Assembly (NCBI RefSeq): GCF_037392515.1
Contig: NC_090280.1
Span: 22,573,118-22,637,117 of the forward strand
Source: Haliotis asinina
Lineage: Eukaryota; Mollusca; Gastropoda; Lepetellida; Haliotidae
Reading direction: 5' to 3'
Length of the DNA: 64,000 bases
The translations under genes and the position numbers were made by a program. How positions within the stretch are numbered: position 1 is the stretch's first letter; each line of letters opens with the position of its first letter. The notes under the pieces were generated by a model that was not told the DNA's origin, searched no databases, and saw only the letters and a program-made list of their open reading frames with translations. Below are positions 1-64,000 of the stretch, piece by piece.

Positions 1-1371
1 CACAACGTCGGACCCTCCTACGCGTGCATGGGGTGCCATTATGAATCCTGACGTTTCTCAGGCTCTTCCGTAGACTGTATTTTTCGGATAGTTTTCTTGC
101 ATTCGTGGATGGTCAGAGTTCAGAGGTCAAATCACACACTTCTCACTGAAAATTGTAAACCTGAAATGTTCATGACATACTCCAGTCACCTAACAAGGGG
201 GATAAGTGAACGAACAGGTATGCTTTGAATGAAATCCAGGTGGAAGTTGGTTATGTTCTCAAAACATCCATTGTTACTGTATCAGCATTGATTCAATCGC
301 ATATATCTCCCAATTTCGACAATCATACATTGAAAGTACAGTTCACTTACTGTTTTTAAGAGTATATATGAAATCTGGGAAAAGAATGCCTCTTAAAACA
401 GTTTTGAAATTATTATCATGTTGAGGTTTGAAATTTCCAGAAAGTTGTGTCCCATCCCTATCCTTTATCCATCTCCACTGAGAAATGTACAAGTACAGTG
501 TTAACCATTACTGATGAATGAATGAAGACTCAGTACAAGGTAAAATACCAACTACTCATTCAACGTGTGGCACAGGCCTTCATGACTGTCACAATCAAGT
601 ATGAATTGTCCATAATTTATATCAAGAGGACCTTCATTAACAGTTACGTATCTTGCCATCACGTTGAAACAAGATCAACATTGAAATATTAGTTCTAAGG
701 TAACCAGTTAAAACCCCTTTCGTTTAGTAAACGACCACCGCTCAACTTTTGGCCCGCGTGGTTGGTATCGAATCTCATGTGTTCCGTATTTTCCTGATAT
801 TTTACATAACCTTGTTTTGACCTTTGTCTGTCACCGTGCATTTACATTATCTGAAATCTGCATATTTGATGCTACGCTAGAATTGCAAGCCTGAGGAACA
901 TAAATTGGCGCTTTCGTAACCCGTGTCATGTGATTCAGTAAATGTATGTATTGTTAGTTTTGTGTTGATCGTTTGTATTTGAGCTGAGTGGTCCGTTTTG
1001 CTCATATCTAAAGCACATGTCCAGGTCAGCAACAATGACATGACATATTTTTGGTCACTGGTGTATATTCGATAAAACACCTGACACCGCTTGCCTTTGA
1101 AGCTGAAAGCTTTCATCACAGTTTCTGACTATGTTCTCTCCCAACAGTCAATAACGCCCTATTGTTAGCGCCATGAGCATACTTGGTGTGGAGTTTGGCG
1201 CTATATCAATGGACACATTATTATGTTGTTGCTGTCATTAATTCCCAACCGAACCACCAAGTTACTATCACAATAATGATTCAGGACCTAAAGGTTCTAT
1301 GTAAGCTGCATGCTAAGTTGTATAGATATACGAGGTTCCTGTACCGTAAACAAAGGTACGTTCTTACTCAC
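1..1371. other. Intron of gene 0 (no exon seen)
   Basis: No coding exon or RNA gene is recognised. Parts around 60-220 and 930-1360 correspond to 47090-47670, the intron 3' of gene 2 Ig-A. This supports the gene-unit duplication and places this stretch in the Ig-A to Ig-B intron of gene 0. Confidence 0.5.
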
Positions 1372-1671
1372 AGAGGACATCCAGTACATGTCCGTGACTC
1401 CAGTCAGACTCCAGCCCCTCTTCCACAGCCTGGCAGCTGTAGTTGTCTCCCTGGTTCTCTCTGCTGACGTGGGGTATTGTAAGGTCATCTCCACCTGTAG
1501 GAGACTCATCACCAGATTCCAGCAGGGTCCTGTCCCTCCTCCAGATGTAGGTCATGGTCAGAGGGGGGTGGTCCGAGGGTAGACTCCGGGACGAGGAGGA
1601 GCATGTGAGGGTGACATTCTTACCTGACACAGGTAAGGCAGGTTCGGTGATGGTAGGTGTGGCTGGCTTCT
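1372..1671 (-). CDS. Gene 0 Ig-A domain exon (300 nt, phase 1-1)
   Basis: The exon encodes one complete Ig domain of about 100 residues. It has B-strand NVTLTC, C-strand YIWRRD and F-strand YSCQAVEEGL, so the canonical Cys pair and Trp are present. It is bounded by TTTTCACAG/AG upstream and CTCT/GTGAGTAAG downstream on the minus strand. The closing DVL fits the usual start of an Ig inter-domain linker; in genes 1 and 2 the next exon completes it as DVL-YGPDQI. Compared with paralogues it carries K instead of E before NVTLTC. Confidence 0.8.
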
Positions 1672-4600
1672 CTGTGAAAAATATAACACATGATACCAGA
1701 CCTTAACACCAGTGCCAATAAACATGGTTAAAAACATTCTAAAATATGAATCCAACGAGACATCATAAACTAAATGAACTAAATGCTTTGACTCTTTTGT
1801 TAATGAAGTATTCACCGTTATTGTCAGTTAAATAAACGCCGGCGACTCGCTAATACTCCTAATCGACTTGTTGATTAAATGTACTCTGTGAAAAAATATA
1901 ACAAATGATCCGAGACCTTAGCACGAGTGCCAGTAAACATGGTTTTACTAAATGTGTGGTTTGCCTCTCTGTGAAAAACGTTTCAAAATATGAATCCACT
2001 GAGACATAATAAACTGAATAAAGTAAATGCTCTGACACTTTCATTTATTAAGTATTCACCTTTATTGTCAATTAAATAAGCGCTAGCGACACGTTAATAC
2101 CCCTAAACGGTTCGTTGATTAAATGTACTACACAACTACTTTCCCCTTGGTCAAATGAATAAATCATATCTGTATGTATGTCTGTATGTCTTTATGTACT
2201 TCTGTATGCATCTCTTTACGTATGCCTGAATGTATGTCTGCATGTATCTCTGTATGTATTTCTGTATACATGTCTATGTATATATGTATGTATCATGTCT
2301 ATCTGTGTGTCTTTAAGTACCTCTGTATGCATGTCTCTACGTCTGTATGTATGTCCGTATGTATGTCTGTATGTATGTCTGTATGTATCTATGTATGCAT
2401 GTCTATATATATGTCTGTATATATGTCTGTATGTATCTTTGTATGCATGTCTGCATGTATGCCTGTATGTATCTCTGTATACATGTCCATGTATATATGT
2501 ATGTATGTCTGTGTGTCTTTATGTACTTCTGTATGTATCTCTGTACGTATGTCTGCATGTATGTATGTCTGTATGTATCTCTGTACGTATGTCTGTCTGT
2601 ATGTATGTCTGTATGTATGTCTGTATGTATCTCTGTACGTATGTCTGTATGTCTGTATGCATCTCTGTACGTATGTATGCCTGTATGTATTCTGTATATA
2701 TGTCTGTATGTATGTCTGTATGTATCTCGGTATGTATCTCTGTACGTATGTCTGTATGTATATCTGTATGTATGTCTGTATGTATCTCTGTATTTATGTA
2801 TGTATGTATCTCTGTATGTATGTCTGTATGTATCTCTGTATGTATGTCTGTATGTATCTCTGTAGGTGTCTGTATGTATGTCTGTATGTATCTACGTATC
2901 TATGTATCTATCTATCTATGTATGTATCTATGTATGTATCTATGTATCTGTGTCAGATTCGGGATTCAAATCTTAAAAACATGAAGCCAAAAAACCTACG
3001 TTTTTCCATAGTTCAGCCTCAAGTTAGACTTTTCTTCATATTCTTGTTTCGGGATTCAAATCCCGAATCAGAATATTTCGTTCAGATTTGGAGTTATGAC
3101 CAACAGTGTCAATATACATCATCCCACCCCTTCTAAGGTACTAGTACATGTATGTATGTATGTGGGTAGGTGGGGGCGGTGGATGGATGGATGGATGGAT
3201 GGATTGATGCCTGCCTGCCCACCTGCCTGCATGCATGCATGTAGGTAGGTAGGTAGGTAGGTGCGTACAAAATGTAAAAGAATCATTACAGGTGTTAAGT
3301 CATAAATGCAAACATTTGTTGTATTTCCAACGTGTACCTACAGAGAGATTGTAGCAGTTACAGTAGGACGTCATTACATATACATTATGACGTTACAGAG
3401 GGACAAAGTTCTGGAGTGACAAGTTCAAGCTTATAATGGTTTAACTTTTTAACAACATGATTTTCGACATCGGCGTGTTTTTTCACAGAATACACAGTTA
3501 ACATGCAATGCACGTGAACGTTGGGGATCAAATAGTCTGAACGATGGGTATAAAAGGTTGATCGCAGTTTGTCGATTATTCACTGTATTTGGAATATTGT
3601 TGACGAACGCTACATGCCTTGTCTGCGTGAAGCCAACCGTCATATCGCTATTGGTCTCCTTGAGGCCGGTAAGTCCCAGCGTGCAGTTGCCCAACGGATA
3701 AATGTTCACCAAAGCACCGTTTCACAGCTCTGATAGAGATATCGCTAAATTCGGTTGCAGACGCCCCTAGTACATCTGAACGAAATTTGAATCCCGAAAA
3801 AATCCCAAAAATATTCAGATTCGGGATTCGAATCCCGAATCCCAAATCCCAAATTCCGAATCCCAATCCCGAATCAGTTTCAAACTTCATGTTGCTTAAT
3901 CGTTGTTACACTGACTGGTGCTCGGGATGAATAAGACAGGTGGATTCGGATATACTGCGAGTGAGTGGTTGGTTGGACTGTTGTTTTAACACTGCACTTA
4001 ACAACATTCCATATATATGTCGGCTATCTGTGAATAATCGAGTATGGACCAGACAATCCGGTGATCAGCACCATCAGCATACCTCAACGCAATTGGGATA
4101 CCATAACATGCGTCAACCAAGTTAGCGAGCCTGTCTATCAGATCTCGCTAGTCGTATCGTACGACAAGCAAGGGGTAATGAAGACCAATTCTACCCCGGA
4201 TATTCACGGGTATACTGTGAGTAGGCTTGCCATGTTTAACTCCACAAAAGCACACGCACATATACAAACACATCTTTATATATGGTTAAGGTTTAGGTTT
4301 TAGTTTAGGAGCATTCATTTACTTATCTATCGTTCTGTTAACTCCACTTACGTGCTACAACGAGGACTTGTCTACGTCCAGTAACTTCCTGTCCATTGCT
4401 TCCCTGACAGTAGTAAGTACCAGCGTCCTGTACAGAGACATTGTAGATGGTAAACCTCAGCTGTCCGGTCTGTGATGGTGAGTCCTCCCCGGTGTATCTG
4501 ATCCTGGTCCTGAAGCCGGTGTGGCTACTGTTGATTACCACTACACGGTGTGACTTGGGCTGGACCAGTAACAGTCTCACAGATACCGAACCATTCACCC

Positions 4601-7600
4601 ATACATAATACACAAAGCTGACATTCTGTGGGTTCATGGCCATGGTAACATCTTCACCAACACGTGTAACAGTGTAAGGGTATCCAGTTGTCATGGAGAC
4701 TAGAGCTGTATACGAAAAGGTAATTAGAATCAGAACTCAGTAACACTAGATACGTTGACACGTTAGGCATTGCGTAAGATTACACTGAAAAGCAACTAAG
4801 TAAGAGATTCAACATGTATTTCAGTTTTCGAAGACAGATACATACCAAACCCATATAGTGCTACGGACACAATGGAACCCAGAAACATTGTCACTACTAC
4901 GGTGAGCAGAAACTGACATATGCAGTTTCTGATATAATGCGTCACATGATGTAGTTTCACTGGACAATATTTCCTTATAAACATTTCCCGGTGAACCTTA
5001 CGTTGTGCTACAATATTGCCGTGTGAATAATATATGTTTTTTGTGAATATGTCCTCCATCAACGCCCACATGGGTACAATGTGTGAAGTCCATTTCTGGT
5101 GATCACCCACTCATTCAACCACTGACTGACTGGTTCACTCATTCACCCATTCACTCACCATTCAACTACTCACGCACCAACAGATTCATCCACAAGTGAT
5201 ACCTATTTAAAACATTGATAATCTGTCCACAAGTCTGACATGACGTGAAAACGCAAACAAATGAGTATTAAATGCTAAAATCTCAGTGCTTACAAAAACA
5301 TATGTTCGCCTCCTCCACAGCAAGACTGCTTAATTTGAATACACCCCTCTACCCAAACACCACTGCAACCCAACCACTCACGCCGAGATTCACGCTCTCG
5401 TGAACTCTCAAGTGTAATATTCCCTCTATCAAACATTTACTGTTTGACCAGCCACGTCTTTCTCCTCTCTCACGTACACACATACAAAATATAATGCAGT
5501 ACGAATATGGCAGGTGACATTTAGATGTAAAGGATGAAACACCACTCCGAGGTTTTGGTAGCAGGTGTAAACCAGCGGAGGAGGGAAAATCCCAGGGGTA
5601 GAAGGCCGGGGGGATTTTACCAACTCCAAGGGTGGCCACGATGACAATGGTTAAGCTGCGTTAATTATTCCACGTTTTCCGTGGAAATATGACTTAGCCT
5701 GTGATTAAGGGGATGTCATCTTGTCCAGAGCAGATCTCCTACACTATAAATGCTAGCTTCATAGAACTTGGTACACATGCCAAGCATGATTGATCCCTTT
5801 CGGGGATTAGACCCGGACATGAAGTTTTTGAGGTTTCAATGTCCTCAGGGGTCTTTCGGGTGTTGCACCAGTGTGTGAAATTTGTTTGTGATTTTTTGTT
5901 TGTTTGGTTGGTTGGTTGGTTGTTTGTTTTTTTTCTTTGTTTCCGTGACAAGACGTTTGACATTAAAATTAGAACAGAAGCTTAAAACTGTTCACTATTA
6001 CTTCACCAACCTTGGCATATGGATAGGCCTGGTGGTATAGTGACGCCTTCTTTTAGGTTTGGATTTCTGAATAAAATATTTTTGGCGTTTAGATGGCAAC
6101 AAGTTCGAAATCGACTGACTTTGGTGGTAGTGCTCTTTCTAGGAGAAAAAAATTTTAAATCTTACAAGCCTTCCAATCTGTCATATGGCACACAGTTGCG
6201 GGGGATATTGATGACTTTTGTCTTAATGGTTCGTTCCTATTGACAGCAGGGTAATTATTTAGAGAGATATTCAATCTACGCACCTCAAGGAATATACAAA
6301 TATTCCTTATAAACCTCGTTGCAAAATGCCTGCGATACTTGTGATCAAATTCCGTCCTTCACTTGATGAAGTGGAAGGAAGTAGTCCAGAAACGTCATGT
6401 TGTAAATAATAAAGACGTTGTAAATCCATACACGATGCAGTGGTTTCTCAGAAAGCTTCTCCACAGTGACCGACTCTTGGTAGACTTGGTGAAGAACTTC
6501 ACTTGATGTACATCACATCGCTGTACTGTCGAGCAGTACATCACCATCAACAAAACCTTCCAACTTCAAACCTTGGCACACAGAGGATAGCTGTGGAATC
6601 CCTTGTTTTCGTTATGAGTCTTGACATGCATCATCAGAGGATCATCACATAAATAAATATGTGCAAAAGTACACAATAAGATTCTACCATGAAGAGCCTC
6701 CACATTAATCAAAACCCGGCCTACCGAATTGATTGGCATACACAAAGGATTAAGAGATTTAGAAGCGTTAGAATGGAAAATTCTAAAACAGTGAATCACC
6801 ATGTTTGAAAGGTATTTTTGACTAATAAGAATGAAGGAAACAGCTATTTGTGCTGCATTGCAACATGGCCGTTACAGACAATAAAATCGGTGATTTATGG
6901 ATTAAGCATGAGCCAAAGTGAATCAATGTTTTGCAATATGGAAAGAACTAGATGACATTGAAAACTCTGAAAAGGTTAATACAGCTTCTACAGGTACAGT
7001 TACGTTCTATCTGAAGTGTTCCCAAAACGTTAGTGAAAAGACACTGAGAGAGCTTTGAAATGAAAAGTCAAGGGCTGTTTGAGTATAGGTAGGTTCCATT
7101 CTCCTTCTATGAAAACTTGCTGAAGTATGTTGCATTTTTGGCATTCATGCCATAAATGGTACATTATGTGACCAGTTTATATGCTTTGCTTATAATAGTC
7201 GCAGTGCTGTAGCCTTTGTTAGGTTCTTCCTCCCTTTTTCCCTTCATCATACACTTTAACTCATGTCACTTGCTCGTGTCATGCACAGTCAAGCTCCCCA
7301 CATCGCTCTTTGAAACACATTCACCTCTAACAACAATACACATGAGGATAAACCGGACAAATGGACAAAATACATGTGGCACGAGGGTGAAAATAGTGAA
7401 TTCTTTACAAACTTTAGGTTACACTTTCACACTGGTAACTCTTTTTCAGGAAGCAGCTGATCACACAAAAACATACATGATGGTACATTTGCTTTAACAA
7501 ATGAGAACACAACCGGTGTGGTGGGATTAGGAATTCCAAATATAAAGCATGAGAAATATGCGGCACTCTGACCTCAAAGAGATCACAATGAAGAAAGGCA

Positions 7601-8787
7601 GTTACGAACACTCTTCAAATATACTTTCAAATCCAAAACACATTCACAAGCTCTAACCCTTAATTATTTTGGGAAACATTTTCAACTAATATCACAGTTG
7701 CTACGGTTGATAAATTGGTATAAGAAGGTATAAGAAATATCCTTCGAAATATCAAAATATTACACAGACAAGTCTAAAATACTGCGAGTGAGTAGTTGGT
7801 TGCATGGCTGCTAACACTTAACAACATTCCATATATATAGCGACGATCTGTAAATAATCGAGTCTGGACCAGACAGTCCGGTGATCAGTATCATGAGCAT
7901 ACATACACGTATTTGGGATACGAGAGCTACCCGATCCCGTTAGCCGTCTCGTACGACAAGCAATGGGTAATGAAGTCCAATTCCCGCCCTGATCTTCACA
8001 TGTATACTTCCATCCTTAACTCCACAAAAGCACACGCATGCACACGCACGTACACACACGCGTCTTTATATATGGTTAATTACGTTTTAGTTTAGGCTCA
8101 TTCATTTACCTATCTACCATTCTGTTAACTCCACTCACGTGCTACAACGAGGACCTGTCTACATCCAGTAACTTCCTGTCCATTGCTTCCCTGATAGTAG
8201 TAAGTACCAGCGTCATTGTAGATGGTGAACCTCAGCTGTCCGGCCTGTGATGGTGAGTCCTCCTCGGTGTATCTGATCCTGGTCCCGTAGCCGGTGTGAC
8301 TGTTGTTGAGTCCCTCTAGTCGGTGTGAGCTAGGGATGACTACTAACAGTTTCTTAGATACCGAGCCATTCATAAACACGGAGTATACTGAGCTGACATT
8401 CTCAGGGTTCATGGTCATGGTAACATCTTCACCAACACGTGTAACTGTGTATGGGTATCCAGTTGTCATGGAGGCTACAGCTGCACTCAAAACAAATATT
8501 ACTCCTGAAAACAAGGCTAACAGTTGACATAAATATTCAAGCTCATCATTGAAGCCCGCTCAATATATTACAAGTTGATAGGTACATACCACATATGCAG
8601 GTACGCAAACGAATTGTGAACGAGAAATTTAGGCGTCAAAATATCTAGTTTCTCAAAAAAAATTTTCTTAGACAAAACTGGTCACTTATATAATGTCATG
8701 TAAAGCTCATTTAATGGGTTTCTTTACAGCTGACAGGTACATACCACACACATGTAAGCCCCAAAAGAGAATGTGAGCCACAGACAT
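1372..8787 (-). CDS. IgSF receptor gene 0, 5' part (tail beyond left edge)
   Basis: This is the 5' half of a predicted Ig-superfamily membrane receptor. Exons in transcript order are signal-b 8787-8745, V-b 8480-8139, signal-a 4888-4846, V-a 4705-4352 and Ig-A 1671-1372. The two signal exons look like alternative first exons, each followed by its own V-like domain. Every junction is phase 1, so signal-a to V-a to Ig-A reads through in frame (the V-a/Ig-A junction codon is CAG). Ig-B, membrane and tail exons are not in the window and should lie left of base 1, judging from genes 1 and 2. The V-a route looks intact; the V-b exon has lost its F-strand Cys. A cell-surface binding receptor with intracellular tyrosine signalling is inferred from the paralogues. 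Ligand unknown. Confidence 0.7.
1672..2160 (-). repeat. Intron with a locally duplicated acceptor-side segment
   Basis: This is the intron between V-a and Ig-A next to the Ig-A acceptor. A segment of roughly 180 bp (about 1672-1860, with the CTGTGAAAAA acceptor-like end and an ATGAATCCA..GAGACAT stretch) recurs at about 1972-2130. The same sequence follows Ig-A of gene 2 at about 47980-48230. No further exon is seen. Confidence 0.5.
2165..2955. repeat. Long (TGTA/TGTC) tetranucleotide microsatellite
   Basis: About 790 bp of interspersed GTAT and GTCT tetramers with interruptions. Because the repeat lacks stops in several frames it yields long Met/Tyr/Val/Cys/Leu-rich open frames, which are artefacts. 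It lies in the V-a to Ig-A intron and is absent from the matching intron of gene 2. Confidence 0.95.
2950..3085. repeat. Palindromic TTCGGGATTC repeat, first cluster
   Basis: Contains copies of TTCGGGATTCAAATC and the complementary GATTTGAATCCCGAA type word. It pairs with the denser cluster at 3775-3890. Together the two look like a foldback-type repeat flanking about 0.7 kb that includes a Tc1-like fragment. Confidence 0.4.
3145..3265. repeat. Compound tetranucleotide microsatellite (GTAT, GGAT, CTGC, GTAG)
   Basis: Four adjacent short runs: GTAT, then GGAT, then CTGC/ATGC, then GTAG. Non-coding. Confidence 0.9.
3613..3735 (+). mobile_element. Tc1-like transposase N-terminal fragment
   Basis: The plus strand reads MPCLREANRHIAIGLLEAGK followed by SQRAVAQRINVHQSTVSQL and stop codons. 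This matches the first helix-turn-helix (paired-like DNA-binding domain) of Tc1/mariner transposases. No catalytic DDE region follows, so this is a decayed 5' fragment. It is unrelated in sequence to the intact element at 13.7 kb. Confidence 0.6.
3775..3890. repeat. Palindromic GATTCGGGATTC cluster
   Basis: Short tandem and inverted copies of ATTCGGGATTC and GAATCCCGAATCCC. The cluster could fold into a hairpin and resembles the cluster at 2950-3085. Confidence 0.5.
3957..4211 (+). mobile_element. SINE (Haliotis-type family), diverged
   Basis: Contains the family landmarks ATAATCGAG, TGGACCAGACAATCC, the GTCAACCAAGT box, TACGACAAGCA and a TTCACGGGTA tail. The head is diverged. A matching copy sits at 48575-48821 in the paralogous intron of gene 2, so this insertion predates the gene duplication. 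Confidence 0.75.
4352..4705 (-). CDS. Gene 0 V-a Ig-like exon (354 nt, phase 1-1)
   Basis: Encodes a 118-residue V-like Ig domain. The F strand shows VQDAGTYYCQ and the C strand YYVWVNG, but the B-strand position (EDVTMAMNP) has Met where Cys is expected. The G-strand Cys seen in sister copies (TGCRQ) is Arg here (TGRRQ). Bounded by a GTATACAG acceptor and a CAC/GTAAGT donor. It begins x-LVSMTTGYPYTVTR, which continues the hydrophobic signal from the preceding exon. Confidence 0.75.
4846..4888 (-). CDS. Gene 0 signal-a exon (43 nt)
   Basis: ATG at 4888 begins MFLGSIVSVALYGF and the exon ends G/GTATGT in phase 1. Joined to V-a it gives a hydrophobic leader running into LVSM, consistent with a secretory signal peptide. 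The identical 43-nt design at all five V modules supports the start choice. Confidence 0.7.
4952..4974 (-). promoter_or_regulatory. Conserved box upstream of signal-a
   Basis: A 23-bp block with GGAAATATT and GAAACTA halves on the minus strand, 64-86 bp before the ATG. The same block occurs at the same relative place before all five signal exons. A TTTATAAG TATA-like word overlaps its upstream edge. GAAACT is the core of interferon-response-type sites, but only a half site is present, so factor binding is speculative. Confidence 0.4.
5111..7780. repeat. Spacer between V-a and V-b, duplicated at 49.68-52.71 kb
   Basis: No exon recognised. It starts with short (CACT)n-like tracts and then matches the spacer between V-a and V-b of gene 2 almost collinearly, with small indels. 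Open frames of 70-96 codons are mostly conserved only as far as the DNA itself is conserved and have no recognisable features. Confidence 0.6.
7784..8003 (+). mobile_element. SINE (Haliotis-type family), diverged
   Basis: Carries ATAATCGAG, TGGACCAGACA, CGATCCCGTTAG and TACGACAAGCA landmarks and a decayed 3' end. The paralogous copy is at 52716-52961, which retains the GTCAACCAAGTC box deleted here. Confidence 0.7.
8139..8480 (-). CDS. Gene 0 V-b Ig-like exon, F-strand Cys lost
   Basis: Same V-like domain as V-a, 342 nt rather than 354. A 12-nt in-frame deletion shortens the segment before DAGTYY, and the F-strand Cys is Tyr (TYYYQ). The frame stays open and both splice sites are intact (AGTGCAG acceptor, CAC/GTGAGT donor). 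It may still be spliced in, but the fold is doubtful; it is probably drifting. Confidence 0.65.
8585..8645 (-). pseudogene. Relict second signal-b exon
   Basis: Between signal-b and V-b lies a stretch that ends CATATGTG/GTATGTAC like a signal-b exon and aligns loosely over about 40 nt, but has no ATG. Equivalent relicts occur at about 33590-33650 and 54115-54170. Confidence 0.35.
8745..8787 (-). CDS. Gene 0 signal-b exon (43 nt)
   Basis: ATG at 8787 starts MSVAHILFWGLHVC and ends G/GTATGT in phase 1. It joins V-b in frame (GCT, Ala) to complete a hydrophobic leader. Confidence 0.65.
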
Positions 8788-8858
8788 GGCTACTAGCGTG
8801 GTAAATTCATACTGATACATCACGCACCTTAACAGTTGTTTTCAAGAGATGAAATATT

Positions 8859-8881
8859 TAGTTTCGATGGATAATATTTCC
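8859..8881 (-). promoter_or_regulatory. Conserved box upstream of gene 0 signal-b
   Basis: Same GGAAATATT..GAAACTA block as at 4952-4974, 72-94 bp before the ATG. Confidence 0.4.
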
Positions 8882-9029
8882 CTACAAAAAATGGATAACT
8901 TCCCGTTGAATTTAAACACATGCCTACGAGGTCTTAGCCTTTAATAGTCAGTAACTAGTTGTTTACATTCATATGGACAGACAAGTGACGTTGATAACAG
9001 ACTACTCAGAAACCTACCTTTGGTTGGTA

Positions 9030-9180
9030 ATGTTGCAGCTATATCGCAGAGGTCTATATATAATCGAGTCTGTACCAGAGAATCTAGTGATCAACAGCAT
9101 GAGCATCAACCTGCTCAATCGGAATACCATGGTATTTTTCAACCAGGTCAGCGAGTCACCCGATTCCGTTAGTCAGACAG
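9030..9180 (+). mobile_element. SINE fragment (Haliotis-type family)
   Basis: Retains ATAATCGAGTCTG, GATCAACAGCATGAGCATC and CGATTCCGTTAGTCA. Paralogous fragments at 33925-34042 and 54560-54650 show it inserted before the V-b modules were duplicated. Confidence 0.65.
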
Positions 9181-9931
9181 ATTGTTTTATTCATTATGCG
9201 GACATGTTTGTCTATAATACAGTTTACAAATACAGTTTACAAGTTTGAAGATATTGTGAGGGAATAATGCTGTCATATGGAATATTCGACTGGAATAGTT
9301 AGTTGGCTATTATCAACATTTTGTAGCAGTGAAAACTAACGTATGTCGTATGTGCTGGTTTTTCTGACAAATGTGAAAAATGAGGTTTTCAGTTTGAGTT
9401 TCAGGCCGACCATTACAGTGTGGACGGTACAATTCTGTTATTGGTAATGAGCCGTGAGAATGAACCGTGAGACTTTCATCACCTCAAAGAAATTAGGCAA
9501 GCAACACTTCAGTAAACTCCTCTTTTCTCGGCTGCCTTTATTGTATTTTCTCAAACCGGCCTTGATTGTCTCAACAAAGTCCCAAGTGCTGAAACTGCCA
9601 CATGTTAAGACATTAATCGTAAGGTTGACCCGAGGGAGAAAAAAGTTCACTGACTGTAATGAGAAATTAAAGGGATTCCACAGGAGGACAGAAGATGACT
9701 AAAGGGGGCGTCTAGAGGTCCGACGACGAAAGTACAGTTTTAGTTGTTCTGTGGCCACATATCCCTAACCAATATCTATTGTCTATCTAATTAGCACATG
9801 AGTTCAATCCACGTGTAAACCTATTATTTAGTTTCATCCAGAGATGACAGAACTGTTTTATTATGGTTTGCCGAAAGGGATACGCATTTTAACTGGGATA
9901 AGACTGAAGTGGTTGTTGTAAAAAGTGGTGG

Positions 9932-12179
9932 TTACAATATGAAATGTTATGCAAAGGATTCATTTTATGTCAGTTTTACAAACGATTTTTTACTTGATTT
10001 GTACTGCAGTAATAACGATTCCTACTGGAAATTACTTCGGTTCTGGATTAAAGATTCAGGATCCGTCATTTGTATTCCGCCTTTGAAACAAAATGATGCA
10101 GATGAAAATCCAACTTTATTCACTGATATGCAGAAAGCAGAGAAACTTAATCAGTATTTTCAGTCTATATCTAGTATTAACGAAGTAAACACTGATTTGC
10201 CATTTTCTGACAAACGCACTGATTCTACTTTAGATTGTGTAACTGTTTATGTAAATGAAGTGTCTGATATAATCCAATGTTTACATCTTGAAAAAGCTTC
10301 TGGCCCGGACAGAATCAGTCATAAGTTTCTTAAAAGTGTAGCACATTCAATAAGTATTCCACTATGCATGTTATTCAATCAATCATTAAAGACTCGTATA
10401 TAAATCAAGTATGAGGAAAGAAGCACATGTAAATCCCTTATTAAAAAGGGCGACCGCTCAATTGTCTCTAACTATCGACCTATGTCCTTGATCAGTTGTG
10501 TGGGCAAGGTGTTTGAGACAGTGATGTTCAAACATCTGTACAACTATTTTCATGTAAATCAATTATTATTATATAAGTACCAATCAGGATTTCAGTCTAG
10601 TCATTCAACTGGCCATCAATTATTTGATATTTATGACCAAATATGTGAGGCCTTAGATGATAAAAAACACTATTGTATGGTGTTTTGTGATGTCTCTAAA
10701 GCTTTTGATCGTGTGTGGCCTAAAGGTTTATTGTTGAAATTAGAAAAGTACGGAATTCATGGTTCATTGTTAAATTGGCTAGTTGATTACATAAGTAATC
10801 GTTCACAAAGCGTCTTTGTAAATGGAGCCCTATCCAAGCCGAGGTATTAACAAGCTGGTGTCCCACAAGCTGATGACTTAGACTGCTTGACACGATTATT
10901 TGCTGATGATTCGTCGCTAGGCTTATCTTCTCATGATCATCTATTCATTGAAAGAGAACTGAATTCAAACTTGGAATAACATATAATCCTGATAAAACTG
11001 AGGCAACTATTTTCACCTTACATAGGAATATTTAGGCATTCAATCTCTACTTCAACGGGGTTCGGGTCTAAACCGTTGAAAATCATAAACATTTGGGATT
11101 AACGTTTACAAAAGATTGTAAATGGTCTGACCACATTGATAATATTGTAAAAACAACTTCAAAAATGATATCTTCTCTGCGTAAACTTAATTTTTTATTA
11201 CCGCGCTGTGTATTGAATAGAATTTATGTAATGTTCATAAGACCCCATTTCGAATATGCGTGTGAGGTATGGGATGGGTGTTCTCAATACCAACCAAATA
11301 GATTAGAACAACTGCAATTAGAAACAGCAAGAATTGTAACAGGTTTACCCAAATATACACATCATGAACATATGTATTATGAAACTGGTTGGGAATCTTT
11401 AGCAGAGCGTAGGAGAAAGCGAAAACGTTGTCTTTTTTACAAAATACAGCATAATATGGCACCATCGTACCTTAATGATCTTGTTCCTGGGAAGGTAGCG
11501 TCTAAAAGTAACTATAATCTTCGTAACTCCGACGATGTCTCGCTTCCCTTCTCCCGTTTGAAGTTTTCTTATAATTCATATTTTCCATCCAAAATTAGAA
11601 TGTGGAATGAATTTCCAGTTGAAGTTAGAAAAGCGTGTCACTGAATTCTTTTAAATCAAATATTGTTGTAACACAAAACACAGCTCCCAAATACTTTGAT
11701 TTTGGACCGAGAATCACTAATATCACCCTTACAAAACTACGTTACATGTGTAGTCAACTGAATTTCGATCTATTCCGTGCTGGCATAATAGATAACCCCA
11801 AATTTTCTTGTAGATATATATGTGAAAATTCTTATCATTACCTATTTGGCTGTCAACTATATACTCAACAGAGATCTACCATGATGTTACCAATGTTACT
11901 ATAAACTCTGAGTTACTGCTACGTGGCAATGCAGATCTGACTGATCATGCAAATTAAAACATATTTAAACTTGTTCAAACATATATTTGTCAATCAAAAA
12001 ACTTTTCTTAATTATTGCAATTGCCCCAATCTTTCTCATCTTTCTGTTCTTGTCTGTCCATCTTGTATAATGAATGTAAATAATATTATGTAAATACTAC
12101 GGAGAAGGTGTTCTAAGTTGTACAACATGTACCCAATCCTTTTCTCATGAATAAAATATGTTTAAAACAAAAACAAAAC
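9932..12179 (+). mobile_element. 5'-truncated non-LTR retrotransposon (Jockey/CR1-like LINE)
   Basis: The plus strand shows a reverse transcriptase in pieces. One frame (9932-10403) carries LEKASGPDRISHKFLK, the next (10482-10850) SLISCVGKVFE and FCDVSKAFDRVW. An ADD core lies near 10900 (LFADDSSLGL) and the C-terminal half (11093-11904) contains RPHFEYACEVWDG. Frameshifts and a deletion between the fingers/palm blocks and ADD leave it non-functional. It ends in an A-rich tail and is flanked by an 11-bp target duplication (AAAAGTGGTGG at 9921-9931 and 12180-12190). The paralogous site at about 54980-55000 is empty, so the insertion is younger than that duplication. The 5' truncation is typical of LINE insertion. 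Confidence 0.85.
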
Positions 12180-12190
12180 AAAAGTGGTGG

Positions 12191-13726
12191 TATTCCTTTG
12201 AGAAGAGGCAGTTGGTTTAACTGGAGTGAAATGTCTCGAGTGCGTGCCATTGTATATGTATTTGGGTATTAAATGCTTCTCCTAATATGTTATTGTGGAA
12301 TAAGCATATTTGATATGTGCTATTGAAAACAGAAGATCTTAAAGCTAACTGACCATAAACATGTCAAAGTTCACACTGGTAACGAGTATCCGGGCCCAGT
12401 ATCTCTAAAGCCTAGAGAGCCATGCGTTGTGCGTTTATCTATATTGAATGTACATCTCCCAGGGTCAAATCCCCTGCCATATATGTCTTTGTGGAATACT
12501 TGGGACTGCTCGTCGATGCTTCGTGTCTAACGTTACTTTCTTCTAGTCCCAGAAGTCGTTACTGGTGCTATTCTATGTTAACTTTAATCTAATGGACATC
12601 TCTTTATTATTGCCTTTCCTTGGCACTAACATCAGGTTGATGTGGAACAGTGCAAACTTTATCATATGACTCACATATTTAGCGTTAATGTTTGAGATTG
12701 TTCAATCAATACTGTTAACTCTATGCAGTTTTGTGAACATGTAGGTTGTGTGAACGTCCACCGTGTGTGATGTGTAGAGTATTAATTACACAATGTCATA
12801 ACTTGTATACTTTTCAATGTCATCGTGACCATTGTAGAATATGTGGCAAATCTACATATGATGGTTAGGTTCTTTGATAGCTGATTGCTTTGTGAACATG
12901 CTGTTATGATGAATTGTAAACTATTCTGTCAATGCCTGACTACGTAGCACATCAGTCAGTTACTGGCCGTTTATTTACGAGGGGATATCAAAAAGGTTTT
13001 ACTTGTCACCAAGACGTTTTCATAGTAGAAACTTCAGTTTTGATTGTTGGTCTTTAAGACATGTTTACATTGTCACCATCCAGAGTTACACGTTTCTCCC
13101 AACATTTCTTGACCTTGTGTAGACCCCTTAAATAGACCACCTAATTTCATGGAAAACCAACACTCCGCCTCTTCAACAGTATCTTCAAAATACTATTAGG
13201 TGTGTAGTGTTTGATAATATATTGGTCAGTGTGTTCAGAAAGCGTAAGAGTTTAGTCTTTTTGATAAAACAGGTTAAAGCTGCTATACTGATTGAAAAAC
13301 TGTGTTTTCACATTATCGATGTTGATGAAATAAAACATAAATGTTATGAAATGAAAATGAAAGGTACAGCTTTATTGATTGATCAAAACTGTTTTTGCTA
13401 AATCAGTGTTGTTGATATACTGTGAGTAAAGTTCAAAGCTTGTCCTTACAAGTGCCCGCTTGCTGAAAGGACATGCTTTTTGGTAACTTCATACATCACT
13501 GCTTTGTGCAAACATCAACGTTCGCTGGGTATGTAGAGGACAAGCAGGAACAAATCTCATATTTCTACAATCGGTACAATCGGTTCAATCGGTACAGTCC
13601 TCTTTAAGAGTACCTCTGTAAAAGAGGCAACCGTGGAAACATTTTCTCTTATTGGGTGTGTAGTAAGTGGAGTACTCTTGTTTTTCCAGCTGAAATGATG
13701 AGCTAGCTGAGGTGTTAAACTGTATA
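12191..13726. repeat. Duplicated flank between genes 0 and 1
   Basis: No gene recognised. Matches segments of 34.9-39.9 kb and 55.0-58.3 kb, with large indels. The right end includes the probable 3' UTR end of gene 1. Confidence 0.5.
13371..13376 (-). promoter_or_regulatory. Candidate polyadenylation signal of gene 1
   Basis: AATAAA on the minus strand, in a block conserved downstream of genes 1, 2 and 3. Excluding the Tc1 insertion it lies about 0.5 kb after the gene 1 stop codon. Cleavage site not determined. Confidence 0.4.
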
Positions 13727-15023
13727 CAGTATGGTTCAAAATTATTGAGAATAGCTAAAGCATTTCATATTATTAAACGAGAACAAATCAGATAAAATTG
13801 AATGTATTGTGAAAGTGAACTGACCTTTTCATGTTGTGTAGGTAACAATTTAATATTTTATCAAATCTCCTTGAGCTTCACGGCACAGTCTAAGACGGGT
13901 AGGCATACTTCCTATCAGAGAGGTTAGTGTCTCGTGAGTTATGCTGTCCCAGTATCGGACCACTTCTCTCTTCATGTCTTCAATTTTTGTCAACCCCTTT
14001 TGATTCACACATTCCTTCATCATCCCCCAAATGTTCTCAATGGGATTTAAGTCAGGACTATATGCAGGAAATGGTAATGCAGTCACATTTTTCTCCTGAA
14101 ACCACTGCTTGGCATGTTTTGCGGTGTGTTTAGGATCATTATCTTGCTGCAAAATCCAGTCATTTCCATAAAACACATGTGCACTTGGAAGGAGAAAATT
14201 ATCTAATATGTTAGTGTAGCGTTGACTTGTCAGATTTCCCTCAAACACACACAGCGGGGTCGTTCCTAATAAGGATATCCCTCCCCATACATGAAACTTT
14301 GGGCTGTATTTAGGTCGTCGATACAACAGTGCTGACGCAGACTTTTTCCATATTTTCACATTATTGGGATATACCCATACTGAGCTTTCATCAGTAAAAA
14401 TCACATTTTCCCAGTCAAAGTTTTCATGTGCCAAACACCACTCAACACGCCTGTCTTTGTGTTCTTGTTTCATGAGAGGAGAAGGAATTCCAGTCTTTTT
14501 CTCCCATCCAAGATCAATCAAATTTCTTCTAACTGTAGATTTTGATACAACTGTTGATCCCCTTTCTATCATTTCATACCTGATGTTGGAGATGCTTGCC
14601 CTTTGCTTTTTAGACGCTAAAATTCCCAGCCGGACGCGATCTGAGAAGTCCAATTTTCTGGGTCTCCCTGCTCCTTTCTGGTGCCCAAAATCCTTTCCCT
14701 CTTTAAAATTCTTCCTAATCCTATACACAGTAGAAAGAGGAGTTCCTGTTCTCTCTGCCAATGTATTTACATCATCAATTCCTTGATTACACAACTCAAA
14801 AATCAACCTTCTTTTATCTTCAGCAGACATTGTTGACAGTACTGAGGAAACTGACGTCTGCTACAAATTCAGGGGAGGTAACTCCAATTGTAGTATACTC
14901 AGTAGGCCAAGATGAGTTACCTCCCTTATACCATTACTTAGTTTTAAGTATCAGTGAATCAGTTGAGGTGTTAGGATAGCTCAAAGTAAGAAGAAAAATT
15001 CTCAATAATTATGAACCAGACTA
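13727..15023 (-). mobile_element. Tc1/mariner (Tc1-type) DNA transposon, apparently complete
   Basis: About 1.3 kb flanked by TA dinucleotides. Terminal inverted repeats share GGTTCAxAATTATTGAGAAT at both ends. The element holds one uninterrupted transposase frame. Paralogous loci at about 39970-39990 and 58285-58300 carry the uninterrupted ACTGTATAGGC sequence, proving insertion after duplication. It sits between the gene 1 stop codon and its candidate polyadenylation signal, in the same orientation as gene 1, so it probably lies in the gene 1 3' UTR. Confidence 0.92.
13850..14830 (-). CDS. Tc1-family transposase, 326 aa
   Basis: Full-length transposase that excises and inserts the element at TA sites. 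The N-terminal part has two helix-turn-helix regions (residues about 10-50, NTLAERTGTPLSTVYRIRK, and about 60-110) with a GRPRK motif between them that resembles an AT-hook. The catalytic DDE domain follows: FTDESS, QQDNDPKHTA and SPDLNPIENIW. Spacing between the second Asp and the Glu is 34 residues, diagnostic of Tc1-type DD34E. The length is close to the usual 340 residues and no stop or frameshift interrupts it. ATG at 14830 gives MSAEDKRRLIFELC. It could be active; nothing here proves expression. Confidence 0.93.
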   Translation of the reverse strand: MSAEDKRRLIFELCNQGIDDVNTLAERTGTPLSTVYRIRKNFKEGKDFGHQKGAGRPRKLDFSDRVRLGILASKKQRASISNIRYEMIERGSTVVSKSTVRRNLIDLGWEKKTGIPSPLMKQEHKDRRVEWCLAHENFDWENVIFTDESSVWVYPNNVKIWKKSASALLYRRPKYSPKFHVWGGISLLGTTPLCVFEGNLTSQRYTNILDNFLLPSAHVFYGNDWILQQDNDPKHTAKHAKQWFQEKNVTALPFPAYSPDLNPIENIWGMMKECVNQKGLTKIEDMKREVVRYWDSITHETLTSLIGSMPTRLRLCREAQGDLIKY

Positions 15024-15039
15024 TAGGTTCTGTGGAAGA

Positions 15040-15255
15040 AGTTGAAGAGTGGAGAGACGTATAGATGTGGAACTGTTCCGTCAGTTTAGGCTTCACCTGG
15101 TACTGTGGTCCTCTGTTGAGGAAGATGAAGAGTGGTGAGACGTGTAGACGTGGAGCTTAAATGTCAGTTTAGGCTTCACCTGGTACTGTTGTCATGTGCT
15201 GAGGAAGATGAAGGATGGAGAGACGTGTAGATGTGGAACTGTTCCCTCAGGAGTA
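15040..15255 (-). repeat. 83-bp minisatellite at gene 1 3' end, about 2.5 copies
   Basis: Tandem copies of the unit that encodes FHIYTSLHPSSSS at the receptor C terminus. The first copy overlaps the stop codon and the rest lie in the 3' UTR. The right-hand gene has about eight copies. Confidence 0.75.
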
Positions 15256-15359
15256 GCTCGTAATCATGTAGAGGTAAGACATCGTTGTTGGAAGCACGAG
15301 GTACATCACTGAAGTCACGGGATAATCTCGCTGCCATCACAGTAAGGTAGTCACCACAT
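15176..15359 (-). CDS. Gene 1 terminal exon with YLTV and YELL motifs
   Basis: Starts in phase 2 after an ATTATAG acceptor and reads CGDYLTVMAARLSRDFSDVP, then a stretch with HDYELLLREQ and IYTSLHPSSSS, ending STR-stop at 15176. Cytoplasmic if TM-1 is the only membrane pass. The C terminus comes from the first unit of the 83-bp minisatellite. Confidence 0.72.
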
Positions 15360-18300
15360 CTATAATTACAACATTACACTTATATTGCCCTTAATTTTGA
15401 CTTGTCCATAAGTGCCCCTGCATTTTTCTTTCAAGTAGTGTGCAGTGGAAATTACCCCCTACTTCAACCATGATCATACATTTCCTACCCTTTTTTAACA
15501 AATTGTGCATAAGTTACATAGATACAATTGTTACTTTTTCAGTCATTTCCACAGTTAATCTGTGAAGGCTTATAGTCTAAGATTTCTGAGGTAAGTTGAG
15601 TAAATGGTGTTTGACACCAAAGGCAACAACCGTTTATTTGAAGACTTGTTCTCTGGTTATTACGATGTCTGACATACGAGTCCAGCACTTAAGATGAAAA
15701 CGTAAAAACATGTACCTGTTGTCCTGGTTCTCTGCAAGTAAAATAAAAGACAAACTTGTACATTTCTAAACGGATCGATTCGTCCACACAGAGTAACAGT
15801 AAAGAATAAGTCGCTTTTAGAATAGTCCATCAACATCACCAAAACCAGAACACTACGACTGAGCTTCATTATACTCATATGGGGAATCGAACCTGGGTCT
15901 TTGGCGTGAACACCTTATCGCCTGGTCTACTGATCACTTCCGTACTAAATCCAAAAATGAAAACAGTGTTTACAAACTAAAATGAGGACAAAATATTGCA
16001 GCACGTGAAGGTGAACCACGGATATGCCCGTATACTGTTCGACGCTGCTTTCAGCAATATCCCACCAATACTACGCTTGTCTGATATATGCCAGACTTGC
16101 CGATTACACCCACTGGTTGATATAATGAGCATCGATTTACGCAACTGGGATACGGTTGATAAACATGCATGAGCATAATCAGACTGTAACCTGTTGTAAC
16201 ATGCATGGTTGTTGAAGATAGGTTGTGACCAGATCCTCCACGTTGTGGTAATATTGTGTTGATTGTGGTGTGTTAGGAATTGGAGCGGGTTGACACTTAC
16301 ATTGCATGCAAAAATATTCATGCATTCTTTGTACATTTTATGTCCTTGAAGACAAGAACAGTGACTGCTGCCACCACAACTGCCACAGCAGTCAGCATAA
16401 CGGAGTAGACAACTACGATGGGGACGATGTCATCTACGTTTGCATCACCTTCTGATATCAGACACATAAGATGACACATTTCTGTGTTAAGTATAACAAT
16501 TCAAGTGACAATACAGCGACGTATTCACCATGGAGTATTTTCTTGTTCCTATTAAAGCATTAATCAACTTTATGACATAAATAATGTATTTAAACTGAGA
16601 AAATAGTATTTTTCTCTACAAGAACGGCAAAGCAATAAAGTAAGCAAACCATGAATAAGGAAGAATCATTTCGGATGACCGTTACAGGTGTCCAGACTAG
16701 CTGTCCCAACACGACCCATCACCAATTTCTGAAAAATGTCTTAAGTATTGGGACATCTAGAATATCAACGAATTTGACTCTATTTACAATGTTATAGCTA
16801 TTCTGTTATGGCTATTTCAAACTAAATAATCGGGGGTTTTGGTCTCTTTCCTTGGTTTGAGACACGACTTCAGAGATTAGACAGTTCGAGCTACGTTTCA
16901 TTATATCATACACGGCAGTTTGGGTCTCACAGCCCATGCACTGTCTGTAAATAATCGAGTCTCGACCAGGCAATCCAGTGATCAACAGCATGACCATCTA
17001 TCTGCTCAAATGGGAACCGACGTGGATGTTGCAAGCATGGGTTGCTGAAGGCTATCTACCCTAGATTTTCAAATGTCCTTCAGATGGGAGATAGTTCAAG
17101 CTACGTTCACTCCACACATCAGTAGCCTATACGGCAGTTCGAGTTTCACAGTCGTTACACATCATGCTAGTTGTTAACCTTCAGACACCAACCTTCTATT
17201 TCCTGGTAGCTCCCATCGTTTTCATCTTCCCTGTGATACGACACCAGACTGATAAAAGTGAACATTGAACGTGAGCATAATGAGAGGAAATTATTAAGCT
17301 GTGACACACTCTCAATTTATATCGCGCCCCAAATCGTGTATATTCATGCCTGGTTGGTTTGTTGTTTAACGATACACTCGGCAATATCACAGATATATGT
17401 CGACGGTCTGTAAATAAATGGCTCTGGACAAGATAATCCAGTGATCAGAAGCATAAACATCGTCACCATCCCCTAGTCAAATTTTTTCGACAAGCATGGG
17501 TTGCTGAAAAAAAATTCTAAATTGGATCTTCACGGGTACTTACACCTGTGTGGTGATGAAATATTTATTCACCTTACATGAACATTGACGAGCATACTCA
17601 CCGATCTCTCTCGCGATCTGGAAACAATTATGCATACAAACGTAAAGTAAATATGCGTACAAACTTTTACTTTCATCACGGATGTTCTATTGTGCACATC
17701 TGTATATACCACTCCCGTACATTGCACACTGATGTTATTATTTTCCTCTACTTAGAAGTTAATGAGTATAAGAGATACTTTACATCAAACGGCATGCGTT
17801 TCAGTATGGTCAATCACTGCTCATAGTTGTCAGAATTTGAAAATGCTTATACACCTTTAGTTTTGTATGTTGACAGCTTACCAAAAGTCCAAGACTGATT
17901 TTCAGACATCGTACATAACACTACCCCTTTAATAATTCGTATGACTTGTTTAACGTCATCTGAATCAACTGACGTGGCGTACAACAGTGACGTCCTGCAC
18001 CAACCTGCTATCTCCTCGTAACCTCCGTCTGTGTCTGCGTCACGGGTGTATGTGACAACGCTGCCGGGGGGAAGGAAATGTAGAAAGTGGTCGGAATCAA
18101 GGATATTTTTTTAAAAAATCCGCTTTCCTTAGACACAGAATCTTGCAAAGGACAAAATAGTTGTAACAGTTAAATCCATGAATGTGCTCACAAAAAGGGT
18201 AAGCACGTTCTGAGTTATGGGTAGTTAATGATCTTCTAACATTTGCCTGAAATGTCAAAAACTGTGATACCAGCAGCTCATTAGCGATGTGCTATTAATT

Positions 18301-21300
18301 CAGATTGGGTTCAAAATTCCATATATACTGCTACTGATTAGTGTAGCATAGCCAATCAAATCTGTGTTTGTGATTAAGTGTTTCTACAGTAACTTGGAAA
18401 AATAGCAGATACTACCAAGTTTTAAGTCAGGTGTTTAGTCATTTGTCTTACTTGTACTGGATAGTAGGTACTCACCGATTAAATGTGTATCCTTTACCTG
18501 GAACAAATAAGTCTGTGCAAATAATTACATATGCGCAGTGTTAGATGAAAAATATAAGATAAACAAATTTCCCGTATAGTTATCGATTAAAACTAGTGTC
18601 CTGGAGCCAGTGTAAACATAAACATGGAGACTGAAGGTCATTAAATATGTAAATATGTGCACACTGTTGATTCATATCCTCTTCAAGCACCTTGGCTTGA
18701 TTCCATACTGAACTACTTCTGAAACCCCAGCATACCATTATTATCCTTAATCATGGAAGATGTAAAACGAATTTTGAACCCAAACTGTGCTTGAAGTAAT
18801 CTGACTTTGACAGATAAACATGATGCACACTAAGAAATGCGTGCATTCCTATCTGGTGACGTGACCCACCATTTGCTGAAAATGACCATTTTACCTGCAA
18901 ATACAGAAAACGTGGCGTTTCCACAACACATTGTCAGATCAGTCAACTGTGTATCAAAATGATACCGAAACTTTCAAAAGCACCAAATTGTTGTCTTTGG
19001 CACAACACGTGATCGAGCACACCCTTGACAACCATTTGTCCAGCCAGAGATCACCACATTGTCTTCACTCATTGAAGGAACATGAGTGTATTCTCTTTAC
19101 AAGTCCTGATTTCATCTCAGTCAGGGGTATAGAAGGATCAGAGTATCAGTGTAACGCTGACTGTTGAGTTCAGCAGGGTTGATGGAAGCGTACTAATCTG
19201 TAGAGAGACTGGTAGTCATGATAGGACACAGACACACGTCTGTCGTGGTCGAGCTACAGCTCAAAAGCATACATACTGACAGCCACGGTTGGAAATAAGT
19301 TTGACCCCCTTCAACGTTATCGTTAATTCATTTTTCACTAATTTGAGAATGATTACTTTAGCTTTTACTTGTCTTTCAATCCTGATTGACAATTTTAGTG
19401 TCAACAAGGACAAGTTCTTTTCTTCGTTTACCACGGACACTAAACATTTTATCCCAGTGGTGCGTTTCTAAATTAGTTCAGAGTACTTTCACCGCCTTCT
19501 CTTACAATCTATCCTCTCTCTCAAACTCTTCCTTAAAGGCCGGTCTCAGATTCCATCTCTCCACAAGAGACGTACTGACACCATCAAGGACACTTTAACA
19601 TTTTATCAAGATACACCACAGACACGCTGCAAATCAGGCCTAAACAGGATCAGTCAGTATAGACAGGACAAAATGATCATATCGTCGAAAATGTCAGTAT
19701 GAATGGAAATACTTATTAGCTAGCTTTCTACTGAGTGTGAGTGCAAATAGACATCTAGACACCAGGCGCTATATACAAACGTATTGTTATATGCTTTGCT
19801 CTGGACACCTCATTCACCCCACCCATCCACCCCCTGCCCCCAAACCCCACCCAGCCACCCACAACCCCCACAACCCCCACCATTCCTCCTCGCCACCCAC
19901 CACCTTCACCTTTCACCCTTCCTCACCCCACCCCCTTCACCCTTCACCCTTCCTCACCACCTCGCCCTTATCCCTGACTGTCATACATTATTCACCACAT
20001 ATAAGAATGTGCAGTGGGATAACTTAGTGACGATGTATACGTGCACACACTCAGGCAAGACGCTATCACATCACACCGTATTACCTTCACGTCTGTGTTT
20101 TCTACAAACAACAACTATGACGACAACGGCGATGACAACGATGAGAACCGAACAGACAGCAGTCACGGGGACGGTGGAAACGACACAAGATTCAGTAACC
20201 TCACGTGCTGAAACATTTAATTTGGACAATATTCAGTTCAGTAAAGAATAATCATGTTTACTTTTCAGAAAAAAATAACATCCAAGACACGTTGCTTTAT
20301 TTAAATTACATGACGTGCTTACAAAATACCAGAAATATAATGTACACCAGGATTAGAAATATAACCAGGGCTGCCCCGTATCTGCGAAATTGAGTGGGTG
20401 GGTGACTGAGTAAATGAGTGAAGTTTTATGCCACATATACCCCAACATCACGCCTCTTCAGAAGTTCATTTGAAATAATTTGAAATCTTTTCCGTTCTCG
20501 CTACAACGCCCATCGATCTATTTTCACAGACGGATTCAACGGTAATGGTCAAATTGCAAGTGATACAGTCATTCGATCCAAAATCATTCTAAGAACTTCA
20601 TCGTTTTTACAGGCAACCAGCCAGTCAGTTAATCAGCCAGTTAGTCAGCGAGTCAACCAGTCAGTCAGTCAGTCAGTCAGTCAGTCAGTCAGTCAGTCAG
20701 TCAACTTGATACAACAACGTCACTCTCTACGTCAGCACTACAAGAGACCATGCAACGTCAGCGTTCAACAATTTCCAAGTAACATCACGGGTCTTCAATC
20801 TGATTCAGACATATTTAATGGGTTGACACATGCGATGTTCATCTCAAATAATCTTTCTCACTGGACCCCCATCAACCTCACTGTCTACGCCAGTTCAACA
20901 GGAGACCATGCAACGTTGGAAACATCAGCGATCTAACTAGTGCAGGCGAAGTTCTAAAGAGACGGAAAAGTGTCGAGTTTGGTGTCACATATAAAGGGAA
21001 GATTAGGAGCCATCTGTGCCGCTTGGCTGCGTTTTGATTTTACAAAAACATTGTCGTGATATTGACATTTGATTGACGTTCTTATCAATATTACGAGTTG
21101 ATACGGTTAATGATTTTGAATCGGTGGGTACCACTGCCGTTGGTGTTCTCGCAGGTGTTCCATCACGTTAAGGTGAATGGAAAGGCAGATGTCATCCAAA
21201 AGACAGGTTGCATGTTATAGATTCTATTGTACAACTGTTGACTTACAGAAGACATCCAGTGTCAGGTTCCGTGATGCGCTCCCATGTGTGTTGTTGACGT

Positions 21301-24300
21301 GACACATGTACTGTCTAGACATAGACACATCTATAGCTGGTATGTACAACACAGCCTTCCTGTGTCCTGTCATCACCATCTGTCTTGATGTGTCCCACCA
21401 GGTTACAGTGCAGGCAGGGTTACAGTCAGCAGAACATCTCGTCGTTACAGGTATCACTTCCTCCAGTTTGCCCCTTATGCCGTCAAAGTGTATCTGGTCA
21501 GGTCCATCTGCAATGCATGTGAGATGGTCAGCTAGGAAGGAAGTCTTTTTCTGAGATATAAGTCTAGTTTCCGTCTGTGACGTAAATGTCTGAATAAAGA
21601 CCAGCTGCTTGGTTTGGCCTGTGCTCTTGGGATTCATAAGAATGGCAAACCTTCCTGTCTCGCGATCGTATCAAGTTGTTTTCCTCTAACAATAAGTACC
21701 GTCTACAGCTGGGACACCGTGGTAACTCACCCACCCACTCTGTTGCTATGCGCAACTCTTGACAACATATCCGGGTGATCATACCAGCGCCCCGTTCCTC
21801 AAAGCGATCGTAATTCCCATACTTTACCACAGACGTACGACAGTTCGCTTTGAGGAACGGGGCCCAGCCGCAGTTTTGATAAGTTCTGAAACCTTCAACT
21901 GATCATTGAAGCAAACCTGTCGCTCATTCCTATCCGAACTTTCACAATAATGATTTCTGTTCTGTTTACACAGAACTTCTGCGAAAGAAAGTTGTCACAA
22001 AAGTGTGACTCAGCAGAGTTTCAAGGATACGTAATACGAGGTTCTGTTACCTAAAGCAAGGTAGGTTCTTACTCACAGAGGACATCAAACACATATCCGT
22101 GACTCCAGTCAGACTCCAGTCCCTCCTCCACAGCCTGGCAACTGTAGATGTATCCCCAGTTCTCTCTGCTGGTGTGAATTATTGTCAGGTCATCTCCACT
22201 TGTAGGAGACACATCACCAGATTCTAGCAGGGTCCTGTCCCTCCTCCAGATGTAGGTCATGGTCAGACGGTGATGGTCCGGGGGCAGACTCCGGGAGGAG
22301 GAGGAGCATGTGAGGGTGACATTCTCACCTGATACAGGTGAGGCAGGTCCGGTGATGGTAGGTGCGGTTGGCCTCTCTGTGAAAAAATATAACAAAGACC
22401 TTAACCTTAACGCTTGTGTCAATGTACTACAATGTCAATGTTTTTACTAAATCCTCTATACTTGTTCATTAATTTTCCATCTATTAAATGTTAAACAGTT
22501 TAAGTGTTCACTCGTCACGCCAAGGATCCTCACTCACTCACTCAGTGTTCCACAGTTACAACAGAGAATACATGTTGACTGGATCTTAATGCTTCAAACC
22601 GTTTTGTTGAATAAATATGATAGTTACCACGCAACTACTTACTGAATCGAGTTAAAAGTATTTTCCATAGTGAGGCGGTAAAAGATGCAAGACTGGTGCA
22701 CTCGGATACACTTATTCATGTTAACCTGCGATAAAGCTTCTTTGTCGGCAAATATATGTCTTTTGGCATGGTTAATATCCTGCATTGGGAATAAACATTG
22801 TATTTAGCGACCCTTGTGCGTAGTAATGCGTGACGTCACAAGTTCGGTCACCCAGTTTTCTAATGATCACTCATTTGACTGCGTTACAATATGTAGTTCG
22901 CAGTCAACTTATATGTTAAAGAACTTATTGTTGTCACCAAATATTAACTTAGTTTGAAAAATGACAAGAAATACATATGGAATTTGGGAAACTTTCAGTT
23001 AAACTTTTGAACAACAAATATAATGTTCTCCCCATCGAAACAATACCCCTTATGAACTCTCCAGTCTCATGTGTAAATTACTCATCGGTGTCAAGAAAAA
23101 GAACGGATCAGACCCCGAACCACTAGTTCTCAGATGTAAATTAGAGAGGTCATATCTCTCATTACGAGACAACAATTTTCTCTCATCAAGGCACTCACAG
23201 TGCACGGCCGTCAATCTGGAATCTGGACACGATCGCCGATAGATGGGCGTATTTGTTTACAGCTGAAAGTAGTCACTAAAATTTGCATATGACCTCTCTA
23301 ATTTGCATCGGTATCCGTATATGACCGCAAGGGATACCGAAAATATCCGTTGGCTTTATGATAAATACAGAAGAACCAGCATATCTCTGGAATAGTTGAC
23401 ATAAATACCACACACAATACACACGCATGCACACACACAATACACACATGCAGACACTCGCGCACACACAATACACACATGCACACACACAGTACACACA
23501 CACAATACACACATGCACACACACAATACACACATGCACACACAATATACCCATGCACACATGCACACACACAATACACACATGTACACACAATACTATG
23601 GAATACTGTAAGGGGCATTCTCGCGATCTCGACCTTTGGAAGCAATTTTAAAAAGTCACAAGTGCGAAAATGCGAGATCGCGTGAACGTGAGATTTGACC
23701 AAAATCTCGGGTTCTCGCGATCTCGCATTCTCGTGTTTTTGGTACAGAGCACGTTTCTGTCAAAAGTCGATAACATGAGAATTCGACATTTGTACATGCT
23801 GTCAGACCTCGCAAACTCGACTTGTCAAAAAAGGCCACAAAAACACGAAATCACGAGAAAACGAGATTGCGATGTTTCATTTTCTTGCATTCTCGTTGGT
23901 GTTGCGCATGCGCATTATCTCGAGGTCAAGGCGCATGCGCATGTTAGTAGCGTTGTGGTCATGCTTCATTCACGCTTTTCACTTCCCAAGCATTTAACAA
24001 ATTTATGACAATGCTTGAAAATCCTTTGTAGTCTATGTAAGCCCGCTCCTGTTTTTATAATTTCTTATGTACTTCAAAATCCTGAACATGTTCCATATAA
24101 TTTAATAAACGAAATAGAGAACATGGATGTCAAATATAAGCGGAAACACTAAAGTGTGCAGAAGCTGGAAATAGGTTAACGTCAGTGAGTGATAAACTAT
24201 TGGATAAAGCCGCATCAATTCGCGACTATTCGCAGCTACACTGTCAGCTATAGAAATAATTACTGGCATGCGAGTTTCTACATGATGTAATTTCATGTAA

Positions 24301-27300
24301 AGCTAGCATTAGTCTGTCTCACAGTCCCTAAACACAACATTGTCCCTCCTGAATAGCCCTCAGTGCAATGCTTAAGCCCTAAGTGAAGCAAGTATAGATT
24401 TCATCAGGTCAGGTTCAGGTCTGGTCTCCTTTTCATTTTATACTAATCTATTTGTCACAATCAAAATTATATATTCACAGACAAAGCCTTAGTCTATGCT
24501 AGTAGTGTGTAGCAGGCTGCTAAAATGTGCTTGTCTGGTGTTTATTCGACACCATATTAACTACTTTCGGCCCAAAATACTAGTTTGTCTTCCGCTCCCA
24601 CCTGACTGCAAAACATCCTGACTTACACAGTTCTTTGTCTCCTGGCTCCAAGAAATAGAAATACATTTGTGTCGCTAATATTTGTGTTCCCGTAGCGGCC
24701 ATGACACAGTGAGTCCAATGCTTTATTAACGCAGACTACGGGTTATGAGTGACATAACTGTTCCATATCGGGGTGGAAGAAGGCTCTCTGTTATAACACA
24801 AATATACACAATATGCATAACATAGCATCACATCTAATGAACTTGTCGTCATAATCATCATCATCGTAAATGCATAATCATAATGCATAAAGGTACACGT
24901 ACAGTGATTAAGCGCCGCAATATAGCACAGATGACTTACGTTATCACAGGTTTACGGTGATATTCAAAACGAGAGTTAGCAAAAATATTTATATTAATAC
25001 ATAGTATAATAATGAAATGGACTAGAGATACTGTGTACAGAACCTGGGGGTAACGCGAAAGATATTGTACAAAGAAACCTATAACGTGTGAGTGACACGA
25101 GAGTGGGTCTGCATATCCAGCAACACCACAGTCAACGCATGCATTAAACGCATATATGTACAACACACTGATCAAATGTAATCTGTGTCAAGTACATACA
25201 ATATACATGATAGGTGAGATAGATCAATCTTTGAAGATACAGACACTAGACAGCAAACAAGAACTCTAGCCAGCATATTGACCAATCAGAAAACAACTTA
25301 ACCATAAATGATTCAAAATGATTCATACAAGTTAAATGGTAAACTGTATATTGACTTTTGTTTGTTTACCATGAGCATATTTGTACCTATTTTGCGTATT
25401 GATTAATATTAGGGTTTAATTGACTATGTGTGTCACAATTAAAATGCCTAGCAACTAACCTTTGACTCTGACCTAACTGTGACACAGAATTGTAAATGAA
25501 ACTAAAAGAAAAGAGGATGCTGACAACTACTTACAGCTTAAATACATAAAACATTCGTGGTCTACGAGACCACTATATTCTGATATAAAATAATATATGC
25601 CTATTATTTATTTATTTGTGTACACAATATACAACCACTTAATTCATCCCTATTACACCATACGTTCTTTGCTTGGTGAAATACTCCACAAACGTATCGT
25701 ACGACAGTAATTTACACAGGTACCCAAAAAAGTTCGCCTTCAAAAAAGTAAATGTGGTTTAATATTCCTTCCGTCTTCCATGCTTTTTAGAAATTAATCA
25801 ACCTCTCTGAGCTACCCGTGATCTGAATTCAACATGACTGTATAGGTAACTGGCAGAAAAGCGCGAGATTGCGAGATTGCGAGATTGCGAGATCGCGAGA
25901 TTTGTCAAGTGTCGCAATCTCGCGTTCTCACGTCCTCGCGTTCTCGTGTTTTTGAAAATGGCTATCTAGAACTGTATATGCAATTGGTACAAAAGCACGA
26001 GAACGCGACATTGCGAGATCGCGAGATCTCGTGTTCTCGCGTTCTCGTGTTTTTGAAAATGGGTATCTAGAACTGTATAGGCAATTGGTACAAAAGCACG
26101 AGAACGCGACATTGCGAGATCGCGAGATTTGTCAAGTGTCGCAATCTCGTGTTCTCGCGTTCTCGCGTTCTCGTGGTTTTGAAAATGGCTATCTAGAACT
26201 GTATAATTTTATGCAATTGGTTCAAAAGCACGAGAATGCAAGATCGCGAGATTTTTCAATTGTCGCAATCTCGCGTTCTCGTGTTTTTGCTAATGATTAC
26301 ATAGAACTGAATAGGTAAATGAAACCAAAACTACGAGAACGCGATATTGCGAGATCGCGAGATTTGTCAAGTGTCGCCATCTCGCGTTCTCGTGTTTTTG
26401 AAATCACAGTCTAGTACTATATTGGCACTTGGAACAAAAACACGAGAACGCGAGATCGCTAGATTTCTCAAAAATCGCAATGTCGCGTCCTCGTGTTTTT
26501 GAAAATCGCTACAATGCCATGGAAAAATATCTACTGCGCCAGTCGATGGTTAAAGTATGGATTGATAAGATGAAATCTATTTAACTTGATAATATTTCCA
26601 TCTTCATTGTGATGGTAACCAATGAAAACATTTGAAGTTTAACTCTCTGCCAGTGGGAACTGAAAAGTAACGAAGTCAATGTACATATTTATACTTATAT
26701 AATAATATATAATCCTTATATATATATATAATCCTAATTAGCTTTGTTATCATATTATTTCGCGTTTTGAAACTTAATAAGAAGCGTCATCATATACGTA
26801 TAGTGCATATATAACATTGTACATGTGGTAATATCTAGACATTTTATAGATTGGCAACCTGAATCATATTTCACACACACACGCCTTAAGTGCGATCTAG
26901 TGTATGTTGAATCATTACCAAACTGAAAAATTAGTCTCATCGATCAGTTCAGACAATGATCTACAGCTCGTCCAATCCGATTTTTTTTCGTGTGAAAGTG
27001 AAAAGAGACAATACAAACATCTATTGTTACACGAAATTCCAATTCCTTGTTTCATAAGCAAATGGTATTTACAAATTAATTTCAATTTTAAAGATTTTAA
27101 AAAGTCGTATTTCTATATTTAATATCGAGGTTTAGGCAGCATGGCGTTAACTGAGACGTCACAGACTGCCACTGTTTGAAGTTAAGGGGTTTGGTGGCAA
27201 ATGTAAGCGGGCGGAGCAGAAAAAAAATCCCCAGCAAAGCCCGGAGAGATTTTCACGACTCAAAGGGGTTACATATGCTACGAAACCCGAGGAGGAGTAT

Positions 27301-30300
27301 TTTATCCAAATTTGAACAGTCATGAATGTAAAACACAAATACTAGTTTGTATTAATTCAGATTTGTGCAATTTTTCTTGTGTGAACACTATATTGATGGA
27401 TCAGCCCTCATGATGGATCAGCCTGGCATTCAAAACCTTGTCTTGCACGTTCATAACACGTGCTAAACGTGCCCTGCACGTGCGGCTGCTCATTCTTCTC
27501 TGGTATCCTTCGTAGTCTAGTGGATAAAACCTCCACGCAAGAGAGCGAACGGTTGCGGATTCCAAACCAGTTACCAGCTGTATTTTGGAGTGTGTGAGTG
27601 AGTATAGTTTTACGCCGCACTCACCAATATTCCAGCTATTTGGAAGCGGTCTGCAAATAATCGAGTCTGGACCAGACAATCTAATGAGCAACAACATGAG
27701 CAGAGATCTGTCCAACTGGGAACCGATGACATGTGTCAACCAAGTCAGCGAGCCTGACTACCTGATCCCCTGTATTTTGAAAGTTTTCAGTAATGTAATA
27801 TTTTGTGATAGCTGTATCAGTCATAAAAAGCATGGTCATTCCACCTTTCATTTGGTTAAATAACGACCATTTCCAAACCTAAATTATGACATGGTCGAAA
27901 TGTAACCTGACATGAGATTTCAAAACGTGTTCTTCAAAACCTAGGTTTAGATTGAGTGAGTTTAGTTTTACGCCGCACTCAGCAATATTACAGCTATATG
28001 GCGGTGGTCTGTAAATAGTCGAGTCTGGACCAGACAATCCAGTGATCAACAACATGAGCATCGATCTGCGCAATTGGGAACCGATGACATGTGACCACCC
28101 GATCCCGTTAGTCGCCTCTTACGACCAGCTGAGTCGCCTTTTATGGCAAGCATGGGTTGCTGGAGGCCTATTCTACCCCGGGACCTTCACGGGTCCTAGG
28201 TTTAGAAATGATCAGTGCAACGTCACAGCAGAGCACTACCTGATTATGGAAGAAACCTAGTTTACTGCAGCCAAAATCGGAGATAGGTTAATAAGAGATC
28301 GTTATCAATCTTCATTGCGCTTCTATGAACGTTTTATCACGGCCACTACGTTTCGTTTCGTTTCCTATGCTATCCTATTCCCTTGTTTTGTTTTGTTTTT
28401 TTCATTAAACGTCCGGCTCTCGCCGTGTCTGTATTGAAGCGTTGGTGTTGTTGTTTACTGGCGCTCGCTATACAACGAATAGTGTCCACGTTCTATCACG
28501 ATCAATTACGCTCCTTTGTGCTACGACACATTCTTCTGCGTTTGGTGTGCTTTCCTATGAATTGTGTCACGCTGCCAGACAAAATTAATTATTGTGAATT
28601 CATGACATAGCTTGAAAATCCTTTGTAATTTGCATAACGAAGTGTATGGTAGTGTATATAATCCCGCTCCCGTTGATAGAATTTCCTATGTACTTCAGAA
28701 TCCTCAACACGTTCACTATACTTTAACAAACGAAATAGTGAACTTAAGTGTCAAATATAAGTAAAATCATGAAAGTGTCTGGAAGCTGAGGAACATATTT
28801 ACGTCAGTGAGCGATAAAATAATGCTTAAGGTCGCATCGGTTCTCAGCTATTCGCAGCAAGACCGGCAGTTACAGCAAAATTCACAGACCAGTGAGAATC
28901 TCCATAACGTAATATCACACACGGCTATCATTAGTTTGTCTCACAGTCCCTAAAGACGTATTTTAGCCCACCCATGGGAGAGATTTTTAATATCGCTCTC
29001 AATTAGCGGAATTAAATAAACATGAGCTGAAATTTGTCAGGATACTTACAGACATACTTTCATTTATTTAGAACCCCCAAAATATTACTTCGGCTAGGGC
29101 CGAGCTCTCAAAGCCAGCTTAAATCTAGAACATGGATCTTGAATTGTAGTTAAATACCTAGATTGGTATCATATCTACCGATGTTTACGTAAATATGATT
29201 CCAATCTATGGCTTGAAATACACTTGAAGATACATTTGAGAGGTCAAAGATGCTTCTGAAGGAACGTGCCAAGCCGGACAGAACGCTTGTGATATAGTGT
29301 GTCTGTTGAGACTATACAGAAAAGAGTGCTGTGCTTTGAGCAAACTTGTTGGCTCATGCTCTACTAAGTTTTATTTAGGTAGATATAATTGCATTTTGTC
29401 TGTCATGTGTACTAGTAAATTTATGCATTTGCATACTCGCGGGCTAACGGCTTTCGGTTCAATTTATGCTTTTCAGAATACAGTGGAAATACATACGATT
29501 TTTGTACGTGCGAATGCTTGGTTCGATCCTTTATAACATAGTACAAAATGTTGTGATTTAATATATTTCTTTTAACACATATTAATAATCATGTCACAGT
29601 TGCCCATGGCCACTCTTCTTTAACATAAACGTGCTGATTCAGCTTGAGACAATAAAGGTTAATTAGGAAACCCCAAGAGTTTTAATTAAGGAAAGAAAAG
29701 CTGTCAAAACACTGTCACTTCCTGCCCAGGACCCCAGGATGTCACACCCTCACAAGAGAAGTAAGGAACCTTCTCACACAGCTAGACAACACATAACAAC
29801 AAGACAGTATCTTTTCTCTGGGACTCTCGGTATGTTATGAATGTTGGTTTTTCATCGTTAACTATACAGTTTCAACCAAACCATACCTGGAATTCAGATT
29901 TCGTTTTAATATTCTGCATTCCAGTTTTAGTAGTACCCGGTGGCCCCTTTTAGGCCATCCCGCAATCAGGTGTTCTCGCGTTCTTATGTTTATTGAGATC
30001 GATACATAAAATAGAAGAGTACGGGCAACTCCTGCAAAAGCACGAGATCGCGATATAGCGAAATGACGAGATCTGTCAAATGTCGCGATCTCAGAAATCA
30101 TTACCTGGAACTGTATGGGCCATGGACACAAAAGCAAGTGAACGCGAGTTTGCGAGATATAACTGATGCAAACTCCTGTCAGTTTCAAGTCCTGCTTTGT
30201 ACTTGGACGAATGACAGATTCCAGCCACGCAGTAGTTTACCATCTCTACTGACATGATTTTTGATTGGATCGAGCGCAAATTCAGAGAATTCATGTATTT

Positions 30301-33300
30301 TCCAAACCCAACATCTCTATAAAAAAATTTCATGGATAACGACTTGTTTTAGTGTGTATGATTTTGTTTGACAACATTATATGAATCCATACTGAAACGA
30401 CGCATCAAGTACACAAAAAGAAGTTGTTATCCATAAAGAATCTTACTTTCTTGTGACTCGCTATACTTCTAAAATGCCCATCAAACAGATCATCTGTCTG
30501 TACACACAATGAACCCTCAGCATATCAGCAAATGAAACAGCCAATCAGAAGCCGTCGTTACTCTTGAGTGCACATCCAGGTGCTAAGACTGGGTTCGGTC
30601 TCCCGAGGACTTCGTTTTGGGGGAAGTAAGTCCAAGTACAAAATATTGCACTTTTGAATCGCGATTGTACGCTTATAATTTTGTTTATTTCGTTTTTGTA
30701 AAAGCAGCAATGGATATTACATATCATGAATAAGTGATGAATGTCTTTTAATTATGTTTGATTTTTTGGTTGCATGTGACCTTCAGTCATTGAACACAAC
30801 AGGTATTAATATGCTTGTAAACCAAATAAAACTCAGCACTCGGAATATCATTTAACAAATAGTAGTAGTTCGTGTTTGGTACTATTTTCTCTATCCTATA
30901 AGTATGAATACATTTGACCAGTGTATGGCACTTACACGAGGTTATTGCATACGTTGACTGTGCGGATGCTGGATGTGTGGACACAGTCCCGTGTCACCCA
31001 CTAGATAGGCTTCGTTGTACAATATTTATAGTATATTCTAATTCAGCTTAGTATGTAACACGACTTCCGACTGGTCAATGCTATGAAATACCGACCGTAT
31101 AATCAGCATATACGGCCGCAATTTGATAACCGATTAACCAAAACCTTTGAATGAATCCCAACACTGTCAGGGTAACGCTGTTTTTTTCATATTTTGTATA
31201 CATTTGCAGAAGCGCTAGGTCAGTTAACTCACCTATCCCGCAAAAAATGGATGGAAAGACAGCGCAGTATCATAAATTTTGTTGTAAGATCAAACAATTT
31301 ACTCGCAACGGGCTGTTCACCCATCATTGTTAGATCATGGAACAAGATTCATGACGTCATTATGGAGTGTCACGTCAACCACTATAACGTCATTTGACTA
31401 AAGAACTGTAACGGTCCGTCGGTAAGGAATCAAAGGACCATTATCATTTACAGCGGTCCGCTCATTTCTGATAACCAGAGGGCGGTTTCATGTTAATTCC
31501 ATTTTATTTTAACTGTAACACTATGATTTCTTCATCATAGTCAGGCTTAGTCAGTGTGAACATAACAACCGTGCTGAAGGGAACTAATTTGTCTGGTGAT
31601 TGTCTAAGTTCATGGAGTGATATGATTAACCTTTGAGCTAGGGGAACTTTGACCTGATTTTAAAAAAATAATTTTGTTTTCACTAAAAAAAGCATAAAAC
31701 GAGTTGAATTAGAATTGGGATAATGTACTGTGGTTGACGAATTAGGGACGTTACGAAGTTATATAACCTACGGTACATATGCCCAGTCCGTCAAACACAG
31801 TACAATTATCCCCTATTTTCACCATTAGGCCACATGTTATTTTAAGGTAGCGCTATTTTCAGGGCATATCATTTGCGAAAGCCCGAGGTCTTTCACTAAA
31901 TGCCCGACGAAGGAGCGCAGTTAGAAAGGACCGAGGGATCCTGTAAATGATAATGCCCTGACAATTAGCGTTACCGCTATTATAGCTAAAATAAATATAA
32001 TTTTTAGTGAAAAAGAACACAAGCAACGGCATCAGTTTAGAAGCATTTACTGCTAACAACAAACGACGAAGATCAATGACACACATTTTACAAATATAGA
32101 CACAACACAGATGACGTCACTGTTTTCAGTGCTCAACAACGTTAGCCTTCCAGTCGATATTTTTATTGCTGTATGTTGTAATTTATGGAACGATTGTGAT
32201 GGTTGGCACAAGCAAGAAAGTGCATGATGACACATGTGTATGTGACGAATGTGATCATTATATTGTCAATAATGAGCTCAGGTTCAAACGAGCCGTAGGT
32301 GATTGAACTTCAACTGCTGAGCTACTTATGACGTCACCTAACAACGGGATGGATAATGACCCTCATCAAGCATTTTACAGACATTAGCAAGCTACATTGA
32401 CCGCTCATTTCCGATAACGTGCGATAATAATTCTATCCATTTCAGCTCTAAAACTCTTTACGCAACGTTCATTTTGTTGATCACTGTAAACATGTAATCA
32501 CGAAAGTGACCTGTGTTATATTGCATGGCGTAATACATGTATACGCCCTCTGCTTATTATGAAGGCATGTTCATCAGATGTGTTTTGATGTTATGTACAT
32601 AGTGTATATTATATGTTAGCCTGGCATTAACGTTTTGCCTGTGAATATATAAATTTTTGATTGTATACCCATTTAAACTGAAAACGCGCCCAAGACAGAA
32701 TAGACCTGAACCCGAGGAAAATCAAGACTTGCTTCATTTAGGGCTAAACCATTGCAGTGAGGGCTGGACAGTAGAGAAAGATAATGTCTTCAGGGACTGT
32801 GAGACAGACTAATGCTGGCCTCATATGATATTACATAATGGAGAAACTCACTGGTCTGTGATTATTTCTGTGACTGCCGGTGTTGCTGCGACTAGCTGCG
32901 AACTGACGCGGCTTTAAGCATTATTCCATACAATACACACATGCTCACACACAATGGACACATGTACACACTCACTGCACACTAACACACACATATTCGG
33001 ACCCATGTCGCTATATACCAGCATACGATAATTTCCTCCCCTCAGCTTTCACTATTGGCAATAGAAGGTTAAACAGCTATTCAGTCATGTTGGAGATGCA
33101 TTGCAACAGTCAACCTTTATTCTTCATATACTACTCACGTACTACAACGAGGACCTGTCTACATCCAGTAACTTCCTGTCCATTGATTCTCTGACAGTAG
33201 TAAGTACCAGCGTCCTGTACAGTAACATTGTAGATGGTAAACCCCAGCTGTCCGGTCTGTAATGGTGAGTCCTCCCCGGTGTATCTGATCCTGGTCCTGT

Positions 33301-33784
33301 AGCCGGTGTGACTGCTGTTAATTACCTCTACACGGTGTGTCCTGGGCTGGACCAGTAACAGTCTCCCAGGTACCGAACCATTCAGCCATACAAAATATAC
33401 GAAGCTGACATTCTTTGGCTTCATGGTCATGGTAACATCTTCACGAACACGTGTAACAGTGTATGGGTATCCAGTTGTCATGGAGACAAGACCTGCACTC
33501 AAAACAAATAATACTCACTAGGTTGACATAAATATTGAAGCACATTATTTAAGCCTGCTCCATATAATACAAGTTCACAGATACATACCACATATACAGG
33601 CACGCAAACGAAATGTAAGTCACAAATTAAAGCGTCAAAATATGAAGCAATACTATTTTCATAGAAAACACTGGTCACTTATAAAAAGTCATGTAAAGCT
33701 CAGTATAATTCAAATGCTCTTTTCAGCTAGCACATACATACCACACACATGTAAGCCCAAAAACAGAATGTGAGTCACAGACAT
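15176..33784 (-). CDS. IgSF tyrosine-tail receptor gene 1 (complete model)
   Basis: Predicted type I membrane receptor. Exons in order are signal-b 33784-33742, V-b 33492-33139, Ig-A 22376-22077, Ig-B 21507-21247, TM-1 20207-20085, microexon 18497-18476, YEEI exon 18060-18005, 16-nt microexon 17617-17602, YQEI exon 17248-17193, optional TM-2 16451-16335, microexon 15731-15716 and terminal exon 15359-15176. Without TM-2 the exons sum to 1431 nt, 476 residues plus stop, with all junction phases matching. The extracellular part has three Ig-like domains; the tail has YEEI, YQEI, YLTV and YELL. No V-a module is visible, and the V-b to Ig-A intron is 10.8 kb, full of repeats. The tail suggests SH2-domain signalling (inference). 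A defence or self-recognition role is plausible but unproven. Confidence 0.72.
15716..15731 (-). CDS. Gene 1 16-nt microexon (ENQDN)
   Basis: TTGCAG/AGAACCAGGACAACAG/GTACATG. The 16-nt sequence is identical in genes 1, 2 and 3. It enters in phase 1 and leaves in phase 2, exactly what the terminal exon needs, giving ENQDNR. Confidence 0.65.
16036..16170 (+). mobile_element. Old SINE relic
   Basis: CAGCAATATCCCA, GAGCATCGATTTACGCAACTGG and nearby words match the SINE body, heavily diverged. Copies at about 41000-41140 and 59710-59850 are shared by genes 2 and 3. Confidence 0.4.
16335..16451 (-). CDS. Gene 1 second membrane exon TM-2 (117 nt, phase 1-1)
   Basis: Reads xGDANVDDIVPIVVVYSVML then a run of Ala/Val (AVAVVVAAVTVLVF) and KDIK, ending before GTACAA. 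It is clearly a transmembrane segment and resembles TM-1 (VP, SV and VLV/CR positions). Both ends are phase 1, so it can be skipped without changing frame. It begins with AA, so joining it straight to Ig-A or to gene 1 Ig-B (both end in T) would make TAA; it must follow another exon, such as the YQEI exon. Confidence 0.65.
16939..17075 (+). mobile_element. SINE fragment (Haliotis-type family)
   Basis: Contains CTGTAAATAATCGAGTCT, CAATCCAGTGATCAACAGCA and GCATGGGTTGCTGAAGG. A related fragment is in gene 3 at about 60681-60900. Confidence 0.65.
17193..17248 (-). CDS. Gene 1 YQEI tyrosine exon (56 nt)
   Basis: Reads LVSYHREDENDGSYQEIE between TTTATCAG and GAAG/GTTGG. Phase 2 in, phase 1 out. 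It is paralogous to the YEEI exon (same length, same phases, same donor GTTGG). Confidence 0.7.
17350..17540 (+). mobile_element. SINE, diverged
   Basis: GGTTTGTTGTTTAACG head, TCGGCAATATCACAG, CTGTAAATAAATGG, GACAAGCATGGGTTGCTG and a TTCACGGGTA end. Shared with genes 2 (42149-42320) and 3 (61159-61343). Confidence 0.65.
17602..17617 (-). CDS. Gene 1 microexon b, shortened to 16 nt
   Basis: TTTCCAG/ATCGCGAGAGAGATCG/GTGAGTA stands where genes 2 and 3 have a 22-nt microexon. The 6-nt difference keeps the phase shift (1 to 2), giving DRERDR instead of ERGCARHR. Confidence 0.55.
18005..18060 (-). CDS. Gene 1 YEEI tyrosine exon (56 nt)
   Basis: Reads VVTYTRDADTDGGYEEIA between CCGGCAG and GCAG/GTTGG. 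pYEEI is the known optimum of Src-family SH2 domains. Phase 2 in, phase 1 out. Confidence 0.72.
18476..18497 (-). CDS. Gene 1 microexon a (22 nt)
   Basis: GTTCCAG/GTAAAGG...AATCG/GTGAGTA. It enters in phase 1 from TM-1 and leaves in phase 2, giving GKGYTFNR. Conserved splice sites in all three genes support it. Confidence 0.62.
18498..20084. other. Intron between TM-1 and microexon a of gene 1
   Basis: No exon seen. Paralogous to about 43200-45234 and 62250-63923. A C-rich stretch lies at 19805-19975. Confidence 0.5.
19805..19975. repeat. C-rich CCCACCC/CCTTCACC low-complexity block
   Basis: Strongly strand-asymmetric C/A/T block with repeated CACCCTTCCTCACC words. Only short traces exist at the matching place in genes 2 and 3, so it expanded in gene 1. 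Confidence 0.8.
20085..20207 (-). CDS. Gene 1 transmembrane exon TM-1 (123 nt, phase 1-1)
   Basis: Starts SREVTESCVVSTVPVTAVCS, continues into a Val/Ile-rich membrane span (VLIVVIAVVVIVVV) and ends with the basic stop-transfer CRKHRRE. Bounded by TTTCAG and GAAG/GTAATAC. It follows Ig-B in frame (T+CA gives Ser). Confidence 0.8.
20615..20705. repeat. (CAGT)n microsatellite
   Basis: Imperfect CAGC/CAGT tetramers becoming a perfect CAGT run. Non-coding. Confidence 0.95.
21247..21507 (-). CDS. Gene 1 Ig-B domain exon (261 nt, phase 1-1)
   Basis: Starts with the YGPDQIHF linker formed with Ig-A. The B strand has CSADCNPACTVTWWD with extra Cys residues, and the F strand YMCHVNNTHG. It ends LTLDVF before T/GTAAGT. 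Two codons shorter than the gene 2 copy in the EEG/KPV region. Frame open throughout. Confidence 0.78.
22077..22376 (-). CDS. Gene 1 Ig-A domain exon (300 nt, phase 1-1)
   Basis: Complete Ig domain with NVTLTC, YIWRRD and YSCQAVEEGL. Same splice sites as the gene 0 and gene 2 copies (TTTTCACAG; CTCT/GTGAGT). Confidence 0.8.
23405..23600. repeat. CA-rich minisatellite (ACACACAATACACACATGC)
   Basis: Repeats of an approximately 18-25-bp unit of CA dinucleotides with ATACACACATGC. The Cys/Val open frames on the minus strand are artefacts. Confidence 0.9.
23615..23950. repeat. CGAGA/TCTCG palindromic repeat, locus 1
   Basis: Dispersed CGAGATCGCG, TCTCGCGATCTCG and TCTCGTGTTTTTGG words in both orientations. 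Same family as the array at 25855-26520. Confidence 0.6.
24030..24340 (+). repeat. Dispersed repeat family R (copy 1)
   Basis: Shares with 28600-28960 the sequence around GTCAGTGAGTGATAAA, CAGCTATTCGCAGC-like and GTCTGTCTCACAGTCCCTAAA. No coding capacity seen; possibly a non-autonomous element. Confidence 0.5.
25855..26520. repeat. Palindromic CGAGAACGCGA satellite array, about 6 units
   Basis: About six units near 100-110 bp. Each has AAAACACGAGAACGCGA, a TTGCGAGATCGCGAGA centre with a TTTGTCAAGTG loop, and TCGCGTTCTCGTGTTTTT as the reverse complement, joined by GAAAATGGCTATCTAGAACTG-type spacers. Every unit can fold into a long hairpin. It is much richer in CpG than its surroundings. Confidence 0.85.
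27588..27769 (+). mobile_element. SINE (Haliotis-type family), 3' truncated, with target duplication
   Basis: TTTTACGCCGCACTCACCAA head, GAGTCTGGACCAGACAATC and GTCAACCAAGTCAGCGAGCC. Flanked by CTGTATTTTG at 27578-27587 and 27770-27779. Confidence 0.85.
27952..28194 (+). mobile_element. SINE (Haliotis-type family), full length with 12-bp target duplication
   Basis: 243 bp from TTGAGTGAGTTTAGTTTTAC to the GGGACCTTCACGGGT end. Flanked by CCTAGGTTTAGA at 27940-27951 and 28195-28206. Best reference copy of the family in the window. Confidence 0.92.
28600..28960 (+). repeat. Dispersed repeat family R (copy 2)
   Basis: Similar to 24030-24340, including GTCAGTGAGCGATAAA and TTTGTCTCACAGTCCCTAAA. 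Confidence 0.5.
29960..30190. repeat. CGAGA palindromic repeat, locus 3
   Basis: Contains AAAAGCACGAGATCGCGATA, GAAATGACGAGATCTGTCAA and GTGAACGCGAGTTTGCGAGA; diverged relatives of the 25.9-kb satellite. Confidence 0.55.
31840..31995. repeat. Short imperfect inverted repeat (MITE-like)
   Basis: AGCGCTATTTTCAGGGCAT at the left faces ATGCCCTGACAATTAGCG near the right, a hairpin-capable structure of about 150 bp. No coding capacity. Confidence 0.35.
32740..32945 (-). repeat. Dispersed repeat family R (copy 3, inverted)
   Basis: Reverse orientation of the 28.6-kb copy: AGGGACTGTGAGACAGACTA, CACTGGTCTGTGA and GCTTTAAGCATTATTCCA. Confidence 0.5.
33139..33492 (-). CDS. Gene 1 V-b Ig-like exon (354 nt, phase 1-1)
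   Basis: Full-length V-like domain with F-strand QDAGTYYCQ and G-strand TGCRQVLVVV. The B strand (EDVTMTMKP) lacks Cys. Acceptor AGTGCAG, donor TAC/GTGAGT. It is the only V module visible for this gene. Confidence 0.75.
33590..33650 (-). pseudogene. Relict second signal-b exon
   Basis: Ends TATATGTG/GTATGTATC like the true signal-b exon but lacks an ATG. Homologous to 8585-8645 and 54115-54170. Confidence 0.35.
33742..33784 (-). CDS. Gene 1 signal-b exon (43 nt)
   Basis: ATG at 33784 starts MSVTHILFLGLHVC and ends G/GTATGT, phase 1. With V-b it makes a leader ending GLVSM. Confidence 0.7.
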
Positions 33785-33855
33785 GTCAACTGGCGTGGTA
33801 AATTCATACTGACACATCACGCACTTTGACATTTGTTTTTAAGCGTTGAAATATT

Positions 33856-33878
33856 TAGTTTCGCTGGATAATATTTCC
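33856..33878 (-). promoter_or_regulatory. Conserved box upstream of gene 1 signal-b
   Basis: GGAAATATT..GAAACTA block, 72-94 bp before the ATG, as at the other modules. Confidence 0.4.
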
Positions 33879-33924
33879 CCAAAAAAGCGGGTAACTTCCC
33901 GTTGAATTTTAACCTAATGTTTAG

Positions 33925-34042
33925 TATTATTGGCGGCGGTTTGTATATAATCGAGTCTGGAATAGAGAATCCAGTGATCAATAGCATGAGCATCAATCTG
34001 CTCAACCAAGTCAACTAGTCACCCTATCCCGTTAGTCAGACA
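33925..34042 (+). mobile_element. SINE fragment (Haliotis-type family)
   Basis: ATAATCGAGTCTGGA, GATCAATAGCATGAGCATC and CCCGTTAGTCAGACAG. Same ancestral insertion as 9030-9180. Confidence 0.65.
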
Positions 34043-35011
34043 GATCGTTGTATTGGTTATGGGGTCATGTTTGCCTGTACAGTTTACAAATCATCTAAGA
34101 ATGGTCAAAATATGGGTATAGAAAGGTTGATCGAAGTTTGAAGATATTGTGAGGGAATAAAGTGGTTATATTGAACATTCGGCTGGAACAGTTAGTTGTC
34201 CATAATAAACATTTTGTAGCAGTGAAAACTGTTCATCTCGTATATCCTGTTTTTTTCCTAACAAATGAAAAAAATAGGGTTGTATGTTTCCGTTTGAGCC
34301 GACCATCACAGCGTGAACGGTAAAATTCTGTTATTGGTGTATCATCGTCATTCCTATATATGTTGACTTTGAAATGGTTGTGGGATGCTCTATATTTACA
34401 AAATCCCTGGATCAAATGATGAGTTCTAGTTTCGAGCGTCATAATGTTCATTCATTAACAACAACTTGAAACAGAACTTACTCACTTTTATTTGGGTACG
34501 TGGAGTTCCTTCTTATTATTGAAAATTCTAAATACAGACAAACATACTTTATACGCTTGTTGAACCAGTCTCGATGAAAATATTATACTGAGATATTTAT
34601 AATGTGTCACTAACAGTCACTGACAATGATGACGTCGTTATGAAACACAATAATAGATGATGTGTCGGGGATTCAGTTCCAAACCCATTGGGGCAAAACG
34701 ATTCCAGAAAATTCAATTGTCTTTGGAGACCATAGATGATGTTACATAGACTTACAACTAGGAAATGAATTCAATCCAGAACGTTCATGTGTTAAGCCTT
34801 GAGTCGCCGAATGGGTTATATATTCTTAGCCAATATCTATTGTCTATCTAATTAGCACATGAACTGAATCCACATGTAAACCTGATATCTACTTTTGTCC
34901 AGAGATGATTCAACCGTTTTCATTGTGGTTTGCCTAAAGGGACACGCATTTTAAGCGAAATGTCTCGAGTGCGTGCCACTGTATACGTATTTGGGTATTA
35001 CTTGCTTCTCC

Positions 35012-35250
35012 AACTAGTGAAGGTTCGGGGTAGAATAGACCTTCAGCAACCCATGCTTGCCATAAAAGGCGACCAACGGGATCGGAGAGTCAGGCTCGCT
35101 GACTTGGTTGACATACGTCATCGGTTCCCAATGGCGCAGATCGATGCTCACATTGTTGGTCACTGGATTGTCTGATCCAGACTCGACTATTTACAGACCA
35201 CCATCATATAGCTGGATTATTGCGGCGTAAAACTAAACTCACTCACTCGT
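35012..35250 (-). mobile_element. SINE (Haliotis-type family), minus orientation, with target duplication
   Basis: Minus-strand copy with TTTTACGCCGCAATAATCC head and GAGTCTGGATCAGACAATCC. Flanked by TTGCTTCTCC at 35002-35011 and 35251-35260. The paralogous site at about 12270 is uninterrupted. Confidence 0.88.
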
Positions 35251-36254
35251 TTGCTTCTCCTAATATGTTTTCGTAGTATAAGCAGATTTGATATGTGTTA
35301 TTGAAAAGTGGAGATATTAAAACTAACTGACCATGCTTCTCAGTCTTAAACATGTCAAAGTTCACACTGGTAACGAGTATCCGGGCCCAGTATCTCTAAA
35401 GCTAATAGAACCAAGGCGTTGTACGTTTATCTGTTTTGAATGGATATATCCCAGGGTCAAATCCCCTACCACATATGCCCGTGGAATGCTTGCGACTGAC
35501 TATCGTCCAAACTAATCTCAAGTTCACAATAGTAAGTTTTATATGTGAACGCGATTATCTGCGATAGCTAGAACAGAACAGAATACGAATAACAGTCGCA
35601 ACTTAAGGGGTGTAGTAAATTCAGTCAGGTATGTAACGTTGCTTCCTTCTGGCTCGATAAATCTTTACTACTGCTATTCTATTTTAACTTCAATCTAATG
35701 GACATCGCTTTACTATTTGTTTCCCTTGGCACTACCTTCACGTTGATGTGCAACGGTGCAACCTCTACCAAAGTCAAAAAGCTTATTTTACAAACGGCAT
35801 CCGGCTCATATACATATCATACTGTTTCACACGGGAATGACACATTCTTTAAAGACTTTGTTACTTTTAACTAGTGCATGTTTATTATAATAATGTATAG
35901 TGAAAGGTTTGATATCTGAGGTTCGTTCTTGGTCCTTATCAAATGATTTGTAATATATTTCTTTCGAAGATCACTATAAAATGGACAGACGCACACAGAG
36001 TGAATTTCATTTCCTAGTTGTATATGCATAACTGACATATTCGTTCCGATTTTGCAATGAACAATTTTCGTCCCTCATTTTCGACATGGTCTAATGAACC
36101 TAGCCGATATTAGATAAAATGGTTCCCTACAGTTTCCGGCGTGAGTACCGATGAAAAAAATTCCGGTTGAAATAAAGTCTTGAACGTGTTGTAATAGGCA
36201 TAACGTGAACCATCTTCTAAAGTTGAATGCCACTCGAGCTAAATATATTTACAG

Positions 36255-36660
36255 ACCGAGTTCAAAATTCTTTGTGAAACATGTCTACACTTCCAACTGA
36301 TTCACAAAACCATATACAACCATAGCCATGGACAAATAGAAGATTCCTTACACGCGATACCTGTGTAATTTCCCCCATGTTATCTGAATGTAAAATCACG
36401 TTGTAGCTATACTGGGAAGACGGTGTCCATGCATATGGAGAAGTTTGAACCAGTGTTTTAAACATCTGGGAATTAATATATATATAATATATATTGGCTT
36501 TCTCCCACATCCACCATGCACCATACAATTTGGTGAAGAGGAGCCAACACTAAGAACTTTTTGAGATGCTAATAAATGAATCTTCTCCAAACATTCATAC
36601 CGCTGGAATCCCCATACCTCTGAGTCGTATGATAAAGTTGGTTGTATAGTATGGCTCACG
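36255..36660 (-). mobile_element. LINE 3' fragment (minus strand)
   Basis: Two overlapping minus frames carry LSYDSEVWGFQRYECLEKIH and then GEITQVSRVRNLLFVHGYGC, which resemble the post-RT C-terminal region of LINE polymerases. A frameshift separates them. No RT core is present. Confidence 0.55.
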
Positions 36661-38103
36661 TATTCTGCATTACTGTTTAAGAAAGTTCATTTAATACGGT
36701 TAACGCTACGCTGTTTTGTGAAAATGTAGGTTGAGTGAACGTCCATCGTGGTGATGTGTGAGTATTAACTGAACCGTTGCTTTACCTGTATACTTTTGAA
36801 TGTTATCGAGACCAATGTAGTATCTGTGACAAATCTACATGTGATGTTTATGTTCTTTGATAGCTGATTGCTTTGTGAACATGCTGTGATAATTCATTGT
36901 AAACAATTCTGTTAATGACTACGTAGCACACCATTCAGCTGCTGGTCGTTTATGTACGAGGGAATATAAAAGAGGTTCTAATTATCACCAAGACGTTTTC
37001 AGGGTAGAAACTTCATTTTTGATTTTTGGACCTTAAGACCTCTTTACATTGTCACCATCCACAGTAACATATTTCTCCCAACATTTCTTGACCTTGTGCA
37101 GACCTCTTAAATAGACCCCCTAATTTCATGTAAACACTCCGTCTTTTCAATGACCTCAAAGGTATCATCATAATGGTGTCCACATCTTGGCTCATTTGTC
37201 AGGGACATATGTTCAGTTTGAAAATTCCGTTTTACATCTCACAAGTATCAAAAGATGGACTGTCTTCATCATAAACAGATTTCATCTCCTTTTGATTCTG
37301 TCGGGCAGTGCAACCATTCAATTGCAAAAGGTTGATAACACTGCATGACTCAATCTTCTGGAAACATGGGGTTACTTGTGTTTAGGATGAACTACCAGAA
37401 GAATTCATAAAGTGAAGCAAGACGTTACTGGTCCATTAATTAGATAGGGATTACTGATATTGCCTTGTCGTTTTCAGCACAATTTACAATAAATTCCTGG
37501 CGATAAAATTATTCTTATTTTACTAAATGAGTCTGAGGTTTGCTGAGCTAGAGAGCGTAACAACTATACAAACCATTCACATCTTTGTATGTAGAAGCTT
37601 TCGTGGAGTGAAGACATTGACACCAACCTACACAGTATTGGGTATATGTGGCAGAAATCCTTTGTTTATTCTTACATTTAAATGTTTCATGAAATATTGA
37701 ATTAGAGTATTATATGTACCTGATTTAAGATAGCATATTTAAAGCAAGTGGCAAGAATACAATGTTTGCTTGAACCGGACTGTCACTCCCCTCTCTTCTG
37801 CAGTTCTAAACCTAGAAGTTATACTTTCTGAAAGGGTACTTTTGGCAGCATACCTCAAGTAACTAACAATTGCAAAATCCCCTAGGAAGAGAAGTGTCAG
37901 ACAGGAATTAAAGACAGGAAACAGAAAGCAGTGGTGGTACTAGAAGAGCATGTCTTTGATGACTGGACGTGTTAATGACAGACTGGTAAATAAGTGGAAA
38001 CATAAAGTAGTTGGAATACATATTTTAAGAACCAGTATGTAATGACGTCTTCCTTCCTGGTCATTAACGATCTATTACGCCCAGCTCCATTGAAAACTGT
38101 CTC

Positions 38104-38289
38104 GTGCCTTTGTCCGATCTGAAACCCCGTACAGTTAAAATCGTTTTCTGTGCTACAGTACAGAAATACACAGCTGTATCGTTTTCGAAGGGTGTTATTT
38201 CACATTCCATTTGTAAGTTCAGCATTTATCATCCAAAACTGTGTACAACAGGAGATATGGATTGTGTCAGATCAGACAACATCTCGTAG
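38104..38289 (-). pseudogene. Decayed V-like Ig exon relic
   Basis: The minus strand reads CEITPFENDTAVYFCTVAQK; DTAVYFC is a classic V-domain F strand. Upstream of it the frame is closed by stops, so no full domain can be read. A matching relic is at 56442-56642. It is not close in sequence to V-a or V-b, so it may be remains of another V type. Confidence 0.4.
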
Positions 38290-38929
38290 GAGATATCATT
38301 TTAACAGTAGATTTTGCACAAAGCCCTGACAATGCTATGACGTCATGAACTCGATAACGTCACAATGTTATGACATCGATGCACCGGAAGTCTGATGGCA
38401 GTGCAGTCTTCAGACATGTACAGTTTTCACTGAAAACTAATCAAGAATGATTTTGGATGATAAACAGAATCTCACTCTCGTGTTTCCTGATATCAATTAT
38501 ATCAATACCCGTTGGAAAAGGTGAAAATATCCTTGCCAAGCCTCGGATATTTGTTACTTTATCAACTTGTGTTGATATATTTGATATCAGTAGACATTTC
38601 GATGAGATTCTCTATTTCTTTACACGAGTGGTTGACTGATATCTGCAGGAAACGGGTTGTTAACAGTTGTTCAAATGTCAGCTGGTGTTAAGCTACAGAC
38701 CACGATACTTCAGTCCTAAGACAAATACCTCCTGAGGAATACATTGTAGGCCGAGTGATACCAATACAGAAGTAGGATAGCAGTAATGTGAATTCCTGTA
38801 TAATGTGGGACATCTGTTTGAAGTAATCTGGTTGATCAAATTTGCAGCATTTAAAACTAAAGTAAAACTTTTAAAGCATTTATAGAAGACATAAAAACAA
38901 CGATTTAACGATTTTTAACGATTCTTATT

Positions 38930-39020
38930 GAATCGTGTGTGAGAGTGTTAGTCCGTGCGTGCGTGAGTGCGTGCGTGCGTGCGTGCGTGCGTGAGTGCGT
39001 GTGTGTCCACGAGCGCGTGT
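38930..39020. repeat. (GTGC)n microsatellite
   Basis: GTGCGTGCGTGAGTGC run. The paralogous tract at 57290-57330 is shorter. Confidence 0.9.
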
Positions 39021-39772
39021 GCATGTATGTTGAGAATGGGTATTATATTTATGTAGAGTTTTATTTGAGGTGCTGACAATCAAAAGATCACAATCGGAAA
39101 CCGATCTGTTACTTATGATTTATGGAATTAAGAAATTGTGGAGCCTTAGCCGACAAGCCCATCCATTTAGCTCATGTGCAAATTACCATGTGCAATCCTA
39201 TTATGTGTGTAGTGTTTGATATATAGAGAAAACTAAACTATGTCCCATGTAATACCTTATTTATCAAACGAGTGAATGGTTTGGTATCTAAATCGCTTTC
39301 GCTCGTTAGATACCGATGCCATTCACCAGTTTTATAAATATGGTGTTACACGGGACACAGTTTCGTATTTTATTTATTACTCACCCGGCATTAGCAAAAT
39401 AATATCGAGCAAAGTACTTCTTTACTAGGAATTCCACGAGTGTGATGACACTAAGCTTTCCGAAAGTCAAGCAAGGTCTAATGCTATTGTGACCGAGGTA
39501 TTAGCACGTCATAACACTAGAACACTTTGACGTCATACGTACGCCATCAAGTGATGTTATCACACAATGTGTAACTTTCTGAAATTACCTAACAGTGATA
39601 TCTACAACGGATGAGTAATAAAATGTCGGTCGGTGTGTTGAGAAAGCATAAGAGTTAAATCTTTCTGATAAAACAGGTTAAAGCTATATTGATTGAAAAA
39701 TTGTGTTTTCACATTATCGCTGTTGATGAAATATAACATAAGTTTCATGAAACGAAAATAAAAGGTTACAGC

Positions 39773-39778
39773 TTTATT
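39773..39778 (-). promoter_or_regulatory. Candidate polyadenylation signal of gene 2
   Basis: AATAAA on the minus strand about 430 bp after the stop at 40205, conserved at 13371 and 58088. Confidence 0.4.
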
Positions 39779-39989
39779 AATTGAATAAGAATGTTTATGC
39801 TAAATCAGTGTTGTTAATATACTTTGATATACATCAGTTAAGCTCAGAGACCAATACCAGTACAATCCTCTGTTAAAAATGGAATCGTGGCAAACATTTC
39901 CTGTTGTTGGGTGATTAGTAAATGAAGTACTCTTGTTTTGGCAGCTGAAACGTTAGCTTGTTGAGATGTTAAACTGTATAGGCTCTGTT

Positions 39990-40270
39990 GAAAAGTGAAA
40001 ACACGTGCAGATGTGGAACTGTACCGTCAGTTTAGGTTTTAGCTGGTACTGTGGTCCTCTGTTGAGGAAGATGAAGGATGGAAAGACGTGCAGATGTGGA
40101 ACTGTACCGTCAGTTTAGTTTTCACCTGGTACTGTGGTCCTCTGTTGAGGAAGATGAAGGATGGAGAGACGTGTAGACGTGGAACTGTACCGTCAGTTTA
40201 GCTTTCACCTGGTACTGTGGACCTCTTCTGAGGAAGATGAAGGATGGAGAGATGTGTAGATGTGGAACTG
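39990..40270 (-). repeat. 83-bp minisatellite at gene 2 3' end, about 3 copies
   Basis: Same unit as in genes 1 and 3. The first copy covers the C-terminal codons and stop. Confidence 0.85.
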
Positions 40271-40388
40271 ATCCCGCAGGAGTCGTTCGTAATCGTATAG
40301 GGGTAAGACATCGTTGTTGGAAGCACGAGGTACATCACTGAAGTCACGGGATAATCTCTCTGCCATCACAGTGAGATATTCACCAAAT
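40205..40388 (-). CDS. Gene 2 terminal exon with YLTV and YERL motifs
   Basis: Reads FGEYLTVMAERLSRDFSDVP, then LYDYERLLRDQ and IYTSLHPSSSS, ending STR-stop at 40205. Phase 2 acceptor ATTACAG. Confidence 0.75.
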
Positions 40389-43300
40389 CTGTAATCACAA
40401 CATTACACTTATGTTGCACTTGGCCATAGGTGCATGCATTTTTCTTTCAAGCAGTGTGCAACGGAAATCACCTCCTATAAACCACTTCAACTATGGTCAT
40501 AGATTTCCAAAACATTTTAAGCAAATTGTGCATCAGTTACATAGATACATTTGCTACTTTCTCTGTCATTTCCACAGGTAATCGATGCCGGCGTTTATCT
40601 AAGATTTCTAAAGGTACGTTGACTAAATGGTCTTTGACACAGAAGACAGCAACCGTTGATATGAAGATTTGTTCACTAGTTATTACGATGACTGACTCCA
40701 GCACTTAAAATAAAAACATGAAAACGTGTACCTGTTGTCCTGGTTCTCTGCAAGTAAAACAAAAGACTGAGTAACAGTAAAGAATTAGTCGCTCTCAGAC
40801 TAGTCCATCAACATCACCAAAACTAGAACACCATAAATATGGCTTCATTGTGCTCATATGGGGAATCGAACCTGCGTCTGTGGCGTGAACACCCTATCCA
40901 CTGGCCTACCGACCGCTCCATTACTGAATAAAGGAATCAAAACAACTTCACAAACTAAAATGAGAAGAAAATATTGCAGCACGTCAAGGTGAACCACGGA
41001 TATGCCCGTATACTGTTCGACGCTGCATTCAACAATATCCCAGCTAGACTACGCTTGTCTGATACACGCCAGACTTGCCGAGAACACCCAGTGGTTGATA
41101 TAAAGAGCGTCGATTTACGCAACTGGGATACGTCGGAAAAACATGCATGAGCATAATCAACCAGCGTTTCTCACCTGTTGTAACAAGCATGGTTGTTGAA
41201 GTTCTGACCAGGCCCTCACGTTGGGGTAAATTTTTGTTGGTTGTGGTGTGGAGGGGTGGGGGTTGAAACTTACATTGCATGCAAAAATATTCATGCATTC
41301 GTTGTACCTTTCACGTCCCTGCAAACAAGAACAGTGACTGCTGCCACCACAACTGCCACAGCAGTCAGCATAATGGAGTAGACAGCTACGATGGGGACGA
41401 TGTCGTCTACGTTTGCATCACCTTCTGATACATAACAAAGATGACACATATCTGTATTAAGTATGATAATTCATGTGACAATATAGCGACGTATTTCACC
41501 ATGGTGTATTTTCTAGTTCCTGTTACAGCACTAAATAACTTTATGACATAAATAATGTCAACTGACAAAACAGTATTTTGCTCTACAAGAACTATGACAC
41601 AATAAAGTAAGCAAGCGATGAATACGGAAGAATCATTCACCGGGATGACCATTACAGCTCTCCAGACTAGTGGATCCTTTTCCCCAACACGGCCTATCAC
41701 CAATATCTGGTAGTGCTTTATGAACACTAGTACTGAGAAATGTCTTAAGTATTCGGACATCTAGAATATCCGACTCTATTTACAATGTTATAGCTATTCT
41801 ATTATGGCTATTCCAGACTAAATAATCGGGGGTTTTGGTATCCTTGGTTGGTTTGAGACACGAGTCCTGTTCCAGGCTTTAGACACTAGCCAGTTCGTGC
41901 TACGTTTACTCGACATATCAGTACCCTATACGGCAGTTCGAGTTTCACAGTCGTTACACATCATGCTAGTTGTTAACCTTCAAACACCAACCTTCTATTT
42001 CCTGGTAGCTCCCATCGTTTTCATCTTCCCTGTGATACGACACCACACTGGTAAAAGGGAACATTGAACGTGAGTATAATGAGAGGAAATTATTAAGCTG
42101 TGACACGCTCTCAGTTCATATCGCGCTCCTAGTCGTGTATAGTTTTGTCTGGTTGGTTTGTTCTTTAACGCCACACTCAGCAATATGACAACTATATGTT
42201 GACGATCTATAAATAAATGGTCTTGGATCACATAATCCAGTGTTCAACAGCACAAGCATCGATCCCGTTCGTCAGCTTTTACGACAAGTATGGGTTGATG
42301 AAAATCACTTTACCACGGGTAATTACACCAATGTGGTGATGAAATATTTATTCATCTTACTTGAAGATTGATGAACATACTCACCGATGACGAGCACATC
42401 CTCTCTCTGAAAGTTTAAAGTGTGTGGGAACAATTATGCATACAAACTTAAAGTATATATTTATTTCTTGCACACTGATGTTACCATTTTTTCTCCATTT
42501 AGAAGTTTAAGAGTTTAAGAGATACTGTACATCATACGGTATGAGTTTCAGTCGAAGGTCAATCAGTGCTAATAGTTGTCAGAATTATAAAATGTTAATA
42601 GACCTGTAGTTTTGGTTGCAAACGGTTCCGGACTGTTTTTCAGACATTCTACATAACACTACCCCTTAAATAATTCGTATGACCTGTTTAACGTCATCTG
42701 AATCAACCGATGTGACGTACTAGAATGACGTCCAGCACCAACCTACTATCTCCTCGTAGCCTCCGCCTGTGTCTGCGTCACGGGTGTAAGTGACAACGCT
42801 GGGGGAAGGAAATGTAGAAAGTGGTTGGAATCAAGAATATTTACAAAAAAACAATCAGCTGTCCTGAGACACAAAATTTTGCAAAAGGACAAAATAGTTG
42901 TTACAGTTATATGCATGAATGTGTTCACAAAATGGGTAAGCAAGTTATCAGTATTTGAAGCTCTTCTAACGTTTGCCTGAAAGAACGAACTCTTTTTGAC
43001 ACCAACAGCTCATTAGCGATGTGCCATTAATTCTGCTTGGGCTTATGCCTCACATATACTGCTACTGATAAGTGAAATAGAGCTAATCAAATCACTGTAT
43101 TTGTGATTAAGTGTTTCCACAATAGCAGCTACTACATAATTTTAAGTCAGCTGTTTACACATTTGGCCTTACTCACCGATTATATGTGCATCCTCTACCT
43201 GAAACAAATAATTTTGTGTAAATAATGACATATCCACAATGTTAGATGCAAAATAGAAGATAAACGAATTTCCGGTATAATTATACATCTTTGAAGTGGA

Positions 43301-46300
43301 AATAACTATCTTGCTATTTGTAGAACGACATGTTTATAGAACGACATGTTTGTACAACGACATGTTTGTAGAACAAACGCAACCTGAGTAACACCAGTGT
43401 CTTGAGGCATGAATGTCGATTAAAACTAGTGTCCTGGAGCCAATGTAAACATAAACTTGGAAACTGAAGTCCATTAAACATGTAAATTTGTGCACACTGT
43501 TGATATATATCCTCTTCAAGCATCATCTTGAAGGTTCCATACAGAATTACTTTAGAAACGCGAGTATCATATTATCATTCATTATGGAGGATGCAAAACG
43601 AACAGAAACTGTGCTCAAATTAATCTGACTTTCACAGATGAACTTGACGCATACCAAGAAATGCCCACGTGACCCACCATTTGCTGGAAATCAACATTTC
43701 ACCTGCAAAATCCGTGAAAATGCATAAACGTGGCGTTTTCACAACACATTGTCAGATCAGTCAACTGTGTACCAAAATCACACCGAAATTTTGAACTGCA
43801 CCAAATTGTTGACTTGGGCACAACATGCGATCGAGCACATCCTTGCCAACCATGTGTCTAGCCCGAGATCGCCGCATACAAGTTCAAGCCAGCCTCCAGA
43901 ACAGATATTACCATTCATGGAAGAAGGGATATCGTCAGTCTCCAGACGGTACGATAGCGATTACGTCAGCAAGGGCTGCGTGCGCATAAGTATTCTATTC
44001 ACTGACGAGTCCTCATTTCATCTCAGTCATGCGTATACAAGGATCAGAGTGACGTGGACAGCGTAACGCTGATTGTTGAGTTCAGCAGCGTTGAGGGAAG
44101 CGTATTACTAATGATTTGTTGAGAGACTGATAGTCATGACAGGACACGTGTGGACGTCTGCCGTAGTCGAGTTACAGCTCAAAATGATACTTACTGAGAA
44201 CAAGAGTCGTTCCTGCTCCCAGCATGGCGCCAGATCAACGTCTTCACATTTTGCAGGAGGATTATGCAAATGACGGTCATAACCGTTACTGACATTGGCT
44301 CTGTGAAAGTTTTGAGCGCGTTTGGAAATAAATTTGATCCCTTCAACGTTATCGTTAATTCAACTTTGCACTGACTACTTTTGTTTTTTCTTGTGTTTCA
44401 ACCCTGATTGACAATTTCAGTGTCAAGAGGGACAAGTTCTTTTCTTCGTTTAAAACGGAGATTCAACGTCTTATCCCAATGGTGCGTTTCTAAAGTAGTT
44501 CAGTATACTTCACAGTCTCCTCTCACAATCTGTCCTCTTTCAAACTCTTCCTTAAAGTCGGTCTCAGATTCCATTTCCCCACAACAGACATGGCCTTCTT
44601 CCTTGATGAATATTCACCATCAAGGACACTTTTACATTTAATCAAGATACACCACAGACACGTCACAAATCACACCTAGAGAGAATCAGTTAATATAGGT
44701 AGGACAAAAATCATCATTTCCTTGAAAATGTATCACATGTCAGTATGAAGTGAAATAATTATCAGCCAGCTTTCTACTGAGTATGGGTGGAAATAGACAT
44801 CAGACGCTACATACCAAAGTATTGTTACATGTTTTGCAGACAAAGAAGAGGCATCAAATCAATACTTCATTAGTACTGCTTAACATTTCTATAGGAGTAT
44901 ATATGTATATGAGTTGTGGGGTAAAACTGTTTAAAGTACTACTCTGGTAACTATCTGATCCCCCATCCCCACCTTCCTAACCAGCGCGTCGTTTTCCCAG
45001 ACTGTCATACATTATTCACTACATATAAGAAAGTGCAAAGGGATAACTTACTGACGATGCACTGAACACATACACACGCACACACGCACACACGCACACA
45101 CGCACTCACGCACACGCACACGCACACGCACAAGCATCCACTCAACACGCTATTAAGTGAGATCGGTATATGTAATTACTGAACCAAAGTGTTTGTGAGT
45201 TCTAGTCATTCACTGTCACATCACACCGTTTTACCTCCACGTCTCTGTTTTCTACAAACAACAACCATGACGACGACAGTGATGATCACGATCAGGATGG
45301 AGCAGACAGCAGTCACTGGGACGATGGAAACGACACCGGATTCATTAAGCTCACGTGCTGAAACATTTAATATGGACAATATTCAGTTTAGTATTGTATA
45401 ATCCTGTTTACTTTTCAGAAACAAACAACATCCAAGATATGTTGCTTTATTTAAGGTACATGATGTGAGTGAGTAAATGAGTGGAGTTTTATATCACTTA
45501 TAACCCAGAAACATCACCCCTCTCAAGAAGATTTTATTTAGGTTCATGGCATGTCAACCGGGTTGACCCTTCCGATGTTCATCTAAAATGACACTTTCCA
45601 ACTGCAATACAACCAGTTGCGTTCTCAATACAACACCCATCGATCCATCTTCATAGAGGGATCCAATAATAATGGTCAAGTTGCCAGTGCTACTGTCATT
45701 GCATCCATTTGAAGGGAGTAAAAACTTTATTACATATCTCATGCAAACATAATCTTGAATTTTACATATTCTGTCACAAAGCATGTTTCCGGAATCTGTG
45801 GAGGCCTTACTGAAGACCTCTAGTGTCAGGTTGCGTGATGCACTCCCATGGCTGTTGTTGACGTGACACGTGTACTGTCCAGACACAGACACATATATAG
45901 CTGGTATAGACAACACAGCCTTCCTGTGTCCTGTAATCACCATCTGTCTGGATGTGTCCCACCAGGTTACAGTGCAGGCAGGGTTACAGTCAGCAGAACA
46001 TCTCACTGTTACAGGTTTCCCTTCTTCTACCTCCAGATTGTCCCTTGTGCCGTGAAACTGTATCTGGTCAGGTCCATCTGCAAAGCATGTGATATAATCA
46101 GAAATAATAATTTGATAACTTGATATTTTCTTCTATCATACCAATACCACTGTATATCAATTTCACTTGAATTAATTTTTCATCAACTTTCGGTTTAGAC
46201 TTTTGAAGTTGGTTAGGTTTTATTTTTTACTCAATGCCTATTCTACTTTTAGTGTTGATCACATCTACATCTGCTAGCCTTGTCGAGTCTAGGCTCACCA

Positions 46301-49300
46301 ATATAAGACTCCCAGTTTCAAAGATCTTACTGTTGTCACGAAAATATTACATTCAAATGCAAACGACGACACATTACGCACATTCTGTTTTTGTTCCTCT
46401 AAGTCATACGTGTACGTATCAGTCAGGTATTCCGACTGGATGGTCGAACGCGACCGCAGCAGGGGAAACGTCCAATGTTTTCTTTGTACGAGCTGGATAG
46501 CCGCTCAACTGTGATTTTGTTAACAGTGAGAATCTACAGTCAACTGTATTTTGTATGTACACGTCCGATATTGTCATTTGTATGCTCCGCCTGACCAACG
46601 TTGACAGTTCGATTCATGTATTATCTTGACGTTCCTGTATATCTCATCTGATGCCCTTACGATTATATCTCTAATGCTCAGTGCCTGTACCAGATATTGT
46701 CAACGTTTCATGCATTTTACCGTATTCTTAATTGTAAACCCAATATTGTCACGATTTTAAAAAGAAGCGTTTTTGAGGACAAAAGCCCCTTGAGTGAGTG
46801 AGTGAGTGAGTAGGTTGAGTTTTACGCCGCACTCAGCAATATTCCAGCCATATAGCAGCGGCCTATAAAAAAATCGAGTCTGGACCAGACAATCCAGTGA
46901 TCAATAACATGACCATCGATCTGCGCAAATGGGAACCGATGACATGTGTCAACCAAGTCAGCGAGCCTGACCACCCCATTCCGCTAGTCGCGTCCTACGA
47001 CAAGCAGAGTCGCTTTTTATGGCAAGCATAGGTTGCTGAAGGCCTATTCTACCCCGGGACCTTTACGGGTACTCGTCGATAAATCACGGTAGATTATTTT
47101 TCCGATAATTTTCTTGCATCTGTGCATGGTCAGAGTTTTCAGGGTCAAATCACACACTCCTGACTGAAAATTGTAAACATGAAATTTTCATGCCATACTT
47201 TCAATCGCTTTGATCTGATTCAGTACATATTATGTATTGTTAGTTTTGTGTTGATCTTGTGTATTTCAGCTGAGTGGTCCGTGCCCGTTTTTTTTCCTCA
47301 TTTAAAATATATGTCCAGGTGAGAAACAATGACATGACATAATTTTAAAGTGTTCGTGTATATTGGACATAACACCTGACACCGCTTGCCTTTGAAGCTG
47401 AAAGCCTTCACCACAGATTCTGGCTGTGTTCTCTTCCGAAAGTTCTATATCAACGGACACCAGTAATGCCCTTTTGTTAGCGCTATGAGTATACCTGGTG
47501 TGGAGTTTGGAGCTATATAAATGGACACAATATTATGTAGCCGTCATTAACTCCTATCAGAACCACAAAAGTACTATCATAATAATGATTCAGGACATAA
47601 AGGTTCCATGTAAGTTGCATACTAAGTTGCATAGATATGCGAGGTTCCTGTACCGTAAACAAAGGTACGTTCTTACTCACAGAGGACATCCAGTATATGT
47701 CCGTGACTCCAGTCAGACACCAGACCCTCCTCCACAGCCTGGCAACTGTAGGTGTCTCCCTGGTTCTCTCTGCTGACGTGGGTTATTGTCAGGTCATCTC
47801 CACTTGTAGGAGACTCATCACCAGATTCTAGCAGGGTCATGCCCCTCCTCCAGATGTAGGTCATGGTCAGTGGGGGATGGTCCGGGGATAGACTCCTGGA
47901 GGAGGAGGAACATGTGAGGGTAACATTCTCACCTGATACAGGTGAGGCAGGTCCGGTGATAGTAGGTGTGGCTGGCTTCTCTGTGAAAAATGTAACAGAT
48001 GATCCGAGACTTTAACACCAATGCCAATAAACATGGTTTTACTAAATGTGTGGTTGGCCTCTCTGTAAAAAATGTTTTACAATATGAATCCACTGAGACA
48101 TAATAAACTGAATAAAGTAAATGCTCTGACACTTTTATTTATTAAGTATTTGCCTTTATTGTCAATTAAATAAGCGCCAGCGACTCGCTAATACTCCTAA
48201 CCGGTTTGTTGATTAAAAGTACATGTACGACACAACTACATTCCCCTTGGTCAAATGAATAAATCTTTTGCCCGGAGAGAGGGGGTTGGCTGGATTGATC
48301 CCAAGGTGCGTCGCAAAAAAAGACGTTAGATATGCTGGATGTTGTTACAGACAGATAGTTTATTTGACATATCACAGGATCTGAAAGTATAAAACTAGCA
48401 CGCTCCTGGCGTTCACAGAAGTTGTCTAGTGCATCACAGCGTTCCATTAGCTCACGTCTGATATCATCATATAGCGGACATCTTAAAAGGACATGACATT
48501 CGTCTTCGACTTCGTCTTCATCTGTACAAATAGAGCATGTTACACTTTCGGGATTAATAAAATTCGGATATACTGCGAGTAAGTTCTTGGTTGGACTGTT
48601 GTTTTAACACCGCACTTAACAACCTTCCATATATATGGGGGCGATCTGTAAATAATCGAGTCTGGACCAGACAACCCGGTGATCAACATCATGAGCATAC
48701 ATCTATGCAATTGGGATACGATGACATGTGTCAACCAAGTCAGCGGATCTGACTACCCGATCCCGTTAGTCGCCTCTTACGACAAGCAAGGGGTAATGAA
48801 GACCAATTCTACCCCGGATCTGTGAGTAGGCTTGCAAGCGCACGCATGCACACGTCTTTATATATCCTTAATTACGTTTTAATGTAGGCGCATTCTTTTA
48901 CTTATCTACCGTTCTGTTAACTCCACTCAGTACTTACGCACTACAACGAGGACCTGTCTACATCCAGTAACTTCCTCTCCATTGGTTCCCTGACAGTAGT
49001 AAGTACCAGCGTCCTGTACAGTAACATTGTAGATGGTAAACCTCAACAGTCCGGTCTGTGATGGTGAGTCCTCCCCGGTGTATCTGATCCTGGTCCTGTG
49101 ACCGGTGTGACTGTTGTTGAGTACCATTACACGGTGTGACTTGGGCTGGACCACTAACAGCCTCTCAACTACCGAACCATTCACCCATACACAATAGATG
49201 AAGCTGACATTGTCTGGGTTCATGGCCATGGTAACGTCTTCACCAACACGTGTAACAGTGTATTCATTTGTCATGGAGACTAGAGCTGTATACGAAAAGG

Positions 49301-49468
49301 TAATTAAAATCAGAACTCAGTAACACTAGATACGTTGACACGCTAGACGTTGCGAAAGATTAAACTGAAAAGCAACTTAATCAGAGATTCAATATATATT
49401 TCAGTTTTCGAAGACAGATACATACCAAACCCATATAGAGCTACAGACGCAGTGACACCCAGAAACAT
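40205..49468 (-). CDS. IgSF tyrosine-tail receptor gene 2 (complete model)
   Basis: The clearest complete locus. Exons: signal-a 49468-49426, V-a 49285-48938, Ig-A 47980-47681, Ig-B 46077-45811, TM-1 45357-45235, microexon a 43198-43177, YEEI exon 42798-42743, microexon b 42406-42385, YQEI exon 42047-41992, optional TM-2 41424-41308, 16-nt microexon 40747-40732, terminal exon 40388-40205. Without TM-2 the sum is 1437 nt (478 residues plus stop); with it 1554 nt. Every junction is phase-compatible. The product is a signal peptide, a V-like domain without the usual B-strand Cys, two Ig domains joined by a YGPDQI linker, one membrane span with CRKQRR stop-transfer, and a tail with YEEI, YQEI, YLTV and YERL. 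A broken V-b module lies upstream at 53.1-54.3 kb. Likely a signalling surface receptor; ligand unknown. Confidence 0.78.
40732..40747 (-). CDS. Gene 2 16-nt microexon (ENQDN)
   Basis: Same 16 nt and flanks as in gene 1; phase 1 to 2. Confidence 0.65.
40996..41140 (+). mobile_element. Old SINE relic
   Basis: Paralogue of 16036-16170, heavily diverged. Confidence 0.35.
41308..41424 (-). CDS. Gene 2 second membrane exon TM-2 (117 nt)
   Basis: xGDANVDDIVPIVAVYSIML followed by AVAVVVAAVTVLVCRDVK, ending G/GTACAA. Phase 1-1 cassette like gene 1 and gene 3. Gene 2 Ig-B ends in A, so here a direct Ig-B to TM-2 join (AAA) would also be open. Confidence 0.67.
41992..42047 (-). CDS. Gene 2 YQEI tyrosine exon (56 nt)
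   Basis: VVSYHREDENDGSYQEIE; acceptor TTACCAG, donor GAAG/GTTGG; phase 2 to 1. Confidence 0.72.
42149..42320 (+). mobile_element. SINE, diverged
   Basis: Paralogue of 17350-17540, with GCCACACTCAGCAATAT and a TTTACGACAAGTATGGGTTG remnant. Confidence 0.6.
42385..42406 (-). CDS. Gene 2 microexon b (22 nt)
   Basis: CTTTCAG/AGAGAGG...CATCG/GTGAGTA, reading ERGCARHR with its split codons. Paralogous to microexon a (GRGCTYNR). Confidence 0.65.
42743..42798 (-). CDS. Gene 2 YEEI tyrosine exon (56 nt)
   Basis: VVTYTRDADTGGGYEEIV; acceptor CCCCCAG, donor GTAG/GTTGG; phase 2 to 1. Confidence 0.73.
43177..43198 (-). CDS. Gene 2 microexon a (22 nt)
   Basis: GTTTCAG/GTAGAGG...AATCG/GTGAGTA, giving GRGCTYNR with split codons at both ends. 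Confidence 0.65.
43199..45234. other. Intron between TM-1 and microexon a of gene 2
   Basis: No exon recognised. Paralogous to the matching introns of genes 1 and 3. Includes an (ACACGC)n tract at 45065-45135. Confidence 0.5.
45065..45135. repeat. (ACACGC)n microsatellite
   Basis: CACACGCACACACGCACACG run, expanded differently in gene 3 (63690-63800). Confidence 0.9.
45235..45357 (-). CDS. Gene 2 transmembrane exon TM-1 (123 nt)
   Basis: TRELNESGVVSIVPVTAVCS, then ILIVIITVVVMVVV and CRKQRRG. Acceptor TTTCAG, donor GGAG/GTAAAAC. Confidence 0.8.
45811..46077 (-). CDS. Gene 2 Ig-B domain exon (267 nt)
   Basis: YGPDQIQFHGTRDNLEVEEG start, CSADCNPACTVTWWD, and YTCHVNNSHGSASRNLTLEV end. Phase 1-1; donor TTCA/GTAAGG. 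Confidence 0.78.
46078..47680. other. Intron between Ig-A and Ig-B of gene 2
   Basis: Contains a SINE (46793-47070) and, from 47090, sequence shared with the left edge of the window. No exon seen. Confidence 0.5.
46793..47070 (+). mobile_element. SINE (Haliotis-type family), near full length
   Basis: GTGAGTGAG run, TTTTACGCCGCACTCAGCAA, GAGTCTGGACCAGACAATCC, TACGACAAGCAGAGTCGC and GGGACCTTTACGGGT end. Little decayed. Confidence 0.88.
47681..47980 (-). CDS. Gene 2 Ig-A domain exon (300 nt)
   Basis: QKPATPTITGPASPVSGENV start, VTLTC, YIWRRGM and YSCQAVEEGLVS. Same boundaries as the other copies. Confidence 0.8.
48255..48549 (-). mobile_element. LINE 3' fragment (minus strand)
   Basis: Reads CSICTDEDEVEDECHVLLRC then PLYDDIRRELMERC. 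The Cys/His pattern with ED..H.L..CPLY..R resembles the C-terminal zinc-knuckle-like end of LINE polymerases. No RT core; absent from the paralogous intron of gene 0. Confidence 0.6.
48575..48821 (+). mobile_element. SINE, diverged (paralogue of 3957-4211)
   Basis: Same head and landmarks as the gene 0 copy, plus the GTCAACCAAGTCAGCG box. Confidence 0.7.
48938..49285 (-). CDS. Gene 2 V-a Ig-like exon (348 nt)
   Basis: V-like domain, two codons shorter near the N terminus (MTNEYTVTR). F strand VQDAGTYYCQ, G strand TGCRQVLVVV. The B strand has no Cys, but a Cys appears in the C strand (IYCVWVNG). Donor TGC/GTAAGT. Confidence 0.76.
49426..49468 (-). CDS. Gene 2 signal-a exon (43 nt)
   Basis: ATG at 49468 begins MFLGVTASVALYGF, ends G/GTATGT. 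Joined to V-a as GCT (Ala). Confidence 0.72.
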
Positions 49469-49528
49469 AGTCACTGCTGTGAGCAGAAACTGACAGATGC
49501 AGTGTCTGATATAATGCGTCGCATAATG

Positions 49529-49551
49529 TAGTTTCACTGGACAATATTTCC
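49529..49551 (-). promoter_or_regulatory. Conserved box upstream of gene 2 signal-a
   Basis: GGAAATATT..GAAACTA block 61-83 bp before the ATG, with the same TTTATAAG word as gene 0. Confidence 0.42.
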
Positions 49552-49675
49552 TTATAAACATTTCCCGGTGAACCTTACGTTGTGCCACGATATTGCCCTG
49601 TGAATAATATATGTTTTCTTGTGAATATGTCCTCCATCAACGCCCATATGGGTACAATGTGTGAAGCCCATTTCT

Positions 49676-49965
49676 GGTGATCACCCACTCATTCAGTCAC
49701 TGACCTACTGGTTCACTCATTCACCCACTCACTCACCATTCATCCACTACCTCATCCACCTATTCACTCACTCAACCACTCATTTACTCAACACCCACTC
49801 ACTCACTCACCCACTCATTTACTCAACACCCACTCACTCACTCATTCACTCACCCACCCAGTCACTCACCGACTTACCTATTCGCACCCTTCTTCGCTCA
49901 CTGATTCAGCCTTTCAAAAATTAATTCACAAATTCACTCACTGATTCACCAATCACCTATCATTT
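49676..49965. repeat. (CACT)n/(CATT)n tetranucleotide tract
   Basis: CACTCACTCACCCACTCATT type repeats, about 290 bp. The gene 0 counterpart (5100-5170) is much shorter. Confidence 0.9.
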
Positions 49966-52715
49966 TCACTGATTGTGCTGAAAAGTACTGTGTTTGACTC
50001 GGGCTATCGCTACAAGTGATACCTATTTAAAACATTGATAATCTGTCTACAAATCTGACATGACAAACAAATGAGTATTAAATGCTAAAATCTCAGTGCT
50101 TACAAAAACATTTTCGCCTCCTCCACAGCATGACTGCTTAATTTGAATACACCTCTCCACCCACACACCACTGCAACCCAACCACTCACACCGAGATTCA
50201 CCCTCTCGTGAACTGTCAACAGTAATATTCCCTCTATCAAACATTTACTGTTTGACCAGCTACGTCTTTCTCCTCTCTCACATACACACATACAAAATAT
50301 AATGCAGTACGAATATGGCAGATGGCGTTTTGATGTGAAGAATGAAACACCACTCCGAAATTTTGATAGCAAGTGTAAACCAGCGGGGGAGGGAAAATCC
50401 CAGGGATATAGAAACGAGTTCCGTACCTCCGTAAACTTTCTGCGAAGCAGATCTCCTGAACTATTTGTGATAGCTTTTTACACATGTCAAACATGATCCC
50501 AAGATGTGTGTTTTCGGGTTAGACCCAGATATGGTTCCATATGGTTTCCCCGTTTGGAAATGACTTAGCCTGTGATTAAAGGGATGTCAACTTGTTCAGA
50601 GCAGATCAGAGACACATGCCAAGCATAACTGATCCCTTTCGGGGATTAGACCCGGACATGAATCTTTTTAGGTTTCCATGTCCTTAGCAGATCACCCAAA
50701 CGTTTGCTTTATCAAACGTGGTACACATGTTCGCTATGTCCACCATGATTCCTAGATGTTCCTTTCGGGTGTTGCACCAGTGTGTGAAATTTGTTTGTTA
50801 TTTTTTCTTTGTTTGTTTGTTTCGTTGGTTGGGTTTTTTTTCTTTGCTTCCATGACAAGACGTTTGACATTGAAATTGGAACAGAACCTTAAAACTGTTC
50901 ACCATTGTTTCTCTAAACTTTGCAAATGGATAGGCCTGGTGGTATAGTGACGCCTTCTTTTAGGTTTGGATTTCTGAATAAAAATAAAATATTTTTGGCG
51001 TTTATATGGCAACAACTTCGACCTCGGCTGACTTTGGTGATAGTGTTCTTTCTAGGAGCAAAACTGTAAAACCTTACAAGCCTTTCACTCTGCCGTATGC
51101 ACACCAAAACACTGACATACAGTTGCGGGGGATATTGATGACTTTTGTCTTAATTGATCGTTCCTATTGACAGCAGGGAAATTATTTAGAGAGATATTCA
51201 ATCTACACAACTGAAGGAATATACAAATGTTCCTTATAAACCTCGATGCAAAATGCCTGCGATACTTGTGATCAAATTCCGTCCTTCACTTGATGAAGGG
51301 GAAGGAAGTAGTCCAGAAAAGTCGTGTTGTAAATAATAAAGAAGTTGTAAATCTGTACACGATGGAGTGGTTTCTCAGAAAGCTTCTCCACAGTGACCGA
51401 CTCTTGATAGACTTGGTGAAGGATTTCACTTGATGTACATCACTGTACTGTCGAGAAGTACATCACCATCAACAAAACCTTCTAACTTCAAACCTTGGCA
51501 CACAGAGACTAGCTGTGGAATTCCTTGTTTTCGTCATGAGTCTTGACATGCATCATCAGAGGATCATCACATAAATAAATATGTCAAAAAGTATACAATA
51601 AGATTCTGCCATGAAGAGCCTCCACATTAATCAAAACCCGGCCTACCGAATTGATTGGCATACACAAAGGATTAAGAAATTTAGAAGCGTCAGAATGGAA
51701 AATTTTAAAACAGTGAATCATCATATTTGAAAGGTATTTGTGACTAATAAGAATGAAGAAAGCAGCTATTTGTGCTGCATTGCAACATGGCCGTTACAGA
51801 CAATAAAATCGGTGATTTATGGATTAAGCATGAGCCAAAGTGAATCAATGTTTTGCAATATGGAAAGAACTAGATGACATTGAAAACTCTGTATCTGAAA
51901 AAGTTAATACAGCTTCTACAGGTACAGTTAAGTTCTATCTGAAGTGTTCCCAGAACGTTAGTGAAAAGACACTGAGAGAGCTTTGAAATGAAAAGTCAAG
52001 GGCTGTTTGAGTATAGGTAGGTTCGATTCTCCTTCTATGAAAACTTGCTGAAGTATGTTGCATTTTTGGCATTCATGCCAAAAATGGTACATTATGTGAC
52101 TAGTTTATATGCTTTGCTTATAATAGTCGCAGTGCTGTAGCCTTTGTTAGGTTCTTCCTCCCTTTTCCCCTTCATCATACACTTTAACTCATGTCACTTG
52201 CTCGTGTCATGCACAGTCAAGCTCCCCGCATCGCTCTTTGAAACACATTCACCCATAACAGCAATACACATGATGCTAAACCGGACAAATGGACAAAATA
52301 CATGTGGAACGATGGTGAAAATAGTGAATTCTTTACAAACTTTAGGTTACACTTTCACACTGGTAACACTTTTTCAGGAAGCAGCTGATCACACAAAAAC
52401 ATACATGATGGTACATTTGCTTTAACAAATGAGAACAGAACCGCTGTGGTGGGATTAGGAATTCAAAATATAAAGCATGAGAAATATGCGGCACTCAGAG
52501 CTCAAAGAGATCACAATGAAGAAAGACAGTTACGAACACTCTTCTAATATACTTTCAAATCCAAAACACATTCACAAGCTCCAACCCTAAATTATTTTGG
52601 GGAAACATTTTCAACTAATATCACAGTTGCTACGGTTGATAAATTGCCATTAAAATAGGTATAAGAAATATCCATCGAAATATCAAAATATTACACAGAC
52701 AAGTCTAAAATACTG
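49966..52715. repeat. Spacer between V-a and V-b of gene 2
   Basis: Near-collinear copy of 5190-7780. No exon recognised. Confidence 0.6.
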
Positions 52716-52961
52716 CGAGTGAGTAGTTGGTTGCATGGCTGTTAACACTTAACAACATTCCATATATATGGCGACGATCTGTGAGTAAATAATCGAGTCT
52801 TGACCAGACAGTCCGGTGATCAGTATCATGAGCATACATACACGTATTTGGGATACGATGACATGTGTCAACCAAGTCAGAGAGCTACCCGATCCCGGTA
52901 GTCGTCTCGTACGACCAGCAATCGGTAATGAAGACCAATTCCCGCCCTGATCTTCACATGT
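52716..52961 (+). mobile_element. SINE, diverged (paralogue of 7784-8003)
   Basis: ATAATCGAGTCTTGACCAGACA, GTCAACCAAGTCAG and CCCGGTAGTCG landmarks. Confidence 0.68.
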
Positions 52962-53080
52962 ATACTGCCATCTTTAACTCCACAAAAGCACACGCATGAA
53001 CACGCATTTATATATGATTAATTACGTTTTAGTTTAGGCGCATTCATTTACTTATCTACCGTTCTGTTAACTCCACTCAC

Positions 53081-54003
53081 GTGCTACAACGAGGGCCTGT
53101 CTACATCCAGTAACTTCCTGTCCAATGCTTCTGTCAACGGGTGGGTGAGATCGACGTGATTACTTACATGCAATACTTTGACGAAATGAAGGCATAGTTT
53201 AGTTGTTCAAACTTCTTTAGATGGTTTCACAAGATATGACAAACAAGTATACATGAATGAGGTGAGCGGACTTCCAGCTCAACCCCAGGGCCTTTCCTGC
53301 GAGCGGCATAATCCTGCTCACTGTCGTCCCTACACAGACAGTCGGAACACCGGTCTCCACACTCACATCTCACTTCTCACGTACAGTATAGATGTGAGCA
53401 TGCATATATATATAGTTTTTAACAACAATAGACAGGCAAAAATTCAACAAAGGACAGATAGAGAAACAATAGCACTTCTTTCTACAGTTGATGCGATGAC
53501 AGACACAGCCAAGGGGGATGACCAATAAAGGCCATAAATGTCATATACAGTAATTAATGGAAGTGACAAAGAGGAACAAGGTAACTGACAAAACAATGTA
53601 CTCTGCGGTAGTGATAAAGATCAAGATTGTAGATCGAATAATAATAACTAAATATCATATAGCCTGGCCACATTGTTTTTGGTCTGTAGAAATATTTGGG
53701 CATGACTGTCCTGAAGTAGACACTATAACATTTCTTTGACAGTAGTAAGTACCAGCGTCCTGTACAGTGACATTGTAGATGGTAAACCTCAGCTGTCTGG
53801 AGTATCTGATCCTGGTCCTGTAGCCGATATGGCTGTTGCTGAGTCCCTCTAGTCGGTGTGAGCTAGGGATGACTACTAACAGTTTCTAAGATACCGAACC
53901 ATTCATAAACACGGAGTATACTGAGCTAACATTCTCCTGGTTCATGATCATGGTAACATCTTCACCAACACGTGTAACAGTGTATGGGTATCCAGTTGTC
54001 ATG
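53081..54003 (-). pseudogene. Gene 2 V-b Ig-like exon, broken
   Basis: The 3' end of a V exon (53081-53130, CAC/GTGAGT donor intact) is separated from the rest (about 53736-54003) by an anonymous insertion of about 600 bp. The larger piece also lacks about 22 nt around the segment encoding TGEDSPSQTG in sister copies. It cannot give a V domain. The signal-b exon just upstream remains intact. Confidence 0.75.
53131..53735. mobile_element. Anonymous insertion of about 0.6 kb in the V-b exon
   Basis: Interrupts the V exon of the preceding entry. No terminal repeats, tail or coding motif recognised; one 91-codon plus frame (53253-53528) has no features. It has no counterpart elsewhere in the window that I could see. 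Confidence 0.4.
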
Positions 54004-54114
54004 GAGGCAAGACCTGCACTCAAAACAAATATTACTCATGAAAACAAGGCTAACAGTTGACATGAATATTCAAACACATTATTTAAGCTCGCTCAATATA
54101 TTACAACTTGACAG

Positions 54115-54170
54115 ATACATACCACATATACAGGCACGCAAACGAAATGTAAACCAGAAATTAACGTGTC
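54115..54170 (-). pseudogene. Relict second signal-b exon
   Basis: TATATGTG/GTATGTATC end, no ATG. Same relic as at 8585 and 33590. Confidence 0.35.
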
Positions 54171-54276
54171 AAAATATCGAGTTTCTCTCAAAACTATTTT
54201 CTTAGACAAAACTGGTTACTTATAAAAAGTCATGTAAAGCTCATTTAATGGTTTTTTTCAGCTGACGGGTACATAC

Positions 54277-54319
54277 CGCACACAAGTAAGCCCCAAAACA
54301 GAATGTGAGTCACAAACAT
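54277..54319 (-). CDS. Gene 2 signal-b exon (43 nt), orphaned
   Basis: ATG at 54319 begins MFVTHILFWGLLVC, ends G/GTATGT. Since its V-b partner is broken, it could only contribute by skipping to V-a (phase 1 compatible). Confidence 0.55.
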
Positions 54320-54390
54320 GGCTACTAGCGTGGTAAATTCATACTGACACATCACGCACCTTCACAATTGTTTTCAAGAGATGAAATATT

Positions 54391-54413
54391 TAGTTTCACT
54401 GAATAATATTTCC
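54391..54413 (-). promoter_or_regulatory. Conserved box upstream of gene 2 signal-b
   Basis: GGAAATATT..GAAACTA type block, 72-94 bp before the ATG, with one substitution in the centre. Confidence 0.38.
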
Positions 54414-54559
54414 CTAGAAAAAATGGGTAACTTCCCGTTGCATTTAAACACATGCCTACGAGGTCTTAGCCTTTAATAATCAGCAACTGGTTCCTTACAT
54501 TCATATGGACAGACAAGTAACGTTGATGACAGACAAATCACAAACCTACCTTTGGTAGG

Positions 54560-54650
54560 TAATGTTGCAGTTATATCGCAGAGCTCTGTATATAATCGAG
54601 CCTGGACCAGAGAATCCAGTGATCAATAGCATGAGTCTCCCGATTCCGTT
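54560..54650 (+). mobile_element. SINE fragment (Haliotis-type family)
   Basis: ATAATCGAGCCTGGACCAGA and GATCAATAGCATGAG. Shares its insertion with 9030-9180 and 33925-34042. Confidence 0.6.
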
Positions 54651-56441
54651 AAGACATTAACTCGCAAGGTTCCCCCGAAGAAGGAAAGAGTTCACTGACT
54701 GTAATGCGAAATTAAAGGGATTCCACAGGAGGACAGACGGGGACTACAGAGGTCTAGAGGTCATACAATAAAAGTACAGTTTTAGTTGTTCTGTCGCCTT
54801 GATTCGGCGACCGGGTTATATATCCTTAGCCCAAATCTATTCAGTTTCTAAATAGCATGTAAACTGAATACACATGGAAACCTAATATCTAGTTTCGTAA
54901 AGGATGATTGAACTGTTTTCATTATGGTTTGCCGAAAGGGATACGCATTTTAAATGGGATAAGACTGAAGTGGGTGTTTTAAAAAGTGGTGGTATTCTCT
55001 CGGGTTGATATAATTGGTAGGAAATCTTTCGAGAGCATGCCATTGTATACGTATTTGGGTATTAATTGCTTCTAATATATCATTCGTGGAATAAGCATAT
55101 TATATGTGTTGTTGAAAACTGGAGAAACCTAACTGACCATGCTTCTCAATCTTAAACATGTCAAAGTTCACACTGGTAACGAGTATCCGTGTCTCTAAAG
55201 CTAATATGACCAAGGCGTTGTGCATTTTTCTGTATTGAATGTATATAACCCAGGGTCAAATCCCCTACCACATATGCCTTCGTGGAATACTTGCGACTGG
55301 CCATCGATGCTTCGTCCCAACTATATGACATAATCTCAATTTCACAACAAAACAACGTCATCGTAAGTTGGGGTTTTTTTTGTCTGTAAACGCGACTATC
55401 TGTGATAGCTAGAATAGAATAGAATATGGATTACAGTCACAAGTCAGGGAGTCTAGTAAATTCAGTCAAGTATATAACCTTACTTTCTTCTAGTCCGAGA
55501 AGTCTTTACTATTGCTATTCTATGTTAACTGTAATCTAATGGGCATCTCTTTACTGTTTGTTTCAGGTTGATGTGCAACGGTTCAGTCTTTATCTTATGG
55601 TTCATATATTCTGCAGTAATGTTAAAATTGATTATATAAGACTGTAAACACTGCGTTGTTTTGTGAAAATGTAGACTGTGTGAATGTCCACAGTGGTGAC
55701 GTGTAGAGTATTATTTGAACAATTATCCTGACCATTCTAGTATCTGTAACAAATCTACGTGTAATGTTTAGGTCCTTTAATCGCTGATTGCTTTGTGAAC
55801 ATGTTGTAATAATTAACTGTAAACATTTCTGTTAAAGCCTAACCAACACACCGTCTCTTCAATGACCTCACTGTTAACGTCAAAATGGTGGCCAGATCTT
55901 GACTCATCTGTCAAGGACATATAATCGGTTGGAAAATTCCTTTTTACATCTCACAACAGAATCATAAGATGGACTATTTCCAGATTTCATTTCCTCTTAA
56001 TTCTGTCGGGAAGTGCAACCATTGAATTGCAAAAAGTTGATGCATGACTCAGTCTTCTGGAAACATGGGGTTACTGAAATACCAGAAGAATGAATAAAGT
56101 GAAGCAGATAGTTTCTGGTCCATTAACTAGGTAAGGATTACTCATATTGCCACATCAGTTTCAACATAATTTACAATAAATTCATGGCGATAATTAGAAC
56201 ATTCTTATTTCCCTTTACTAATATGTTGTGTATGGGTTGGTATGGTCAGACCTCTTACCAAGCGGACTGATTCCCTCTCTCGGACTGTACTATGACAAAT
56301 ATTACATAGATTTATACCAATTCCGTTTGAATTATTCTTCATGATATTTGACACTAAAATTATTCCTATTTTACTGAATGAGTCTGAGGTTTGCTGAGTT
56401 AGAGAGCGTAACAAATATACAAACCATTTGAAAACTGTCTC

Positions 56442-56642
56442 GTGCCTTTGTCCGATCTGAAACCACGTACAGTTAAAATCGTTTTCTGTGCCACAGTACA
56501 GAAATACACGGCTGTATCGTTTTCGAAGGGTGTTATTTCACATTCCATCTGTAACTTCAGCATTTATCATCCAAAACTGTGTTCCACGGGAGATATCGCT
56601 TGTGTGAGATCAGACGACATCTCTGAGGAGATATCATTTTGA
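56442..56642 (-). pseudogene. Decayed V-like Ig exon relic (second copy)
   Basis: Same CEITPFENDTAVYFCTVAQK reading on the minus strand, with upstream stops. Paralogue of 38104-38289. Confidence 0.4.
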
Positions 56643-57289
56643 TGGTAGATTTTCCACAAAGTCCTGACAATGCTATGACGTCATGAACTCGATAACGTCA
56701 CAATGTTATGACATCGATGCACCGGAAGTCTGATGGCAGTGCTGTCGTCAGACATGTACAGTTTTCACTGAAAACTAATCAAGAATGATTTTGGATGATA
56801 AACAGAATCTCACTCTCGTGTTTTCTGATATCAGTTATATCAATACCCGTTGGTAAAGGTGAGAATATCCTTGCCAAGCCTCGGATATTTGTTACTTTAC
56901 CAACTTGTGTTGATATATTTGATATCAGTAGACATTTCGATGAGATTCTCTATTTTTTTACACGAGTGGTTGACTGATATCTGAATGAAACGGGTTGTTA
57001 ACAGTTGTTCAAATGTCAGCTGGTGTTAAGCTACAGATCACGATACGTCAGTCCTAAGACAAATACTTCCTGAGGAATACATTCTAGGCCGAGTGATACC
57101 AATACAGAAGTAGGATAGCAGTAATGTGAATTCCTGTATAATGTGGGACATCTGTTTGAAGTAATCTGTTTGGTCAAATTTGCAGCATTTAAAACTAAAG
57201 TAAAACTTTTAAAGCATTTATAGAAGACATAAAAACAACGATTTAACGATTTTTAACGATTCTTATTGAATCGTGTGTGAGAGTGTTAG

Positions 57290-57330
57290 TCCGTGCGTGC
57301 GTGCGTGTGTGTCCACGCGCGCGTGTGCAT
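57290..57330. repeat. Short (GTGC)n tract
   Basis: Shorter paralogue of 38930-39020. Confidence 0.8.
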
Positions 57331-58087
57331 ATATGTTGAAAATGGGTATTATATTTATGTAGAGTTTTACTTGAGGTGCTGACAATCAAAAGATCACAAT
57401 CGGAAACCGATCTGTTACTGATGACTTATGGAATTAAGAAATTGTGGAGCCTTAGCCGACAAGCCCATCCATTTAGCTCATGTGCAAATTACCATGTGCA
57501 ATCCTATTATGTGTGTAGTGTTTGACATACAGAGAAAACTAAACTATGTCCCATGTAATACCTTATTTATCAAACGAGTGAATGGTTTGGTATCTAAATC
57601 GCTTTCGCTCGTTAGATACCGATACAATTCACTAGCTTCATAAACATTGTGTTACAAGGGACACAGTTTCGTATTTTATTTATTACTCACCCAGCATTAG
57701 TAAAATAATATCGAGCAAAGTACTTCTTTACTAGCAATTCAACGAGCATGATGACACTAAGCTTTCCGAGAGTCAAGCAAGGTCTAATGCTATTGTGACC
57801 GAGGTATTAGCATTTTGACGTCATAACAATAGAACACTTTGACGTCATACGTACGCCATCACGTGATGTTATTACACAATGTGTAATAACTTTCTAAAAT
57901 TATCTAACAGTGATATCTACAACGGATGAGTAATAAAGTATTGATCGGCGTGGTGAGAAAGCATATGAGTTAAATCTTTCTGATAAAACAGGTTAAGGCT
58001 ATATTGATTGAAAAATTGTGTTTTCACATTATCGCTGTTGATGAAATATAACATAAGTTTCATGAAACGAAAATAAAAGGTTACAGC

Positions 58088-58093
58088 TTTATT
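58088..58093 (-). promoter_or_regulatory. Candidate polyadenylation signal of gene 3
   Basis: AATAAA on the minus strand, conserved block as for genes 1 and 2, about 830 bp after the stop because of the expanded minisatellite. Confidence 0.4.
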
Positions 58094-58309
58094 AATTGAA
58101 TAAAGAATGTTTATGCTAAATCAGTGTTGTTCATATACTTTGATATACATCAGTTAAGCTCAAAGATCGATACCAGTACAATCCTCTGTTAAAAATGGCA
58201 TCGTGGAAAACATTTCCTGTTGTTGGGTGATTAGTAAATGAAGTACTCTTGTTTTGGCAGCTGAAACGTTAGCTTGTTGAGATGTTAAACTGTATAGGCT
58301 GTGTTGAAA

Positions 58310-58995
58310 AGTGGAGACACGTGCAGATGTGGAACTGTACCTTCAGTTTGGGTTTCACCTGGTACTGTGGTCCTCTGTTGAGGAAGATGAAGGATGGAAA
58401 GACGTGCAGATGTGGAACTGTACCGTCAGTTTAGGTTTCACCTGGTACTGTGGTCCTCTGTTGAGGAAGATGAAGGATGGAAAGACGTGTAGATGTGGAA
58501 CTGTACCGTCAGTTTAGGTTTCACCTGGTACTGTGGTCCTCTGTTGAGGAAGATGAAGGATGGAAAGACGGGTAGATGTGGAACTGTACCGTCAGTTTAG
58601 GTTTCACCTGGTACTGTGGTCCTCTGTTGAGGAAGATGAAGGATGGAAAGACGGGTAGATGTGGAACTGTACCGTCAGTTTAGGTTTCACCTGGTACCGA
58701 GGTCCTCTGTTGAGGAAGATGAAGGATGGAAAGACGGGTAGATGTGGAACTGTACCGTCAGTTTTGTTTTCACCTGGTACTGTGGTCCTCTGTTGAGGAA
58801 GATGAAGGATGGAAAGACGGGTAGATGTGGAACTGTACCGTCAGTTTAGGTTTCACCTGGTACCGAGGTCCTCTGTTGAGGAAGATGAAGGATGGAAAGA
58901 CGTGTAGATGTGGAACTGTACCGTCAGTTTAGGTTTCTCCTGGTACCGAGGTCATTTGTTGAGGAAGATGAAGGATGGAGAGACGTGTAGGTGTG
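58310..58995 (-). repeat. 83-bp minisatellite at gene 3 3' end, about 8 copies
   Basis: Tandem units of 83 bp with very few differences between neighbours. The right-most unit encodes the receptor C terminus; the others form the 3' UTR. Genes 1 and 2 have about 2.5 and 3 copies. Confidence 0.93.
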
Positions 58996-59119
58996 GAACT
59001 GATCCCGCAGGAGTCGTTCGTAATCGTATAGGGGTAACACAGCGTTGTTGGAAGCACGAGGTACATCACTGAAGTCACGGGATAATCTCTCTGCCATCAC
59101 AGTGAGATATTCACCAAAT
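58924..59119 (-). CDS. Gene 3 terminal exon with YLTV and YERL motifs
   Basis: FGEYLTVMAERLSRDFSDVP, LYDYERLLRDQ, YTSLHPSSSS, ending RRNLN-stop. A single base change in the minisatellite unit removed the ancestral TGA, so the reading runs further into the repeat. Confidence 0.73.
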
Positions 59120-60529
59120 CTGTAATCACAACATTACACTTATGTTACACTTGCCCACTTCAACTATGGTCATAGATTTCCAACACTTTTTTAGCAAATT
59201 GTGCATCAGTTACATAGATACATTTGCTACTTTCTCTGTCATTTCCACAGGTAATCGATGCCGGCGTTTATCTAAGATTTCTAAAGGTACGTTGACTAAA
59301 TGGTCTTTGACACAGAAGACAGCAACCGTTCATATGAAGATTTGTTCACTAGTTATTACGATGACTGACTCCAGCACTTAAGATAAAAACATGAAAACGT
59401 GTACCTGTTGTCCTGGTTCTCTGCAAGTAAAACAAAAGACTTGTACATTTCTAAACGGATCGATTCATCCAACACTGAGTAACAGTAAAGAATTAGTCGC
59501 TCTCAGACTAGTCCATCAACATGACCAAAACCAGAACACTATAAATATGGCTATACTCATATGGGGAATCGAACCTGCGTCTGTGGCGTGAACACCTTTT
59601 CCACTGGCCTACCAACCACTCCATTACTGAATAAAAGAATCAAAACAACTTCACAAACTAAAATGAGAACAAAATATTGCAGCACGTCAAGGTAAACCAC
59701 GGATATGCCCGTATACTGTTCGACGCTGCATTCAACAATATCCCAGCTAGACTACGCTTGTCTGATACATGCCAGACTTGCCGAGAACACCCAGTGGTTG
59801 ATATAAAGAGCGTCGATATACGCAACTGGGATACGTCGGAAAAACATGCATAATCAACCAGTGTTTCTCACATGTTGCAACATTGGTTGCTAAAGACAAG
59901 TTCTGACCAGGCCCTCACGTTGGGGTAATTTTTTGTTGGTTGTGGTGTGTTGGGGATTGGAGGGGTGGGGGTTGAAAGTTACATTGCATGCAAAAATATT
60001 CGTGCATTCGTTGTACCTTTCGCGTTCTTGCAGACAAGAACAGTGACTGCTGCCACCACAACTGCCACAACAGTCAGCATAATGGAGTAGATAGCTACGA
60101 TGGGGACGATGTCGTCCACGTTTGCATCACCTTCTGATACAAGACAAAGATGACACATATCTGTATAAAGTATGATAATTCATGTGACAATATAGCGACG
60201 TATTTCACCAAGGTGTATTTTCTAGTTCCTGTTAAAGCACTGATTAACTTTATGACATAAATAATGTCAACTGACCAAATAGTATTTTGCTCTACAAGAA
60301 CTATGACACAATAAAGTAAACAAGCGATGAGTAAGGAAGAATCATTCACCGGGATGACCATAACAGTTCTCCAGACTAGTGGATCCTTTTCCACAATACG
60401 ACCCATCACCAATATCTGGTAGTGCTTTCTGAACATTGAGAAATGTCATAACTATTCGGACATCTAGAATATCCGACTCTATTTACAATATTATAGCTAT
60501 TCTATTATGGCTATTTCAGACTAAATAAT

Positions 60530-60564
<35 letters not shown>

Positions 60565-63500
60565 CGGTCTCTTTGGTTGGTTTGAGACACGACAACTGTT
60601 CCAGGCTTCAGACACTAGACAGTTCGAGCTATATTTCATCATAAAATGCACGGCGCGGCAGTTCGAGTTTCACAGCCGTTCCACTGTCTGTAATCGAGTA
60701 TGGATGAGACAATCCAAATACCAACAGCATGACCATCGATCTGCGCAAATGGGAACAAATGATATGTGTCAAACATGTCAGCGAGAACGACGTGCCGATC
60801 TTTTTAGTTGCCTCTTACGACAAGCATAGTCGACGTTTATGGCAAGCATGGGTTGCTGAAGACTATCTACCATGGACGTGTAAGAGTCCTTCAGACAGGA
60901 GATAATTCGAGCTACGTTTACTCGACATATCAGTACCCTATACGGCAGTTCGAGTTTCACAGTCGTTACACATCATGCTAGTTGTTAACCTTCAGACACC
61001 AACCTTCTATTTCCTGGTAGCTCCCATCGTTTTCGTCTTCCCTGTGATACGACACCAGACTGATAAAAGAGAACATTGAACGTGAGCATAATGAGAGGAA
61101 ATTATTAACCTGTGACACACTCTCAGTTCATATCGCGCTCCAAGTCGTGTACAGTTTTGCCTGGTTGTTTTGTTGTTTCACGCCGCACTCAGCAATATCA
61201 CAGGTATATGTCGACGGTCTGTAAATAAATGGTTCTGGACCAGATAATCCAGTGTTCAACAGCATAAGCGTCGATCCCGTTCATCAGCTTTTACGACAAG
61301 CATGGGTTGATGAAAACCAATTCTAGCCTGGATCTTCACGGGTAATTACACCAATGTGGTGATGAAATATTTATTCACTTTACATGAAGATTAATGAACA
61401 TACTCACCGATGACGAGCACATCCTCTATCTGTAAGTTTAAAGTGTGTGGGAACAATTATACATAAAAACTTAAAGTATATATTTATTTCTTACACACTG
61501 ATATTACCATTTTTTCTCCATTTAGAAGTTTAAGAGTTTAAGAGATACTTTACCTCATACGGTACGAGTTTCAGGAAAAGGTCAATCAGTGCTAATAGTT
61601 GTCAGAATTTTAAAATGTTGATATACCTTTAGTTTTGGATGTTGACAGCTTACCAAAAGTCCAAGACTGCTTTTCAGACATTCTACATAACACTACCCTT
61701 TTAAAAATTCGTATGACCTGTTTAATGTCATCTGAATCAACTGACATGGCGTACTAGAATGACGTCCAGCACCAACCTGCTATCTCCTCGTAGCCTCCGT
61801 CTGTGTCTGCGTCACGGGTGTATGTGACACCGCTGGGGGAAGGAAATGTAGAAAGTGGTCGGAATCAAGGATATTTAGAAAAACAATCCGCTTTCCTCAG
61901 ACACAGAATCTTGCAAAGGACAAAATAGCTGTTACAGTTATATGCATGAATGTGTTCACAAAAAGGATAAGCACGTTCTGCCTTATCGGTAGTTCACGCT
62001 CTTCTAACATTTGCCTGAAAGAACGAAATCTTTGTGACAAGAACAGCTCATTAACGATGTGCCATTAATTCTGCTTGGGCTTATGCTCCACATATACTGC
62101 TACTGATAAGTGAAATATCGCTAATCAAATCACTGTATTTGTGATTAAGTGTTTCCACAATACCCTTGAAAAATAGCAGCTACTGCAAAATTTTAAGTCA
62201 GCTGTTGACACATTTTGCCATACTCACCGATTATATGTGCATCCTCTTCCTAAAACAAATAATTTTGTGTAAATAATGACATATGCACAATGTTAGATGA
62301 AAAATATAAGATAAACGATCCACCATTTGCTGGAAAACACCTTTTCACCTTCAAATCGCGTAAAAATGCATAAAACGTGGCGTTTTCACAACACATTGTC
62401 AGATCAGTCAACTGTGTACCAAAATCACACCGAAAGTTTGAACTGCACCAAATTGTTGACTTGGGCACAACACGTGATCGAGCACATCTTTGACAACCAT
62501 GTGTCCCGCCCGAGATCGCCACATCGTCTTCACTCATTTAAGGAACAGGTTCTCACTCATTTAAGGAACAGGTTCAAGTCAGTCTCCAGAAGAGACATTA
62601 CCATTCATGGAAGAAGAGAAATCGTCCTCCCACAGACGGTACGACAGTGATTACGTCAGCTGGGACTGCGTGCGCATAGGTATCCTATTTACTTGACGAG
62701 TCCTGATTTCATCTCAGTCATGCGTATACAAGGATCAGAGTGACGTGGACAACGTAACGCTGATTGTTGAGTTCAGCAGGGTTCGTGGAAGCGTAATGAT
62801 TTGTAGCGAGATTGGTAGTGATGGCAGGACACATGTGCACGTCTGTCATGGTCGAGTTACAGCTCAAACGAATACGTACTGAGAACAGCAGTTGTTCCTG
62901 TTCCCAACATGGCGGCGGATCAACGCCTTCACATTTTGCAGCAGGATTATGCAAGTGACGGCCATACCCGTTACTGACATTGACTGTGAAACTTTTGAGG
63001 GCGTTTGGAAATGAGTTTGACCCCCTTCAACGTTATCGTTAATTCACGTTTGCACTAAAGTGAGAATGACTACTTTTGATTTTACGTGTGTTTCAATCTT
63101 GTTTGACGACTTCGGTTTCAACTGGGACAAGTTCTTTTCTTCGTTTATCACGGATATTCAACGTTTTATCCCAGTGATGCGTTTCTAAAGTAGTTCAGTA
63201 TACTTTCACCGCCTTCTCTTACAATCTGTCCTCCCTCTCAAACCCTTCCTTAAAGCCGGTCTCAGATTCCATCTCTCCACGAGAGACTTGGTCTTCTTCC
63301 TTGATGAATAGTCACCATCAAGGACACTTTTACATTTAATCAAGATACACCACAGACACGTTACAAATCACACCTAGAGAGAATCAATAATATAAGTAGG
63401 ACAAAATCATCATTTCCTTGAAAATGTATCACATGTCAGTAGGAAGTGAAATAATTACCAGCTAGCTTTCTACTGAGTATGGGTGGAAATAGACATCAGA

Positions 63501-63744
63501 CGCTACATACCAAAGTATTGTAATATGTTTTGCAGACAAAGAAGAGGCATCAAATCAATACTTATTAGTATTGTTTAACATTTCTGTAGGTGTATATATG
63601 TATGTGAGTTGTGGGGTAAAACTGTTTAAAGTACTCTGGTAACTATCTGACGTTCCCTACCCTCTCCCCCACTCTAGTGACGATGCACTCAACACACACA
63701 CACACGGACATACACACGGACACACACACGGACACACACACGCA

Positions 63745-63775
<31 letters not shown>

Positions 63776-64000
63776 GCACACAGGCCACACACGCACACAC
63801 GCTATTACGTGAGATGAGTATCTGTAATGTCTGAACCAAAGTGCCAAGGAAGTGTTTGTGAGAGAGGCCACTTTACGTCCCTCTCGAGTTCTAGTCATTC
63901 ACTGTCACATCACACCGTTTTACCTCCACGTCTCTGTTTTCTACAAACAACAACCATGACGACGACAGTGATGATCACGATCAGGATGGAGCAGACAGCA
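58924..64000 (-). CDS. IgSF tyrosine-tail receptor gene 3, 3' part (continues beyond right edge)
   Basis: Contains TM-1 (from the right edge to 63924), microexon a 62249-62228, YEEI exon 61832-61777, microexon b 61429-61408, YQEI exon 61059-61004, TM-2 60133-60017, 16-nt microexon 59420-59405 and terminal exon 59119-58924. Spacing and phases match genes 1 and 2. Ig exons should lie right of base 64000. The stop used by genes 1 and 2 is changed to Arg, extending the tail by a few residues (ending RRNLN). Confidence 0.72.
59405..59420 (-). CDS. Gene 3 16-nt microexon (ENQDN)
   Basis: Identical to the gene 1 and gene 2 copies. Confidence 0.65.
59710..59850 (+). mobile_element. Old SINE relic
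   Basis: Paralogue of 16036-16170. Confidence 0.35.
60017..60133 (-). CDS. Gene 3 second membrane exon TM-2 (117 nt)
   Basis: xGDANVDDIVPIVAIYSIML, then VVAVVVAAVTVLVCKNAK, ending G/GTACAA. Phase 1-1. Confidence 0.66.
60531..60563. repeat. Poly-G run of 33
   Basis: Thirty-three consecutive G in the TM-2 to YQEI intron. The paralogous sites in genes 1 and 2 have five G. Could be a true expansion or a sequencing/assembly artefact. Confidence 0.95.
60681..60900 (+). mobile_element. SINE, diverged
   Basis: GTCTGTAATCGAGTATGGA, GCAAGCATGGGTTGCTGAAG. Related to 16939-17075 but less deleted. Confidence 0.6.
61004..61059 (-). CDS. Gene 3 YQEI tyrosine exon (56 nt)
   Basis: LVSYHREDENDGSYQEIE; phase 2 to 1; donor GAAG/GTTGG. 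Confidence 0.71.
61159..61343 (+). mobile_element. SINE, diverged
   Basis: CACGCCGCACTCAGCAATAT, GACAAGCATGGGTTGATG and TTCACGGGTA. Paralogue of 17350-17540 and 42149-42320. Confidence 0.68.
61408..61429 (-). CDS. Gene 3 microexon b (22 nt)
   Basis: CTTACAG/ATAGAGG...CATCG/GTGAGTA, phase 1 to 2, reading DRGCARHR. Confidence 0.63.
61777..61832 (-). CDS. Gene 3 YEEI tyrosine exon (56 nt)
   Basis: GVTYTRDADTDGGYEEIA; phase 2 to 1. Confidence 0.72.
62228..62249 (-). CDS. Gene 3 microexon a (22 nt)
   Basis: GTTTTAG/GAAGAGG...AATCG/GTGAGTA, reading GRGCTYNR. The acceptor is TAG rather than CAG. Confidence 0.62.
62250..63923. other. Intron between TM-1 and microexon a of gene 3
   Basis: No exon seen. 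Paralogous to 43199-45234. Contains an AC/GCAC/CGGACAC microsatellite at 63690-63800. Confidence 0.5.
63690..63800. repeat. AC-rich microsatellite (ACACGG, GCAC)
   Basis: Mixed ACACACGGAC and CACGCACGC units; the Cys/Val-rich minus frames are artefacts. Confidence 0.9.
63924..64000 (-). CDS. Gene 3 transmembrane exon TM-1 (cut by right edge)
   Basis: The visible part encodes the membrane span and CRKQRRG stop-transfer, almost identical to gene 2 TM-1, with donor GGAG/GTAAAAC. Confidence 0.75.

Follow-up and report, generated by a model that had tools for sequence, protein, structure and literature searches.

An abalone gene cluster encoding predicted immunoglobulin receptors with an ITAM-type tail

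We describe here a multigene tandem cluster in the genome of Haliotis asinina whose members combine Ig exons, membrane exons and tyrosine-containing tail exons, and which we consider likely to be a family of type I receptors, clustered and encoded in the germline of an abalone-like gastropod, that carries its own ITAM and probably two alternative cassettes for membrane and tail. The window is a stretch of 64,000 nt (GCF_037392515.1, NC_090280.1:22,573,118-22,637,117) that contains a single minus-strand gene type, with two complete genes (G1 and G2) flanked by two partial ones: G0, whose V, C2a and C2b exons lie outside the window, and G3, whose exons from C2b to ITAM lie before base 1. When the window is compared with itself, repeat units on the minus strand appear at spacings of about 25.0 and 18.7 kb in their tail halves. 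A sequence-only reading of this DNA had claimed at least four head-to-tail minus-strand copies of one gene, and the cluster proves to be larger than that, with 16 tail copies in the same exon order when the G1 exons are projected onto 314 contiguous kb. Across the assembly there are 57 full-length matches to the ITAM exon, 55 of them inside 1.22 Mb and one containing a stop, and 22 related V exons without an ITAM tail lie 0.7-3.6 Mb beyond the cluster. The molluscan source that had been proposed is supported by exons of the egg-lysin family, known from abalone and their relatives, in the same genome.

The G1 gene model has 12 exons, encoding a signal peptide, three Ig domains (one V-type and two C2-type), a first membrane segment (TM1), the m1-Ya and m2-Yb exon pairs, a second membrane segment (TM2), m3 and a terminal ITAM exon (Table 1). 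The borders are GT/AG and the phases compatible throughout, and the spliced translation has no internal stop, which agrees with the earlier description of Ig, membrane and tyrosine exons with matching phases. The micro-exons are highly regular, m1 being 22 nt with AG/GT in 14/14 copies and m3 16 nt with AG/GT in 16/16. An additional exon at 44195-44300 (NVSNGYDRHLHNP...) was rejected: its frame is not kept in the eight alignable copies, where the open reading frame measures 106, 106, 106, 104, 104, 105, 101 and 88 nt. We note that position 1372, at which the sequence-only reading began, is the exact end of the G3 C2a exon. We interpret the 83-bp tandem repeat at the G0 terminal exon as a 3' minisatellite that expanded out of the last part of the coding exon; the idea that its units are further in-frame ITAM halves was rejected because a repeat length of 83 bp is not divisible by 3 and the stop position of the coding exon is the same in 12 of the 16 copies.

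Table 1. Exons and associated elements of the four genes, in window positions.
Feature	Position	Strand	Remarks
G1 signal-peptide exon	49426..49468	-	MFLGVTASVALYGF, phase 1 donor
G1 V-type Ig exon	48938..49285	-	phase 1-1; Pfam and projection
G1 C2a Ig exon	47681..47980	-	phase 1-1
G1 C2b Ig exon	45811..46077	-	phase 1-1
G1 membrane exon TM1	45235..45357	-	phase 1-1
G1 micro-exon m1, 22 nt	43177..43198	-	phase 1-2
G1 tyrosine exon Ya	42743..42798	-	GGGYEEI
G1 micro-exon m2, 22 nt	42385..42406	-	
G1 tyrosine exon Yb, to GT donor	41992..42047	-	GSYQEI
G1 Yb possible terminal extension	41966..41991	-	GWCLKVNN and stop; stop kept in 14/14 copies
G1 second membrane exon TM2	41308..41424	-	phase 1-1
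G1 micro-exon m3, 16 nt	40732..40747	-	phase 1-2
G1 terminal exon with ITAM and stop	40205..40388	-	YERLLRDQFHIYTSL
G2 signal-peptide exon candidate	33742..33784	-	MSVTHILFLGLHVC
G2 V exon	33139..33492	-	
G2 C2a exon	22077..22376	-	
G2 C2b exon	21247..21507	-	Pfam score below cut-off
G2 TM1 exon	20085..20207	-	
G2 m1 micro-exon	18476..18497	-	
G2 Ya exon	18005..18060	-	
G2 m2 micro-exon, 16 nt	17602..17617	-	6 nt shorter, frame kept
G2 Yb exon	17193..17248	-	
G2 TM2 exon	16335..16451	-	
G2 m3 micro-exon	15716..15731	-	
G2 terminal exon with ITAM	15176..15359	-	YELLLREQFHIYTSL
G0 TM1 exon	63924..64000	-	runs past window to 64046
G0 m1 micro-exon	62228..62249	-	
G0 Ya exon	61777..61832	-	
G0 m2 micro-exon	61408..61429	-	
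G0 Yb exon	61004..61059	-	
G0 TM2 exon	60017..60133	-	
G0 m3 micro-exon	59405..59420	-	
G0 terminal exon with ITAM	58936..59119	-	no stop at G1 stop position; projected end approximate
G3 signal-peptide exon	4846..4888	-	MFLGSIVSVALYGF
G3 V exon	4352..4705	-	
G3 C2a exon	1372..1671	-	
Decayed extra V exon upstream of G1	53684..54013	-	internal stop, no GT donor
Extra V exon upstream of G3	8139..8480	-	four residues missing before DAGTYYY motif; F-strand Cys to Tyr
83-bp tandem repeat, 8.3 copies	58312..59001	-	overlaps, then follows, G0 terminal exon

By profile, the G1 model belongs to the immunoglobulin superfamily: once spliced it shows three Ig stretches, with Ig_3 at 73 bits and V-set at 41.7 bits. 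The individual exons give a graded picture. All three C2a exons lie above the cut-off for Pfam ig (E=2.1e-8 in G3, 3.2e-8 in G1 and 3.3e-6 in G2), as does G1 C2b for I-set (E=8e-10), and G2 C2b falls below every Pfam cut-off. Against a V-set cut-off of 26 bits, the G3 V exon scores above (28.0) and those of G1 (25.7) and G2 (20.4) below, and when searched jointly 15/15 V exons match V-set at E<=0.01; the open frame at 8125-8559 matches no Pfam family. The C2a and C2b translations each show both cysteines expected for the canonical B-F disulfide. The V domain lacks the B-strand cysteine and keeps that of the F strand in 15/15 aligned exons; the N-domains of CEACAM proteins are likewise without the usual disulfide. 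An AlphaFold model of the V exon was poor (mean pLDDT 39.9) and was not carried into a fold search. The solved structures whose sequences come closest to the ectodomain include CEA, MAG, NCAM2 and FcRL5.

The gene copies are mostly intact. Counting an exon as intact when it keeps AG and GT, stays in frame and contains no stop inside (AG being waived for the signal peptide and GT for the terminal exon), 147 of the 159 non-reference exon copies among the 16 tail copies in 314 kb pass, and in a control with intronic 120-nt segments that are open in G1, 125/274 alignments keep frame and openness, the only two properties scored there. The failures fall in V (6/20), Yb (2/13) and once each in C2a, C2b, m2 and ITAM, that of m2 being a projection artefact, as the real exon is 16 nt long with AG/GT. 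The earlier description of the copies as unequally decayed thus holds mainly for the extra V exons upstream of G1 and G3, where decay is concentrated. These observations bear on a reading that we regard as quite improbable, in which the cluster is largely inflated or non-functional, consisting of recent segmental copies or unmerged haplotypes of which few genes are used. A multigene tandem arrangement is a feature of allorecognition and immune gene complexes, and the copy number here may indeed be inflated because two sampled far pairs are 99.8% identical over 4.0 kb and 99.7% over 3.0 kb; in addition, main exons are missing from three of the 16 units in 314 kb, and stops or frameshifts interrupt some of the upstream V exons. 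However, no pair among the 15 units compared in that interval exceeds 95.1% exon identity, all eight main exon classes are present in 13/16 units, and the rate of intact exons is high.

Pooled dN/dS is 0.20 for Yb, 0.50 for TM2 and 0.54 for the ITAM exon, and it exceeds 1 in no exon class, so that strong diversifying selection is not supported; nor do we claim positive selection in V, where pN/pS reaches at most 1.33, in windows taken without significance testing. Mantel tests on 13 units show that the distances of C2b, TM1, TM2 and ITAM correlate in 6/6 pairs (r 0.43-0.65, p 0.001-0.003), whereas those of V (r -0.36 to 0.09) and C2a (r 0.02 to 0.10) are correlated neither with any of these four nor with one another. 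The two halves of an exon do not correlate within V (r 0.13) or C2a (r -0.10) and do so within C2b (0.61) and ITAM (0.62), and there is a weak correlation of the second half of V with the first half of C2a (r 0.33, p 0.047). The intron upstream of C2b and that upstream of ITAM show no correlation (r 0.08). The behavior of V and C2a is suggestive in that it fits recombination within these exons, although it also fits a weak signal, and exon shuffling is not firm.

The G1 terminal exon contains YxxL-x7-YxxL, which is ITAM spacing, and a strict ITAM (YxxL/I x6-8 YxxL/I in the predicted cytoplasmic tail) is present in 14/16 copies, or in 16/16 when the fourth residue may also be V or F, against a shuffled rate of 0.6%. 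Both ITAM tyrosines are kept in 16/16 copies and both tyrosines of Ya and of Yb in 14/14. The proposal of one multi-exon Ig receptor family with SH2-type tyrosines is upheld and can be narrowed to a strict ITAM. We consider it somewhat unlikely that the gene makes one long multi-tyrosine tail from Ya, Yb and the ITAM exon together, anchored by TM1, in which case TM2 would either be a relic or be skipped. The exon chain omitting TM2 is in frame, and the copy at C1:22348306 lacks the exons from m1 through TM2 and has m3-ITAM next after TM1. Yb has a GT donor in 13/14 copies, and AATAAA/ATTAAA is missing within 900 nt after Yb in 11/14 copies as opposed to 5/16 after the ITAM exon, so Yb may usually be spliced. 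However, TM2 is open in 54/54 matches and, with its pooled dN/dS, does not behave as expected of a relic, and the frame and stop of the Yb read-through are conserved, the stop being present in 14/14 copies despite a 9-nt in-frame deletion in one and the frame being kept in another that has lost the donor. A chain with both TM1 and TM2 is likewise in frame, but we judge a two-pass protein unlikely because the ITAM would end up outside the cell.

We favor two alternative cassettes. A complete gene would join the signal peptide, the V-type and the two C2-type Ig domains to one of two membrane-plus-tail cassettes, probably either TM1 followed by the Ya-Yb tail, in which the tyrosines lie in YEEI and YQEI, or TM2 followed by the tail that ends in the ITAM. 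Displayed at the cell surface, such a receptor may recognize variable targets, whether pathogens or self/non-self, and ligand binding would lead to receptor clustering and phosphorylation of the tail by Src-type kinases, whereupon the ITAM could recruit a Syk-type tandem-SH2 kinase and the YEEI-type sites single-SH2 proteins. If this plan holds, one gene would give two signalling versions of one receptor. A bolder form of it is a 'one-gene paired receptor' complex, in which the same ectodomain is placed on either of two complete cassettes (the ITAM tail, or a YEEI/YQEI tail that has a stop of its own), loci exchange V and C2a exons by recombination, and an independent KIR-like recognition outside the vertebrates serves allorecognition or pathogen sensing; this we offer tentatively, as possible but short of probable. 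An adhesion or neuronal/gamete-type Ig receptor, neither immune nor allorecognition, with tyrosines that tune adhesion, is plausible in that CEA, MAG and NCAM2 stand beside FcRL5 among the solved-structure relatives, but it is unlikely, given that a strict two-YxxL ITAM (14/16 copies) and dozens of tandem copies are more typical of immune-type receptors. With exact exon coordinates in hand, the expression, polymorphism and binding of these putative receptors are directly testable.

Vertebrate NK and myeloid recognition depends centrally on tandem Ig receptors with ITAM/ITIM tails, and the abalone genes resemble the CEACAM, FcRL/Siglec and KIR/LILR families in being clustered Ig receptors with tails of these types. 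The similarity to them is that of Ig domains in general, and the micro-exons, TM2 and an ITAM of its own set the abalone exon plan apart; the abalone expansion appears to be independent. Among molluscs, a search of the literature, in sources available in part, found no gastropod or abalone ITAM/Ig cluster. The oyster receptor CgIgIT2, in the available part of its description, is an Ig receptor with an ITAM that signals in haemolymph, but it is described as a single protein with five extracellular Ig domains (PMC11999971), whereas the abalone genes are clustered, with three Ig exons each and two membrane exons. Gastropod FREPs, defence proteins with two IgSF domains, carry a C-terminal fibrinogen domain according to the same partial source (PMC11999971); a profile search finds none in the G1 model, where a membrane exon and a tail are present.

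Parallels in the available part of the literature also include allorecognition loci of tunicates and cnidarians, where tandem Ig receptors with ITAM/ITIM tails have been reported (PMC12065747). The fester co-receptors (FcoR) of Botryllus, as described there, comprise 53 clustered loci for type I proteins that combine one V-type with two C2-type Ig domains and have a tyrosine-motif tail, the motif being swapped by splicing at some loci (PMC12065747), and are like the abalone family in organization. They differ in having a sushi domain between V and C2 and an ITIM or hemITAM (PMC12065747), whereas the G1 model has no sushi domain in a profile search at E<=0.01 and a full two-YxxL ITAM. The Hydractinia Alr complex, cited in the same source, is also an invertebrate Ig-type multigene complex with reported ITAM/ITIM motifs (PMC12065747), but a cnidarian one. 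By analogy, the abalone family may work like KIR/LILR, CEACAM or FcoR, with membership in none of these, and likewise a common origin with FcoR, not established. A gastropod cluster this large with a full ITAM would extend the receptor logic of vertebrates, tunicates and cnidarians to the molluscs.

The sequence-only reading had proposed that a multi-exon Ig receptor gene with a tyrosine-rich tail occurs in four or more minus-strand copies arranged head to tail, and self-BLAST and repeat search bore this out as large direct repeat units; its Ig exons also held, with Pfam domains on most of the open frames it had named. In G1, a complete copy in the window, 12 exons set by splice sites and phase form a chain that runs from Met to stop without interruption. 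The Ig exons V, C2a and C2b are each phase 1-1, and micro-exons m1 (22 nt), m2 (22 nt) and m3 (16 nt) precede the tyrosine exons Ya and Yb and the terminal exon, respectively. The frame is kept with membrane exon TM2 skipped, and likewise with TM1 (the other membrane exon) to Yb skipped. A signal-peptide-like exon with a G/GTATGT donor lies 5' of 15 of 21 V exons; the signal-peptide exons form two classes, MFLG...YGF and MSVTHILF...VC, found before similar V exons.

Coordinates of the gene model, repeats and mobile elements in the window
Feature	Position	Strand	Detail
Gene G1	49468 down to 40205	-	Signal peptide, V, C2a, C2b, TM1, m1, Ya, m2, Yb, TM2, m3, terminal
Signal-peptide exons upstream of V (examples)	49426-49468; 33742-33784		
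83-bp tandem repeat	58312-59001		8.3 copies; repeat search
83-bp tandem repeat	39999-40270		3.3 copies; repeat search
83-bp tandem repeat	15029-15241		2.6 copies; repeat search
Broken LINE-like element	9819-11904	+	Between genes G3 and G2
Tc1/mariner-like transposase	13850-14860	-	Continuous 336-codon open frame; DDE_3, E=3.6e-17

The 83-bp tandem repeat runs across the end of the terminal (ITAM) exon, with its expansion lying downstream, and partial ITAM-exon matches trace a far larger array elsewhere in the cluster (C1:22386200-22397331, ~11 kb; C1 is contig NC_090280.1). The LINE-like element has three open frames, with a reverse-transcriptase domain (RVT_1, E=1.2e-14) in the middle one.

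The window (C1:22573118-22637117) was joined to 25 stretches of 10 kb (L009-L028 and L029-L033), and the same exon order recurs in 16 tail copies, or units, across these 314 contiguous kb. All eight main exon classes are present in 13 of the 16; unit 10 is reduced to TM2-m3-ITAM, unit 13 is without full C2a and C2b, and unit 15 is without m1 to TM2. By splice site, frame and openness 147 of 159 non-reference exon copies are intact, and control intron segments, judged on frame and openness only, pass in 125 of 274 alignments. The strongest single sign comes from the micro-exons, m1 being 22 nt in 14/14 copies and m3 16 nt in 16/16, with AG and GT in all. Because the closest of 105 unit pairs has only 95.1% exon identity, the units are not haplotype duplicates. 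Two extra V exons 5.87 kb apart, at C1:22553325 (L032/L031 border region) and C1:22559199 (L031), have identical translations and a common frameshift, and represent either a very recent duplication or an assembly fault.

Searches of the genome (1.14 Gb, 159 contigs) scored 150 of 331 ITAM-exon and 150 of 178 V-exon candidates; the counts are lower bounds. The ITAM exon has at least 119 matches, 57 full-length (one with a stop among the matches listed) and 62 partial, many of the latter inside 83-bp repeat arrays. Among the matches listed, C1:22.348-23.573 Mb contains 55 of the 57 full-length exons (40 on the minus strand, 15 on the plus), with the other two at 28.06 Mb; TM2 has at least 54 matches, none with a stop, two of them at 28.06 Mb. 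The V exon has at least 118 matches, 70 at E 1.2e-40 or better (three with a stop), and of these 70 listed matches 48 belong to the main cluster and the other 22 to C1:24.2-27.2 Mb, where the genome searches reported no ITAM or TM2 match among those listed. Within this latter set, L034 carries at 3193-6059 a compact gene with V-C2a-C2b and a TM1-like exon, and no TM2 or ITAM in the ~2 kb examined after it; it pairs an ectodomain of the same kind with a different membrane exon and probably another tail. For two far pairs of stretches, identity is 99.8% over 4.0 kb and 99.7% over 3.0 kb; these are either recent segmental duplications or unmerged haplotypes, and because of them copy number may be inflated, though the counts are lower bounds. 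Distant V matches at C1:3.03 Mb and 2.94 Mb (33-34% identity; E 1.6e-6 and 1.6e-5), far from the cluster, are possible outgroup genes. The egg-lysin family, known from abalone and close relatives, has six matches on C14 of the same genome, all above the cut-off (best E 2.9e-12), which points to an abalone-like source.

The G1 terminal exon ends YERL-LRDQFHI-YTSL. The strict ITAM pattern is present in 14 of 16 copies, the remaining two each having one of their two fourth positions occupied by F, and arises in 0.6% of shuffles of the same residues; the stop position is common to 12 of the 16. Ya and Yb have two tyrosines each in 14/14 copies, in G1 within GGGYEEI (Ya) and GSYQEI (Yb), and YEEI is a Src-type SH2 ligand. 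TM1 and TM2 cross-match at 32-48% identity, and since TM2 resembles TM1 the membrane exon was probably duplicated.

Bases +11 to +60 past Yb have conservation of 0.96 and 0.94, as compared with 0.95 for the Yb exon and 0.52-0.92 (the highest being m2) for the same stretch past ten other exon classes examined. Counted by eye, the read-through stop past Yb is kept in 14/14 copies, among them a copy with an in-frame deletion of 9 nt and another that lacks the GT donor but keeps the frame, and the corresponding stop past Ya in 10/14. We infer that Yb can act as a terminal exon, so that TM1-Ya-Yb-stop and TM2-ITAM-stop might be alternative products of one gene, to which we assign somewhat less than an even chance. 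Against such alternatives, the Yb donor GT is present in 13 of 14 copies, and the poly(A)-signal comparison slightly lowers the odds, an AATAAA or ATTAAA signal being absent from the 900 nt downstream of Yb in 11/14 copies versus 5/16 downstream of the ITAM exon.

Pooled dN/dS is below 1 in every exon class (V 0.69, C2a 0.57, C2b 0.72, TM1 0.74, Ya 0.77, Yb 0.20, TM2 0.50, ITAM 0.54); pN/pS reaches 1.33 in some V windows, as point values carrying no significance test. Structure, motif and constraint are established for the family. Across 13 units the exon distances of C2b, TM1, TM2 and ITAM are mutually correlated, and those of V and C2a agree with none of these, nor do the two halves of either exon agree with each other, a pattern that would suit recombination in the outer domains, but weak signal could explain as much.

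The best solved-structure matches of the ectodomain are CEA (1.2e-20), FcRL5 (4.7e-14) and MAG (1.7e-13), and by sequence it is generic IgSF; in 15/15 aligned exons the B-strand Cys of the V domain is missing and its F-strand Cys retained. We infer surface display, kinase coupling and splice choice, and most likely the receptor would cluster at the cell surface upon ligand and signal via the ITAM in its own tail. Cluster size, together with analogy to the tunicate FcoR genes (PMC12065747) and oyster CgIgIT2 (PMC11999971), suggests that the family may serve to recognise pathogens or to tell self from non-self. The literature search, which covered few subscription papers, found no gastropod cluster of this kind, which is weak evidence of novelty. 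We do not assign the family to FcoR, FREP or CgIgIT2 because the defining feature of each fails here: the G1 model gave no match to the sushi domain of FcoR or the fibrinogen domain of FREP, and it has three Ig exons where CgIgIT2 has five Ig domains.
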